64,000 nucleotides of DNA from Forficula auricularia (lineage: Eukaryota; Arthropoda; Insecta; Dermaptera; Forficulidae), in the NCBI GenBank assembly GCA_024734495.1, contig JALMQS010000818.1, forward strand, positions 210,846-274,845. Direction: 5' to 3'. Positions 1-64,000 of this stretch are shown here, piece after piece. The notes beneath the pieces are model-generated. The model made no database searches. It saw only the letters and a program-made list of their open reading frames with translations, and was not told the origin of the DNA. A program made the position numbers and the translations under genes. Every line of letters begins with the position of its first letter. The first letter of the stretch is position 1.

Positions 1-311
1 AAGCTAAGTAGAAACACCAATTTTGTAATCCTGATTATTATTAAGTAGTTGTTGTGTAATAGAAATAAAATTATGTAAATACACCATAGGCGCCAGGTGT
101 ATGGAAGTCACGTGAAGTGCTCAATTCATGCCAGATTTTTATAATATTTTCTTCATTTGGTTCTAGTTCACATTTCTAGCTCATTTTAAATCTATAGAAA
201 TTTAGGGGACCGGCCTAAATAGTAGAAGTATTTGTAGAAAAAACACAGATTGGCACTTTATCAAATAATACTAAAAAAAATCAGAAAGAAATCTCAGTAA
301 ACGCAACAAAC

Positions 312-584
312 TAAAATCATATGTTGAAGGAGACAATAAAAGAGTGTGTCTTCTTCTGGAATTATAAATTTTATTTATTTATAACGAGATTATAGTTTCA
401 TAAATTAATTCCTGTGAATCCATTGTAATAGACTGATGAAGAGGGCAAAGCCCTCGAAACTATAGTCTCGTTATAAATAAATAAAATGTATAATTCCAGC
501 AGAAGACACACTCTTTTATTGTCTCCTTCAATATATAAAATTCTACTACTCTCGGCACAAAAACTTTCAATTTAAAATCATGTG
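312..584 (+). mobile_element. Hammerhead-bearing short retroelement, family A copy 1, with target-site duplication
   Basis: A short unit (324-572) is bounded by near-identical 12 bp direct repeats, TAAAATCATATG at 312-323 and TAAAATCATGTG at 573-584 (11 of 12 match), read as a target-site duplication. Inside, 325-400 and 458-535 are inverted copies (GGAGACAATAAAAGAGTGTG and its complement), so the transcript would fold into a long hairpin with a hammerhead ribozyme in the loop. The right end carries a tail containing CTACTCTCGGC. Relatives lie at 3122-3395, 9444-9621 and 32890-33110. The design matches the LTR-like ends of Penelope-like elements, which are known to carry hammerheads. No protein is encoded. 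The Penelope-like assignment is by architecture only. Confidence 0.7.
433..467 (+). ncRNA. Hammerhead ribozyme, family A copy 1
   Basis: The core is CTGATGA at 433-439, one extra A (440), helix II GAGGGC/GCCCTC (441-446 with 450-455, AAA loop), GAAA at 456-459, a short helix III ACT/AGT, and cleavage triplet GTC ending at 467. Helix I forms outside the core: A432-T468 and G431-C469, a small internal loop, then 423-428 with 471-476 (six pairs, one G-U). The predicted cut is after C467. An extra base between A9 and helix II recurs in this window and is known from a viroid hammerhead. An internal loop in helix I fits type I hammerheads. Confidence 0.8.
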
Positions 585-841
585 TATTATTATATTATTA
601 TGATTAATAAAAGTGTAAATAATGGTTTAGTTTACACTGAGGATATGCGAATTATAGTACCTATAATTCCCATTAAAATGAACAAGACAACGTTTATACT
701 AAGTGCATCAAGAAAATTTAAAATACGTATAAGGTTCCTATATAGTATAATATTACAGAAAATAATATCTAAAAATTATTTATACTTAGTGGAACGTAAC
801 ATATTTTTAAATTGGTGGATTATTTAATAGATAGAGTTCGT

Positions 842-1114
842 TTACAGCTCTCTTAGTGTGTTTGATACACGGATGATAATCAGGTAACCTAACCAATCGT
901 CCTCCTTTAGGGAGGACAGTCCTTCTTTTGTAAGCTCTGTCCTCACCTGAAAAGTGTCCACATACATGTTTTCCTTTTCGATATTTGAAGAATAATCTGT
1001 AAATCTTCGTATTAGATCGAGATTACGTATATAGATATTATAGATAAATTCAATATGAAGACATTCCTTGTTCAGATATTTACAATATATTGTTAAGAGA
1101 TGATATATTGACAT
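842..1114 (-). CDS. Unrecognised 90-residue open frame
   Basis: An intact frame of 90 codons begins with ATG at 1114. The C-terminal third is charged (it includes RTELTKEGLSSLKEDDWLGY) and looks more protein-like than the AT-driven N-terminal part, which is rich in I, Y, N and L. I see no domain, signal peptide, nearby splice site or polyadenylation signal that would support a gene, and I do not recognise the protein. It could be a fragment of a mobile-element protein or chance. The rest of 585-1447 is AT-rich with nothing else I can assign. Confidence 0.15.
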   Translation of the reverse strand: MSIYHLLTIYCKYLNKECLHIEFIYNIYIRNLDLIRRFTDYSSNIEKENMYVDTFQVRTELTKEGLSSLKEDDWLGYLIIIRVSNTLREL

Positions 1115-1447
1115 TCAATGGAAAAGTAGGTACTCATTTAAATAAAAAATAATAGGCATGTCAACATAATTACAATATAAAATGCTATTGTATACAAATG
1201 TTTTTACTATGCATTTATCATATTATACCATAGTTTATTATTGTTTCAATGAATAACATGTTTCTCTTCGATATTTTTTTCTTCAATTAATTTGTGTCCT
1301 TTTCATTGTAAAAAAGTTGGTCACCTTAATGATATATCAAATTTTGTTATATTTGCTGAAAGTGGGCCTACGAATTCCAAAAATAAAATTTTAATATAGA
1401 CTCTACCTAAAGCACTATACTATTATACACTAACCTACACGCTAGAG

Positions 1448-1849
1448 CAGGAGTTCCCAAAGGCGCCCTTTTTTCAATTAAAATTTTTCCATGGCGCCCT
1501 ATTATATAATATTTATTTTAGCCGCGCAGGAGGGGGCCTCCTTTTACAACAGATAAGTAGTTTATTATAATTGGGTCTATACAATTGGTGGTAATATTTA
1601 CATTTCTCTCTCTCTCTCTCCCTCTTTATTTAAAGTAGTAGCATTGTTAAAATGTTTTCATATGTCAAATGTATATTAAGTAAAAATATGTCTATCGTAA
1701 GTAAGAGATACAAATAAATACATTTTTATTTCTCACTTTATTTTATGTTTAGTTAGGCCAAATTAATGTCTTCCTTCAATTAATTATCAAGCTTCATGGG
1801 GCACCTGTGAAGTGGCCGAGGCTCCCCGGGGCACAGTTTGGGAGAGCAA
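1448..1849. mobile_element. Probable non-autonomous hAT-like MITE
   Basis: The left end reads CAGGAGTTCCCAAAGGCGCC and the right end GGCACAGTTTGGGAGAGC. These are roughly inverted to each other and resemble hAT ends (CAGNGGTTCCCAAA). The interior is AT-rich with a (TC)n tract near 1609-1622 and no coding frame. I do not see a clean 8 bp duplication, so the right boundary is uncertain. Confidence 0.35.
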
Positions 1850-3062
1850 CTTTTATGGTGATTCAGTACCGAAAAACTTAGATGGGAATATAAAAATTTT
1901 AATAGTAATATTGATTATTTATTTATTTTTATGATAATGTTGGAAGAAGGTGTTGCACCAAGCCGAAAGCAGAATCAGTCACTGGACAGGGGAATCTTAA
2001 AAAGAACTCATGAAAGGCTGAAAATTATATGTAGCTGGTAAGACAAATGTGGGAAAGACGTTCGATCTTTAGTAATCATAGGAATAAACAAGTTGGTGAA
2101 TACGTTCTTTCGAATTGCATCTAATTTGATAGCGAGGAGATGGTGAATATTTGAAAATCGTGTGTTTCACGCAAATGAGGCTTTCAGTTGTTGAATTTAT
2201 CGCGCCAGAACATACGCCATATTAGTATCTATAAAAAGGGAAATATTGGAGACGGATTTTTAAAGAGCCAGGTAATCGAATGAGCTAGGAAGGGCTGAAT
2301 ATCCCATCGCCCGCCTCTGAATTGCATCAGAATTAAAAGTATGGAATCGGTATTTTTTTATATGCAAGTAACTATAATTCTTAAAAAAAAATTCAAATTT
2401 ATTAAATAGGAAAAAAAATTAAAAAACTTTTTCCAAGACTCCGTATGCTTTCGACAAATTTAGTGATTTGTCAATAATTAGATAATAAATGGTTTGAATG
2501 AGATGGTTGAAACAAGAACAGAGGTAGCAAATTTCCGTTCATTAGCTTATAATCTTTCGATAGCTTACCATGTAAAATTCATTTTTTCTGATATTTTGCG
2601 TTTTCTTTTTTTCTGAAGATAAAAAAATAATCTGTTCTTTGTTTTGGAAATACTAAATATAAACAAACTTCAGTTCATGAATTATATCATTGGAATCGGA
2701 ATTCAGATAGACAAACAAACAGATAGAAAAATCATTCTCGAAAATGATCTTTCTCAACGATTTAGAGATTTTTAAACATTAATAATCAAAATTTCATGTG
2801 AATTCAATACAGCGTATCGAGATGAAATGAAAAATGTATTATATGAATGCCATCAAAACCTGAACTCATAAATGTATCATTGAGTTGTAGCTCTACTGGT
2901 TGCGACAATTATTATTTCAAAACACTTGGATATTCTTATCTGAACAAGAATATAAAATCGATTTGGCTTAAAAGCCGAAACTTTTCAAAGAATGACACAT
3001 GTTTATCTACTTAATTATTCGCGGATATATTAGGAATTTTAGAAAAATGTACAACTATAAAT
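1850..3062. other. AT-rich stretch, nothing identified
   Basis: No frame, RNA gene or clear repeat is recognisable. A short coding-like run on the plus strand near 1946-2040 is broken by stops. A TATA-like CTATAAAAAGG lies near 2230 but no gene follows it. Confidence 0.4.
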
Positions 3063-3121
3063 TAAAATAAACTGCAACGGATTGAGGCTAGACTTTATCC
3101 ATAATCGTTTGAAATATTATT

Positions 3122-3395
3122 AAATTGAGAAATATTATTAAATTGAAAGTTTCTTTTTTGCCGAGAGTGGCAGAATTTTTATATAAATTAAAGGAGACAA
3201 TAAAAGAGTGTGTCTTCTGCAGAAAAAATAAATTTTTTAATTTATTTATAACGAGACTATAGTTTCGAGGGCTTTTCCCTCTTCATCAGTCTATTTGATT
3301 CACAGGAGTTGATGTGGGAAAGTATAAATAAATTAAAAAATGTATTTTTCCAGCAGAAGACACACTGTTTTATTGTCTCCTTTAATTAATATATT
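3122..3395 (-). mobile_element. Hammerhead-bearing short retroelement, family A copy 2
   Basis: This is a minus-strand relative of 324-572. The family tail (GCCGAGAGTGGCAGAATTTT) is at 3160-3180, and inverted arms at about 3188-3215 and 3350-3385 surround a complete hammerhead. The upstream bases repeat the motif AAATATTATTAAATTGA twice. A target-site duplication is not clear. Confidence 0.6.
3254..3289 (-). ncRNA. Hammerhead ribozyme, family A copy 2
   Basis: On the minus strand CTGATGA (3289-3283) is followed by A, helix II GAGGG/CCCTC with an AAAAG loop, GAAA, helix III ACT/AGT and the cleavage triplet GTC. Compared with copy 1 helix II has lost its sixth G-C pair but still closes, and the rest of the core is unchanged. 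Confidence 0.72.
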
Positions 3396-3417
3396 TATTT
3401 CTTTATTATTAATCAGA

Positions 3418-3665
3418 TATCACTGGCTATTTAAAGTCAATCTTCACTTAAGATCAAAAATAGGCATCAATTCCCATCTAATATTTGAGAAATAACTATT
3501 CTATATTGCGTTTTTAACATTTCAATTAATTGGTAACCATTCCTGAAGATAAATTATTTTTGGACTTTTTGATTTTAAGTCGATTCCTCCATGTCTTCAG
3601 AACTAGTTACCATTAATAGTCAAAATATCATAAATGGAATATAACAAGGTTATTCCTCCAGTATT
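3418..3665. repeat. Fragment of the CTGCAACGGATCG repeat family
   Basis: It shares blocks with 24580-24970, 37640-38590 and 46800-47180, including ATTTTTGATTTTAAGTCGATTCCTCCATG-type and AGACTATTAAATG-type segments. A detached end (AACTGCAACGGATTGAGGC) lies at 3063-3107, separated from this part by family A copy 2, which appears to have inserted into the repeat. Confidence 0.5.
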
Positions 3666-3689
3666 AAATAAGAATCGATCGTTATTTTT

Positions 3690-4400
3690 AACCGACTTCA
3701 AAAAAGGATGAGGTTCTCTATTCGACTGAATTATTTTTTTTTTGTCTATGTTACCTTATATCTCCGCCAATTGTGAACCGATTTTGAAAAAAAAAATTGC
3801 ATTGGGTTCAGTCTACCTTCCGATTGGTCCCGTTTTTTTTCATTGGTATTAGACCTTTTTTGTTAGGTTTGTTCAGGCCTAACTTCTTTGTTTATGAACC
3901 GATTGCGATTATTCTTTTTTTATTGGAAAAGGGGTAACTTAGGGATGCTGCCATATTAATTTGGTCAAGTTCTGATGATATGATCACTATTAATAACATC
4001 ACTAAAAAGAGAAAAATAAAAATAATTTTTAAGAAAAAATAAAACCGACTTCAAAAAAATTAAATGCAACAAATAAAATACACTAAAAGGTATAAAATAA
4101 TTATTATCTTATTTAGTTACAACTAAACGACGAAATATTAACATGAAATTACTTTTTGAAGTCGGTGCCAAACATATACCTTTTATGAATCGCACTCGAC
4201 GGATCTTACTTAGTACGTTTGGCGGGTACGCTCGCTTATAGGTATAGTTTGTTTGGCACCGACTTCAAAAAGTAATTTCATGTTAATATTTCGTCGTTTA
4301 GTTGTAACTAAATAAGATAATAATTATTTTATACCTTTTAGTGTATTAATTTGTTGCATTTAATTTTTTTGAAGTCGGTTTTATTTTTTTCTTAAAAATT
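3690..4400. repeat. ACCGACTTCAAAAAAGGA repeat with long inverted arms
   Basis: It begins AACCGACTTCAAAAAAGGAT. Sequence 4043-4172 is repeated in inverted orientation at 4253-4386 (for example TTGAAGTCGGTGCCA against TTGGCACCGACTTCAAAA), around a spacer containing CGCACTCGACGGATC. A second full copy lies at 21530-22275. Similar sequence is widespread in insect genomes. No protein is encoded. Confidence 0.6.
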
Positions 4401-4435
4401 ATTTTTATTAAAATGAAATTTTACTAAAAACATTG

Positions 4436-4625
4436 TACAACCTTTTTTGAGGTCCTCAAGGTATTTAAATAGAGTATCAAACTTCATAAAAATTTCTTAA
4501 GTCATTTTCAAGATATTTAGAAAAAGTAAAAAATACTAGAATAAAGTATTAATGTTTGTGGGCCGATATGTAACAAAAGTAATCAACGCTTTATTCTATT
4601 CGCTTCGCTATGGATAAAGTAAAAT
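4436..4625. repeat. Fragment of the TTTTTACTTTATCCAATGCG repeat
   Basis: It matches part of the longer copies at 36905-37470, 46245-46770 and 48595-49135 (shared text such as AATGTTTGTGGGCCGATATG). Truncated at both ends. Confidence 0.45.
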
Positions 4626-4814
4626 GAATACTGATAAGTAAAATCCGGATTTTTATGCAAATGCATATTTTTCTTGTTAAATCCCATTCAAGTTTAGATG
4701 AAATATCTTTACGAATCATATTCTGTAGACATTATGGTTTAAATTTTATGTTGCATATTTTTGCATATTTGAAAGTTTTAACATATTTATCCATTATGTC
4801 AAAAATTATTTTAA

Positions 4815-5415
4815 ATAAGCTGACGTGTTCTGATGTGGCCATCCACTTGACTTTACCATACAACCTGACCCCTCACTTATATTTAATATTTAATAAAATT
4901 ATTTATAATCATGTAGGGAAGGGGGGTTAGATTTTGCATTTTTAGACTTCTGGGGTCCCACTGATTATGTATTCAAAATTTGATTGAATTTGATCAAATG
5001 GCCTAGAATTTTAATTTTTAACTCTCTCTCCACCCCCAATTTTGGTTCTATATGCACCAAATCTAATCAGCTCTTAATCTCAATGGACCAAAACTTGTGA
5101 AATTTGGTTTCGATATTCACACTAGTTTTTGAACTAGCTCGTCCACAAAATCTTGGTAAGGCACAGACTAACTAACAGACAGACTAACAGACATTTTGAC
5201 AAAACAATTATTATCTCAAAAAATATAATTTTTTCGATGTTCATTTATTAGGGCTTTTTTGTAGACCGAAACTCCCTGGTTGTGCTCAATTTTTTTAATC
5301 AAAATAGTTTCAGCCGTTTTTGAGATATTTCGAAAAAAAAATAAGGAAAAAAGCATGAAAAAAAAACACTTTTTTCATGCACGATTACAATACTTGACCA
5401 TACCCTGTATGGTAA
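4815..5415. repeat. TACCATACA/TATGGTA repeat element
   Basis: A conserved lead-in (GTTCTGATGTGGCCATCCAC) is followed by TTACCATACA. The far end reads ACCATACCCTGTATGGTAA, so the termini are short inverted repeats. Related copies are at 27070-27300, 32280-32790, 54725-55430 and 56650-57320; 21090-21480 shares the right half. Copies differ in the number of an internal module containing TTTTTAGACTTCTGGGGTCC. No transposase is present. Confidence 0.55.
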
Positions 5416-5551
5416 TGTAAAAAATTAAAAATTAAAGAATTTTTTTTTAATTTCATAATTTTGTATCGGTAAAACTATTTTGAAAACTCAAAAAAGAAAA
5501 AACTAGGGTAAATACTCGTAATAAAACCAATATCAAGGGATGAAGGTGATT

Positions 5552-6759
5552 TCAGAACCAATGTACTTCTCTGTCCGTTCTTTTCAGATTCATTGAATCC
5601 ACCAAGCCCAAAGCATCGTCGGTTTTCAGAGCAGAAATGACCCATGGATTAGCTTTTTTCGGGCTGTATTTAAACTGACAGAAAAAGTGGTCTTCTGTAA
5701 TCCCTGTGGAAAGCATGTGCCCTGCGGGCGGAAGTCACAAATAGACACAACATAATACTATATACATTTTTATGTCAACGTAAATTAATTTTATCTTTAT
5801 GTGATTTTAAAATAGAAGATTTTTATTAATTTTTTTGATGTTGATTTTAATTTCCCTATTACCACATTTCTTCAACAGTGAGTTATTTTTTTTTTTTTTT
5901 AATTGAGTTAAATCCAACATTTCTACAGTAAAAATATACGAATTTTTTGATACATATTTTGGATATATTTGGATATATTGGAGTTTTTCCTGCATTATTT
6001 TATGGCATATTTGGGCCATTTTTACTGCATAAATAGCCGGTCTTTAGTGATAGTTCATCTATTTCGTGAGAAAATTTGTAGCAAGTTGCCAATAAAAATA
6101 CAATAAATAGTCTTTCACGTGAAGAGTTGGCACAGAATTCTGTTCTATCATGCCCTCCCCAGCTGGGTTGCTAATTTCGGATTTAGACTGAAATGAATAA
6201 ACTTTTCAACATTACCTTGACATTTTTCCTATTTTTCTAATATAAAGAAATAATATAAATATAAAACATTTATATATACCTATCTATAAATATATTGTGA
6301 ATATATATATATTTGTATACTTGGTTACCATTAACGGGGGTCAAATAATAAAATATGTTTGATTTTAATAAATTTTATATCAACCATGTTTCAATATATA
6401 TAATTGTAATAAATGGCAATATTTACAAATTTATTTATCAATCGTTGAATATATTCCAAGATCATTGAGAAATTCGTGTTCCAATTTTGACATTATGGTC
6501 CAAAGGTTGTAAGTTCAAATATACATATAGAAATATTCCTATATTAATGATAAAGACGGATAATCATGAATTTGAATAATCAATTCAGAGAAAACTTTTT
6601 CTTAAACAATTTGTTTATTAAGTTTTGTATACAATTTATAATTTAAACAAATTGTGATTTAAATTTATAAAAGATAAGAAAGAAAGTAAACAAAAGAAAG
6701 TACTTACTATAATGGTGTTTTATACTGGTATGTTTCCATATTCCTTTGAGGAACGACAT
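5552..6759 (-). CDS. Two-exon gene for a 73-residue, probably mitochondrial protein
   Basis: Exon 1 (6759 to 6708) starts ATGTCGTTCCTC and ends at a strong donor, A|GTAAGTAC. Exon 2 (5721 to 5552) follows the acceptor CGCCCGCAG and runs to TGA. Exon lengths of 52 and 170 nt join in phase 1 and keep one open frame of 74 codons. The N-terminus (MSFLKGIWKHTSIKHHY) is basic and lacks acidic residues, which suggests a mitochondrial presequence. The remainder contains SPKKANPWVISALKTDDAL and ends in HWF. The GC content of both exons stands above the flanks, and a GC-rich 5' leader lies upstream. ATTAAA near 5450 could serve polyadenylation. I do not recognise the family. Two other frames are partly open over exon 2, so exon structure needs transcript support. 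The intron (5722-6707) holds AT-rich sequence only. Confidence 0.5.
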
Positions 6760-7039
6760 TATGAATGTAGAGTTGTGGAAGCGAGGTTGCACTTCTGGTA
6801 GGAAAACGCATATTGAAGCAGCCGACTGGCGGATGAACCCACCCCTCCTCACCTCCTCAACCCTTCTATCCCCCCCCCGCCTTCCAAGTATCTACTATAT
6901 CTAGTATTTCCAATGTAAACAGAAATCTATTCAAGACCTAACTAACTATCCATACAAATCTGTTCAACATATACCTACACTTTTTTATTAATAACCATAC
7001 TTCACACATACTCACCTAAACGAAGATAAAGAGCAAACA

Positions 7040-7105
7040 TAATAACTTTTATAAAGAGAAACAAGGAGGTTATCCTCTGCTTGATACAAATAAACATACA
7101 CTCAA
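7040..7105 (-). repeat. Family G Penelope-like terminal fragment
   Basis: AAAGAGAAACAAGGAGGTTATCCTCTGCTTGATACAAATAAACAT-type sequence, shared with 40200-40285, 54060-54120 and 56275-56345. Only a fragment; no ribozyme core is nearby. Confidence 0.4.
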
Positions 7106-7494
7106 TATCCAATAGCTGATTGATCCCATAAGAAATGATAAATAGAGAGAGAGATGTTTATAAGGAATATCAGTGAACTTGAGAAAAAAATCTTAAATGA
7201 TTTTATTTAAAAATGAATTATAAATTTTCTAACGAAATTAAATGTATAGTACCTGGAACACCGGTCGATGCTTGGTAATTTTTTGATTCAATTAAAAGCG
7301 ATATATTAATATTATTTTTAATTTTAAATTTAGGTAAAAAGGTCGATTTTGAATCGAAACCAAAATAAAATAAAACTTAATTTATATTTTTACCAACGTT
7401 TACATCAGCTATGGCCATCATCCAAGACGTATCACTGGACACAAAGCTTTGGATGTAATTGCAATTAAAAATAATTTTTATATACACCGAGATT

Positions 7495-7537
7495 CTTTCG
7501 TAGACCCTTTTAAATCCTGAAGAAGGAGGGACGATCG
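7495..7537 (+). ncRNA. Hammerhead half (family D) cut off by a LINE insertion
   Basis: The text CCTTTTAAATCCTGAAGAAG matches the 5' half of the complete ribozyme at 11248 (CCTTTGAAACCCTGAAGAAG). At about 7538 it switches to Jockey-like sequence, so GAAA and helix III are missing. It is a broken remnant. Confidence 0.5.
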
Positions 7538-7948
7538 GCTCATCGAAGAAATATCTCTGCCCTTTCCCTTTTCTATAGATACTATCACGACAGGTGCTCT
7601 GATGAGATAAAATCAATAATTCCCCCCAAAGCATGCTTTGCACGCAGCACACGTTTTGCCGATTCCCAACACTCTTTCGCGGTCAAATTGGAAAAGTGCC
7701 GGACCACTTCATTCGCGAATACATATATCCCCATGACTTCAAGGAACTGGAACTCTCTCCAGCCTCTATCTTTCCCAGCACCTATGATCTTCAAATCTTC
7801 AAAACCAGGGTGCATAGACACCTACGTCTACACCCTCTCACTTAATCAACTTTCCTTCTCTTCGGTAATGCAAGGGTCTTTCGAGATCCATAGGGGCTAC
7901 ATCTTTACTGGTGCACCCCTTCTTGCATTCGATAGCATTAAAAAAAAA
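7538..7948 (+). pseudogene. Jockey-like non-LTR retrotransposon, 3' fragment
   Basis: This is a 5'-truncated copy: it covers the last part of the reverse transcriptase ORF (coding for SRNWNSL and FKTRVHRHLRLHPL-type sequence in shifted frames), a short 3' UTR ending in GGTGCACCCCTTCTTGCATT, and an A-tail at 7938-7948. It is closely related to 34450-35831 and more distantly to 43409-44301. Frameshifts make it non-functional. Confidence 0.75.
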
Positions 7949-8210
7949 AGAATTCGGATTTTTTTAAGAGAATGAAAATGATATTCTAATAAATTATTTT
8001 ATAGAAAAATACCTTTAATTAATTAATTGGAAACTTTTATACACTATAATTTAATAATTGTAGAGGTTTTTTTTATAAATTAAACTTAACTAAAGGGATT
8101 TAATATATTTTAATTTTAACTTTATTTTTATTCATATCATTTAACACATTATTCACTATTACTATTATTATTGCATTATAAATAAATTTTTATTATTAAT
8201 AAAAAATATA

Positions 8211-8441
8211 TTATTTTTCTTCAGTCCATGGACAAGCGTACCATTCCTTTAAATTTTCAATTATTGGCATGCCACATTCTTTATAAATATAATCTAAATC
8301 ATTTGGAATGAGACTAGAGTCAATTTCTTTTTCATCGATCCACATAGCATTTTCTTCTTCATTTAATAAACATAAAAGTTCTTTGGTGCGTTTATCTGCG
8401 ATTCTTTGGTGACAAAGTTTTTTAATTTGGCTTTTGTGACA
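8211..8441 (-). CDS. Unidentified 3' coding exon or ORF end with polyadenylation signal
   Basis: A stop-free minus-strand frame of 76 codons ends in TAA at 8211. Its C-terminal 60 residues look like real protein, with the segments LLNEEENAMWIDEKEIDSSL and LIPNDLDYIYKECGMPI and the ending WYACPWTEEK. There is no convincing start, so this may be a last exon; the first ten codons overlap a repeat (see 8433-8560). AATAAA on the minus strand near 8130 lies about 80 nt past the stop. I do not recognise the protein. It could be host or a mobile-element protein. Confidence 0.35.
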   Translation of the reverse strand, partial: CHKSQIKKLCHQRIADKRTKELLCLLNEEENAMWIDEKEIDSSLIPNDLDYIYKECGMPIIENLKEWYACPWTEEK

Positions 8442-8560
8442 TCACAATTTTTATGATCCCCGGGCCCTCCTGTAACATTTTGTCACAAATCTGAGATTCC
8501 CCTCCCCCTTACTGTGTGAAGTAATTTATGGCCCCATATCTCTAAAACGACTTTAAGCTC
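8433..8560. repeat. Short GC-richer dispersed repeat
   Basis: TGTGACATCACAATTTTTAT and TTTTGTCACAAATCTGAG flank a C-rich segment (GATCCCCGGGCCCTCC). This arrangement is a familiar insect interspersed repeat. It adjoins the hAT copy to the right. Confidence 0.35.
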
Positions 8561-8609
8561 TATCTCCTCAATTTCACATAGTGAGTCATTTTCAAAAGTT
8601 CGTATAGAG

Positions 8610-9435
8610 CAGTGGTTCTTAACCTTTTATTAGTCACGGCCCCCTTAAAATCCGAAAGTATATTCGCGGCTTCCTTAAAATTCTAAAATATTTTCGCGGC
8701 TAGTACCCCCTCCCCCCACCACCACCATTAGGTAACATACTCGTAATTACTCGTACACAAAAAAAACCCACAAATGTATTAATAATTCATAAATGTTGTT
8801 GAATACACTCCACTAATTTGTCTATTCGCACTTCAATTGCGTTACTTAAAGCTATTCGCATGCAAAAGGTCTATTCGGAGTCGATTACGTTGCTTCGTTT
8901 TAATATTGACCATTGTGGAAAATCCTTTTTCGCACAGAAACATATGTGGGAGCGAAAGGCAATAAATGTTGTATGGCGATGGAGAACAGGTGTGGATATT
9001 CCTTCCGAATATGTATCCAAAATTGTACCAAACTTTTTTCTTGAAAAGTGAATTCAAACTTAAATCCTTTATCAATTCAATCAGAGTGTCATCGTGGGTT
9101 GGTGATAAATTGGTATTATCCCAGTTATTATAGGGATCTCGAATCCACAATTTTCTGCTATCAATTTCATTATTTGGAAAATATTTGTCAAATTTTTCAA
9201 TTAATTTTTGGAGATGACATTGAATTAAATAATTTGTATGTTCTTTATCAAATTCACAATTATCTGTAATCATTTGAGAATAATTTGGAAACATTTCGAA
9301 AACATTCGATTCTATTCTTTGAATCCATGTACGAAGTTTCATTTTCATAGCCTCTATTTTATCTCGGATGGAAATAATGTTGTGTTGATTTCCTTGCATA
9401 GATAAATTTAGTTGCTTTATCAGATTGTCGGTAAT
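8610..9435 (-). pseudogene. hAT transposase fragment (ZBED5/FAM200 type) with right terminal repeat
   Basis: The minus-strand frame 9399-8842 codes for the C-terminal part of a hAT transposase of the ZBED5/FAM200 group. Recognisable segments are FPNYSQMITDNCEFD, LWIRDPYNNWDNTNL and the C-terminal block FLCEKGFSTMVNIKTKQRNR, which contributes to hAT dimerisation. The frame continues upstream to about 9435 (IKQLNLSMQ) and is then interrupted. The element end CAGTGGTTCTTAACC begins at 8610, with GTATAGAG outside. The N-terminal BED finger and catalytic residues are missing. A second, fuller copy is at 27571-30130. Confidence 0.8.
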
Positions 9436-9632
9436 AACATATTAAATAGAAAGTTTTTTTGTCGAGAATAGCAAGAATTTTTTATATATTGAAGGAGACA
9501 ATAAAAAGAGTGTGTCTTCTGCTGGAATTATAAATTTTATTTATTTATAACGAAACTATAGTCTTGTTATAAGTAAATAAAATTCATAATTCCAGCAGAG
9601 GCTTTCTTTATTGTCTCCTTCAATAACATATT
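9433..9632 (-). mobile_element. Family A short element with ribozyme core deleted, inserted in a hAT remnant
   Basis: The 11 bp direct repeats AATAACATATT at 9433-9443 and 9622-9632 bound a 178 bp unit. It has the family A tail (GTCGAGAATAGCAAGAATTT) and inverted arms (GGAGACAATAAAAAGAG and its complement), but the loop retains only GAAACTATAGTCTTG: the CTGATGA and helix II segment are gone. It lies at the edge of the hAT transposase fragment, so it arrived later. Confidence 0.7.
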
Positions 9633-9804
9633 TCTTGAAAAATAGGTATATTTGCAAATGAAAGTATATTTGCTATAGTATAAAAATTGTAAATCTTAGA
9701 CTTATAAAAAATATTTACACGGTTTTATTCAACTTGTAATTTTGTCTGTCTGTCTGTTTGGGTCAAATTTAGCCTATGCCCTCAACGTTTTCATTTGGTT
9801 TAAC

Positions 9805-9936
9805 CGAGGGGTGAACCGCGACCTAAAATCGTGTACACCTACTTCAACTTCCACTTTCATTTCCAAGTAGAAGACAATAGCATAAAATAGATTATCTAAT
9901 GAATTCCAAAATAATAATTCTAAAGACTAGCATTAT
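9805..9936 (-). mobile_element. GGTGAACCGCGA MITE, partial
   Basis: CGAGGGGTGAACCGCGACCT starts at 9805, followed by the family interior (ACCTACTTCAACTTCCACTT). The other terminus is absent, apparently replaced by the Jockey-like fragment that follows. Complete relatives are at 20585-20738, 31672-31837 and 34403-36032. Confidence 0.6.
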
Positions 9937-10561
9937 ACAGTGTAAGAAGTTGACTGGGAGTATAATAGCGTCTAGACCTAAATAGGAGACCAAGCTTGCG
10001 CGCTGCGGATTTAGCAATTGTTGAAATATGGTTAGACTCTAGGAGTGACGCCTAGCATTGAAATGTTATCCCTGAATTCCAGTGAGTTTGAATCGAATCA
10101 TATATCTGGGAGGTTTCTACCGACGCGCCTAGAAATTAGGCAACAATGAGTTTTCACTGCATTGAAGTTAACTAAGTTTTGGGATCCCAGTTTTTAAGTC
10201 TGCATAAGTCTAAATTAATTGAGGAGGCAATGTCTGCACGGTTTTTATGCGATGCAGGGGCGTTATGTAGGGTGCTGTCATCTGCGTAACAATGTACCGG
10301 ATTGGAGGGCAAGTTTAGAAGGTCGTTGATATAGATAAGAAAGAGCGTAGGGGAGATAACCGATCCTTGAGGAACTCCGGCGTTGGTGTGGAAGGAGGAA
10401 GATGATATTCCATCGATGACAACCTTAATGCTTTGGCCTGAAAGAAAACTTTCGAAAAACTTTGAGAGATTCGGCGCAAGGTCGATGGAGGTCAATTTGG
10501 CAAGAAGATTTTTGTGCACTTGGCAGACCATTTCGAAGGTTTTATAGTGTTTATACAACAA
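9937..10561 (-). pseudogene. Jockey-like LINE, internal reverse transcriptase fragment
   Basis: The minus-strand ORF 10561-10172 carries reverse transcriptase blocks: NAGVPQGSVISPTLFLIYI (motif 4/B) and HCYADDSTLH with the catalytic ADD (motif 5/C). The frame then breaks and the reading continues with KLGLLFRSR-type sequence down to about 9937, where it stops inside the ORF. Both ends are missing; loss of the 3' end is unusual for a LINE and suggests later deletion. Same family as 43409-44301 (shared CAGTGAAAACTCA and CGACGCGCCTAGAAAT segments). Confidence 0.8.
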
Positions 10562-11029
10562 TTTAGTTACAATATTTTATAAAGTTGGTAAAGAGTTTAG
10601 CAATACTCAAATTTTGAAGGCGAAAAAAAATAGAGAAAGATTAGGAGACATAAAGTAAATAAGAGTAAGGAGTATCAGTTATTGGGAACCTGAAAGCAAC
10701 AAGGGTCGGCTTTTTCATGAAATTTGGATGTTTTATAGTGTTCACCTGATTTTCTTAAAGGAACTTGATACAAAAATTTTGTAAGAACTAAAAAAATAGA
10801 AAACTCTTATTGAAAAATGTTATATTTTATAGAAAAATAGATATGTACGAATTAATAAGTATTGTCTAGAGGAGATAAACCCTATTTCATCGTCAGGGAC
10901 GTCAGTGCTAAAGGAAAAGAAGTGCCGGAACGCTGAATGTGTACCTCCTCGCACACAATATTTTTCGTGATTTTTTCTCAAATTAGCTAGCATTTTTTTT
11001 TTAATATTTTCCTTTTTTATTTTATTTTT

Positions 11030-11480
11030 TTTCTTATTCTTCCAGCTTTAAAAAATAAAAAGGTAATTTTTTGGCAACGAAATTTTCTCAGGAGAGATGA
11101 CGGACTGCTAGGATCTAAATTAAGAAAAAGGAGTGAAAAAAAATTGTTTTTCTATGCCTTTGTTAAAAATGAAGAAAGTTTTTGAACACTACTGTGGAGA
11201 GAAGAAGGAAACATTTTATTTGTTTCATTCATTGACCCTTTGAAACCCTGAAGAAGGAGGAAAAACCCTCCGAAACGTCGGTTTGAAAGGAAAGGAGGAA
11301 GGATTCCAATAAATTACACCTTATTTGATATGTGTTAATTTTTTCTTTCCTCATTACCTCTGGGCTGCCTTCCATTACATTCAATAAAAAGGTAATCTTT
11401 CGAAGATTTAGGAAAATAATGGAATATACAGGGACGTAGGTAATGGAGAGGGGAAGGTTAAAACCTCCCCACCCCCATAC
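11030..11480 (+). mobile_element. Family D Penelope-like LTR unit
   Basis: AT-rich sequence with a complete hammerhead (11248-11279) and a downstream block CTCTGGGCTGCCTTCCATTA. The same ribozyme flank and block reappear, decayed, at 40330-40510, and the ribozyme half alone at 7495. The overlapping minus-strand frame 11489-11229 is only a shadow of this structure. Boundaries are approximate. Confidence 0.45.
11248..11279 (+). ncRNA. Hammerhead ribozyme, family D (best helix I)
   Basis: CTGAAGA (position 7 is free in hammerheads), extra A, helix II GGAGG/CCTCC, GAAA, helix III as the minimal self-complementary ACGT, cleavage triplet GTC ending at 11279. Outside the core, 11237-11247 pairs with 11280-11290: five pairs, one G-G mismatch, five pairs. 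A two-pair helix III with no loop is typical of hammerheads thought to work as dimers, including those of Penelope-like elements. Confidence 0.85.
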
Positions 11481-12223
11481 ATGTGACACAATTTTTTCTG
11501 CAGAATGGGAGAACTGTTCCGAAACACTTCAAACAGTTCTCCTTGTCCATACGCTTTAACAGAAGCATCAGTGGTTTGATGACATGAGATTTTTATTAGA
11601 ATAACATTTAATTTTTTTACCTATAGTGGGGCGAGGGGAATAAGATATCTGAACAAATTAGTTGATTAGTGCCCCCTCCCTATCTCAGTCACCAAGGGCT
11701 CCAATAAAAATCTATACTTAGGCCACTCGGGAGATTTCACGGTTTGGAAAAAAGTGCCGAAACGCCATTCCAGTCCGTCCTGGCCCCACTACAACCCTGG
11801 TCATCATGTAATTTCATTTAATCAAGAACAGATGCCTCTCAGTGGCGTCATTAAATTATAATGTGAACAATGGGACTTCATTTGTTGAACAAAATCTGAA
11901 AATTCTAATTTGATGATTTCTGAAGGTCTAGTTCTAAGTTTAATTTATTTCTGTATTTGCTTTTAATACTCTCTTCACAGAAAATGCTACTTCATACAAG
12001 TAAATAGAATCAAACGCTAAGAGTGCATCCATTCCTGGATTACTCGGATTTCAGTCCCATCCACCCATCAATCCTGAAGAGATTTTTGTTCAAATTCGAT
12101 TAGTAATGTACTGTATTTTGTCTAACGTTCAATTAGGTCCTCTTGAGAAAGAATGGGATGGTGTTCAGTTTTTTCAACTTTACAGAATTAGTTTTAATGG
12201 TTAAAGTGTGGAAATTTTAATAT

Positions 12224-13207
12224 TTGTTATTCTTTAATTATTTACCACCATGTACGGGTACCCACTTTGGAGACCACTGTCCTAAGCTGCAATATGTTGA
12301 TGATAGCCTGGCTATTGTCAAGAAAAACAGCGTAGACTTTTGCATAGAGGCTCTTAATGGTTTCACTGATAATCTATTCTTCACATATGAAAAAGAAATA
12401 AACAATAACATCAGTTTTTTAGATATTAAAATTATCAGAGTTGGAAAACAGTTGAGGACGGACTTATATATGAAAGATTCAAAATCAAATTGAATGTTGA
12501 ACTTTAGATCAATTCAACCACTTCAACATAAAATTAGTTTAACATATGGAGAAATAAGTAGATTGGATAGAATATGTGATGAGAGCTATAGAGACATTAG
12601 ATTGAATGATCTGCAAAAGAAATGTGAAAGCAATGGATATTCGAAACAATTTTTCAATGAAGTTCTAGCTAAATATTGAAAAAATAAATTAGTAATAAAT
12701 AAATAAGATAAAATTATTAAAGGCTCCATCCCATATATAGTACATGATTTATCTGCGAAAATCTTGAGAATTCTAAATAATAATGACATAAAATTGGTAC
12801 ACAGTGTTAGCAGGCCACTCATGAACATATTCAATAATAAGACTCATGTTGAAAAATTTGATAAAATGGGGGTTGTTTATGAGATGGTCTGTGATACTTG
12901 TAAAAAAGATAAAAAAGCACACAAATATATAGGTGAGACTTCAAGGCATTTGAGACAAAGAATAAAGGAACATATTTCATCGATTAATGGAAATAAATTG
13001 GTCTCCGCGTTGTCCATTCATGCTATTGACAACGAACATAGTTTCGATTTTGAAGGTGTGAAGATTATAGATTATGAGATGAATTGGACCAAGAGGAAAA
13101 TAAAAGAATCTCTTTATATATTGAAAGATATCGATGAATGTGTAAATTTCAAAATGGATTCGGAAAACATATCAGAATGCTACAGTCTCATTGTGTCATT
13201 GTTGTGA
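12224..13207 (+). pseudogene. Penelope-like element: reverse transcriptase end and GIY-YIG endonuclease
   Basis: Three frames in order give the C-terminal half of one Penelope-like ORF. The first (12224-12493) has the RT motif YVDDSLAIV and NNNISFLDIKI. The second (12494-12679) is the thumb and linker region (NFRSIQPLQHKISLTYGEIS). The third (12764-13207, open from about 12715) ends in a GIY-YIG nuclease: VVYEMVCDTCKK, then KYIGETSRHLRQRIKEH and SALSIHAIDNEHSF. Stops after codon 90 and at 12677-12679 separate the parts, and the N-terminal half is not recognisable upstream, so this copy is dead. A hammerhead lies about 500 bp downstream, where Penelope-like LTRs place it. Confidence 0.85.
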
Positions 13208-13701
13208 AAGTGTTGATTTGGTTTAATGTATTGATTGAACAGGTATTAAGTTTATAAGAAAAAGTAATAAGGAGATGTATATATTGATATTTCATTAATA
13301 AAAAATAAAAAATAAAGAATAAATTAACTTATAATGTATTTCTGGAATAGATTATTTATAATGGGTTTTTTAATTGATTGATGATTAACTACGCAATGAA
13401 ATAATTAGGGGAAAAAAATAAAATTGAAAATAATATTTAATGTAATCATCAGTTCAAAATAGTTTCTGGTTCAGTGATAAATGTTTTTATAAATTGTTGC
13501 TATATACATGTGATTGTAATGAATTGTGTGATGTATCTGTATTGAAGATTTGGGAATGAATGTTTCATGTGAAATGACAAATTCCGGTTCTTGAACGAGA
13601 TGTATGTATGATTTCAAACTATTGTATATTTTATTGTGTTATATAATTCTCTATAAAAAGAAAAAATGTAAATAAAATGTTTCATTTCAATTTTAGAACT
13701 A

Positions 13702-13741
13702 CTGAGGATGGTCAACCAGTGGTGACCGAAACTGTATAGTT
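13702..13741 (+). ncRNA. Hammerhead ribozyme in the 3' region of the Penelope-like element, family E
   Basis: CTGAGGA, one extra T, helix II GGTCA/TGACC around ACCAGTGG, GAAA, helix III ACT/AGT around GTAT, and cleavage triplet GTT ending at 13741. Helix I is weaker: TA (13700-13701) pairs with TA (13742-13743), then AG (13696-13697) with TC across a two-base bulge. All core positions are intact. Confidence 0.65.
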
Positions 13742-13984
13742 TATCAATTAAATAATTCAAATAGTTATTGAAATTATTGTTTTTTATTATATTTGTGACA
13801 AAAAACAACCCTTCAATTTAACAAAGAAAATTTAATTTTATGTTTTTATTTCAGATCTTATAGGATTATTATTTTTTTTTATTATTTTCCCTATTTATTT
13901 TTTTATAGTGTTTATCAATATGAACGAATGTGGGCAAATTGGCGTACGAGTAAACAAATATACACATAATATATAGACCATTAG

Positions 13985-14175
13985 AAAGCTAGAAATGCAA
14001 AGGCTGGGTGCGGGTGTAGGGGGTGGATGTGGGAGGCGGGAGGTGGGGTGCAGTTGTGGGGATCCGGGGGGTGGGTGGCGCGGGTGGGGTGGGGCGGAGG
14101 TGGGGGTGCGGTGGTGGGGGCGAGGTGGGCTGGTTTCGGGAAGGGGGTGGGGTCAGGGGTTACCGTGCATCGCTC
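13985..14175 (+). other. G-rich island with quadruplex-type runs
   Basis: About 190 bases are dominated by G and GT on the plus strand (GGGGGTGGATGTGGGAGGCG and GGTGGGGTGGGGCGGAGG are examples) inside an otherwise AT-rich region. Many successive runs of three to six G could form G-quadruplexes. The open frames here (13995-14301) result from the lack of A and T and show no protein features. The following 14176-14262 (TATATATATACCAGCTGCGA) looks like an unrelated repeat end. Confidence 0.6.
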
Positions 14176-14686
14176 GGTGGCTCCAGGTACTATATATATA
14201 TACCAGCTGCGAAGCCCGTCTTCTTTATAATCACAACCCCTCGGTGCGCCACTGGTATTGTCAAGATTGAAAACAGTTATTCTAAATTCAAATATATTTA
14301 AAAAATCAATATGTAATTATATCTATCTAAATTAAATTAACTATGAAGTCAAGTCTAGTATATATAATTTTACTGCCAAGGTGTTAAAAAGCAAAATGAT
14401 AATCAATAAAAATTTAATACAAAAAATAATATAGTTTATTTAGTTTAATTTCTTTATTTGATAATCTTTGCCGGGAAGTGAGATAAAAATAAAAAAATTC
14501 ATTTTTACCGCAACAAAGCCAAAACATTTCCTAAATTTATAAATAAATAATCAAAATTAATTAAAATATTACTATTTGTAAAAGATAAATTAAAAATATA
14601 ATTATTTACGAGAGCAAAGACGAAAGAGAATATTCAGAATAAAATTTTTTAAAAATAGTCAAATCAATCACCATCCTCTAGTTTCC

Positions 14687-14694
14687 TATATAAG
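14687..14694 (+). promoter_or_regulatory. TATA box
   Basis: CCTATATAAGGAAG is a strong TATA element about 210 bp upstream of the ATG at 14903. A start near 14715-14725 would leave a leader of roughly 180 nt, possibly with a small intron. Confidence 0.5.
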
Positions 14695-14902
14695 GAAGAT
14701 CCGACCCTATCAAAAGTATATTGGCAACAAATCAAATCATTGAAGATAATTTGTTTTTTCCCAATCATATAAGCTTTGATTCTTCCCTGGTCTAAAATAT
14801 AAATAAAGCAATAATATTAAGTTATTAAGATTTAAATAAATTAGTAAATAAATAAAATAATCAAATAAATAAGATATTTATTTAGTTAAGACAATAAATA
14901 TA

Positions 14903-15064
14903 ATGGAAATATCCATATTGCTACTCGTATATGGATTCATGGCGTCCCTCAACGCCCCTCAACCACCGCCATTTTATCAAATAAATCCATTGAACGATTG
15001 TGAAACTATTAAACAACTAATAAATATTTTCTCTAGAATTAATACAAATTCAAAAATAAGATGA
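14903..15064 (+). CDS. Small secreted peptide precursor, 53 residues
   Basis: ATG at 14903 opens 53 codons ending in TGA at 15062-15064. The first 18 residues (MEISILLLVYGFMASLNA) form a clear signal peptide with a hydrophobic core and an A-N-A type cleavage site. The mature part would be about 35 residues, starting PQPPPFYQINPLNDC, with a single cysteine and an amphipathic C-terminal stretch (ETIKQLINIFSRINTNSK). A TATA box upstream supports a real gene. I do not recognise the family; the size and form fit a secreted effector, antimicrobial or signalling peptide, but that is inference. A later exon could alter the end, since GATAAG-like context follows; AATAAA occurs near 15190. Confidence 0.5.
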   Translation: MEISILLLVYGFMASLNAPQPPPFYQINPLNDCETIKQLINIFSRINTNSKIR

Positions 15065-15439
15065 TCGTTAACTGATTTTAATTTTAAATATTTATTGGTA
15101 ACATATTTTGTAAGTAAAACTTTTTGCTTTTCATATAACCTTAAATCATAATAATTTTTATTTCCTTATAAATATTTAAAAATTTCAATAATAAAACTTT
15201 TTATTTCAATTGATCAGAATTTCTATTTCAATGTACTTTTATTTTCAAAAATTTTAATTATTATTTCTTATCAACTTTTTTTATTTCAATTCGTCATTCT
15301 ATTTAATACTACAAAGTAAATATTTTTTTAATTCTTATAGTGATTTCTATAGATATATTTATTTATTCTAGATCAGGAATATGGAAGAATTTAATTAAAC
15401 TATATTTTTTGTGTCCTTTTTTTTAATTTTTAAGTAGAA

Positions 15440-15625
15440 AATTAGACGTTTCAGATACCTTCAGAAGTTCATTTAGCCTACATACATAAAAACGAAATTA
15501 TTATTTGTTTTATTATATTGTAATAAGTCAACAAGTGATTTGTATTTCCAATAACATACAATTCTAAAAATTGATATTGTAATTAAAATGAATATTTGAA
15601 GATGTCCGAAACATCCAAATAATTA
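15440..15625. repeat. Decayed inverted hammerhead pair
   Basis: On the minus strand near 15465-15445 is CTGAAGGTATCTGAAACGTC and on the plus strand near 15597 is TTGAAGATGTCCGAAACATC. Each retains GAAAC and part of the core, but helix II is missing. The head-to-head layout matches the other ribozyme units in the window. Confidence 0.35.
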
Positions 15626-15849
15626 ATAAAAAATCAAAAAAGTCATAAAAATCTTCCAGATTTAAAATAAGTGAAATTATGAAACTATATTTTCTTTTTC
15701 GATGAAAATGAAATAACAACTTATAAACTTTGATTGAATCAAGTTATTAACAAGAGGTTTGGTTGCCCATCAGTGGAGATAGATCCGCCTTCGTCAAAAA
15801 TTTAAAAAAATTAATGATTTTTTCCTCCTATTCCTTGGATTACTTGTTG

Positions 15850-17125
15850 ATGGTTATTATTATTATATATTTGAGTTGTTGCACTTTTCAGCCTTACTGC
15901 TGGAAAAATTTCACCTATCCCTTGGATGGGCTGGGATTAGGCTCGGTCGACATGGAGAGGAAATTCACCCTGTCCCACACTCGACTCTATAACGATAGGA
16001 ACTTTCTCACTAGATGGCAGGTTTGTAGAATAGTTGCCTTTTGCATTGTTCAGATTATACTGCAAGAGAGTCCTAAAGCTGTTACATTTTCTTTTAACTT
16101 TCTGGTCAAGATTCCTTCCAGCTGAGGCAAGATGGTCACACTTTCAAGTTTCCAGAGTCGTTTAACCTCGATAGCAATATTTTGATATTTCCAGATTTTC
16201 TCTGTTTCTACTTTTATAAGATTGTGGGACAGGGGGACTCCAATTTCGACGATCCAAGCTCTTCGAGATCGCTTTTCAATAATAAGGATGTCAGGTCTGT
16301 TATGTTCCACAGTCCTATCTGTGAGTATAGGCCGGTCGCAGTATAGTAAGGCCTCACTCGACTCAAGAACAGGCGCAGGAGAATATTTATAATAAGGTGG
16401 CAAAATATCCAGAAGTTTGTATTTGTTGGCAAGTTTGGAGTGAATTACTTTAGCCACACTGTTATGTCTGTTTAGATAGTCATTATCGGCCAACACAGAG
16501 CATCCCGCGATTACGTGTTCAATGGTTCTCCAGGCTTACAGCATCTTCTACATTTATCAGGGGTGTTTAACTTTAAAATATTTCTTTCGTAATTTTTTGT
16601 TCTTATTACTTTGTCTTGAATTGATATTATAAATCCCTCTGTTTCGGGAAATAAGTATCCTTTCTTAGTGAATAGGAGGGATCCACTTTTATCAATATTT
16701 TCATCGTTGATTTGCAGAGGATACTTTCCATGGAGTACTTTTGCTATCCAATCAGAGAATATATCAACGTAGGATCTGACCTCACTCAACAGAGTGCGGT
16801 CTTTAAGTTTGAGAGGAGTGTGTGATGTGTCTAACTCCACTATTTTAGCAATTTTCGGGTGGTTTCGGGTGATTTTGAAAATATGATCTTAATTTGTTCT
16901 CTTGATTGCGGGATAGTCGGCATAAATGGGAATAGACCTCTCCATCCCTTCGAGCTTTAGGTGAGCACAACCGTTCCAAATTGATTTATGTTGAAGAAAT
17001 CGGAACTTCATGTTAATAACCATTGAAGTTAACCCATCCCGCTCCTCTAAATCAGTCCCCGACCATTTAACAATGCCAAAAGAGTATATGAGGATAGGCA
17101 CAGTCCAGGGGTTGATAGCCTTAAA
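15850..17125 (-). pseudogene. Non-LTR retrotransposon C-terminus with zinc knuckle and restriction-like endonuclease
   Basis: Minus-strand frames run 17101-16889, 16840-16511, then 16540 to 15987. They give, in order: a post-RT region (PILIYSFGIVKWSGTDLEE), a segment with ETEGFIISIQDKVIRTKNY, a CCHC-like knuckle (CRRCCK then EHVIAGC), and an endonuclease-like domain (RPDILIIEKRSRRAWIVEI, then KIWKYQNIAIEVKRLWKL) ending in LVRKFLSL. The layout fits LINEs of the R2/R4/Dong-like type with a C-terminal restriction-like endonuclease. A one-base deletion lies at the knuckle, and further shifts and a stop at 16050 make it a pseudogene. The 3' UTR ends in an ATA-type simple tail near 15850-15870. It is 5'-truncated next to an ATT repeat (17127-17150). 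Confidence 0.75.
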
Positions 17126-17249
17126 TATTATTATTATTATTATTACTATATTTTATTCTTTTAAAAACTGAGACTTTTAGAAATTTTTTTTTATATTGTC
17201 TAGTAGTTTTTAAGGAATTTGGTGTTGGTACTTGGTGAAACATTTTTAA

Positions 17250-17650
17250 AATTATTGGTACAAATATTTGGTACAAGTATTTTTTATCCAATAATTTTAT
17301 ATTGTCAACTGTTTGATAATAAACTATTTTAGAAAATAAATTAAAAACATATTTAACCAACTTTAAAAATTTTAATTTACATTTACATTTATGATTTTAA
17401 TAAATATTAAATCTATAAGACCTTTCTCAATCATATTTTTGTTTCTATTGCAGCTCAATTTCAAAACGTTAAAGCCATGAGGATCCTAATTCTCGATGCT
17501 CATTAAAAATATTAAACTCCTCCTTAATCAGCTTATGAAATAGAACGATGGTACTGAAGACATAGGTATGTGACGCCAGGTTATGATATCTGGACTACTG
17601 GAGAAGAGAATTGAATATAATTTTTATTGATGCTCAGAAATAGAAGATTC
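17250..17650 (+). other. Duplicated exon-like block, copy 1
   Basis: This block is similar to 19550-20220, including CAACTGTTTG upstream, a pyrimidine tract with acceptor TTTGTTTCTATTGCAG at 17438-17453, and a following segment CTCAATTTCAAAACG with TCATTAAAAATA. The copies differ by an indel in the exon-like part, so no frame is kept. It may be part of a non-coding transcript duplicated downstream, or a dispersed repeat. Confidence 0.35.
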
Positions 17651-17894
17651 TCAATGAACATAAGGTAAATTTACATATTTTATTTTTACAGCTTTGGAAT
17701 TTGGATAGTAAATAAACAGATTAAAGTGATAAATATAAACAGAAAAGAAAACAATTCAACTGCAACGGATCGCTGCTAGACTTTATTCATAGTCATTTGA
17801 CATTTTAATATGTTTATTCCTTTATTATTATATATTAATCAGGTAAAAAGATTCCCAACAAAAACACATGTGTAAAAAAGGCCAAGATACTGAA

Positions 17895-18115
17895 TTATGG
17901 CCTGAAGAAGGGAATGTTTCGGTTTTGGGATTATTAATGCTACAAATTCTACCAACATGCCAAGTTTTAGCATTACAGTGTCATTTTATTTTTACTATGT
18001 ATAGGTATGTTAATTTAGTCTATAAATTTCATCTCTTCATTTCAGGCCCTGAAGAAGGGCAAGTTTCGGTTTTTCAATTTCCTTCTTTATTAACGTGCCA
18101 AGCTTAAATAGTATG
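17895..18115 (+). repeat. Two imperfect direct repeats with CCTGAAGAAGGG
   Basis: Segments at 17890-17965 and 18045-18115 share CCTGAAGAAGGG, GTTTCGGTTTT and TTATTAA. This gives a frame (17868-18107) with two PEEG...VSV motifs. Both look like repeats and not a gene. Confidence 0.35.
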
Positions 18116-18299
18116 CCAAATTTCACCATTCTAAAATCAGCGTATGTACTCTAGAATTTTGATGAACCAGTCAGTCTGACAAAAAAAGCCTATCTTTGGC
18201 TTATTCTAATTTCGATGGTATAAGCAAAAGAAATGTGAAATTTGGTAATTTAGTTAAGATTATAGCTAGTATTGTAGAAAAATAATTCAGCCATGTAGA

Positions 18300-18800
18300 G
18301 GTTTCCAGTGCGAAGTTACAGAGGCGTCAAATTGACTCGAGTTGCTTCCTGTAAACTGTAAAGGGTAGTCTGGCAGTGCGCGCCCGCTCGAATCGAACTT
18401 GGCTAGGGCACTGCCCCCGTGCCCCCAGATTTGGTCTTTTTGAAAAGTACTTTCTTACTCTAGTGAAGTACTTTAACAATTGTAATGTAATTTTCCTAAA
18501 AACTTTATATAATCTTTTTTGTGGTCCTCAATGTACTTGAATAGAATATTAAATTTTATCAAAATTTGTTAGGCCATTTTCAAGATATTTAGAAAAAACT
18601 AAATAAGTACTAGATTAAATATTAATATACAAGTAAAGATTTGAGCATCTTATTTTTTTGAAAAGAGTTGGAATGTTTTTCAAAAATGAGCTCGGAGTTC
18701 AGATTAACAAATCAATTTTAAACTAGAAAGAATTTATGGGTGTGAGCTAACTGCCTGGAAAGCAAGTTGGTTCTCAGGTTCGACTCCTGGGGGGATGAAT
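18300..18800. repeat. Mixed repeat fragments, including a tRNA-like B box
   Basis: 18300-18440 is a GC-richer segment (GCGCGCCCGCTCGAATCG). 18470-18620 is a fragment of the TTTTTACTTTATCC family. 18736-18800 has a tRNA-like promoter box (CAGGTTCGACTCCTGG) followed by GATGAATCCTCTGATAT, related to 28590-28640 and 23660-23710. None encodes a protein. Confidence 0.35.
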
Positions 18801-19186
18801 CCTCTGATATCGCAATTTAATAATATTTCTATTAAAATCTTAGATTCTGTCCTAAAAATTAAATTCTTTCTAGTCTAAATATTAATGTTTCTGGGTCGAT
18901 ATGTATCAAAAACTAATCAGCGCTTCATTTCGTTAAAGTAATGGTATATTTTAAAATTCATTTGAATCATTTTTTCCCATAAAATACGACACCCAACATT
19001 TCGTCTTTTTTGGACCTCCCCTTCGTCAAGCTGCCTGACATTTCCTGGAACTCCCATAAAAGTTAGACACCCGACCTATAAACGATTTGTTCCCAACAAG
19101 TTAAGAATAAAATTAAAATTAAATTGATTAAGTGCTAACGTGACGTTTCTTTAGACCCTCCTTCCTTGCAACATATCATCATGCTA

Positions 19187-19496
19187 AGCAATACCTAGAG
19201 GCGACTGTGGGTCAGTGGGTAGAGTGCTGGCTCGCTGACTCGAAGATCGCTGGTTCGAGACCGAGTCTCGGCAGATAGATATTTGCAGTCGCCTCCTCTT
19301 GGAAAGTAATGGCAACCTACCAAGAGTATAATTGCCTAGTAACCTCTCCAAATTAGCCGTTCGGAACCGGCGCGGCGTTAAAAAGTAGGTCCCGTATATC
19401 TGTGTAAAACAACTAAACACACTCAGCACAGGTATATGTGGAGAGGAGCCGACACCCGTTTCGGGTATGGCACTCGAAGAAGAAGAAGCAATACCT
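19187..19496 (+). mobile_element. tRNA-derived SINE with target-site duplication
   Basis: The 290 bp element (19197-19486) has a tRNA-like head: an A box around GGGTCAGTGGGTAGAGTGCT, and a B box CTGGTTCGAGACCGAG. A unique body and a (GAA)n 3' end follow. Perfect 10 bp duplications AGCAATACCT flank it at 19187-19196 and 19487-19496, showing retrotransposition. The head resembles a tRNA with a GGTTCGA T-arm but does not fold as an intact tRNA. The overlapping minus-strand frame is accidental. Confidence 0.88.
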
Positions 19497-19549
19497 GTGG
19501 TTGCAAACGTATTTTATGAATGGTCCCTAAGAGCTGTGATTTTTGTGAA

Positions 19550-20220
19550 ATTTTTAATATTCAACTGTTTGGATACAAACTATCTTAGAAAAAACAATAG
19601 CATATAGTTAAGTACCTTAAAAATATTTAATTTATATTTATGCTTTTATTAAAACAGAATTTTATAAATAAATATGTAAATTGTATCTCCCGCTTATATA
19701 AATTATATTAAATTATCTGAGGTTGGTAGTATTGCATAGTGTCCTCGACTCAACTATGTTCACTCTTAATAGACCACATGTTATGTATGACATTAAATGA
19801 GTGTGTATATTGATGAAAGGACTCTTATTCAATTCTACTATACTTTCAGGTAACTATCATTTATAACTTATCTTGTATATTATCTATTGCATTTATAAAT
19901 AAAACTACTATACTTTCAGAATCGTCTAATGTTCAATTTACCCAATCCACACTCTTACAAAATATAAAATTTATAAGAATTTTTCTCGATAACATCAATC
20001 ATGTGTTTTTTCTATTTCAGTTCAATTTCATGACAAGGGAATCAAGAGAGATCACGATTTTCAACGAACATTAAAAATAATTATGCTCTTCCTTAACTAG
20101 ATTATAGAATACATAGAAGACATAAATATAATAGAAAACATATAAATGTAGCACCGCCAAATGAAATCTGGACTATTGGGAAGGCAGAAAAAAGTCGACT
20201 GAGGTCAAATGCCATGCTTC
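19550..20220 (+). other. Duplicated exon-like block, copy 2
   Basis: Homologous to 17250-17650. It shares CAACTGTTTGGATACAAAC, an acceptor TTTTTTCTATTTCAG near 20007-20021, an exon-like segment beginning TTCAATTTCATGACAAGG, and AAATCTGGACTATTGGG. Between the halves lies about 300 bp absent from copy 1 (19690-19960). Confidence 0.35.
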
Positions 20221-20493
20221 AAAAGACTATTAAAGATTAAATGGGTAGGATAGAAATCACAAACAAGTAACTTCTTAAAATTACAGAAAATAGAATAGTT
20301 TGCTAGAATCTGAAGAAGAGAAGAACTCAAATGATCGGGACACATTAAAGATTGCTAAAGGATATTTTATTAAGGCAAAGAAATTTAAAAAAAATTTAAG
20401 AAACTATTAAAATTAAAAAAAATTAAAATTCTAGGTAGATTTCACAAAAAAAAAATAAAATAAATAAAGGACAATATGCTTTTGTTTAGCATG

Positions 20494-20539
20494 ACTCAAT
20501 ATATATTGTATTTCGGAGTATGAGCCCATCTTCAGGAGT
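20494..20539 (-). ncRNA. Hammerhead ribozyme, family B copy in a palindrome
   Basis: Minus strand: helix I ACTC (20539-20536) pairs with GAGT (20497-20494); CTGAAGA; extra T; helix II GGG with TCC (one G-U); GAAA; helix III ATA/TAT around CAATATA; cleavage triplet ATT ending at 20498. Helix II is weak. Confidence 0.6.
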
Positions 20540-20584
20540 TCACAGAGGAAACTGAACTCCTGAAGATGAGCTCTACCCCAGAAG

Positions 20585-20738
20585 CGAAGGTGAACCGCAA
20601 TTGGAATTAGGTATACACGTCTTTGGAATTATTTTGGAATTCATTGGATAATGGCCCTTCATATATTGTCTTCTACTTGGAAATGAAAGTGGAAGTGGAA
20701 GTAGGTGTAGACGATATTAGGTCGCGGTTCACCCCTCT
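20585..20738 (-). mobile_element. GGTGAACCGCGA MITE inserted in a hammerhead
   Basis: The termini are CGAAGGTGAACCGC and GCGGTTCACCCCTC. Flanks CCCCAGAAG (left) and CCCCGAAAT (right) are consistent with a decayed 8 bp duplication. The insertion point falls at the junction between helix II and GAAA of the plus-strand ribozyme, breaking it. The interior contains the family block ACTTGGAAATGAAAGTGGAA. Confidence 0.7.
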
Positions 20739-21089
20739 CCCCGAAATATATATAGAGTCATGCTAAACAAGCATCTTGTCTTTTATTTTATTGATGTCCC
20801 TTGCCCGCTTCATTTTGGAGAAAGTCTGCCGACGATGACATGAGGCGATGTATCTGCCGCATTGGAGCATATTTTGAATAAAGCACTTTTTATCATTCTT
20901 TTGAATTTAACATATTTTTTAGAAAAAAATCCGCATTTCATACTTGTACACCTAGTATTCTGTAATTAAAAAATAAATCAAAAGCATAAGTGTTTCTAAC
21001 TGTTTGTGTGTCTACTAACACTACTTATGTGCTGTTTAAATGGGCTTTGTTCCCGGTGACATTAAATAAATAAATAAAAAAAAAACCCT

Positions 21090-22275
21090 CCCTTAATTTT
21101 TATTTCGATTTCAATCAAAATCTTATCATCTCTTAATCTCAATATAAAGAATCTACATATGAAATTTTGTTTTGTTCTTCACACTAGTTTTTGAGCTAGA
21201 GCGTAGACAAAATTTGATAACGTACCTACGTATACTAACAGACATTTTGACAAAACAATTAATATCTCAAAATATATTATTTTTTCGCTGTTCAAACATT
21301 AAGAGCTTTTTTTGTTAGAGCAAAACGCCACGGGTTCGCTCAATTTTTTTTATCAAAATAATTTCAGTCGTTTTTGAGATATTTTGGAAAAACGAATAAA
21401 AAAACAACATATTTTTTTCATGCCCGATTATAAAAGTTGACGATACTCTGTATGGTAAACTAATATATTACATCGAGATAATGGTCGCATTTCAGCTACC
21501 ATTAGAAACAGTGTCTTCACATTTTTAACCGACTTCAAAAAAGGAGGAGGTTCTCTATTCGACTGATTTTTTTTTTTTTTTTTTTTTGTGCCTATGTTAC
21601 CTCATATCTCCGGCAATTGTCAACCGATTTTGAAAATTTTTTTTACATTGGGTCCAATCTAGCTTCCGATTGGTCCCATTTTTTTCGTTTTTTTTCATAG
21701 GTATTAGACCTTTTTTATTAGGTTTGTTTAGACCTAACCTCTTTGTTTATGAACCGATTTCGATGGTTCTTTTTTTATCCGAAAGGGGTGTCTTGGGGAT
21801 GGTGTCATATTAATTTGGTCAAGTTCTGATGATATGATCACTATTAATAACATCACTAAAAAGAGAAAAATAAAAATAATTTTTAAGAAAAAAATAAAAA
21901 CTGACTTCAAAAAATTAAATGCAACAAATAAAATACACTAAAAGGTATAAAATAATTATTATCTTATTTAGTTACAACTAAACTACGAAATATTAACATG
22001 AAATTACTTTTTTAAGTCGGTGCCATACATATGGTATATCTTTTATGAATCGCACTCGACGGATCTTACTTAGTACGTTTGGTGGGTACGCTTGCTTATA
22101 GGTATAGTTTGTTTTAGCACCGACTTCAAAAAGTAATTTCATGTTAATATTTCTTAGTTTAGTTGTAACTAAATAAGATAATAATTATTTTATACCTTTT
22201 AGTGTATTTTATTTGTTGCATTTAATTTTTGAAGTCGGTTTTATTTTTTCTTAAAAATTATTTTTTGTATATACA
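21090..22275. repeat. TACCATACA-family half copy and second ACCGACTTC repeat
   Basis: 21090-21480 matches the right half of the element at 4815-5415 (GACATTTTGACAAAACAATT, GAGATATTTTGGAAAAACG). 21530-22275 is a full second copy of the 3690-4400 repeat with its inverted arms. Confidence 0.55.
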
Positions 22276-22869
22276 TACTTACTTCAAATAAGAAATTTCC
22301 TTTGATAACAATATAAATTTCTTAGTATTTTCTTTTCCTCTTGTATTGTTTGACTCCAATTAATACTCGTTAAAGGAAAATTAAAAAATATCCATATCCA
22401 ATTTCCACTATCTTTAGTTGATATTTCCTCTTTTTGTAAAGAAGAAATAACTTCTTTATTTTTTCATCTTATTACAAAAATTGTCCAATTCATTCAATTG
22501 TGAAGTAGTAATTAGAATATCTTCAAAAGAGTCGATATTATTAATTTTATTATTAGTTAAATTTTCACCATTTTTATCAATATAATTTGAAATATTTCGT
22601 AATCTTGTCGTTTTTGAAACCAAAAAAATTCAATACTGAAAATATTTCTAAAATCATCTAACTTAAAAAAAAAATTGAAACTATATGATAAAATCTGAAA
22701 AAGTTATCTATTAAAAATATACCTTCGGAGTTTTTTTCACATTGTGAATTCTCCATAATTAACCCTTCTTCGAAGTATTTTATTCTTTTTTTATAATATA
22801 TTTATTTATTATATAGATATTTTGTTTTTCTGAAAAGAAAAAGATCCAATAGACATAATTAGTAGAGAT

Positions 22870-23120
22870 TGTGAATTGTTGGTGCAAGGTGAAACATCTT
22901 TAATAAAGATAAGAGTAAATAAATACTATATGCAATATTCTGTACTTTCCTGAAGATGAGCTTACTGTTCGAATATATATATATATATATTGAACATTTT
23001 TTTTACATCTTTTAATTTTTTAATTTTAATGTGAAACAAGTGACCAAGAATCCTTAACTCATAGTAAATGAATATTACATATAGTATTTATTTATTCTTA
23101 TTTTTACCAATAGACATAAA
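22870..23120 (+). mobile_element. Decayed hammerhead unit, family I
   Basis: CTGAAGATGAGCTTACTGTT is followed by CGAATATATATA, where GAAA has become GAAT, so the core is broken. Flanking sequences (GTGAAACAAGTGACC, CTTAACTCATAGTAAATGAA, GGTGCAAGGTGAAACATC) recur at 34255-34400 and after 36033, showing one shared element family. Confidence 0.45.
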
Positions 23121-23399
23121 CTGTCGTCACAATTAATGAAAATCCAATAGTCGATTAAATAAAATATTTCACTGTATTATTGATGATTAATTTAAATGAA
23201 AAATTATTATATACCTTGACGAATTAATTCGTATTAATAGAATTGATTTTCAAATGGAATAAATTTGAATATTTAAATAATTTTAATGACTAATAGGTAA
23301 TACGGCAATGACTGATTTCAGTGGCGTATTGCGTATTATTTTCAATGTAAAAAATTTCACTATTGGTTCATTCTCTCCGTATCAATTAAGTAAAATAGA

Positions 23400-23780
23400 T
23401 ATTTTTAAAGGTGAACTTTCCAAGAATTGATATAGAAATTCAAGAGATGGTCAGTTACAAGATTCGAGATGTTATGGATGATTTTTATTATGCCAAAAGG
23501 GTTGTTTTACCCCCTTCCGGAAATGAAACCGAATGCCAAAAGAGTGCAATCTGGGAACTTGGCTTGACCTCCGAGGTCGACCACATCTGACATATAGCAC
23601 GCGGTAAAAATTTTTTAGTCAAAGAATCAAGCCAAATAAATTCCCGGATTGCACTCTTTTGGCATTTGGGTTCGTTCGCTTCCCGAAGGGGTGAATCAAC
23701 TCTTCTGACATAATAAAAATAATCCATAACTTCTCAGATCAAGTAGTAGACCATCTCTCTTGAATTTCTATAGGAATTTT
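23400..23780. mobile_element. Inverted-repeat element, family H
   Basis: 23440-23560 and 23640-23765 are inverted copies (ATGCCAAAAGAGTGCAATCT with AGATTGCACTCTTTTGGCAT-like partner; GATGTTATGGATGATTTTTA with its partner). Single arms occur at 28590-28700, 36310-36440 and 54460-54560. The arm contains a tRNA-like B box (GGGTTCGATTCCCGAGG in the 28.6 kb copy). Confidence 0.55.
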
Positions 23781-24211
23781 TTAAAGTTAATAATATTTTC
23801 ATTATTGTCATCATATGCTTTAAAATCGGTTAATATAATTAAAAAGTAGATAAGTAAAAATAGTATGACATACTATTCTAAGCCGATTAAGATTATCTCG
23901 GAAGATTAGCTAAGAATAGCTTGGACTAATTGCTCTCGAGGGGTATGTAAGGGGGAGAGAGATGGGGAGAGTAGAGGGGGGTTAGATAAGGACAGTTTGG
24001 GGTGCATAGGTGGGGGGAGATAGGGATGGTAGTGAAAGGTATAAAAGGGGAGAGAGGTAGTGATAGAGACAATGTGTTTCAGACAGTGCGTGATGAAACA
24101 TCGACTGGGAATATTACAATATGGCTTCTCCACCTTCATCCACCCTCTCAGCTGACTCCACCTCTCACTAATAAACAACACTTCATCCCTTATATTATTT
24201 TTAATAGTTGA

Positions 24212-25206
24212 GTAACGGGTAGGTGTGTATTTCATTGTTCTTATAGACAAAAAAGTACAAACCTACTTCAGTGGCTGCTCTACCTGCCCACGTGAACTCA
24301 TGATTCTTTTATCAAGAGAATATTGTCCTATCCCTAATCCTAACCAACTTCAATCAGTGTTTTCACAAATCCTTATTCCTTTGAAATGTTTCGCGAGTAT
24401 ATTTTTACTTGTGCACGAGTGTACGCAAGTGTGAACCGTTCCTGTGGGGCCAGAGTATTCGAAGTCCAGGCACGAGACTTTGGCTGTAAAGGTAAGATAT
24501 CTTTATAATACTCAATTCTTATAATTATAATAAGTAAGAAATACTGTAAATTTTTCAAGTATTTTTATCAGTTATTCAAAATAAACTGCAACGGATCGTT
24601 GCTAAACTATAATCCAAATTCATTTGAAATATTAATATGTTTATTCCCTTATTATTAATCAGATATCACTTTTGCTATTTGCAGTTCATATTAACTTTAA
24701 TTCAAAAATAATGATCGATTCTCATTTAACAGTCGAAGAATGACCATTCTACATTAGATTTTTGACACTTCGATTATTGTTGGTAACCATTGCTGAAGAC
24801 ATGGAGGAATTGACTTAAAATCAAAAATAACGATCGATTCTTATCTAATACTAGAGGAATAATCTTATTGCATTCAATTTTTGATGTTTTGACTTTTAAT
24901 GGCAACCTCTACTGAAAACGTGGAAGAATCGACTTAAAATCAAAAAGACTAAATTCTTTTTTGGTAAACAACTCAAGCTTCTCTCTATTCTTATAATTAA
25001 GAAGTAAGAATTAGAAGTAAGAATTCTAAGTTTTTCAATTACTACTTTTCGAGTTTTTCAAACAAAAAATATCAAATAAAATAAATAATATATTACCTAA
25101 ATATAATTTTATTTGAAATATTTATTAAATAAAATACATTAAATTCACTTTATTATTTTACTAATATTATTTTTTTCTTTTTTCAGGTAGGTGCTCATCC
25201 TACTAA
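24212..25206 (+). CDS. Tandem two-exon unit, copy 1: 41-codon ORF or non-coding RNA
   Basis: A conserved block starts GTAACGGGTAGGTGTGTA at 24212. The first ATG (24386) opens a frame to a donor AAAG|GTAAGATAT at 24491/24492. The acceptor TTTTTTCAG ends at 25186. The second exon gives GGT AGG TGC TCA TCC TAC TAA, ending at 25206. The joined frame encodes 41 residues (MFREYIFTCARVYASV..., then KGRCSSY). Copy 2 keeps ATG, donor, acceptor and stop at the same positions. However, about 13 residues differ between copies and few changes are silent, so a spliced non-coding RNA or fast-evolving peptide are both possible. The intron contains a CTGCAACGGATCG repeat (24580-24970), which explains its greater length. 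A further acceptor-like TTCTTATAG lies at 24238-24246. Confidence 0.45.
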
Positions 25207-25271
25207 TACTAACATTTAGATTAAGTTTTTGATTTTCTTATTTTCTGGGAAATCAAATTATTTATCTTTGG

Positions 25272-25756
25272 GTAACGGGTAGGTGTGTACATCTTTGTTT
25301 TTATAGATAAACATGTACAGACCTATTTCAGCAGCTGGCGTCCCTGCCCATGTGAGCTCATGATTCTTTTATCAAAGAGAATCATGTCCTATTCCTAATC
25401 CTAACAAACTTCAATCCGTGTTTTCACAAATCCTTATTACTTCGAAATGTTTCGCGAGTATATTTGTACATGTGCGGGAGTCTACGTAAGTGTGTTCCGT
25501 TCCTGTGCGGAAAGAGTATTCGAGTTCCAGACGGAGACTGTAGGCGGTAAAGGTAAGATTTCTATATAATACTCTATTCTTATAATTAAATAAGTAAGAA
25601 ATATTCTAAATTTTCAAATATCTTTTCGTTTTTCAAATAAAATAAATAATATATCAATATACTCTTTTGCGAGTTTTTATCAGACAAAAATACTTCATTC
25701 ACTGTATTATTTTATAATATTTTTTCTTTTTTTCAGGTAGGTTCTCGTCCTACTAA
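25272..25756 (+). CDS. Tandem two-exon unit, copy 2
   Basis: This copy lies about 1.06 kb downstream of copy 1 in the same orientation. ATG is at 25447, donor AAAG|GTAAGATTT at 25552/25553, acceptor TTTTTTTCAG ending at 25736, and TAA ends at 25756. The 106 nt from ATG to donor match copy 1 without any indel. The 41-residue product would start MFREYICTCAGVYVSV and end KGRFSSY. The intron is only 184 bp because it lacks the repeat found in copy 1. No signal peptide is evident. Function unknown; the same caution about coding status applies. Confidence 0.45.
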
Positions 25757-25779
25757 TACTAACATTTAGATTAAATGAT

Positions 25780-27060
25780 TAAGTAGAAATAAATAAATAA
25801 ATTAAAATTAAAAATTATCTATATGCATTTTTGTAATCTTTTTCTTTTTTCTAAATTTAATTTGAGATATTGTTTTGAAACAATTTCGCCTTTATATTTT
25901 CAGTTTAATAAAATTATTTCACATGGATAGATAATACAATTTCAATTTTGTTTAAAAAAATAACATTCAAGATGTAAATAATAAATAATTCACTTTTAAA
26001 AATAATCCCCTTATATTTAAATATTCGCCTCTAAACTTCAATCTAATTATTTTCTGTTTCTGATCTAATGCAAGTAAAATCGAACTTTCTCTCATCATAC
26101 TCAGACTAAAATCTTTTTATATTTGTATCTTAAATATTTGACAAAATTCTTATGTCGAATGTTTAAGACTTTGATTCGAAACAAATTGCAGTATTGGAGA
26201 CATTGTACTGGTATTTGTTTCGGTAAAGGTCTTTTAACAATTACTTATCTCAAGTGTAGACGTATTTTGCTACAAATATAATGTCTCCTATTTGTTTCAA
26301 AACACGCCTAGCCTTGAAATTTTCATTATTTTCGGCTTTCAGATTTCAAATTTTATTTCTGAGTGTTTTATACATTTTAAAATAAAGATAATATTTAAAA
26401 TTTTAAAACTATCACTCTATGAGTATATTATGTACTCGTAATTTGCTTTCAACATTATATTAATGATCTCTCTTTAATTATTATTTATTTATCTATCCAT
26501 GTGGGGGGTGGTGACAGCTGCCTACTCGTGGTGCCCCCTGTTCTCGCTAAACAGCTGTCTATGTCTCTGTATAAATTAACTATAGAGACATAATCATATA
26601 TAATAATTATATTTACATAATTTTTTATATAAACTACACATTTCCATTCATGATAATAATCAATTTTGAAAACTCAAATATTAAATTATAATTACTCTTT
26701 TTTAGAAATAGTTAAAAGATGTATTTTACAAAAATATAATAAAAATTTCTTGTTTAATTTTAATAATTAAAATTCATTAAAAATTTATGGAAATAATTGT
26801 ATATTATATATGAAATTTGAAATATTTATATTCGACTGAATGTACAAGTGTGAATCTTTTCGACGTCATTGATCTCTAAGAATTAGTAGTATAATAATTT
26901 AACAAGCAATAAATACAATGGCTAAGTGAATATTTTTTTCCAAATAAAATGGTTTTTGGGATATAAATTCGCACAAATATTATGAAAAATAATTTAGAAA
27001 TTCCAAATATGACTCCATTCCAGTATTAGACGGATTTCAATAATATTAAAAGTAATTAAA
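25780..27060. other. AT-rich stretch, nothing identified
   Basis: No frames, repeats shared with the window or RNA genes are visible, apart from a short GC-richer spot near 26500-26560 (GTGGGGGGTGGTGACAGCTG). Confidence 0.4.
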
Positions 27061-27069
27061 AATTTAATA

Positions 27070-27300
27070 GTCAATTCTGCCGCCGGTCCAACACTTTTAG
27101 TCTTCTGGGGACCCACTGATAAATAATGTTTACAAAATTTTGTTGATTTTGGTACAAGGGCATAGATTTTCATTTTTTGACCCTACACCCCCTCCCCCAT
27201 TTTGGGCCGTTAGTTTTTGATGTGGCCATCCACTTGAATTTACCATACACTTCTGGTTGAGTTTGGAACTAGGGCCTAGATTTTCATTCCCCCCCTGTTC
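27070..27300. repeat. TACCATACA-family fragment
   Basis: Rearranged pieces of the element at 4815-5415: GTCTTCTGGGGACCCACTGA, TGATGTGGCCATCCACTTGA and TTTACCATACAC. Confidence 0.5.
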
Positions 27301-27707
27301 TGAAACTTCAATCGATAAATCAAGACAGAAAGATGGTCAAAGTAAGTTGGTACTGATGCCAAAAAATGTGTTGTTTTTTCAGAACGTAGAACTGATTAGA
27401 TTTTAGGATTTATAGCTTCAGAATCTCAAGTAATAAAAAAAGCAGAAAATCAGAACTGAAATTTCACACAAAAGTTTGTATAAATATCATTTAGGCGAAG
27501 TTTCATTTGCGAAAAAAAAATGTTCATTTTTCTATACCTACATACCAATCTACTTTTGAACCATCTAAAGCAGGAATTCTTAACAGGAGGCCCCGCGATA
27601 ATATTATAATTTTTTAAGCTTTTATATCTTTACAAATAAAAAATCATAGATTCTGTGAAGTTGTAAATTTTATAAAAGCGAATGCCCTTAACTCAAGACT
27701 ATTTTCG

Positions 27708-28910
27708 GCTCTGTGTAAAGTGACCATATTTTCATTGAGACAAAGCGGGACAAATGGGATCAAATGAGAATTATAATTTAGTTATGAAAGCAGACCAATA
27801 ATTCAAAAAAATATATTTTATTGTATACATTCATATACTTGTCTATAAATATACAAAAATGTATTTATGATTAATTATTGGTAACTATAAAAATATTTGT
27901 AAAAAATAATAATTTGAACATTATTGTATAAATTTGAATTGATAAGTAACGAGTGTTGCCCTCTAAGGGAATATTTTGTAAACTGGCCGGAGCTGGGCTC
28001 TTTAACCAGCCAGCCAGTTGGTTGATGACTTCGCTTGCAGATTGGTTTTTGATAGATTTGAGAGAGTTGATTTATATTGTTGAGTAAAAACGCTCGTTAG
28101 CCATTGAGAATTTATTTTATTTTGATTTAAATTGTTTGGTACTTAAATCTCAATTGTTTATTATTTAATTTGATTTAAACAACTAAATTGAGAATTGTGG
28201 ATTGATTAAAAGTAATTTTAATCTTTTATTGAATTTGGAGAAGAAACCAAACTTGAATTCATTATCATATCATCGGAGAAAAAACCCAAGTGAACCGAAT
28301 AGCCACAAGCTATTACCATCGGCAAATTAATATCTTTCATATTAAATTAGGAAAAGTAATTCCATTGCCCTTCGAATTTTGAATTTCTTCAAAATTCGAA
28401 ACACTCAACCACCTTTATTTAAATTATATGGCATGACTATATGTTTAAATTTAGAATCACTATATCGCGAAATTTTACAAATTAAGATAACAATCTTTGA
28501 GTAAAATATTTTACGCGTTTGCATATGTCAGAGAGGTTCGTATCCCGCAGGTAGAGCCAGGTGGCCCGGATTGCTGTTACTGGCACTCGGGTTCGATTCC
28601 CGAGGGGTGAAAAACAACCCCTCTGACATATAATTAAAAATATTCCACTCCATCGGATTTAATAGATGACACCATCTTTGATCTATGATTTTCTAGTAAA
28701 TTTGAATCTATTACCATCGGCAAATTAATATCTTTCATATTTTTTATTTCACTATAATAATTAATAAATAATAAGTAAAATATACAGTACATTTAAAATA
28801 AGAAACGCAGATATTTTCTAAAAAGCGGGACATTTTTAAAAATCGGCGGGACCTCTAAAAATCGGGACTGTCCCGCCAGAATCGGGACGTGTGGTCACTT
28901 TAGCTCTGTG
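27708..28910. mobile_element. Non-autonomous element nested in the hAT copy
   Basis: Ends TAAAGTGACCATATTTTC (27716) and GTGTGGTCACTTTA (to 28902) are inverted. A perfect 8 bp duplication GCTCTGTG flanks them (27708-27715 and 28903-28910), again hAT-type. The interior has no transposase. It includes a phrase repeated twice (CTATTACCATCGGCAAATTA near 28310 and 28700) around a family H arm with a tRNA-like B box (28590-28640). Confidence 0.85.
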
Positions 28911-29153
28911 TGAAGAAGTTGGCGCCGATCACACGTCACTCTTACTTCACACAGAAGTTAGGTGGCTGTCGAGAGGGAAAGTGATAGTTCGTTTATTGGA
29001 ACTGAAAACGGAAGTGGAAATATTTCTAAATGATAGAAAAATCAAATTTGGCTATTTATTTCAATGACAAAAATTAGATTGAAAAACTTTCTTACTTGGC
29101 AGACATCTTCACCATTCTAAAGCAACTAAATTTATCTATGCAAAGAAATCAAC

Positions 29154-29416
29154 ACAACATTTTTTTATAACATTTAGGGAAAGCGGTGTTGGTTTATAGT
29201 GAAACATATTAAACACAGGAGTTTTTAAAGGGTTATAGTGGTGTTTCACAGATAAAAATAAATCTTCATTCAGTCTTTTGTAAACTCAAACTCCTGATGA
29301 TGGGCTTAAAAACCCGAAATATGTATAGAGTATTTAAAATAAAACTCCAAAAATATAAATAAAAAATTTTTTACTTGTGAAACACCACTACTAACCCTTT
29401 TAAAACAACATTTTTT
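29154..29416 (+). mobile_element. Family B hammerhead unit inserted in the hAT transposase
   Basis: The unit 29166-29404 is bounded by 12 bp duplications ACAACATTTTTT (29154-29165, 29405-29416) and splits the transposase between NQHNIF and RDRIET. It begins with TTTAGGGAAAGCGGTGTTGG, has inverted arms (GTGGTGTTTCAC and GTGAAACACCAC) and a complete hammerhead in the loop. Relatives are at 51401-51593 and 56370-56560. Confidence 0.8.
29290..29331 (+). ncRNA. Hammerhead ribozyme, family B, in the hAT insertion
   Basis: Helix I ACTC (29290-29293) pairs with GAGT (29328-29331). CTGATGA at 29294-29300 is followed by an extra T, helix II GGG/CCC, GAAA (29316-29319), helix III ATA/TAT around TG, and cleavage triplet ATA ending at 29327. 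All core bases are intact. Confidence 0.75.
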
Positions 29417-30491
29417 CCATGCGAGATAGAATAGAGACAATGAAAATGAAACTTCGTACATGGATTCGAAGACTAGTATCGAATGTTTTAGAAATGTTTC
29501 CAAATTATTCTCAAATGATTAGAGATAATTGTGAATTTGATAAAGAACATATAGATTATTTAATTCATTGTTATCTCCCAAAATTAATTGAAAAATTTGA
29601 CAAATATTTTCCAAATAATGAAATTGATAGCAGAAAATTGTGGATTCGAGATCCTTATAATAACTGGGATAATACCAATTTATCATAAACCCACGATGAC
29701 ACTCTGATTGAATTGACAAAGGATTTAATTTTAAATTCACTTTTCAAGAAAAAAGTTTGATACAATTTTGGATACATATTCGGAAGGAATATCTACACCT
29801 GTTCTCCATCACCATACAACATTTATTGCCTTTTGCTTCCACATATCTGTGCGAAAAGGGATTTTCCACAATGGTCAATATTAAACCGAAGCAACGTAAT
29901 CGACTCCGAATAAACTTTTAAATGCAAATAGCTTTAAGTAACGCAATTCAATTGTGAATAGACAAATTAGTGGAGTGTATTCAACAACATTTATGAATTA
30001 TTGTTACATTTGAGTTTTTTTGTACGAGTAATTACGATTATGTTACCTAATGGTGGGGGGAGGGTACTGGCTGCGAAAATATTTTAGGATTTTAAGGAGG
30101 CCGCAACTAATAAAAATTTAAGAACCACTGATCTAAAGCATTCAGGTCAGATATCATTTATCATTTATTGCCAATTAACAATATGATTGTATGATTTGGC
30201 TCTGGAGGAGGTTCTTGAGATGGGTGGGTCAAGGGCCATTCAATCCAATCATTTATGAATGATCTTACGAGACATAATTCTGCCCTTCGCTAATGCTAAC
30301 CCAAATAGGAAAAATAATGAGACCATAGATAAGAGATAATGAGACTATTCACTGAAGCAGTAGTGCTGGCGTCGTGTCCTCGATTTTTTTTTTTTAGAAA
30401 ATAATTTTGATTCATTATTTCTCGATTCAGATAATCACACTAATTCAAGAACGCAAAGTTGTAGAAGGTTCGTTCTGGTGCCAAAATGTTG

Positions 30492-30919
30492 GATTTTCCC
30501 AGGGCCAGACTTAGACTTGATAAAGCCCTAAGCTATTTGAGATATGGGGCCCTTTATAAGTCCAGATATTATATGTCAGTGCCAAATATGATTTTCGGAT
30601 ACCTAGAGGGTTAAACTGAAATACAATTAAGAAGTATATAAATAGATAGTGAAATAATAAATCTTTAACTTAAAATAATTTTTATTCATAACAAACTTAA
30701 AAATGCAAACTCTGGTAAAAAGAAACAAAAGTTCTTTTATAAAGGCTTTTTATTATTATTATTCCGGTCGTGCGGCATTGGGACAAATAATGCTGCAGTA
30801 TATTTAAGTATATATGATAATTGCTCACTCGGACAATTATTTTTAGGGGCCCCCACTTTACTGGGGCCCCTAAGCTATAGCTTGTGTAGCTTATTCGTAA
30901 GACTTGCACTGGATTTCCC
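30492..30919. mobile_element. hAT-like MITE with 8 bp duplication
   Basis: The element 30500-30911 runs from CAGGGCCAGACTTAGACTTG to CGTAAGACTTGCACTG. Flanks GATTTTCC (30492-30499) and GATTTCCC (30912-30919) match at 7 of 8 bases. It contains GGGGCCCCTAAGCTATAGCT near the right end. No coding capacity. Confidence 0.65.
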
Positions 30920-31116
30920 AAAACAAAGAACATAAAATTTACTGATAGTGTACCAGGTCTTGGAAAAGTTTCCATTTTTCCAGCCATTATTATCATTATT
31001 ATTGTATTTAGATTATTATTTTTTGGGATAAATTAATAAAAATTAAAGTAGGTAATTTTTCTAATATTTTCTCTCTATAATTGAGAAGGCCAAAAGTGAA
31101 GTTTTTACGATTGAGA

Positions 31117-31260
31117 ATGACTGAAGAAATTAATCATGAAGATGAGCTGATGCGATTTAGGAGTCAAGTTGCTGTCATTTTGCGTGATGAATCTGAGCTC
31201 TGGTTTAGGTCAATCTGTATTCCCAAGCGCTATTGTTGTCGAAACCAAGTTATAATATAG
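31117..31260 (+). CDS. Unidentified 47-residue ORF, possibly an exon
   Basis: ATG at 31117 opens 47 codons ending in TAG at 31258-31260; the frame is open from 31081. The composition is protein-like, charged and not AT-driven (MTEEINHEDELMRFRSQ, then LRDESELWFRSI). A pyrimidine tract and AG (TTTTCTCTCTATAATTGAG) just upstream could be a splice acceptor. I do not recognise it and see no adjoining exon, so a remnant of a mobile-element protein is possible. Confidence 0.3.
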   Translation: MTEEINHEDELMRFRSQVAVILRDESELWFRSICIPKRYCCRNQVII

Positions 31261-31663
31261 TCATCACTATTGTGTCCATTGATCCTTACTTAATTAAGTT
31301 ATTTTCTACTTAATCCACTTGTAACAAACATAAAAAAAACATCTCAATGAAGGATTTTTCAGATCCAAAATAATCTTTCTTAAGAACAAATTAAAAATCT
31401 TTAACTTAAACTGAACTCGTAGATGGCACATTAATTAACTTATTTATTAATGGATCTGAGTGGGAATCGTGAATTTTACAAGACATTAATCCTCGAGAAT
31501 AGAAAAATATTTTCCCATTTTTAATTAAAAAAATATACAGCTAAAAAATTGTTCAAACTTCGCCAAAATAGTCTTGCGATTAAAATTTAAATAGTATTTT
31601 TAATTTCGGGTATATACAACCCCACCAAAAAGTCCCCGGGTCCTTTTCATTTATTGAATAATA

Positions 31664-31845
31664 TCGTCGGCCGAGAGGTGAACCGAAATTGGCATTAGGT
31701 GTACACCGTCTTTGGAATTATTTGGAATTACTTTGGAATTCATTAGATAATCTATTGTCATCTATTGTCTTCTACTTGGAAATGAAAGTGGAAGTGGAAG
31801 TAGGTGTACAGGATTTTAGGTCGCGGTTCACCCCTCGTCGTCAGC
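31664..31845 (-). mobile_element. GGTGAACCGCGA MITE with 8 bp duplication
   Basis: The element 31672-31837 has ends CGAGAGGTGAACCG and CGGTTCACCCCTCG. Flanks TCGTCGGC (31664-31671) and TCGTCAGC (31838-31845) match at 7 of 8. It is the cleanest copy of the family, 166 bp long. Confidence 0.78.
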
Positions 31846-32279
31846 TTAGAGTGTAAAACTGCTAACTCTATTTTTTATCAAATATGACATATTAATATCG
31901 TTCGAAAGAAAAAGAGATGGAGCATCGTCCAAGTAAAACTCCTAGTTAAAATTACGATAATACGTTGTAGAAAAAAATATGAAAAATATTTTTTTCCATA
32001 ACAACAATATTAAATTTTGTTTGTTTTTTCTCTCCCCTGTAAAATTTCCTTCTTGTGAGCTAGCATGTTTACTCTCTAAGGCGACGATATATAGTATTTA
32101 ATTTTTTTCACTGTAATTATTTTAAGGGGGAAAAACTAAGGCAGTAAAATAAAAACATTCTTGATTAGTTATTTATTACCATCCAGTGAAAATGCTATCT
32201 TTCCAGCAAATATACTGTCAATATGGAAATCAAGCTACAAATTACATGAAGAATATTAATATTAAATTTAATTTTAAAT

Positions 32280-32790
32280 AAACTGAAGTGTTCTGATGTG
32301 GCCATCCACTTGACTTTTCCATACAACCTTTCCCCTCACTTATATTTAATAAAATTATTTATAATCATGTAGGGAAGGGGGGTTAGTTTTTCCATCTTTA
32401 GACTTCTGGGGGTCCACTGATTATGTATACCAAATCTGGTTGAGTTTGGTACATGGGCCTAGATTTTCATTTTTTAAACCTACACCCCCTCATTTTGGGC
32501 GGTTAGTTTTTGCATTTTTAGACTTCTGGGGTCCCATTGATTATGTATATAAAATTTGGTTGAGTTTGGTACATGAGCCTAGATTTTCATTTTTTAAACC
32601 TACACCCATTTTGGGCGGTTAGTTTTTGCATTTTTAGACTTCTGGGGTCCCATTGATTATGTATACAAAATTTGGTTGAGGTTGCTCAAGTGGCCTAGAT
32701 TTTTAATTTTTAACCTCCCCTTAATTTTGGGTCGATATGCACCAAAATCTAATCAGCTCTTAATCTCAATGCACCAAATATATAAATATA
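32280..32790. repeat. TACCATACA-family copy with three internal modules
   Basis: After GATGTGGCCATCCACTTGAC the module TTTTTAGACTTCTGGGGTCC occurs three times (about 32393, 32513, 32630), giving a tandem structure of roughly 120 bp. The right terminus is missing. Confidence 0.55.
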
Positions 32791-32889
32791 TATTTAAAAT
32801 ATAATTAAAATATATAATCCAGAATTAATAATATCCTATAGTTAAATAGTTAAATATAAATAATTAAATATAAATAATTAATTAAATTG

Positions 32890-33110
32890 AAAGTTTTTGC
32901 CGAGAGTAGCAGAATTTTTATATATTGAAGGAGACAATAAAAGAATGTGTCTTCTGCTGGAATTCGATTCATAAATTAATTCCTGTGAATACATTGTAAT
33001 AGACTGATGAAGAGGGCAAAGCCCTCGAAACTATAGTCTCGTTATAAATAAATAAAATTTATAATTCCAGCAGAAGACACACTCTTTTATTGTCTCCTTC
33101 AATAAATACT
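32890..33110 (+). mobile_element. Family A hammerhead unit, copy 4, loop in the opposite orientation
   Basis: The tail (TTTTTGCCGAGAGTAGCAGA) is on the left and the ribozyme is on the plus strand, whereas in copies 1 and 2 the ribozyme reads towards the tail. The arms GGAGACAATAAAAGAATG and CACTCTTTTATTGTCTCC surround the loop, so the loop appears inverted between its own arms. No clear target-site duplication. Confidence 0.65.
33004..33038 (+). ncRNA. Hammerhead ribozyme, family A copy 4
   Basis: Identical to the copy at 433-467 across the whole core: CTGATGA, A, GAGGGC/GCCCTC, GAAA, ACT/AGT and GTC. The external helix I (UUGUAA with UUAUAA after an internal loop) is also preserved. Confidence 0.8.
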
Positions 33111-33819
33111 AAGTTACTTATTTTAATTAAATATAAATAATTACTAATTAGTACATAAATAATGGGTATTGTTTAATACTTATAATTTTTTAGTAAATAA
33201 TTGACTTTATACAACATACTGATAACAGTAGCTCACGCTTGACCTTGCATTAGGCCATATTTGACTGTACGCTGCGGACTCTTCGCGCTCTACCGCAAAA
33301 ACGGTTGATCGTATGAAAAAAAAAGTTCAAAGAAAATTTTATACTCTACAACTTTTATAATAAGTGCAAATCTCATTTAAGCAATAGGAAGCCAGATATT
33401 AGCGAAAACCCGATTTTTATGACATTTGACCTTCAATATCTTAAGACGCGGACACGATAGCATTTGTGACTTTTGAGACAACATTTAGGACGACAAAACA
33501 AAGGTTTATATCAATTTACACCTTATTATCTTTCATTCCGAGGTTCACCCCTTTTTTACCTAATATGACTGGGTTATTCCTTTTTTCAAGATTGCAGCAC
33601 GAGCGCAACAGATTTCCGAAAGGGACTTTTAGTATGTTCAATGGGAAGCTATAATAAGCATGTATACAGAAATTCAGATCTTGACCGATTAATGTTTTTA
33701 TTTCTAATTTTACTGGACTATATGTGTATTAAAATAATCTCTTTTCAAATGACAGGGCCCTACGTCGAGAGCGCCATCTGCCCTGAGATTTGCCCGGCAC
33801 TCCCTATAGTAATCGAATC

Positions 33820-34095
33820 GAGAAAATAGTGTACTTTCATTTAAAACGCATAATTCCCATTCTATATGTAAATCTATAGATTTATATTAAAATTATTTTC
33901 TTAAATCTTGCCTGGTATACATTCTAAGGACATGTCACGAGTTAAATTCATTTATTCTAATAACATAATCCGTATGGGTAACAGCCAAGTTTCAAGAAAA
34001 ATATTTCAATTAAAAATGTAGAATCTATAAATCTAGTTTGATATATAAACTGGAAAGCATGTATTTTAATTGAAAGTACTATTTTCTCGACTCAC
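33820..34095. repeat. Inverted-repeat element
   Basis: GAGAAAATAGTGTACTTTCA near 33819 and TTGAAAGTACTATTTTCTCG near 34077 are inverted copies at the outer ends of an AT-rich block of about 275 bp. No coding capacity. Confidence 0.5.
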
Positions 34096-34394
34096 TTATT
34101 ATTGGTGAAGTTAATTAGGCAGCACATTAGATCTCATTATTTTTTTCGACCCAGAAAAGTGTTTTTGGTGTGATTTCACTTCTTTTTGTTAACTAATACT
34201 AATAATTGGGAAATTTAAAGCATTTTAGGTGGGAAAGAAGTGTGTATGATTTTTAAGTTAAGATTTCTAGGGTCACTTGTTTCACATTAAAATTAAAAAA
34301 ATAAAAGATACAAGTGACATAGAAATCTTAACTCATAGTAAATGAATATTTCATATAATATTTATTTACTTTTATCTTTATTAAAGATGTTTCA

Positions 34395-36040
34395 ACTTGC
34401 ACCGAGGAGTGATCCGCGATTGGAAGTACTTGGAAATATTTATATTACTTATACCCCCAAATCAACCTCATGGGCAAAATAATTTTCAGGCCTCAAATAA
34501 TCATAAAAGCCATTAATAAATTAAATTCCAACTCCGCCGCTGGCCCGGATGACATCCACCAATTCTCATTAAAAAAGGCGCCCCTGAACTTGCCCCTATC
34601 TTATCCAAGCTATTCCAACTCTCTTACGAATCGGGCATATTCCCCAAAAGCTGGAAAATAGCCAGAGTCACACCTATTCCTAAAAAAGGAGACTCTTCAC
34701 AAATCTCTAATTACAGACCTATCTCGATCACCTCTGTTCTTTCCAAAATAATGGAATTGGTCATAAACCAACACGTCCTTCATCACTTAGAAAACAATAA
34801 ATTAATTCACGATAGGCAATATGGATTCAGACAAAATCGTTCCACAGGCGACATCTTAACCTATGTCACCCACACCTGGAACAATACTCTAGAGGCCGGA
34901 AAAGAAACCCTCGCTGTAGCTCCTTGATATCTCCAAAGCTTTTGACCAGGTTTGGCACAAAATCTTCTTGCCAAACTGCCAGCCTTTTGGATTCACACCA
35001 ACACTTCGCAAATGGATAGAAAGCTTTCTGACAAACCGAAGTATAAAAGTTGTGGTGGATGGAACATCATCTGAATCGTTCTCCACAAACGCTGGTGTTC
35101 CCCAAGGCTCTGTAATCTCCTCCACACTCTTCCTAATTTATATAAACGACCTTATCGATCAAACGGCAAACCCCACTCATTGTTACGCCGACGATAGCAC
35201 TCTACACGGCAAACCCCTCACTCCCGAATAATCGAATCAATGTTGCCTCCTCAATTACTCTCGACCTAGACAAACTGAATAAATGGGGCTCTCAAAATTT
35301 AGTTAACTTTAATTCAAACAAGACTCAATGTTGTCTAATTTCTAGGCACGAAAATAAAGATTTCCCTGATATTCACTTCGATTCGAATACCCTGAAAATG
35401 TGTGACAACCTATCCATGTTGGGCGTCTCTGTCGCATCTGACCTGTCTTGGAATGAACACATCTCCTCTGTGGCGAAATCTGCAGCAAGGAAGATTGGCT
35501 TCTTATTCAGGTCACAAGCGATTTTACAAGCCCCCACAACTTCTCACCATCGACAAGGCCCAAATCCGTCGGACCACTTCATTCGCGAATACATATATCC
35601 CTATGACTTCAAGGAACTGGAACTCTCTCCCAGTCTCCCTATCTTTCCCAGCACCTATAATCTTCAAACCTTTAAAACCAGGGTGCATATATGCCACCTA
35701 CGTCTACACCCTCTCACTTAATCAACTTTCCCTTCTCTTCGGTAATGCAAGGGTCTTTAGAGATCCATAGGAGCTGCATCTTTACTGGTGCACCCCTTCT
35801 TGCATTCGATTGCACTAAAAAAAAAAAAAAAATTTGGAAGTACTTGTAAATATTTGAAAAATACTTGGGAATATTTTGAAAGTACTTGGGAATATTTGGA
35901 AGTACTTGGAAATATTTAGAAGTGCTTGGAATTATTTGGAATTACTTGAAAATAGATTGAGAAGCTCTTGAAATATTTGGAAGTACAAGTGGAAGCAGGT
36001 GTACAGCATATTAGGTCGCGGTTCACCCCTCGCCTTGCAC
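34395..36040. mobile_element. GGTGAACCGCGA MITE enlarged by a LINE insertion
   Basis: Ends CGAGGAGTGATCCGCGA (34403) and TCGCGGTTCACCCCTCG (to 36032) have flanks ACTTGCAC (34395-34402) and CCTTGCAC (36033-36040), matching at 7 of 8. The MITE interior has many copies of GGAAGTACTTGGAAATATTT. The Jockey-like copy 34450-35831 sits within it. The MITE itself lies in a family I unit whose intact version is at 22870-23120. Confidence 0.75.
34450..35831 (+). pseudogene. Jockey-like non-LTR retrotransposon with A-tail
   Basis: It codes, in broken frames, for a reverse transcriptase: NSAAGPDDIHQFSLKK, then KIARVTPIPKKGDSS with NYRPISITSVLSKIME, an FDQVWHKIL-type motif A block, FSTNAGVPQGSVISSTLFLI, and HCYADDSTLHGK with the ADD active site. 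The C-terminal region and 3' UTR follow (GGTGCACCCCTTCTTGCATT) with an A-tail at 35816-35831. At least three frameshifts and an internal deletion near 35540 inactivate it. The sequence GGAAGTACTTG(G/T)AAATATTT on both sides may be a target-site duplication or simply the MITE's own repeat. Confidence 0.82.
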
Positions 36041-36309
36041 CAACACCACAATCTCTATTAATTATTTCCGTTATTAGTCCCCTCAAATCTACCACCCTGT
36101 AAAATTTTAGCATCCTAAGGTCATTTCATTTTCACCAGATGTGAATTTACTTCCTAAAAAATTCACCCCTTTATTTTTAATGCAGTTGAAAAAGGGAAAG
36201 TATCGTATTTTCGATTGTCTGCTAAGACGAATAAGCTCCTGTTTTACTTTTAGTACGGAAACTAAAAAGTAGATATAATTGGATATAAAAGTCAAATGCC
36301 CATAAATAG

Positions 36310-36440
36310 AAGAGTTGAAATTTCAATAGAAAATCAAGAGAGGGGGGTCATCTACTAAATCCGAAGTGTTATGGATATTATTATGGTAGAAGAGTTGTAT
36401 TCACCCCTACTGATTCAATTCCCGAATGGGGTCAATACAA
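36310..36440 (+). repeat. Family H arm
   Basis: AGAGGGGGGTCATCTACTAA and GAAGTGTTATGGATATTATT match 54460-54560 and the inverted element at 23400-23780. Confidence 0.45.
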
Positions 36441-36446
36441 TTTACA

Positions 36447-36598
36447 GGTGCTGCTATGTGATTTATAGCGATCTGACAGCTGCACTAGAATTAAGAAAAC
36501 AAAGAGCCCAAAACTCCTGTGTGAGACTCATATGTGGGCTAAAAAAATCTTTTGGAGATTTATTAATTTTTAACGAATATCTAATATGCCGAAACTAA
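36447..36598 (+). pseudogene. Second LINE family, C-terminal fragment
   Basis: The frame 36371-36598 contains YSDLTAALELRKQRAQNSCV followed by RLICGLKK, the conserved post-RT block (LQRAQNACVRFVFGL type) of non-LTR retrotransposons of the Jockey/I/CR1 group. It differs from the other LINE family here. Only about 50 codons remain. Confidence 0.55.
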
Positions 36599-36904
36599 TC
36601 ATGTATTTCGATTTTTTCAGTATCTCAAACTAATTCATCTGATGAGGGAAATGATTTTGGTAATTGACTCCATGGTCTACATTATTCTACTCTGCAACCG
36701 TTAGAAAGTGCATGATTCGAGATCTTCCGGCCTACAGTCATCAAATGTGAGTTCACATTTAATTAAATCTAATATTTATTAATTAGAGTTTTTCCATTAA
36801 CATTTTTAATTATTATTATAATATACATATACGCATATATATTTTATTCATACATGAAATCCTTTTTATCTTAAATAGAGCGATCATTATTTATTTTCTA
36901 ATAA

Positions 36905-37470
36905 TTTTGTTTTTACTTTATCCAATGCGAAGCGTCAGGTAAAGTATTGTAATCGGTCTCGCGGTAAGCGCGACTTCATAGGGTCCTCAGGTAAAGACTA
37001 CGGATCCCATGGTCTCAATTAAAGTCACAAATTGTAATATTCAATTAGGTTGAATTTTAGCACGTGACGGTTTTGCCAAAAAATTACATGGCGCTCGTCT
37101 AGAGGCCAACAAAAGTGCCATTCTATCCGGATAGGTGCGTTGGGATGGATGGATGGATGTTATCGTTTTTTTCGTCCACGATTTTTTCCACACTATTGCA
37201 CCGATTGAAATGAAATTGAAAACCTACCATTAGTTTAAACAAAATGAAGCGCTGATTAGTTTTTGGTACATATCGGCCCACAAACATTAGTACTTTATTT
37301 CACGTACTTTTTTAGTTTTTTCTAAATATCTTGAAAATGCGTTAACCAATTTTGATGAAATTTAATATCCTAATTAAGTACCTTGGGGACAACAAAAAAG
37401 GTTAAATAAAGTTTTTAGTAAAAGTATATTTTAAAGTACTTTACTCTAGAGTAAGATACGTACTTTTTTT
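36905..37470 (+). repeat. TTTTTACTTTATCCAATGCG repeat with (GGAT)n
   Basis: Begins TTTTTACTTTATCCAATGCGAAGC-like and includes GGTCTCGCGGTAAGCGCGAC, GCACGTGACGGTTTTGCC, a short GGAT microsatellite near 37143-37157 and TTTGGTACATATCGGCCCAC. Copies at 46245-46770 (plus) and 48595-49135 (minus) share the same order. No protein. Similar arrangements with a microsatellite core are common in insect MITE- or Helitron-like elements. Confidence 0.55.
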
Positions 37471-37639
37471 AAATATTCCTTATTTTACTAAAAATTCTTT
37501 AAAATTTATTCATTTGATCGGTTTAATAAAGATCATTTAAACTTGCTTAAGTAAGAATGGTTAGGCTTCTCGCTGTGAAATGATAAAAATTTGGGAGGAA
37601 ATTTTATAAGTAACCATAGCAACTGCGTTGTTTTTTTTT

Positions 37640-38590
37640 ATCCGTTACCTTTGCAGAAGACATAGAGGAATCGACTTAAAATCGAAAATAGATATTGATT
37701 CTCATCTATTACTTGAGGAATAACCATTCTATATTGGATTTTTGACGTTTCGGTTTTTATTGGTAACCATTGCTGAAGACATAGAGGAATCGATTTAAAA
37801 TAAAAAATAGCGATTTATTCTCATCTCGTACTTGAAGAATAACAATTCTATATTGGATTTTTGACGTTTCGGTATATTATTGGTAAACATTGCAGAAGAC
37901 ATGGAGGAATCGAGCTAAAATCAAAAACAGTTATTGATTCTGATGTAATACTTGAGGAATAACAATTCTATATTGGATTTTTGACGTTTCGGTTTTTATT
38001 GGTAACCATTGGTGAAGACATGGAGGAATCGAGTTAAAATCAAAAATAGTGATTGATTCTCATCTAATACTTGAGGAATAACCTTATTGCATTCCATTTT
38101 TGATGTTTCGACTAGTAATGGCAACCTCTACTGATAACGTGAAAGAATCGACTTAAAATCAAAAAGACTAAATTCTTTTATGATAAACAACTCAAGCTTG
38201 AGTTAAGAATCGATCGTTATTTTTGATTTTAAGCCGATTCCTCCATGTCTTCAGCAATGGTTACCAATAATAATCGAAGTGTCAAAAGTCTAATGTAGAA
38301 TTATTATTCCTCAAGTATTAGATGAGAATCAATTGCTATTTTTGATTTTAAGTCGATTCCTCCATGTCTTCATCAATAGTTACCAATAATAAGCGAAACG
38401 TAAAAATTCCAATGTAGAATGGTTATTCCTCGACTATTAAATTAGAATCAATCATTATTTTTTACTTAAAGTCAACATGAACTGCAAATTGCAAGTGATT
38501 TCTGATTAAAAATAAAGGAATAAACATATTAATATTTCAAGTGAATTTGGATAAAGTTTAGCAACAATCCGTTGCAGTTTATTCTATGAT
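37640..38590. repeat. About 120 bp tandem repeat array in inverted arrangement
   Basis: Four forward units of about 120 bp plus a divergent fifth run from 37650 to about 38200 (GGTAACCATTGCTGAAGACA; TTTTTGACGTTTCGG), followed by two reverse units to about 38450 and the family end, AAACTTTATCC...CCGTTGCAG reversed, near 38585. Shorter members are at 24580-24970 and 46800-47180. No ribozyme core fits the unit although GAAACGTC occurs on one strand. Confidence 0.6.
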
Positions 38591-38617
38591 TTCTGGCGAA
38601 AATAAATAGATAATATA

Positions 38618-39337
38618 TTAAGGTAGTTGTTTCACCATACTAAGGGTTTTCTTAGGATTTTTTTGAAATTTAGACAGATTATTATTTAAATACTTCTGCA
38701 TCGATTGGTGGCAAAACGAAATTTATGAACAATATAGTTCCGGAGATATTAAATTCCAAAGATAGAGTTTTTCAGACTCTTATACATTGCATTATACGGG
38801 ATATCGGAAAGTTTACATACATATTTAATTATAATTAAGAAACCCTTCTTACCATTGTTATAAAAAACTAAACCAACATTAAACAATAACTAATACATTT
38901 TTAAGAAAATTTTAATTCATAGTTACAACACAGTTTCTGAGATAATAATGAATAAATAATGAAAAATGTATAATGAAAATTTACACTAAAAACAAGCTGG
39001 CAACAACGCATATATTTAACCTAAAAAGTGGATTAACTTTAGTACTTTTTTGACGTTTTTTCGCTTCAGCCATTGTCGCAACAGCTTTTAATCGTTTATT
39101 AAGAACTTTTTGTTTAATAAATCGACCTTTATAATGTATTTTATCTGTCATTTCTATGATAAAAATATTCAAGCTCTGGACAATGTTGCCAGATTTGTCA
39201 AACGAGCACGGGATTGGCTAGTAGTGGTACATAAACAGCAAAAAGTTTTGGGCTTATGAATTATGAATTCTTATTGACTGTTCTATATATTCTAGCATTA
39301 ACTTTTTGCTAGTAATGTCGCGAAACAACTACCTTAA
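38618..39337 (-). mobile_element. TTAA-bounded DNA element with a small ORF
   Basis: The ends are TTAAGGTAGTTGTTTC and GAAACAACTACCTTAA. TTAA on both sides may be a piggyBac-type target duplication or part of the terminal repeat. The minus-strand frame 39172-38981 encodes a basic segment (YKGRFIKQKVLNKRLKAVAT, then MAEAKKRQKS) that resembles the N-terminus of proteins found in insect DNA transposons, but I cannot name it. A relative without coding sequence is at 61936-62457. Confidence 0.5.
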
Positions 39338-39494
39338 ATAAAATATTTTGAATAAACTGAATATGTAGATACCTCTAGCAGCACAAACGTATTGCAACTA
39401 TATAGTTTCCCTATATAGGAACCACCATCAAAGTGAAACGCGTTTAATGTGTCTAAACTATGCAGGCAGCCTATATAGTTACCATATAGTTACT

Positions 39495-39775
39495 GTGTCA
39501 AAACTATGTGGTCATCCTAGACCGGTCCAGCACCAAGACTATGTTGGTAGCCTGCACCGACCCATCACCAAGACTATGTTGGTAGCCTGCACCTGCACCC
39601 ATCACCAAGGCTATATTGGCAGCATACACCGATCCAACACCAAGGCTATGTTGGCGGCACCCACCGATCCAAAATCAAGGCTGTATCGGTAGCCGAATCC
39701 GACCCAACACCAAGGCTACACCGATCCAAACCAATGCTATTTTGGTAACCTACACCGATCCAGCATCGAGACTAT
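39495..39775 (+). repeat. 35 bp minisatellite
   Basis: About seven units of 35 bp (CACCAAGACTATGTTGGTAG followed by CCTGCACCGACCCAT) with gradual divergence. Because 35 is not divisible by three, the frame 39447-39692 passes through it by chance of composition. Confidence 0.75.
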
Positions 39776-40199
39776 AGAAGAGTTGCCGAATGATCGATGA
39801 CAGATGGCAGAATATATATATATATGGAATATTTATAGAGAATAATAATGACCCTGCTAAATGTATAATTTTAATTATTTTTCTTCAATAATCAGCATGC
39901 GATGATGATAAAAGCGCTCTTGTATAAATATAAATATTTCTTTTTAATAAATCATCAGCTCGCGTTTGCTCTTAGACTACAAGTACTGACATGTTTCGCT
40001 GCAAGTCAGCACTGGTTGCCGTGTTCAGGCGTTATCTATGCTTATAAAAGCTGCCCTCTTCAACTTTACAATTATTTCTTCAATCCTTTGCGATAATAAA
40101 AAAAATTCTGTTTGATTAAATACATAAGATGTTTCAAAATTTTCAGTATTCTAAGGAAAATAAATTCAATAAAAAAATCAAATAACTTCGTTAGAAAGA

Positions 40200-40715
40200 T
40201 TTTGTTCTGCCGAGATTAGCAGCGTTGTTGATTCATAAAGAGAAATCAATGAGGTTGTTCTCTGCTTGATGCAAATAAAAATAAAAACATACCTATTTAT
40301 ACCAAATATAAATATGGATGGATGGATGGAAGCGCAGCCCGAGGAAAATGAAAAAAATAAAATTCCGAATGAAATAAATTTATTGGAAAGTCATTTTTAT
40401 CCTCTTAAAAGCCGGCGTTTCGGAAGATCCCCCTTCTTTCAAAAATGACTTTAAAATAAATTTATTTTATTCGGAATTTTATTTTTTCCTTATCCTTGGG
40501 CTGCCTTCTATCAATTAATTTTCCATGTAAAAAATTCTACCAGTCCGTCTTTCCAAAATTGGGCCATTAAATTACTTCTAATATGAATATATATAATATA
40601 ACTTTTTAAGGAGTTAGGTGTTGGTTCTAGGTGAAACATTTTAATATAATAATAAAACTTGAAAGAAGATGCGAGGTAGGTTTCACAAAAAACCTACCTC
40701 GCATCTTGCTCAAGT

Positions 40716-40783
<68 letters not shown>

Positions 40784-41165
40784 TTGTTCTGAGACTATAT
40801 GTTTCGGAAAGTTTGATTTTCATCATGAATATTTTTATTAGAAATATTTTATCTGTTATTTCTCAAGGGGTCAATTACCCGATTGGATATAAGAAATTCG
40901 TTTTGTGGATAGCTTTCTATAATAGTAAGACGAATGTCTATTTCTAATCGATTAACTCGACCCCATGAGAAAAAAGCGATAAAATATTTCTAATCAAAAA
41001 GACTGATTCTGAAGATCAAACGAAACTATAGGTACTCTCAAACAAACAAATTAAATACATCTAACATATTTATACTCGTATTTGTAATATTTATTTATTT
41101 ATTTATTTATATGTATGTATCTAGCAGGTGACAACCTCATTGATTTCTCTTTACGATTTGATTTC
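40200..41165. mobile_element. Family G Penelope-like units with decayed hammerheads, plus decayed family D unit
   Basis: Family G terminal sequence (AATCAATGAGGTTGTTCTCT) at 40205-40285 and its inverse near 41130 enclose a family D inverted pair (40330-40510) and a family G pair. The D core on the minus strand near 40440-40400 has GATCTTCCGAAACGCCGG but lost CTG. The G cores are at 40820-40790 on the minus strand (ATGATGA instead of CTGATGA, then TTTCCGAAACATATAGTC) and at 40985 plus (CTGAAGATCAAACGAAAC, helix II collapsed). Confidence 0.45.
40722..40778. repeat. (TA)n microsatellite
   Basis: An uninterrupted AT dinucleotide run of about 57 bases. The frame 40669-40947 with its (YI)n stretch is produced by this repeat. 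Confidence 0.9.
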
Positions 41166-41204
41166 GTCATTTTTGGTACAATTAAAAGTTTTAATAGATA
41201 AATA

Positions 41205-42697
41205 CAGGGTGATTCACGATCGATGGCACGTTAGAGGTTTATAGAAAACGGAACACAGGATTTTTCTGAAAATTTAGCACCTTACATTTTCTTACCTGTT
41301 CTATCGATCTAAAATATTTTCAGCATTGTGACGTTTCGGCTTCCATCGAAAAGTTGTAGCAACTTTATTTTTTTAAATGGAACACCCCATATATTAACAC
41401 GTTTTTAGAACCGCCCTTTTTATTAAAATACTTTTTTGTTAATATTGTCCTATACCTATCTCTATCGGTTTTCGAGATAAAAAATAATTTGTGTTAAATA
41501 TGGTCCAAAACATGGCCCTAATTAAACTTAAATAAATTAGTGCTCTCAATTCATGAAAAGTTGATATTTTGGTGGTAGTTTAGACACACCCGAAGTATTT
41601 AATTTACGCCGAAAAATCGACTCCATATTATACAGGGCGTGCTAAGATTACTATTATTTCCGTTATTCATAAAAGGGGTCAAAAGTTCGTTTTTTCAAAT
41701 GAGACCCCCTGTATATTACTCAATAAATTGAAAGACGAAGAAAAATGCTTTAAGACGATATATCATGTCCCTATACCTAAAACATCAAGTTTTCTTAATA
41801 AAGGCGCTTTTTCGTGAAAAATTACTTTTTAATTAATTTAATTTTAACTAACCATGGAAATATCAAGCTTATGACAGTTTGTTGACTATTTATAAGAAAC
41901 TTATAAAGAGCTTATTGACGGTGTTCAAAAAAATCTCCGAAAATGACCGCAATTATTGATTATTCAAACGAAGTTCTTATGAAATTATTTATTTTGTACT
42001 ATAAGAACTTCGTTTGAATACAAATTGTCATAAGCTTGATATTGCCATGGTTAGTTAAAATTTAATTCATTAAAATGTAATTTTTCACGAAAAAGCGGTT
42101 TTATTAAGAAAACTTGATGTTTTAGGTATAGGGACATGATATATCGTCTTAAAGCATTTTTCTTCGTCTTTCAATTTATTGAGTAATATACAGGGGGTCT
42201 CATTTGAAAAAACGAACTTTTGACCCCTTTTATGAATAACGGAAATAATAGTAATCTTAGCACGCCCTGTATAATATGGAGTCGATTTTTCGGCGTAAAT
42301 TAAATACTTCGGGTGTGTCTAAACTACCACCAAAATATCAACTTTTCATGAATTGAGAGCACTAATTTATTTAAGTTTAATTAGGCCATGTTTTGGACCA
42401 TATTTAACACAAATTATTTTTTATCTCGAAAACCGATAGAGATAGGTATAGGATAATATTAACAAAAAAGTATTTTAATAAAAGGGCGGTTCTAAAAACG
42501 TGTTAATATACGGGGTGTTCCATTTAAAAAAATAAAGTTGCTACGACTTTTCGATGGAAGCCGAAACGTCGCAATGCTGAAAATATTTTAGATCGATAGA
42601 ACAGGTAAGAAAATGTAAGGTGCTAAATTTTCAGAAAAATCCTGCGTTCCGTTTTCCATAAACGTCTAACGTGCCATCGACCGTGAATCACAATCCA
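41205..42697. repeat. Giant palindrome 1 (foldback element)
   Basis: Arms 41205-41877 and 42023-42697 are inverted copies with very few mismatches. The outer ends are GATGGCACGTTAGAG and its inverse CTAACGTGCCATC; matched internal landmarks include TTATACAGGGCGTGCTAAGA and GAGACCCCCTGTATATTACT. A 145 bp spacer holds a smaller hairpin (CAAACGAAGTTCTTAT with its inverse). No coding frame. A transcript through it would form about 670 bp of duplex RNA. Confidence 0.85.
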
Positions 42698-42870
42698 GAA
42701 AATTGAATTGAATTAATCCCACAATTATTTTGTCTTATAAGAGCTCAAGGACCTGAAAGAATTTGGATTCACTGATCACTGCGCTCTCGGTTTAAGGATA
42801 TTCAAGGCGCACGTTCAGATCGATTTATTAAGTTAAGCGCCCTACCGCTCGGCTAGTTTTGGGATGTTGA
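42698..42870 (-). mobile_element. Probable tRNA-derived SINE
   Basis: On the minus strand, TAGCCGAGCGGTAGGGCG near 42857-42840 is a good tRNA A box, and a B-box-like CCTTGAATATCC follows about 45 nt later. The body continues to about 42700 beside the palindrome end. No clear target-site duplication. Confidence 0.45.
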
Positions 42871-43174
42871 CCGATGTAGCGTCCTCTCTTATGTCTATTA
42901 GTCGCGTATAAATTTTAATCCGATTGAAATAAAGGAAGGGGGTATAAATTAGTCATGTCGCAAAATAAATATTTTAATCGTTCATATCTCGTCTTCGGTA
43001 AGTCGCAGAGCCTTTGAAATTTGAAACTTAAGCTATTTAGAGGCAAAAAGTTACCGAGCATCGATCGGGTGATCCAGGCACTAAATTACTTCATTGATAA
43101 TATTTATTTAGTACTATATAGTGATACATCTAGACAAGCTCTCTAAGTAATTTTAATTAATTTTTACTTTATCC

Positions 43175-43408
43175 AATACGAATCGAATGCAGATGATTTT
43201 TTTGTAAAATATTAAGTGAAAATAATATCCGAATTTATATATTTCTAACTTGAAATACTAAAGTTAATTTTCTCATTAATATATCAAAGAATAATTAATA
43301 CATTAACGAGAATTGTTTTTGATCTCGCTTTTTAAACAAGATATATATCGCAAGACTACTGCTGGTTGAAGCTATTGAGCCTGCTGAGTCTTAAGTCTGG
43401 ATCAAGAG
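43175..43408. repeat. Family C palindrome arm interrupted by a LINE
   Basis: AAATATTAAGTGAAAATAAT, TTTCTCATTAATATATCAAA and GACTACTGCTGGTTGAAGCT match the palindromes at 51340-52990 and 60970-61370. The element continues after the LINE at 44302-44410 and into the assembly gap. Confidence 0.6.
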
Positions 43409-44301
43409 AAATAAATTTAGACTTAGGCAGACTTAAAAACTGGGGATCCCAAAACTTAGTTAACTTCAATGCAGTGAAAACTCAGTCTTGCTTTATTTCT
43501 AGGCGCGTCGACAGAAACCTCCCAAACATATCATTCGATTCAAACTCACTGGAATTTAGGGATAAAATTTCAATGCTAAGCCTAACTCTAGGGTCTGACC
43601 TTTCATGGAATGATCATATCTCAACCACTGCTAAAGCTGCAGCGTGCAAGCTTGGTCTCCTATTTAGGTCTAGACGCTATTATACTCCCAGTCAACTTCT
43701 TATACTGTATAAGGCTCAAATTGGTCCCTGTCTCGAATATGGCTCTCATCTGTGGAGAGGAGCCTCCAAGCATTCTCTTGCTACACTGGATGCAATTCAG
43801 AAGCGAGCAATTAAACTAATAGGAAACCCGGCTCTAACCAACTCACTCGACTCCCTGGCTCACCGAAGAAACGTTTCTGCCCCTTCCCTGTACTACAGAT
43901 ACTATCACGGTGTCTGTTCAGTCGAGCTGAAATCAATTATTACTCTGTTCAGTCGAGCTGAAATCAATTACCCCCTAATGCCCTCTTTACGAGAAACACG
44001 CGGTTTTCAAACGCTCAGCACCCCCTCGCTGTCAAATTGGATAAAAGTCGAACAAGCGCTTTCGCCAACTCTTTTATCCCTATGACCTCCAGAGACTGGA
44101 ACTCGCTCCCTGCCACCATCTTTCCCGCGACTTATAACCTTCAGCTCTTTAAGACCCGTATCCACAGATACCTTCGACCCCCGCCCAGCCCATAAAATTC
44201 TTTCTTCTTCTTCTTTTCACGATGGAGGGGCCAACCCAGGCCTTTAGGGGATACACCTTTTTGGTGTAACTCCTTCTCTCATCATTTTCATTAAAAAAAA
44301 G
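43409..44301 (+). pseudogene. Jockey-like non-LTR retrotransposon, 3' part
   Basis: The frame 43366-44085 covers the post-RT region: NLDLGRLKNWGSQNLVNF, KLGLLFRSRRYYTPSQLLIL and IGPCLEYGSHLWRGASKHSL, then DAIQKRAIKLIGN. A frameshift moves the ending (SRDWNSLPATIFPATYNLQL, FKTRIHRYLRP) to another frame that stops near 44194. A short tandem duplication is present (GTCGAGCTGAAATCAATTA near 43921 and 43950). The 3' UTR ends in TTTTTGGTGTAACTCCTTCT and an A-run at 44293-44301. It interrupts a family C repeat. Confidence 0.85.
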
Positions 44302-44410
44302 TGAATGAAAAGATGTGATCCATTTGGCTATAATCCAGCATCATTTCGCTATTGACACTTTTTATATCAAACACTGATATGGATCACCAAATGAATTTGA
44401 AATCTGAGAT

Positions 44411-44510
44411 NNNNNNNNNNNNNNNNNNNNNNNNNNNNNNNNNNNNNNNNNNNNNNNNNNNNNNNNNNNNNNNNNNNNNNNNNNNNNNNNNNNNNNNNNN
44501 NNNNNNNNNN
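44411..44510. other. Assembly gap (100 N)
   Basis: A run of exactly 100 N. Gap length is probably nominal. It falls within a palindromic family C repeat, which is hard to assemble. Confidence 0.99.
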
Positions 44511-45742
44511 CTATTTTTTTATTAGAAAGCTATTCAAAAATGATTAAAAGTCAAAGCGAGTTTCAAAAAGTTCTAACTTTTAAATAGTAACGAAATGAAA
44601 GAGAAATGAAATGTGAAACCGTCAAATTGACTGGCTTCGGGCGTTCTGGGCATTAAAAAGTACAGTAATAAGATGTCGGTTTTGAAAAATCGCATAAAAT
44701 TGGTGGATTTCTAGTTGTCTCATTATACAGAATTAGAATCTTGTTTATTTTATAAAACTTTAAATATCTCGAAACTAACAATCAATGACTTAGACCACTT
44801 TCATAATTATGGGCACATATGCCGAATTAAATTGTGGTTTATTCCACTATGAACGACTATTTTTTATGAACGTAAATAACTTCTTAATTTATATTTTTAG
44901 ACCCCTTATTACTTAATACTTGTTTAAAGGGAATCTAATTTTACTATCAAAATAAATAAATATATATAGGGTGTTCCATTAAGAAATATAAAGTTACATA
45001 TTGTTGCGCTTAAACGGAGCATTCAATATAAAAATGCATATGGCACGAGGATATGACAATAATATATCATATAAATTATATTTGAAGAGTTTTCTCTTAT
45101 CTGACTTAACATAAAAGAGTTATAAAGAGAGTGACAGACCGAGGAATCACCCTGTATATATATATATATATATGGTATATATATACCGGGTGAGTTTTTT
45201 ATCTTGAGACAGTCTTTATAACTCAAAAAACAGTGCATTATATGAAAAATGATTTTCAAATAAAAGTTTATTTATATCGAGGGGGAAACTAAACTGAGCG
45301 CTATTGTTGTCTGCTGGATTCTCTAGGAACAAGCTTTCAAGGGTATTTCAAGGTCAACTTCTAGTTTTTTAAATGGAAACCTATATATTTCTTGGTAAAT
45401 CGTTAATCTTCTAAATAAAATTGAACAACTTTCATAAGAAGTATTTTTTATCCGACATCAAATAAACAAATGATTAAATCAATTAGATCTCAAAAAAATT
45501 CTAATAATTATTTTTTAACAAGTTATTCAACTTAATTATCAAAAATAATGATCAAATATTTAATTATTAAATAAATAATTTAATAATAATTAATATTTTA
45601 ATAATTTTTCGACACTGGTCTGATGACATTCCAGAGTGTTATCGCAAGTATTCTGGGTGAATTCCAGTTACAATTTTGTTCTTTTGGCCTGTTATAGTTT
45701 CTTCGTAGCCTTTACAGTTACAGTTTCTGTTTTTTAACAGAT

Positions 45743-45895
45743 TTACAATACGATAAAATGGGCTTCTTGAGGGTGTATCCCTGTCGGGAAAACGCTCGGC
45801 ATTTCCATTTCAATGGCAGCCTCATAACCCTTTCTTCCACATTCACCATAAATTAAGACCATTTCAATTCTTTCTTCAACAAAAATGCTCCATTT
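45743..45895 (-). pseudogene. Transposase N-terminal helix-turn-helix (DUF4817-like)
   Basis: The minus-strand frame reads FVEERIEMVLIYGECGRKGY followed by EAAIEMEMPSVFPTG and HPQEAHF. This is the pattern of the DUF4817 helix-turn-helix domain (E..DM...YGEC..N...A...Y...FP.R.HP) found at the N-terminus of insect Tc1/mariner-like transposases. A stop follows at 45743. A C-terminal transposase piece at 47890-48183 may belong to the same superfamily. Confidence 0.65.
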
Positions 45896-46230
45896 TGATT
45901 ATGGTAATAATCAGTCATAACTATCTACTGGATTGACATGAGAAATAAACTTTTTTAAGCTCAGGAATTTTAAAAAGATCTATTAAGGTAGAAAATAATC
46001 TCTTAAATCTGTGTATAACAAAGTTTTAAGATCATTATAAACACTTATTTTCATTGTTGTGACTTTTCAATTTAATAATTGTTTATTTAATAATTAATTA
46101 TTTAATCATTTTTATTTGATAATTAAGTTGAATAATTGTTAAAAATAATTATTAAGATTATTTTTTGAGATTTAATTGATTTAATATTTTGTTTATTTGA
46201 TGTCGGATAAAAAATAGTTCTTATGAAAGT

Positions 46231-47189
46231 TGTTTCAGTTTTAACTCTATCCAATGCGAAGCATGGGAGAAAGTATTGTAAATGGGTCTCGCGGCAAGCG
46301 CGACTTCAAAGGTCCTCAGGTAAAGACTACGGAAACCATGGACTCAATTAAGGTCACAAATTGAAGTATTCAATGAGATTGAATTTGTAGCGAACGTGAG
46401 GGCTTTGCCAAAAATTACCTGGGAGCTCGCCGAGAGGCCAAAAAGGTGCCGTTTTTTTTGGAAGTGCGATGTGGTGATGATGGATAGCGCGTGTGTTATC
46501 GTTTTTTTCGTCCAACGATTTTTTCCAACAATTGTTGTACCGATTGAATTGAAATTGAAAACCTACTAATGCAGATGAATAAAACAAGAAGCGCCGATTA
46601 GTTTTTGGCAATACATCTGTCCACAAACATTAGTATCTTTATTTCAGTACTTTTTAGTTTTTCTAAATATCTCGAAAATGACTTAACTAATTTTGATGAA
46701 ATTTAAAGATCCTCAATTAATGCTTGTATACTGTGCATTCGCTCCAAAGTTTTTAGTAAAATTCTATTTTAAAGCTTGAGTTGTTTACCTAAAAAGAATT
46801 TCGTCTGCTTTGATTTTAAGTCGATTCTTTCCACGTTTTCAGTAGAAGTGCTGCCAGCTAATAAGTCAAAGCATCAAAAAATGAAATGCAACATAAGGTT
46901 CGTTCACGCTAGTGGCTAACGAATCAATCGCTATTTTTGATTTTAAGTCGATGCCTTCATGTCTTAAGCAATGATTATCAATAATAACCGAAATGTCAAA
47001 ATTCCAATGTAGAATTGTTATTCCTCGACTATTAAATGAGAATCGATCATTATTTTTGAATTAAAGTCAACATGAACTGCAAATTGCAAGTGATATCTCG
47101 ATTTATATAAAGGAATAAAGATATTAATATTTCAAATGAATTTGGATAAAGTTTAGCAATGATCCGTTGCAGTTTATTTTTTGTAGATT
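46231..47189. repeat. Two dispersed repeats inserted in palindrome 2
   Basis: 46245-46770 is the TTTTTACTTTATCC family (ACTCTATCCAATGCGAAGC, CTCGCGGCAAGCGCGACTTC). 46790-47180 is the CTGCAACGGATCG family in reverse, ending GATCCGTTGCAGTTTATT. Both interrupt the right arm. Confidence 0.6.
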
Positions 47190-47570
47190 AAGGATCCGTA
47201 AAAAGAAATATATAGGTTTCCATTTAAAAAACAGAAGTTGACATTGAAATACCCTTGAAAGCTTGTTCTAGGTCCACAAACAATAGCGTAGTTTAGTTTC
47301 CCTCGATATAAACAAACTTTTTATTTGAAACTTTTTTCCATATAATGCACTGTTTTTGAATTATAAGATTGTCTCAAGATAAAAAACTCACCCGGTATAT
47401 GAGCCATTTATAGGAAAAATAGGAAATGGGCTTACGAGAGTGGCCGTCAAATTTTAAATACTATTATGATGAAAAATATTCACTTAACAAGGACGCCTGT
47501 AGGGTAGGCTAGTCCGATTCAGAGGCGTCTTTCGGTTGCATAGATACAAGCGGACAGCTTGTCTAGACCA

Positions 47571-47700
47571 GTGGTTCCCAACCTTGTGAGCCCATCGCCC
47601 TTTCTGAGTGTTGACAACACCTATCGCCCCCTTTTCATTTTCAGAGTATTCCTAATTTTGCTTTTGAAGTAAAGTGTAAATATTAAAGCAGTTTTATTAT
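47571..47700. mobile_element. hAT terminal repeat
   Basis: CAGTGGTTCCCAACCTTGTG begins at 47571, with GTCTAGAC outside. It is a typical hAT end. The matching right end was not found; a different hAT end (CAGGCCTGGCCAACCTGAAT on the minus strand) lies at 50391. Confidence 0.5.
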
Positions 47701-47889
47701 TTTAAACAATTTTATTAGCGTATATAAATACAACCAAAGCAGTTTTATTCAGTCACTCTTAAATAAAATAGAAAAAAAATTAAAATGTACATTTTTTCAA
47801 TAACAAAGAAGTGAAATACTTAACTAAGATCATTGACGGAAAAAAACAAGAGTACTACATGTTTTCATTTTTAAATTGGAATCTGGAAA

Positions 47890-48183
47890 AATAAGGCCCG
47901 GTCCTGACAGGTCACCGATTTCAAGATTTGGAGATGTGCACCGGCCTCCTCGATCTCCGGACCTTAACATGTGCTGATTTTTATTTGTGGGGACATTTGA
48001 AAGAGCAAGTTTATCGACATAAACCCCGTACCTTTAAATGACTTGAAAGCGGCGATACGTAGTGAGGTGGCGTTGATCACTGAGGATACACTGAACGAGT
48101 GTGGAGGAGCCTTCTGGACAGAATAGAAAATTGCCCTCAGGGAAGAAGGATGTCACCTTCCTGACATCATTTTCTCTACGTAA
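47890..48183 (+). pseudogene. Tc1/mariner-like transposase C-terminal fragment
   Basis: In shifting frames it encodes HRPPRSPDLNM, then CADFYLWGHLKEQVYRHKPR, DLKAAIRSEVALITEDTLNE and CGGAFWTE, ending HLPDIIFST. The PPRSPDL...DFYLWG block is the third acidic motif region of DDE transposases of this superfamily. Two frameshifts and a stop make it a pseudogene. The 61-codon frame that follows (48276-48461) is not recognised. Confidence 0.65.
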
Positions 48184-48594
48184 AGTAAAATGGTGTATAA
48201 CCACAACTATGTAACTTAAGTTAAATAAATAGTATCTTGAAAAATTAATATTGTTTTTTTATTTCTAAAACGTAAATGTTTCTCGTGGTCACCCCATATA
48301 ATGAAATGGATAGAATTCATAGGATATGCCACCCGTGTTTTATTAAAAAGAACTTGGAACAACTGAAGTGTAAAACAATAAAAAATGACTACCCTGAGGA
48401 TTTCTGTGAATTTGTGAAGAGTATATATATACAAGAAAAAACAAGGCAGGAATACAATTAATCCGATAACTTGTAATGCAAATTATAAACATTCTATCCT
48501 GTATGTGCAGGGTGTTTCAAATAAAATAAATAAACTGCAACGGATCGTTGCTAAACTTTATCCAAATTCATTTGAAATATTAATATGTTCTTGA

Positions 48595-49135
48595 GTAAAG
48601 TACATTAAAATATAATTTTACTAAAAACTTTATTTAACCTTTTTTGTGGTCCCCAAGGTACTTAATTAGGATATTAAATTTCATCAAAATTGGTTAAGTC
48701 ATTTTCAAGATATTTAGAAAAAACTAAAAAAGTACTGAAATAAAGTACTAATGTTTGTGGACCGATATGTACCAAAAACTAATCAGCGCTTCATTTTGTT
48801 AAACTAATGGTAGGTTTTCAATTTCATTTCAATCAGCGCAAAGGTGTGGAAAAATCGTGGACGAAAAAACGATAACACACACACATACATCATCCATCCA
48901 TCCATCCGCACGCACTTCCAAAAAATGGCACTTTTTGGCCTCTCGACGAGATTCCAGGTAATTTTTGGCAAAACCGTCACGTGCTAAAATTCAATCTCAT
49001 TGAATACTTCAATTTGTGACCTTAATTGAGTCTATGGGTTCCGTAGTCTTTACCTGAGGACCCTTTGAAGTCGCGCTTGCCTCGAGAGCGACTCCAATAC
49101 TTTCTCCCATGCTTCGCATTGGATAAAGTAAAAAT
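48595..49135 (-). repeat. TTTTTACTTTATCCAATGCG repeat, minus copy
   Basis: Reverse copy of 36905-37470: it ends CTTCGCATTGGATAAAGTAA at 49114-49133, has (ATCC)n near 48890-48905 and TTGTGGACCGATATGTACCA. A short CTGCAACGGATCG end lies just before it (48535-48590). Confidence 0.6.
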
Positions 49136-49234
49136 CTATTTAAGAAACATGAAATCGGCATTGGTTTCAGCCGTAATTAACCTTTGAAACGATTTTATAA
49201 TAATAAAGGTAAGATAGAAAAATAGAGAAGAACA

Positions 49235-49523
49235 ATATGGTGTATAGGATTGACTGCAGAGGACTGCAATAAAATGTAGGTATATTGGAGGAAACAAAGA
49301 GGAAATTAAAAGGTTAGATTTTCCAGTTGAAATCATGAAAAATCTGTAGTACAGCAAGAACCCAGTTTCTGCATTGGCTATACATGCATTAGACAATAGG
49401 CATAATTTTAAATTTGATGACGGCCGAAAAATAATTTTCGCGGAAAGTAACACCTTCAAGAGAAAATTTTATGAATCAATCTTTAGAAGAAAGAACTTAA
49501 CTGGAGACTCATGTGAATTTTAA
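49235..49523 (+). pseudogene. Second Penelope-like element: GIY-YIG fragment
   Basis: Around 49240-49310 the frame gives MVYRIDCRGLQ, a stop, then NVGILEETKRKLK, a degraded GIY...YIG motif. From 49354 to 49523 it continues KNPVSALAIHALDNRHNFKF and ESNTFKRKFYESIFRRKNL, ending at TAA. This aligns with the domain at 12764-13207 (VSALSIHAIDNEHSF). The reverse-strand frame 49459-49136 is a shadow. A hammerhead-like core follows about 400 bp downstream, as in the first element. Confidence 0.75.
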
Positions 49524-49923
49524 GGAAGACACGGAAAATAATAGTAAATATTAGTCAGAATTTTAAATAAAATTAAAAATCATTAAAGTAGTTGGGGTCT
49601 CTGGGTGGATTGGGTGTGTTGAGTTGGCAATGGGAGTTTTAAGTTGGGAATGGATTTGTGGTGATTAAAATAGAATTTGGATCGGACTCACTGTGATTGA
49701 TTTATGAAAGAGTCATTGAATTTGAATGTTGATGCAAAAAATAATTGTTGGGCAGAATGATAATGTTATATATTGTGATAATTTCGATGTGAGGGAATTT
49801 TTCCCATCTTAATATTGTTCGAGGTATGCCATTTTTATGTAATTTTTGAGTGTGTTGCTTTTTGATGAGAAGTTGTAATTGTTTATTTTGTAATGATTGA
49901 ATTTGTATTTAAATGTTTTTAGG

Positions 49924-49958
49924 CTTGAAGATGACATATTTGTAAATGTCGAAACGTT
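49924..49958 (+). ncRNA. Hammerhead-like motif downstream of the second Penelope-like fragment, family F
   Basis: CTTGAAGA (one extra T relative to CTGAAGA) is followed by helix II GACAT/ATGTC (five pairs), GAAA, self-complementary ACGT helix III and the triplet GTT. The extra base in CUGANGA makes activity doubtful. Helix I is weak (TAG with CTA). Confidence 0.5.
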
Positions 49959-50329
49959 CTAGAGTGACAGAATAAAAGAAAAATAAAAGATAAAAATGTG
50001 TTTTTTTGTCAAAAAATAATAAAACTAACACATATTTAAAAGAGAATTTTATCCTCAAAAAATGTAGATATATATTGATATTTTATGTTTATTTTACCAT
50101 ACAAATATATTGTGTTGTTGGATCAATGTGTCTTTTCATTTCCTATATGGTTGTAGTATTGTTTTTTTCCACATTTACACTGATTGAACACTTTCAGTGT
50201 ATCACTAGATTCAAATTAATATTAATAACTTACAATAAAAATTGATAAGTACCAAATTCGTTGTAAAGGCAGATTTCGAAAAAAATATTGAAAAAATTGT
50301 AATTGTTCTTATTTATTATGTGCGGCCCT

Positions 50330-50391
50330 CAGAAATTTTTAAGCCGTCAATCGGCACGCTGTGGAATTCAGGTTGGCCAGGCCTGCATTAG
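50330..50391. mobile_element. hAT right end
   Basis: CGGCCCTCAGAAATTTTTAA leads to GGTTGGCCAGGCCTG at 50391. The reverse complement, CAGGCCTGGCCAACCTGAAT, is a typical hAT terminus. Confidence 0.5.
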
Positions 50392-51389
50392 ATATAGTAT
50401 TAGTACTCAATTGCTCTAGAATTGCCCGTTTGGTTTATTTCCAATTACAAATATTTAATAGATTTTTTAATGATAAAAACTCAAGACTATTTCAAACGAG
50501 TCGAGACACGCATAAACAAGTTGAGATGTGTTGGTGGAATAAAATGTTTTCTCGAATATTTCGAATCATTTATTTTCTCTGATGAAAAATATCAATTACG
50601 TAAAAAATTAATATCGATTTATAAGATACATATTATTTTCATTTGCTTTTACCTGAAAAACATTTACTGACAGTACAAAATGTCAATCTTGAAAGGTTTT
50701 AGTTAATGAGCTGAAAATTGGTACACAAATATCTTACAATGCACCAAATTTTACCTTTTACCTGAAACGGTTTCTGAGAGTACAAAATGCCAATCTTGAA
50801 AGGTTTTAGTTAATGCGCTGAAAAATGGTACGCAATTATGTATGGTGCATTGAAATGCACCAAATTTTAGCTTTTTATCTGAAAACGTTTCCTGATTATA
50901 TATACATTTTTTGCATGACTATAATATTTTTCATGATTATTTTTTTACTTTTTTCATATTTGATTGAAAAGTAAAAATATATAATTATAAAATGGACCGA
51001 TGAAATAATAAAATTTCAATTAATCAACACATATTTATTAGTTAGTCTTAGTTTAAAATTTTCAATTGAGAAAGGGAGAAATACTCCTGAAATTTTTGGG
51101 TTTGATTATACCTAGCAAGAAACAGTATTTTGCTAATTTCGAATATTAAACTTGAAAAAAATTGTTTTTGAAAACAAAAAAAAGAGAAATGCCGGAGTCG
51201 GAGTCGACACATCTTTCCCGACTCCGACTCCTCTGGCCAGAAATTTTTCCCGACTCCGACTCCACAGCCCCTGAATCGAGCTCATGCTTACAATTCCTTG
51301 TCTTTTCTTGCCTACCCTCTCTTCTTGAATAGACTTCCTTCTCTAAACTTGTTTTTATATAACAAAATGAATTTAGGTCGAATCAAAGA

Positions 51390-51604
51390 TTTTAATAGAT
51401 ATATAATAATAAAACTTGAGAAGATGCGAGGTAGGTTTCACAAAAAAAGAAATAAAACAAAATTGAGTTTTGAATTCGATATATTTCGAGGGTGAGCCCA
51501 TCATCAGGAGCCAGAGAAAACATCTTGCTGCAAATTTTATTTTTACATTAAAATTTTTCAGCTAGAACCAACACCTAACTCCTTAAAAGTTATTTTTAAT
51601 AGAT
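51390..51604 (-). mobile_element. Family B hammerhead unit with 11 bp duplication
   Basis: Perfect direct repeats TTTTAATAGAT (51390-51400 and 51594-51604) bound a 193 bp unit inserted in a palindrome arm. It contains AGATGCGAGGTAGGTTTCAC, a hammerhead on the minus strand and the family end GAACCAACACCTAACTCCTT. The same end sequence is at 40612-40650, 17206-17245 and 63975-64000. Confidence 0.8.
51472..51512 (-). ncRNA. Hammerhead ribozyme, family B, in palindrome 3
   Basis: Minus strand: CTGATGA (51507-51501), extra T, helix II GGG with CTC (one G-U pair), GAAA, helix III AT/AT with a two-base loop, cleavage triplet ATC ending at 51478. Helix I has only two Watson-Crick pairs next to the core, followed by G-U pairs, so it is the weakest of the complete cores. 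Confidence 0.55.
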
Positions 51605-53339
51605 TTGTTTATGTTTGCATGTAGAGGGTCCTACCCTCTCAAGAGTTGAACCCAAGCATTAGTTTACTTTCCGGGCAACTATTCAGACTCCAAACATGCA
51701 ACATATAACGAAAGCAGAAAATTTTCACTCCATTCAACTCGATTGGAATAGTAAATATTACCGCTTAACTGAAATAAAGATTCAGCATCGGACCATCCCG
51801 GAGGCTATTAAATGCAAAGAAATGAGTGTCTATTTGAAAAATTTCTTTGCATTTAATAGCCTCCGGGATGGTCCTGATAGTGAATCTTTATTTTAGTTAA
51901 GCAGTTTTTTACTAAACCAATCGAATCGAATGTTTTCTACATTTGATTCGCGATTGAATCAAATGTAGGAAATTTTTGTCAAATATTGAGTGAAAATAAT
52001 ATCTGAACTTATATATTTCTAACTTGAAATAATGATGTTAAATAAATTTATAATTTTTCTCATTAATATATCAAAGAATAATTGATATATCAACGAGAAT
52101 TATTTTGACCGCGCTTATTTGAAAAAGATATTTATCGCGAGACTACTGCGGATGACGCTATTGGAGTCTGCGGAGTCTTAAGTCTGGACCAAGAGAGAAA
52201 AAGATGTGATCCATTTAGCTACAATCCAACGTCATTTCGCGTATAGCCTGCATGACATTCGGATGGATCACCAAATGAATTTGAAATCTCAGATGTTATA
52301 TATTCGATCTCCCAGTCCAGAGCCGCTTGATCTATTAGCATGTATGTTAGATGCTTGCCATTAATTAATCGAATGTTTTCTACATTTGATTCAATCGCGA
52401 ATCAAATGTAGGGAATTTTGTCAAATATTGAGTGAAAATAATATCTGAACTTATATATTTCTAACTTGAAATAATGATGTTAAATAAATTTATATATTTA
52501 ATGTCAAGCATCTAACATACATGCTAATAGATCAAGCTGCTCTGGACTGGGAGCTCGAATATATAACATCTGAGATTTCACATTCATTTGGTGATCCATC
52601 CGAATGTCATGCGGGCTATGCGAGCTATGCGCGAAATGACGTTGGATTGTAGCTAAATGGATCACATCTTTTTCTTTCTTGGTCCAGACTTAAGACTACG
52701 CAGACTCCAATAGCGTTATCCGCAGTAGTCTCGCAATAAATATCTTTTTCAAATAAGCTATATTCTTTGATATATTAATGAGAAAAATTATAAATTTAAA
52801 CCAATCGAGTTGAATGGAGTGAAAATTTTCTTCTTTCGTTGTATGTTGCTTGTTTGGAGTCTGACTAGCTGCCCGAAAGCAACCTGCTTGGGTTCAACTT
52901 TTGAGGGGCAGGACCCTCTATACATGCAATATAAACTTATCTATTAAATCTTTGATTCGACCTAAGTTCATTTTGTTAAAAAATCAATTAAATATCGAGT
53001 TGATTTTTGAGAATAAATTCGTTCTTTCTTTTTCAAATAGACACTCATTTCTTTGTTTTTATGTTTGTAAAATAGAAAATATGATGACTTATCGATTTGC
53101 CCATTCTTCAGACATTTCTTGTTCCATTCCTTTAATCATTCCATCTTCCATCTTTTTCAATATTATTCTATTGTCCCAATCAATCAGACCGTCACTTTAA
53201 ATTGAAATAAATTTAAAAAATTAAACAATTCTACGTCAAGATATCTTTACAGGGATACTTCACACGATGTCTAAAAAAATAAATTTGATTTTTGACCCCA
53301 CATAAACGAATTGTGGGTTCGCCCCATTCTGTTCAACTT

Positions 53340-53850
53340 TTTTTAGGGTTCCGTTTAAAAAGTAAAAGGGGCGCCTTTTTAGTATCACTGTCATCAATGT
53401 CTGTCAGAACATTTTAGTTCATAAAATAAATACGATAAAAATTTGAATTTTAGATATTATATATATGTATTCACTTTCCCGCAGATCAAAAATCGTATTA
53501 AAATTTTAATCGAATGTTTATTTTGAGGACGGTGGAATTTTATGTGGGATCAAAAATGAAAAATATTTTTTAACATAGGTGTGAGGTATCCCAGTAAATA
53601 GATCTTTAAGCAAGTTTAATTTTAAAAAATTTATTTCGAATTAAAATGACGGTGTGAGAGAGCTCCAAAGTGGCCGTTTTTAGATGATTTTTGTACCTTT
53701 CGGCGGTTAGAAACGGCTTAACGTAAAATTATGAAGAACGCAAATTCACTGATTCTCTTTATCTAATAAAGAAAATAATAAAGAATTTGATATCTCAACT
53801 ATTTTGGAAGTTATAAGGTATGGAACCCTCGAAATGCGGTCCGAATCGTT
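53340..53850. repeat. AGGGTTCCGTTTAAAA repeat, copy 1
   Basis: AGGGTTCCGTTTAAAAAGTA, TTCACTTTCCCGCAGATCAA, GAGAGCTCCAAAGTGGCCG and AGAAACGGCTTAACGTAAA recur in the same order at 62660-63140. The AGGGTTCCGT start is common in insect repeats. No protein. Confidence 0.5.
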
Positions 53851-54044
53851 CTTGACCCGCTTAATTTTAATTTTCCCCGGATTATTACTAAATTATTTTT
53901 TAAATGTCTAATTATTTCCACAAAGCAAATTCTGGGCTATTTGTTATTTTCATTTCTTCAACTTTTTACTTTCACATTTATATTCTATATCATGAAAAGA
54001 TCCAAATATAATCAGGGGTATTTTTTGATGCTATTTTCTTGCCA

Positions 54045-54200
54045 GGAGTAGCAAAGTTGTCGATTTTCAAGAGGAAGCCAATGGGGATGTCCTCTGCTTG
54101 ATACAAATAAACATACGCTTATATATAAATTAATATAATTTAATTATTAGACTATAGTTTCAAAGACTTGACCTTCATTTTTCTAATAAATATTATATTT
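54045..54200 (-). mobile_element. Family G unit with decayed hammerhead
   Basis: TTTTCTTGCCAGGAGTAGCA and ATGTCCTCTGCTTGATACAA are family G terminal sequences. The minus strand keeps GAAACTATAGTC but the CTGATGA part is mutated (AAAAATGA). Confidence 0.45.
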
Positions 54201-54459
54201 GTTGTCTGTGCATGAGTATTTTCGCATGAAATTGATCATTCACATCATAAAATACAACTGGAATATTATATATCATTTATTTCATTTATATTTATAAGGG
54301 TGGTCCTTAGTTATATTAAAATAAGTGAATCTGGTATCTTATTGCTATTCTTAGGTTTCACTAAATGAAGATCTTTTTTATTTGAATAATTTTAGTTCGT
54401 TATTTACACAGTCGTTCGGGTATTTTAATTTTTTTAATCACAACAAAAGTTTTTATAGA

Positions 54460-54560
54460 AAATCAAGAGAGGTGATCAACTAATAGAACTGAGGTGTTAT
54501 GGATAATTTTTATTATATCATAAGGGTTGTATTAACCCCTTTGCGAATTGAACCCAAATG
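54460..54560. repeat. Family H arm
   Basis: ATCAAGAGAGGTGATCAACT and GAGGTGTTATGGATAATTTT match 36310-36440 and 23440-23500. Confidence 0.45.
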
Positions 54561-54724
54561 CAAAAAATTAATATACCTATTGTATTAAAGGTATGGAATT
54601 CTTTAGAAAACAATTTTATATCAATGAAGAAACTTGCTAGTGCTCTTTTAACAATGTTTGGATACACATATTCGTGTGAAAAATTATTTTTCTCCATTAA
54701 TTTTGTAAAATCTACCAACAAATA

Positions 54725-55430
54725 AACTGACGTGTTCTGATGTGGCCATCCACTTGACTTTACCATACAACCTGGCCCCTAAAATTATTTATAATCATGT
54801 AGGGGGGTTAGTTTTTGCATTTTTATACTTCTTGTGTCCCACTGATTATGTATACAAAATTTGGTTGAGTTTGGTAAATGGCCAAGATTTTCATTTTTTG
54901 ACCCTACACCCCCCCCCCCATTTTGGGCGGCTAATTTTTGCATTTTTAGACTTCTGGGTTTCCACTGATTATGTATACAAAATTTGGTTGAGTTTGCTCA
55001 AATAGCCTAGATTTTTAATTTTTAACCCCCCCCCCTTAATTTTGGGTCGATATGCACCAAAATCTAATCAGCCCTTAATCTCAATGGACCAAAACTACGT
55101 GTGAAATTTGGTTTCGATATTCACACTAGTTTTTGAGCTAACTCGTCCACAAAAATTTGGTAACGCACAGAATAAAGGACAACCAGACAGACAGACTAAC
55201 TAACAGACATTTTGACAAAACAATTATTATCTCGAAAAATATAATTTTTTCGATGTTCACTTATTAGGGCTTTTTTGTAGAGAGAAATGCCATGGTTTAG
55301 CTCAATTTTTTTAATCAAAATAGTTTCAGCCGTTTTTGAGATATTTCGAAAAAAAAAAAGGAAAAAAAAACACTTTTTTCATGCACGATTACAATACTTG
55401 ACCATACCCTGTAGGGTAAAGTAATATAAA
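54725..55430. repeat. TACCATACA-family copy
   Basis: Full-length layout with two modules (TTTTTAGACTTCTGGGTTTC), a poly-C tract, GACATTTTGACAAAACAATT and the end TGACCATACCCTGTAGGGTA. Accidental frame 54742-55005 runs through it. Confidence 0.6.
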
Positions 55431-56019
55431 CTTGGAAATGAATTCACTGCGAAATGCGTTAAACTAATGAATAAGGAATATTAAGAAACTATCTGAAAAT
55501 AAGTAACTACAGATCTCGCATTAAATATACTTTTATCAACTTTATTATACATACACATCTGTGTATATTTATTTATAAAGAAGAGTTCTAAAATTTGCTC
55601 TTATCCACTTCTTGTGAGAGAACTTTTTCATTTCAGAAAAATATGCTTCCTAATACGAAAAACTAGTTCACAATGAATAATTTAAATACTTTTTTAATCA
55701 AAAATGTTAAAAATCATATTTCCTGAATTTTAGTCACATTTTTATTATTAATTTCGTTAAAAAAATATAATTTAAGGAACTATAAGACACTATTCAAGTT
55801 TTTTTAAGGCACCATTTACTACAATATCAGTGTTTTTAAGGGACTAGTTTCTTAAAATTAGAACATAAAAATCCACGCTCTACTTTAATCTACTCATCTG
55901 GAGGAAAAAACGATAAAGATATCGAAGCTCTATCTATTTTCTATGATAAAAAACCTAATAATAGAGCTATTGAGTATATTAATGTTTAGTATTATACAAA
56001 TATGTATATATCATTTATT
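55431..56019. other. AT-rich stretch, nothing identified
   Basis: No protein, RNA or repeat signal that I can support. Confidence 0.35.
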
Positions 56020-56345
56020 TGTTAGACTATAATATAGTTCCGAAGGTTTGACCTTCATCATCAGTCTTTTAATTAGTTAATATTTTTTCTGTTATTTCAG
56101 ATGGGTTCAATTACCCGATTGGATATAGATAAATTTGTGTTGTTGTTATAGCAAGCTAGCCAGATAACAAACCAAATAAATTAAAAGAGTGATGATGGTC
56201 AAACCTTTGAAATTATGTCTCTAACAAATAAATTATAAATATATAGATATTTATATTCGGTATATATATATTTGCATCAAGCAGAGAGCGGCCTCATTTC
56301 TCTTTATGAATCATCAATTTCTGCTATTTTCGCCAAAAGAAAATG
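56020..56345. mobile_element. Family G inverted hammerhead pair, decayed
   Basis: Minus strand near 56067-56025: CTGATGATGAAGGTCAAACC, then CTTCGGAAC in place of GAAAC, and ATAGTC. Plus strand near 56191: GTGATGA in place of CTGATGA, then TTTGAAATTATGTC. Each has lost one core base. Family G terminal sequence follows (TTGCATCAAGCAGAGAGCGG). Confidence 0.5.
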
Positions 56346-56369
56346 TTTTCAATTAAAATATTTAAATTA

Positions 56370-56560
56370 ATAAAGTAAAGGGAGTGTAGTTTCACAGTGA
56401 ATGAAATAAAACTCAAAGAGGTTTATACAAACTCAAAATATTTCGGATTATTAGTCCATCATCAGGAGTTTACAGATTAAAAACGGTGAAACTACACTCC
56501 CTTTACTTTATTAATTAATATCATGTTTCACCTAAAACCTACACCACTTTCCCTAAGTAA
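56370..56560 (-). mobile_element. Family B hammerhead unit
   Basis: Inverted arms (AAGGGAGTGTAGTTTCAC at 56379 and GTGAAACTACACTCCCTT at 56486) surround a complete hammerhead. The family end ATGTTTCACCTAAAACCTAC and CACTTTCCCTAAG follows. Target-site duplication not evident. Confidence 0.65.
56429..56471 (-). ncRNA. Hammerhead ribozyme, family B, strong helix I
   Basis: Minus strand: helix I AAACTC (56471-56466) pairs with GAGTTT (56434-56429), six Watson-Crick pairs plus two G-U beyond. CTGATGA (56465-56459), extra T, helix II GGA/TCC, GAAA, a minimal helix III (one to two A-U pairs) and cleavage triplet TTT ending at 56435. Helix III is the weak point. Confidence 0.62.
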
Positions 56561-56649
56561 AATAAAATATTTAAAGCTATTGAAAACCATTATTTTAGAA
56601 TATTGGGCTATTTTTTTTTTTTGGTAAATCCTCTTGAAGAATACTATCA

Positions 56650-57320
56650 AAATAAGCTGACGTGTTCTGATGTAGCCATCCACTTGACTTTACCATACAA
56701 CCTGGCCCCTCACTTATATTTAATATTTAATAAAATTATTTATAATCATGTATGGGGGGGGGGTTAGTTTTTGTATTTTTAGATTACTGTGTGCCCACTG
56801 ATTATACATATATACAAAATTTGGTTGAGTTTGGAACAAGACCCTATATTTTCATTTTTGACCCCCCCCCCCCCCCATTTTGGGCGGTTAGTTTTTGCAA
56901 TTTTAGACTTCTGGGGTCGCACTGATTATTTATACAAAATTTGGTTGAGTTTGCTCAAATAGCCTAGATTTTTCATTTTTAACCCCCCCCCTCCACCCCC
57001 TTAATTTTTGGCCGATATGCTCCAAAATCTAATCAGCCCTTAATCTCAATGAACCAAAACTATCTGTGAAATTTGGTTAAGCACAGACTAACAGACAACA
57101 AGACTAACTAACAGACATTTTGACAAAACAATTATTATCTCGAAAAATATAATTTTTTCGATGTTCACTTATTAGAGCTTTTTTGTAGAGCGAAATGCCA
57201 TGGTTTAGTTCAATTTTTTTAAATTAAAATAGTTTCAGCCGTTTTTTAGATATTTCGAAAAAAAGAAAGAAAAAACCACTTTTTTCATGCACGATTACAA
57301 TACTTGACCATACCCTGTCT
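56650..57320. repeat. TACCATACA-family copy
   Basis: Same order as 54725-55430, with longer poly-C and poly-G tracts (56757-56764, 56864-56876) and the right end TTGACCATACCCTGTC. Confidence 0.6.
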
Positions 57321-57679
57321 AAAAAATGGTTAGTTTAAAATAAATAAACAGCATTTAACATGTATCATAATTTAATTAAGGAAAATTCAAAGACATTTAC
57401 ATATATTTAAAAGAAAAGAATGTAGAAGTAATATTGTATAAGCAATGTATGAGGTATAAATAAAAGTTTTTTATAAACGAATGAATGTTCTTAAATGCCT
57501 AAGCCTTTACAGAAATCCTTTTCATTTATTCGGGAGCTATTATTTCACTATTTTAATAGTTTTTTAAATTTGCAATTATTGGAATAATCATAATGTAATT
57601 TTATGTATAAACTTTCAAACAATAAATTTGATTAATGTTTATGATTATATACAGACGAATGATAAAATTAATGGGTTTC

Positions 57680-57880
57680 AAGGATCATACTCGTATCCAT
57701 GACATCTACTGACGATATCTCAGAACACTCGGTTTCATTACCGGCAATTCTTATGAATTTAGAAGTGTCCAATGCTTCATCCATCTTTACAAATCCATAG
57801 GTAGTACAATTGTTAAGTATGCCACTGATGTATGGAGTCTTTTATTCAACAGGAAAAAACTTCTCCAATCTGTCTAAATT
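57680..57880 (-). pseudogene. Unidentified coding remnant
   Basis: The minus-strand frame reads LDRLEKFFPVE, a stop, then KTPYISGILNNCTTYGFVKM and DEALDTSKFIRIAGNETECS, ending MDTSMILETH at a TAA near 57680. The codon mix is protein-like, but the in-frame stop points to a pseudogene or an unrecognised intron. I cannot name the family. A 46 bp tandem duplication (AAATAACCAGATAGA) follows at 57990-58075, and a SINE-like (GAA)n 3' end at 58125-58200 on the minus strand. Confidence 0.3.
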
Positions 57881-58883
57881 ATCCTTTAGGCTTTAGGCTA
57901 TTCATCCTAAATTATTCTTTTTGTCTCTTTGCAATCTCAATTCAACCTTCTTTGATAACAGACGTGATTATTTTGATTAGAAATTATTAAATAACCAGAT
58001 AGATTGAGGTTTCCTACTATTCCACCTACAAATTTAAATAACCAGATAGAATGTAGTTTCCTATTATCCCAACTACAAATAAATGTTCATTGTCGCAGTT
58101 TAAGATCGCATAACATGTTTTATATTGATTCTTCTTCTTGCGGTGCCAACACCATCTAATGAAATGCAATTTAAAAACTCCTGTGCCCCATCTAATCAAC
58201 GTTGGCGACAATGACAGCGAATTCTTCTATCTCTATCTGGATTTACATTAATCGTGATTAATAATTGATTATTCTTTAATATATTAATGAGAAAATTATA
58301 AATGTATTTATATTGATTGCCAGAGATAAAACCATATGATGGCTTCCCCCTAAACCGAATGATGAATATATGTCTTCGGCCCGGCTTCACCTAGCCCCTG
58401 GCGGGGATCGTCTCGTTCATACCAATTTAATAATTGAAATTTAAAATGATAAAGTATTAAAAGAATGTGCCGAATGAAATTGATTCAACAATAAGGAAAG
58501 ATCTATTTAACACATTGTCTAAGCCAGATCTCTATCTGACTCTCCAATCAGATCATTTGGATACAAACATACATACTTTTCTATTTTATATATATATAGA
58601 TAGATGTGGTGTGCAGTGGCATTGACATTGACAATTGTTCTCTTGGTAGTATTAAGAGACGGATACTGGGTAAAGAAAATTAAACAAAACAAAATAATGT
58701 GGAAAGTTTGAATTTTGGATTATCGAAATGTGTTCTTTATATTTTTTGTGTAAAATAAAAATAAAACAAATTATGTAGAAAAGGAAAAATTTCGTAAAGG
58801 CAGTATTTGGTTAATACATATCAGCTAATAAATGTCTTTGCCGATTAGTAAATGTTCTACTAAATTTTCTATTAAAGACACTA

Positions 58884-59029
58884 TTATTTTGTGGATTGTT
58901 CTAAATAGGCGATAAGATGTCCACGGTCTTCGGGTTTCTTCAATCCTGCAAATACCATCTTGGTACCAGGAATGTATTTCTTGGGGTTTTCTAAGTATTC
59001 GAACAGAGTATCTTTGTTCCATGTAATAC
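58884..59029 (-). CDS. Cyt-c: Cytochrome c, last coding exon
   Basis: The exon follows acceptor TTTTTTTTAG and begins GT ATT ACA TGG, completing a split glycine codon. It then encodes 47 residues and [37 protein letters not shown] and [13 protein letters not shown]. Cytochrome c carries electrons from complex III to complex IV in the mitochondrial intermembrane space. The methionine in GTKM is the sixth haem-iron ligand (Met80 in vertebrate numbering), and [11 protein letters not shown] is the family signature. The CXXCH haem site would be in an upstream exon at higher coordinates; I do not find it in the window. The intron phase and site match the Gly56 intron of vertebrate cytochrome c. The frame is intact and spliced, so this is a functional gene and not a processed copy. 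Confidence 0.93.
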
Positions 59030-59267
59030 CTAAAAAAAATATATATATTATATTTCATGTAAATTGTAAATAAAAAGTAAACTTGTAAATAAACAAATTA
59101 TTTTTATTCTTATTTGGTAATGGGTTTTTTTTTTGAGTTTTATTTTCTCCCAGGAAATTGGGTCTTGTAATATATCATTTTTTTAAATAAGTTTTAACAA
59201 ATATATTTTTAGAGTATTTTAGTGCTTAGGAGTGAGAAATTGATATATTTTTATTATTTGCCCCTTA

Positions 59268-59650
59268 AAACTAAGGTTTCGACAAGGATGTGTCATCATC
59301 TGACTTTGAACAAAGTAAAGAAAATTTTGAAAATTCATTTAGAAACTTTTTAAAATTTAAAATATAAAATACTAGGTAGGTTGCACATAAATATGTCTTT
59401 GGACAATTAATTTTGGGGATATAAAGGCCTCCATCTTGTATAGAATGATAACCCTGGTACGTCCTCATTATATTTTTGTACAAACTTAAAAACAATTATA
59501 AATGATTGATCAAAATAATAGTGTTTAAAAATGTCTAAAGACTGATGATGACACATCATACTATACTCTAAAGGTTTATTTTTAATGGACAAATAATATT
59601 ATTAATTTTTTTTTTTTTTAAATTAGATATTTCCTAGAAGAAAATAAGCT
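59268..59650. mobile_element. Decayed inverted hammerhead pair
   Basis: Minus strand near 59300-59268: CAGATGA (one base from CTGATGA), GACA/TGTC helix II, GAAA, ACC...AGTT. Plus strand from 59530: CTGATGATGACACATC, but GAAA is lost (CTCTAAAGG). The adjoining AATACTAGGTAGGTTGCACA recurs inverted near 60905-60935. Confidence 0.4.
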
Positions 59651-59704
59651 CAAAAACAAACACCAAGTAAGAATTCGTTTATTTCTAGAAATTCAAGACA
59701 ACCG

Positions 59705-59866
59705 GTCGGGCCCGTTTTTAACCCTTGTGGCGCTATGGGCAAATTAAACAGGTGCGCCCCCGCCCCCCCCCCCAATCTTCTCTATTCTCTTGCGCCCCCT
59801 TTAGGCCCCAAAACCCTTGAGCCCCTGGGCATTTGCCCATTTTGCCAAGTTATGGAATCGGGCCTG
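59705..59866. mobile_element. Small hAT-like MITE
   Basis: The ends TCGGGCCCGTTTTTAACCC and GTTATGGAATCGGGCCTGA are roughly inverted around a C-rich interior (GCGCCCCCGCCCCC). Target-site duplication not clear. Confidence 0.35.
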
Positions 59867-60002
59867 AAACCAGAGCCAAGTCATGCTGCAAGCATTAAAT
59901 TTTAATTTAACCGAAAAAACGGAAAGGTAGCATCTTGGATTAAAATTAGATATGCTTAATTCATGTTAAAGGAGCTATTGTACTCTCGGAACCCGAGTTC
60001 CA

Positions 60003-60670
60003 TATATATGTATTAGGGTGGTCTATTTTGGGTATTTTCGAGTTTTTACGCTGGCAGATGCTAATATGGTTCGAAATAAATAAAAAAAAATATCTTCCAA
60101 GTTTCAAGTCCCTATTTCAATTTTAACCTGTGCCTCAGAGCGATGCAAGTTTCCCATCTAAATAACATGGGGTTTTTGGCATTGAACGATCAATTTTTTA
60201 TTCCGGCCAAAGTAATATTTCAAAAAATTTGAATCTCTGTAATATAGTATATATAATATAATAATAGTAGCTATCCTTCAGAGTTTTTTCAGATCTTTAG
60301 TTATTATAATTTTGGAGTTACAGCTAGATAAAATACTGCCATGTGTTAGTAAGTTATAGACTCCAAAATTATAATAGCTACAAATCTGTAAAAATTCTGA
60401 ACGGTAGCTACTATAATAAGGATAAAATTTACAGAGTTTCCAATTTTTTAAACCATTGCTTTTCCTCGAATAAAAAATTGATCGTTCAATGCCAAAAACC
60501 CCATGTTATTTAGATGGGAATCTTACATCGCTCTGAGGCACAGGTTAAAATTGAGATAGGGGCTTGAAACTTGGGGGATATTTTTTTTATTTATTTCTGA
60601 CCATATGAGCCTCTGTTGGCGTAAAAATTCTAAAATACCCAAAATAAGGACCACCCTAATATGTATATAT
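60003..60670. repeat. Palindrome 4, AGGGTGGTC element
   Basis: Outer ends TATTAGGGTGGTC and GACCACCCTAATA-type (GGACCACCCTAATA) are inverted. Arms match through AACCTGTGCCTCAGAGCGAT and ACCCCATGTTATTTAGATGG to a centre near 60340, and also across ACTCCAAAATTATAATAGCT. No protein. TA at both ends suggests a mariner-type origin. Confidence 0.65.
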
Positions 60671-60969
60671 CGTTCAGAAGGCAAAGAGATCAAGTAGGTA
60701 AGGTAAAAGTTATAAAAAATTTGTTTTTTAAATTCAACCTTATAATGAAACATTTTCATAAGAAATAACAGACCATCACAATACTTCACCATTATATTCT
60801 ATAGAATATAAATGGGAAAGTAAAAAGTAGGACCTTCTGAAAAAACCCAAGCAAGGAGCGATAACTTTTGTACTAAAAATATACCTAAAGTAAAGAAAAT
60901 TCCATATTTATGTGAAACCTACCTAGTATTTTATATTTTAAAAAGTTTTTAAAAAATTTTCTTTACTTT

Positions 60970-61370
60970 ATGATGATTTTTGTCAAATATTAAGTGAAAA
61001 TAATATCCGAATTTATATATTTCTAACTTGAAATAGTGAAGTTAATTTTCTCATTAATATATCAAAGAATAATTAACACATTAACGAGAATTGTTTTTGA
61101 TCACGCTTTTTAAACAAGATATATATCGCGAGACTACTGCTGGTTGAAGCTATTGGAGTCTGCTGAGTCTTTAGACTGGACCAAGAGAGAATGAAAAATA
61201 TGTGATCCATTTGGCTATAATCCAGCTTCAACCAGAAGTAGTCTCGCGATATATATCTTGTTTAAAAAGAGCGATCAAAAACAATTCTCGTTAATGTGTT
61301 AATTATTCTTTGATATATTAATGAGAAAATTAACTTCACTATTTTATTTAAAATGTTTCACCAAGAACCA
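60970..61370. repeat. Family C palindrome
   Basis: Arms TTTCTCATTAATATATCAAA to GACTACTGCTGGTTGAAGCT and their inverse meet near 61190. The sequence matches 43190-43400 closely. Confidence 0.65.
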
Positions 61371-61935
61371 AATTTGGAAATTTATAACTGCATTTCCTTT
61401 TTTTTTTTTTTTTTTTCAATTTTTACACTCATGTCTATAAAGTATTGTAAAATTAAACAAGTATCATATTTATTTTTATTTTTTATTTAATAGCTCATTA
61501 TATTTCGAAAATTATTGTTGGATTTCTATTATTTCATCAGCAGAATCATAAGTAGTAAATCAATATAAGATCAATTTCACATAACATATTCAAATCAATA
61601 GGGAAAAACATGGGATTGCGTAAGCAATGGTGTCTGCGACCTTGGCATAGTTAGATATTGGCTAAATTTTATCATTAAAACATATCGATCAGTTGTTAAA
61701 TGCAATGCAAACGTGAATTTAAGCCTACTAGGAGAATTCTTTCGGGCTAGACAATCAAAAATGAAATTAGAAAATATGTTCTAATACCGAAACCGAAATA
61801 TCGCTAATAAATTAAAAAAATGTTAGCCAAATTTTCAAATTGACCATGCATAGTCCAACACGAAAAAATTCTCCAGTTCATCAACCTGGCCGCCAAAGGC
61901 TCAACAATTGGAAGCTAAAATTTATAAAATATTAC

Positions 61936-62457
61936 TTAAGGTAGTTCTTTCACAAATGCAAAAATTCAAGAAGTCTTTGAAACTTGGAATATAAGTCATT
62001 AAAAGCATAATACACATAATGTTAAAATTTGAAGACGATTTACCACACCAAACATGAAATAATTGCAATTAAAAATGACATTTTTTACATAGGGTAAATA
62101 GGGAAAGGGTGGGATATGATCATTATTTTATTTTTTTCATTGAAGGACTTTCACCATCTTGATGAAAAACTAACATTTGTTAGAATAATATATTCGGAGT
62201 AACTTAAAAAAAAATTGAAATTATTTACTACGTAGTTTTGATAAAAAACAAAAAAAAACATATTTGGGCGATTATTTTTAGTGGAGGGGATATAAGCACA
62301 ATGGCTTGGAAACGGTCCGCCAAGTAGAGATTTCGTAGTGTAAGTGGACAGTCAGATTAAAAAAAACACCCTAAAATTTTAGTTCCGTTCATATTTATAG
62401 ATGGTTACGAGGCTAAAACTTTTTTGTGTGGATTTTCGCGAAAGAACACCTCCTTAA
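61936..62457. mobile_element. TTAA-bounded MITE
   Basis: Ends TTAAGGTAGTTCTTTCAC and GCGAAAGAACACCTCCTTAA resemble those at 38618-39337. No coding frame. Confidence 0.45.
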
Positions 62458-62659
62458 ATCAAATTATTTTATAAATTTGTAACTATCAATAAAAAAAATA
62501 ATAAAATCTAGTTCGAACATTGTTGCGATTTTTATGTTTTATTTACTCAATTCTAATACTCTAATTGAAATAATAAATGAAAATCTCTAAAGAGTAAAAG
62601 TCTCGCTTTTGACCGATTTCTATCAATCAGTCACATTGTTGGATGTTTCTCAAAATGCC

Positions 62660-63140
62660 CTGTTTTTTAGGGTTCCGTTTAAAAATTAAAACTGTACTCT
62701 ATTAGTCTGTATGTCTGAGCATTGTAGCTCGTAAACTATAAGACAAAAAATTGAAATTTAGAAGTTATATACATTCATTTTCCCGCTAATCGAATATTGT
62801 ATTAACATTTTAATCAAATGATTGTTTTGAGGAGGTAGATTTAATGTGGGGTCAAAAATAAAAAAAATAAAATTTTTATCATCGAGTGTGTTTATCACTT
62901 CAAAAAGAATTATGATCAATTTTTAAATGTTTATTTCGATTTAAAATGATTGTGTGAGAGCTCCAAAGTGACCGATTTTAGGTGATTTTGTACCTGGTGT
63001 TTAGAAACAGCTTAACTTGAAATTATGAAATAATTTCACAAATGCACTTTTTCCCTTTTTATCAATGACAAATAAGAACAAATTTGGCATCTCAGGAATT
63101 TTGCCTGCCTCTGGGTGGAGCGAAGTATTGATTTCACGGT
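62660..63140. repeat. AGGGTTCCGTTTAAAA repeat, copy 2
   Basis: Same order of blocks as 53340-53850 (AGGGTTCCGTTTAAAAATTA, GAGAGCTCCAAAGTGACCG, GAAACAGCTTAACTTGAAA). Confidence 0.5.
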
Positions 63141-63179
63141 GCGACGGGTCATTCAGCTAGTAATATATATTTTAGGTAC

Positions 63180-63345
63180 TGAACCCTCGCTCATAGCCCC
63201 CACAAGGGGGGTCCAGATGCACCCGTGGGTTCCGGGACCGAACCCGGCCGTGGCATTTTTTTAAAATTATTTCACTTCATTCTCCGGGCCCGAAATTTTA
63301 TGCGGGGGCTATGCCATCGCTCGGTATGCGAGTTCGACTTGCATT
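63180..63345. other. GC-rich segment of unknown nature
   Basis: CCCCCACAAGGGGGGTCCAG can form a hairpin and GTTCCGGGACCGAACCCGGC another; CTCGGTATGCGAGTTCGACT follows. It stands out in AT-rich DNA. The frame 63225-63416 crosses it without protein features. It could be part of a SINE or tRNA-related repeat. Confidence 0.3.
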
Positions 63346-64000
63346 TGTTGGCATTTTTTATGGATATTCCCTTTATTCTCCGATTAGAATATTTCAAACA
63401 GTTTTTTCAACAATAAATAAGCTCTGGGCTGGCAAAAACCCTAATTAAAGTATTTGAAGATATGTTTAGGGTAAAAAATATTGAAAGAATTTCTCCAATA
63501 ACCGTTCATTCAGTAACAACCCTGAATTGAAAGTTACATTTTTATTCATACTTTGAAAAATATTTAAAAGAAATTTATAATATATTATTATTTATCTGGG
63601 TAATAACTTGTGAATTTTTGGTAAATATTTTTCTGTTTTTTCTAATAATTGTATAAAAGATAAGAAATGTCCCAATTTAGCCTGGCTGAAATCTGGTCAC
63701 CTTACTAAATAGCCAAATCTTGTTTTAAAAGAGTTCATTGCAATTCTACTCAAAAGATAATATTTTTTACATGCTTTATATTAGCTTCACCTGTATGTAT
63801 GTATCTATCAATGTGACTTTTGTTCTATTAAATTCCGCAAACATTTCTCTATAAAAATAATTGTTTACCTACTCAATTTAAATGAAATTATATAAAAATA
63901 ATAAAAATAAATACATTTCATTCTTTTTTTTTTTTTTTTAATTATTGGATAAAAAATACTTAGGTTTCAAGAAAAAAATGTTTTACCAAGTACCAACACC

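Follow-up and report, generated by a model that had tools for sequence, protein, structure and literature searches.

The window, that is the whole stretch of 64,000 nucleotides analysed from contig JALMQS010000818.1 of Forficula auricularia, harbours hammerhead ribozyme motifs on both strands, several of them within short insertions with inverted arms, and a degenerate coding stretch (Table 1). A pattern scan of the window matched all nine intact cores of the earlier note (9/9) to CTGANGA...GAAA, at the same places and on the same strands. The pattern occurred 18 times, compared with 4.8 ± 2.0 in shuffled sequences, and 0/100 shuffles reached 18. The match at 7517, within a LINE-like coding stretch, and the match at 2613, with no family support, were discarded as chance. 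Among the approximately ten mutated or truncated cores also claimed, at least three were seen, at 56064 (-), 41009 (+) and 20560 (+).

Table 1. Hammerhead (HHR) cores, insertions and coding fragments in the window
Feature	Position	Strand	Arms, tail and other parts	HHR core	Target duplication
Family A copy 1	313..584	+	arms 319-399 and 456-536; one-sided tail ~537-573	433-459 (+)	AAAATCATATG 313-323 / AAAATCATGTG 574-584, one mismatch
Family A copy 2	3140..3393	-	arms 3180-3250, 3323-3393; tail ~3140-3179	3263-3289 (-)	no convincing one found
Family A copy 4	9434..9632	+	centre deleted; tail and two arms remain	deleted	ATAACATATT 9434-9443, 9623-9632, flanking tail and arms
Family E core	11248..11275	+	helix I 5+5 bp; helix II GGAGG/CCTCC; helix III ACGU only; no inverted copy detected up to 600 nt away	11248-11275 (+)	
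Putative Penelope-like coding stretch, degenerate	12221..13204	+	interrupted by stops; RT remnant with YVDD 12221-12490; linker 12494-12676; GIY-YIG domain 12707-13204		
Family F core	13702..13731	+	~500 nt downstream of GIY-YIG end; no inverted partner found at the threshold used	13702-13731 (+)	
Family C/B inverted pair	20455..20795	-	outer arms 20455-20507, 20745-20795; mirror HHR (+, from 20560) split within helix II by insertion ~20571-20741	20511-20535 (-)	none found
Family C copy	29154..29416	+	left tail; arms 29221-29258, 29368-29406	29294-29319 (+)	ACAACATTTTTT 29154-29165, 29405-29416
Family A copy 3	32885..33108	+	left tail; arms 32919-32964, 33063-33108	33004-33030 (+)	low-complexity candidate only
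Family C copy	51390..51604	-	one arm largely deleted; right tail	51484-51507 (-)	TTTTAATAGAT 51390-51400, 51594-51604
Family G-like core	56037..56064	-	GGAA replaces GAAA; within palindrome 55994-56256	56037-56064 (-)	
Family C copy	56355..56575	-	right tail; arms 56360-56398, 56483-56521	56441-56465 (-)	AAAATATTTAAA 56355-56366, 56564-56575

Independent pairing of helices I, II and III, as previously claimed, was found for helix II and at some cores for helix I, and not for helix III. The quoted helix II pairs (GAGGGC/GCCCTC, GGAGG/CCTCC, GGTCA/TGACC and GGG/CCC) are genuine. Core-only matches, collected without pairing filter from the window and a 200-kb sample, numbered 53, compared with 5 in reversed sequence, and all four outer pairs of helix II were present in 25 of them (permutation mean 4.2, maximum 12), showing that helix II covaries between families. 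In this set, the register of helix II after CTGANGA was +1 in 25 matches, 0 in three and +2 in one. Similarly, of 32 motifs with the invariant CUGANGA and GAAA and a paired helix II, 29 have one additional nucleotide after A9, ahead of helix II. The skipped nucleotide is mostly A or T, and helix II pairs only when it is skipped; therefore, these are not textbook cores. The idea that an extra U creates an AUG start codon gave no general rule, families A, E and H carrying A there. In one subfamily of family C, the AUG frame ends after two codons, as judged by eye.

Helix III comprises 1-4 bp, is almost loopless (e.g. ACGU at 11248) and is no independently pairing helix. Helix I agrees with the descriptor at 11248, 13702, 29294, 56465 and 20535, would require an internal loop at 433, 3289 and 33004 (by eye) and is weak at 51507, where helix II is damaged. 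The nine cores do not correspond to nine families: by eye and by self-comparison, 433, 3289 and 33004 belong together in one family, and a single superfamily unites 20535, 29294, 51507 and 56465. Roughly ten hammerhead families were distinguished by eye. Judged from sequence, the motifs are minimal type I-like hammerheads of several families, with self-cleavage predicted. A type III reading of family A, with the long arms as helix III, was rejected, since the copies at 3289 and 33004 have no pairing left arm near the core. The copy at 433 folds in part as type III. This copy folds as a whole into a long hairpin (-125 kcal/mol, z -21), and its left arm and target duplication overlap by chance.

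The earlier note had named a lack of covariance-model hits as the first half of its own refutation, and the Rfam hammerhead models it asked for gave no match in the window, either at the gathering cut-off or up to E=5. This is probably due to the near absence of helix III, which the models may expect. Rfam matches to microRNAs were sub-threshold fits to inverted repeats. A covariance model (R1) built solely from copies in the genome outside the window found eight of the nine cores at E up to 0.11, three of them below 0.001, including 11248 (E=2.4e-9) and 13702 (E=2.5e-5), and missed 51507. Twenty 10-kb genome samples contained 24 motifs with core and helix II, compared with 0 in the reversed control, which extrapolates to ~1e5 motifs in the 1.06-Gb genome. 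The presence of many families within 64 kb, regarded before as the notable point, is thus a property of the genome and not of the window, which is ordinary compared with these samples.

The GIY-YIG piece in the window matched Pfam GIY-YIG with E=2.4e-4 and 21.8 bits, against a cut-off of 22.6, and GIY-YIG fragments in the window and elsewhere scored from 18 to 21.8 bits, all below this value. The RT piece had no Pfam match; a sub-threshold neurohormone match of the linker was rejected as implausible. Nine relatives of the GIY-YIG piece were detected, none bearing a name, and no database match was named Penelope. The GIY-YIG fragment is encoded on the same strand as core 13702 and upstream of it, as likewise in copies elsewhere in the genome. 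Fragments matching the RT and GIY-YIG stretch are present in locus L021, and GIY-YIG sequences are situated next to the arms or between them at L033-L035, L037, L038, L049, L054, L056 and L058.

An inverted copy 5' of the motif, at up to 600 nt, was present for 22/32 motifs (20 elements, two being counted twice; 4/32 motifs lie near an edge of a contig stretch), and neither a direct copy nor an inverted copy 3' was found within 600 nt (0/32 each). Motifs occur on both strands, as the earlier note had stated, because one insertion carries two mirror arms; these head-to-head arms, many flanked by target duplications, had been missed. A typical copy consists of a target duplication, a one-sided tail and palindromic arms, sometimes with a GIY-YIG fragment in between. 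The arrangement of pseudo-LTR (pLTR) and inverted pLTR, target duplication and optional tail is that of Penelope elements, and together with the weak GIY-YIG matches and the YVDD remnant it argues that the motifs most likely belong to Penelope-like elements, the origin proposed before. A rod-shaped viroid-like replicon, bearing hammerheads of either polarity, was rejected given the GIY-YIG genes and target duplications.

Animal-type non-autonomous retrozymes are small retroelements with circular RNAs and type I hammerheads that work. As described in passages of PMC7229834, they are similar in size (~200-270 nt) and AT-richness, in a self-paired RNA and in target duplications of variable length. 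Nonetheless, they consist of direct repeats of 150-450 bp arranged in tandem, and their helix III is usable; here helix III is nearly absent and direct neighbours were found for 0/32 motifs within 600 nt, which makes this origin very unlikely.

At 47 family C loci, adjacent arms were ordered -+ in 32 cases, +- in three, -- in one and ++ in none; eight of these loci (L029-L036) had been picked for a listed close opposite-strand pair, and all were selected by an intact core, so that ends inside the core are invisible. Target duplications of at least 11 bp were detected in 21/31 paired copies, compared with 145/928 mismatched flank pairs, and for 18 of these 21 copies the duplication starts 34-55 nt outward of one arm and at -14 to +10 from the opposite arm. 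An insert-free paralogous stretch of the family C locus at 29154..29416 is present at 8890-9419. A tail was found at one end in 26 of the 31 copies, at both in one and at none in four (15, 6 and 9 expected under independence); without the picked loci (n=23), the values are 20, 0 and 3. The tail on exactly one end, in 26/31 copies, is possibly new. Foldback DNA transposons (MITEs) with hammerhead-like sequence in their terminal inverted repeats would likewise be short and end in inverted repeats. However, duplications of 9-18 bp in place of a fixed length, a tail at one end in place of symmetrical ends, and truncated GIY-YIG genes between the arms render them extremely improbable.

Inner ends could be compared for 43 arms of family C, the commonest family. 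Twenty-four of these (21 loci) end between -7 and +4 relative to the A of a TCAGT or TTAGT, a cluster within 12 nt at an initiator-like site just 5' of the hammerhead; three others lie at +9 to +19 and 16 at +39 or beyond. The count dropped 22/65 arms, most of them of other subfamilies without a reference string; the dropped arms also include five that reach to within 0-1 nt of the core, and a cluster member missed through a deletion; ends less than 8 nt from the core are hidden by the filter. The clustering, possibly new, was seen in family C only: the few copies read of families E, H and J reach further upstream, with no obvious initiator. That TCAGT is the start site is a guess from the initiator consensus. 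The one-sided tail and the inner-end cluster together suggest that the 5' leader of an mRNA was copied by run-off synthesis, with priming at either end of the target.

Mate arms in 26 copies, over 82 arm columns, differ by 0.074, compared with 0.138 for re-paired arms (0/5000). The closeness in these 26 copies is largely a subfamily effect. Within the main subfamilies, the values are 0.052 and 0.065 (19 copies, 0/5000), or 0.056 and 0.070 without the picked loci (14 copies, 2/5000). Distances that included the flanks gave no clear signal (0.202 within copies; 0.240 on the same side and 0.244 on opposite sides between copies), because non-homologous flanks were taken in. Rare variants common to both arms numbered 18, compared with 2.0 expected; 16 of the 18 belong to divergent-subfamily copies and perhaps only mark the subfamily. 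For only 16/52 arms was the mate nearest or tied.

The greater likeness of arms of the same copy would fit self-priming, in which one cDNA (or antisense RNA) from a single target-primed event folds back and is copied into the second arm. It was proposed for Adineta Penelope elements, because of palindromes at the inverted junction, in passages of PMC3846280, and some copies here have near-perfect palindromic centres, to within one base in L007 and L053. Nevertheless, self-priming should copy the tail to the second end, and the second arm stops ~45 nt short in 26/31 copies; where only one base is unpaired at the centre, there is no room for a hairpin loop, and inner ends are unequal in several arms (L036, L040, L066). 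We regard it as unlikely. A non-autonomous foldback element whose hairpin transcript is copied as a unit, so that the palindrome is inherited, would agree with the identical plan of families A and C and with the equal subfamily type of both arms in the 26 aligned copies (by eye). It is more doubtful still: between copies of the main subfamilies, tail arms and end arms are 0.065 apart, which is the mean of the distances among tail arms (0.045) and among end arms (0.084), therefore no side-specific variants unite arms of the same side, mates are still nearer than re-paired arms, and some copies hold a GIY-YIG gene between the arms. The argument from rare variants is weak here, with 16/18 in divergent subfamilies.

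We therefore favour, with a probability of about 0.58, that the motifs sit in the 5' leader (pseudo-LTR) of several Penelope-like families and that the very short insertions originated by run-off synthesis primed at both ends. Transcription would begin at the initiator-like TCAGT, ~15 nt upstream of the hammerhead, and the RT/GIY-YIG protein of the element would cut both target strands some 10-18 bp apart. Both target ends would then prime reverse transcription, one at an outer and one at an inner start site, the two ~45 nt apart and roughly 110-155 nt into the RNA. Each cDNA would run back to the RNA 5' end, or past it on a longer tandem transcript, and the two cDNA ends would be joined head-to-head. 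The predicted outcome is a target duplication, a tail at one end and a pair of mirror arms that put a hammerhead on either strand, sometimes with a truncated GIY-YIG gene between. Hammerhead cleavage was presumably bypassed in these insertions, because the arms span the predicted cut site. Tentatively, Penelope retrotransposition may normally consist of two such coupled target-primed cDNAs, with distinct start sites in the leader and run-off at the mRNA cap site, and minimal hammerheads may be leader fossils.

Minimal type I hammerheads of Penelope elements, reportedly described by Cervera and de la Pena in 2014 and Lunse et al. in 2017, are said to act as dimers. Similar to these, the motifs possess a CUGANGA...GAAA core, a good helix II and nearly no helix III; nearly all cores described here have the extra nucleotide after A9. 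In contrast to a dimer, the head-to-head order means that an RNA with one hammerhead also contains its complement in place of another hammerhead. Motif scans may count many arms bound to their own complement. Minimal hammerheads are mostly dispersed motifs of unknown role, according to passages of PMC7761336, and Penelope leader arms are a suggested origin for them. If the reading of coupled cDNAs is true, the dispersed minimal hammerheads of animal genomes would be remnants of the leaders of capped mRNAs, with a transcription start and a reverse transcription start preserved in every copy.

Penelope families of Adineta vaga (passages of PMC3846280) and the Poseidon element PAc of Anolis (PMC11167929) resemble the copies described here in a pseudo-LTR, the head-to-head inverted pLTR, a short target duplication and a 30-45 nt tail at one end. 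Their ORF ends in GIY-YIG, as the putative coding fragments here may have done. A hammerhead without helix III is shared with PAc (PMC11167929). In vitro, PAc cleaves and extends both target strands, two RT start sites bound the tail, and insertion proceeds without need for hammerhead cleavage (PMC11167929). Unlike in Adineta and PAc, many copies here consist of two mirror leader arms only, at an extrapolated ~1e5 and in about ten hammerhead families, and in family C an initiator-like site is where inner ends concentrate. Regarding how the inverted copies are built, passages of PMC3846280 offer self-priming without deciding, and PMC11167929 follows the process in vitro no further than its first steps. 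With perhaps 1e5 copies this becomes a counting problem, in which tail side, inner ends and arm variants yield statistics for each model. Animal non-LTR retrozymes (passages of PMC7229834) are also small and AT-rich, with a type I hammerhead and variable target duplications; their repeats are direct and in tandem, and loop-loop contacts are frequent, whereas inverted pairs without usable helix III are found here.

Two further features are shared with viroids: the extra core residue, and a self-paired RNA in which hammerheads of either polarity occur. De la Pena and Flores reportedly described in 2001 a viroid hammerhead with an extra core nucleotide. CChMVd carries hammerheads of both polarities in one rod (passages of PMC7761336). 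A viroid, however, is a replicating RNA, whereas both polarities here follow from the insertion of DNA copies.

The hammerhead motifs of the window are real, occur well beyond chance and are of a known kind, most likely Penelope-like insertions with minimal hammerheads. The pattern CTGANGA-N3..33-GAAA matched 18 times in the window versus 4.8 ± 2.0 in shuffled sequences, and all nine cores that the earlier note had described as intact (433, 3289 minus, 11248, 13702, 20535 minus, 29294, 33004, 51507 minus and 56465 minus) are among these matches. A stricter descriptor, comprising core, helix II, NUH and helix I, gave six matches in the window, where 200 random Markov-1 sequences averaged 0.075; one of the six, at 39958, was taken as chance. 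The earlier note had proposed a covariance-model check. With Rfam release 15, no hammerhead was detected in the window at the curated cut-offs, nor with the limit relaxed to E=5. A model trained on 12 cores, all outside the window, recovered eight of the nine listed cores at E≤0.11, core 51507 being the exception. These training cores were picked by a descriptor requiring pairing, so their pair counts are biased toward structure. The same model gave nine further matches in the window up to E=1, four of which are in the table. The Penelope-like GIY-YIG protein has a second, short match at 49365-49514 (E=1e-8, 52% over 50 aa), and the model match at 49926 lies downstream of it.

Features in the window: covariance-model matches, copies with target duplication, and other repeats
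Feature	Position	Detail
Match, listed core	427	E=0.06
Match, listed core	3256	E=0.021
Match, listed core	11242	E=2.4e-9
Match, listed core	13696	E=2.5e-5
Match, listed core	20492	E=0.11
Match, listed core	29288	E=0.019
Match, listed core	32998	E=0.06
Match, listed core	56431	E=3e-4
Further match	20554	broken mirror core
Further match	22944	E=0.18
Further match	49926	E=0.0086, outranks five listed cores
Further match	51060	E=0.059
Copy with target duplication	313-584	
Copy with target duplication	9434-9632	
Copy with target duplication	29154-29416	
Copy with target duplication	51390-51604	
Copy with target duplication	56355-56575	
Small element	20571-20741	inverted ends GGTGAACCGC...GCGGTTCACC, inserted in a hammerhead's helix II
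Relatives of small element	9806-9927, 31676-31836, 35978-36034	
117-nt unit	32377-32729, 54802-55041, 56882-56998	partial copies in tandem, spaced 116-123, close to hammerhead elements
Inverted repeats	41209-42691	366 nt at 98%, 228 nt at 94%; apparent foldback element separate from hammerhead families
Near-perfect hairpin	51790-51876	arms ~37 bp, within larger palindrome 51731-51932; matched by Rfam miRNA models, under cut-offs, because of the hairpin

Core structure was analysed in 53 matches to the core only, collected without pairing filter from the window and a 200-kb sample (reversed control, 5). All four outer pairs of helix II were present in 25 of them when one nucleotide was skipped after A9, in three with none skipped and in one with two skipped; permuting the 3' helix-II strands left a mean of 4.2, and at most 12, fully paired. 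The extra nucleotide was also found in 29 of the 32 motifs in the helix-II-filtered list; of the other three, two are likely chance matches and the third is a copy carrying an inserted base. Helix II variants are highly diverse (GAGG/CCTC, GGAG/CTCC, GTCG/CGAC, GTTG/CAAC, GAAG/CTTC, GGCC/GGCC, GGTC/GACC, GGGC/ACCC and others), and helix III has 1-4 bp. The suggestion that the helices differ in sequence and still pair is upheld for helix II and not for helix III. An extra core nucleotide is reportedly known in one viroid hammerhead, going by the title of a 2001 paper by De la Pena and Flores. The family A element at 316-573 and the element of L007, a locus elsewhere in the genome, are predicted to fold as long hairpins (-125 kcal/mol, z -21, and -131 kcal/mol, z -19), the L007 hammerhead being paired with its own complement. 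In one-armed copies the hammerhead would, by prediction, be exposed.

The assembly containing the window comprises 1.06 Gb. Twenty 10-kb stretches, evenly spaced on three contigs, contained 24 core plus helix-II motifs versus 0 reversed, and the window contained 8 versus 0; a few counted motifs are chance (2613 in the window, 321 in L017). Extrapolation from the three contigs gives about 0.8 to 1.9 x 10^5 such motifs genome-wide. A single exact pattern of family C, which includes cores 29294, 51507 and 56465 and, as family C/B, core 20535, had 4998 genome matches versus 0 for the reversed pattern. For a coral, the published count exceeds 6000 motifs, belonging to 16 families (PMC7229834). AT-richness, together with remnants of LINE-like and Penelope-like coding sequence, suggests an animal.

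Each of the 32 motifs with 110 nt was compared with 600 nt on either side, counting scores of at least 25. An inverted copy was found 5' of 22 motifs; within 600 nt, none had an inverted copy 3' or a direct copy on either side. The 95th percentile of random pairs was a score of 19 and the 99th a score of 31, from which chance should account for about one of 32; two elements with both arms intact are counted twice, and four motifs lie near a stretch edge. Among 47 family C loci, found through an intact core and including eight (L029-L036) pre-picked as visible opposite-strand pairs, adjacent arms were head-to-head in 32 cases, tail-to-tail in three and direct in one.

A complete copy consists of target duplication, tail, arm, centre, mirror arm and target duplication. 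Duplications of at least 11 bp flank 21 of 31 paired family C copies versus 145 of 928 mismatched flank pairs, and single duplications are therefore not proof. In 18 of the 21, the duplication sits 34-55 nt beyond one arm and -14 to +10 beyond the other; in L003, L032 and L043 the matches are at odd places or within the tail. The tail is at one end in 26 of the 31 copies, at both in one (L032:706-1044, the sole two-tailed family C copy of the set) and absent in four; without the eight picked loci (n=23) the counts are 20, 0 and 3. Other one-sided tails, with duplications of at least 13 bp, are seen in single copies of family A (433, L011), family E (L028), family H (L012) and family J (L019); duplications of that length also occur in 20 of 650 mismatched flank pairs. 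In the window, 8890-9419 is an insert-free paralogous stretch for 29154-29416, and no good target duplication was found at 3289, 33004 or 20535. A transposase-like coding stretch (hAT-like by eye) is present at 8842-9441 and 29402-29894, one copy holding a hammerhead insertion; Pfam gave no match on it.

The inner ends of the arms, toward the centre, were mapped in those 43 of 65 family C arms that match one of four upstream strings. The 22 dropped arms belong mostly to subfamilies lacking such a string; five of them reach to within 0-1 nt of the core, and ends less than 8 nt from it are concealed by the filter. In 24 of the 43 arms (21 loci), homology 5' of the core stops between -7 and +4 relative to the A of TCAGT/TTAGT; the others end at +9, +18 and +19 (3 arms) or at +39 or beyond (16). 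Longer arms reveal normal upstream sequence, so the short class ends at one place. Judged from sequence, this common stop may be the RNA 5' end, and we take it to resemble the arthropod initiator consensus. Window copies 51507 and 20535 end near this stop by eye; it is not seen in the few copies read of families E, H and J. Cleavage by the hammerhead is predicted to fall 3' of the core; since the arms continue across that site, the templates were uncut there. On the insertion mechanism of the short copies, our account is one that we infer. Searches of open-licence PMC papers brought up no prior report of inner-end clustering. Specialist attention is merited by the number of motifs, by the tail being mostly at one end and by the inner ends at an initiator-like site.

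Arms were compared over 82 columns in 26 copies. Mates differed by a mean of 0.074 versus 0.138 when re-paired (0 of 5000 permutations as low), much of which is a subfamily effect. Within the main subfamilies the values were 0.052 versus 0.065 (19 copies, 0/5000), and 0.056 versus 0.070 without pre-picked pairs (14 copies, 2/5000). Rare variants common to both arms numbered 18 versus 2.0 expected, 16 of them in divergent subfamilies. Between copies of the main subfamilies, distances were 0.045 for tail arms, 0.084 for end arms and 0.065 for tail versus end; the last is the mean of the other two, so arms are not grouped by side.

A truncated GIY-YIG gene lies between both arms in L033, L034 and L035, and 5' of the hammerhead on the same strand in L037, L038, L049, L054, L056 and L058. 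The tail is 5' of this gene in L033 and L035, and 3' in L034, L038 and L056. Pfam GIY-YIG scores were 18 to 21.8 bits, under the curated 22.6, and the fragments had no sequence match among solved structures. Core 13702 of the window also has a broken RT/GIY-YIG stretch upstream. For Penelope elements, PMC3846280 describes inverted pLTRs with target duplications, an optional 31-bp tail at one inverted pLTR, and palindromes at head-to-head pLTR junctions. In an Anolis element, the tail is the stretch bounded by two RT start sites, cutting and extension take place on both target strands, and mutants of the hammerhead still insert (PMC11167929). The arrangement has thus already been published, and the hammerheads in Penelope-like LTRs mentioned in the earlier note fall within it.
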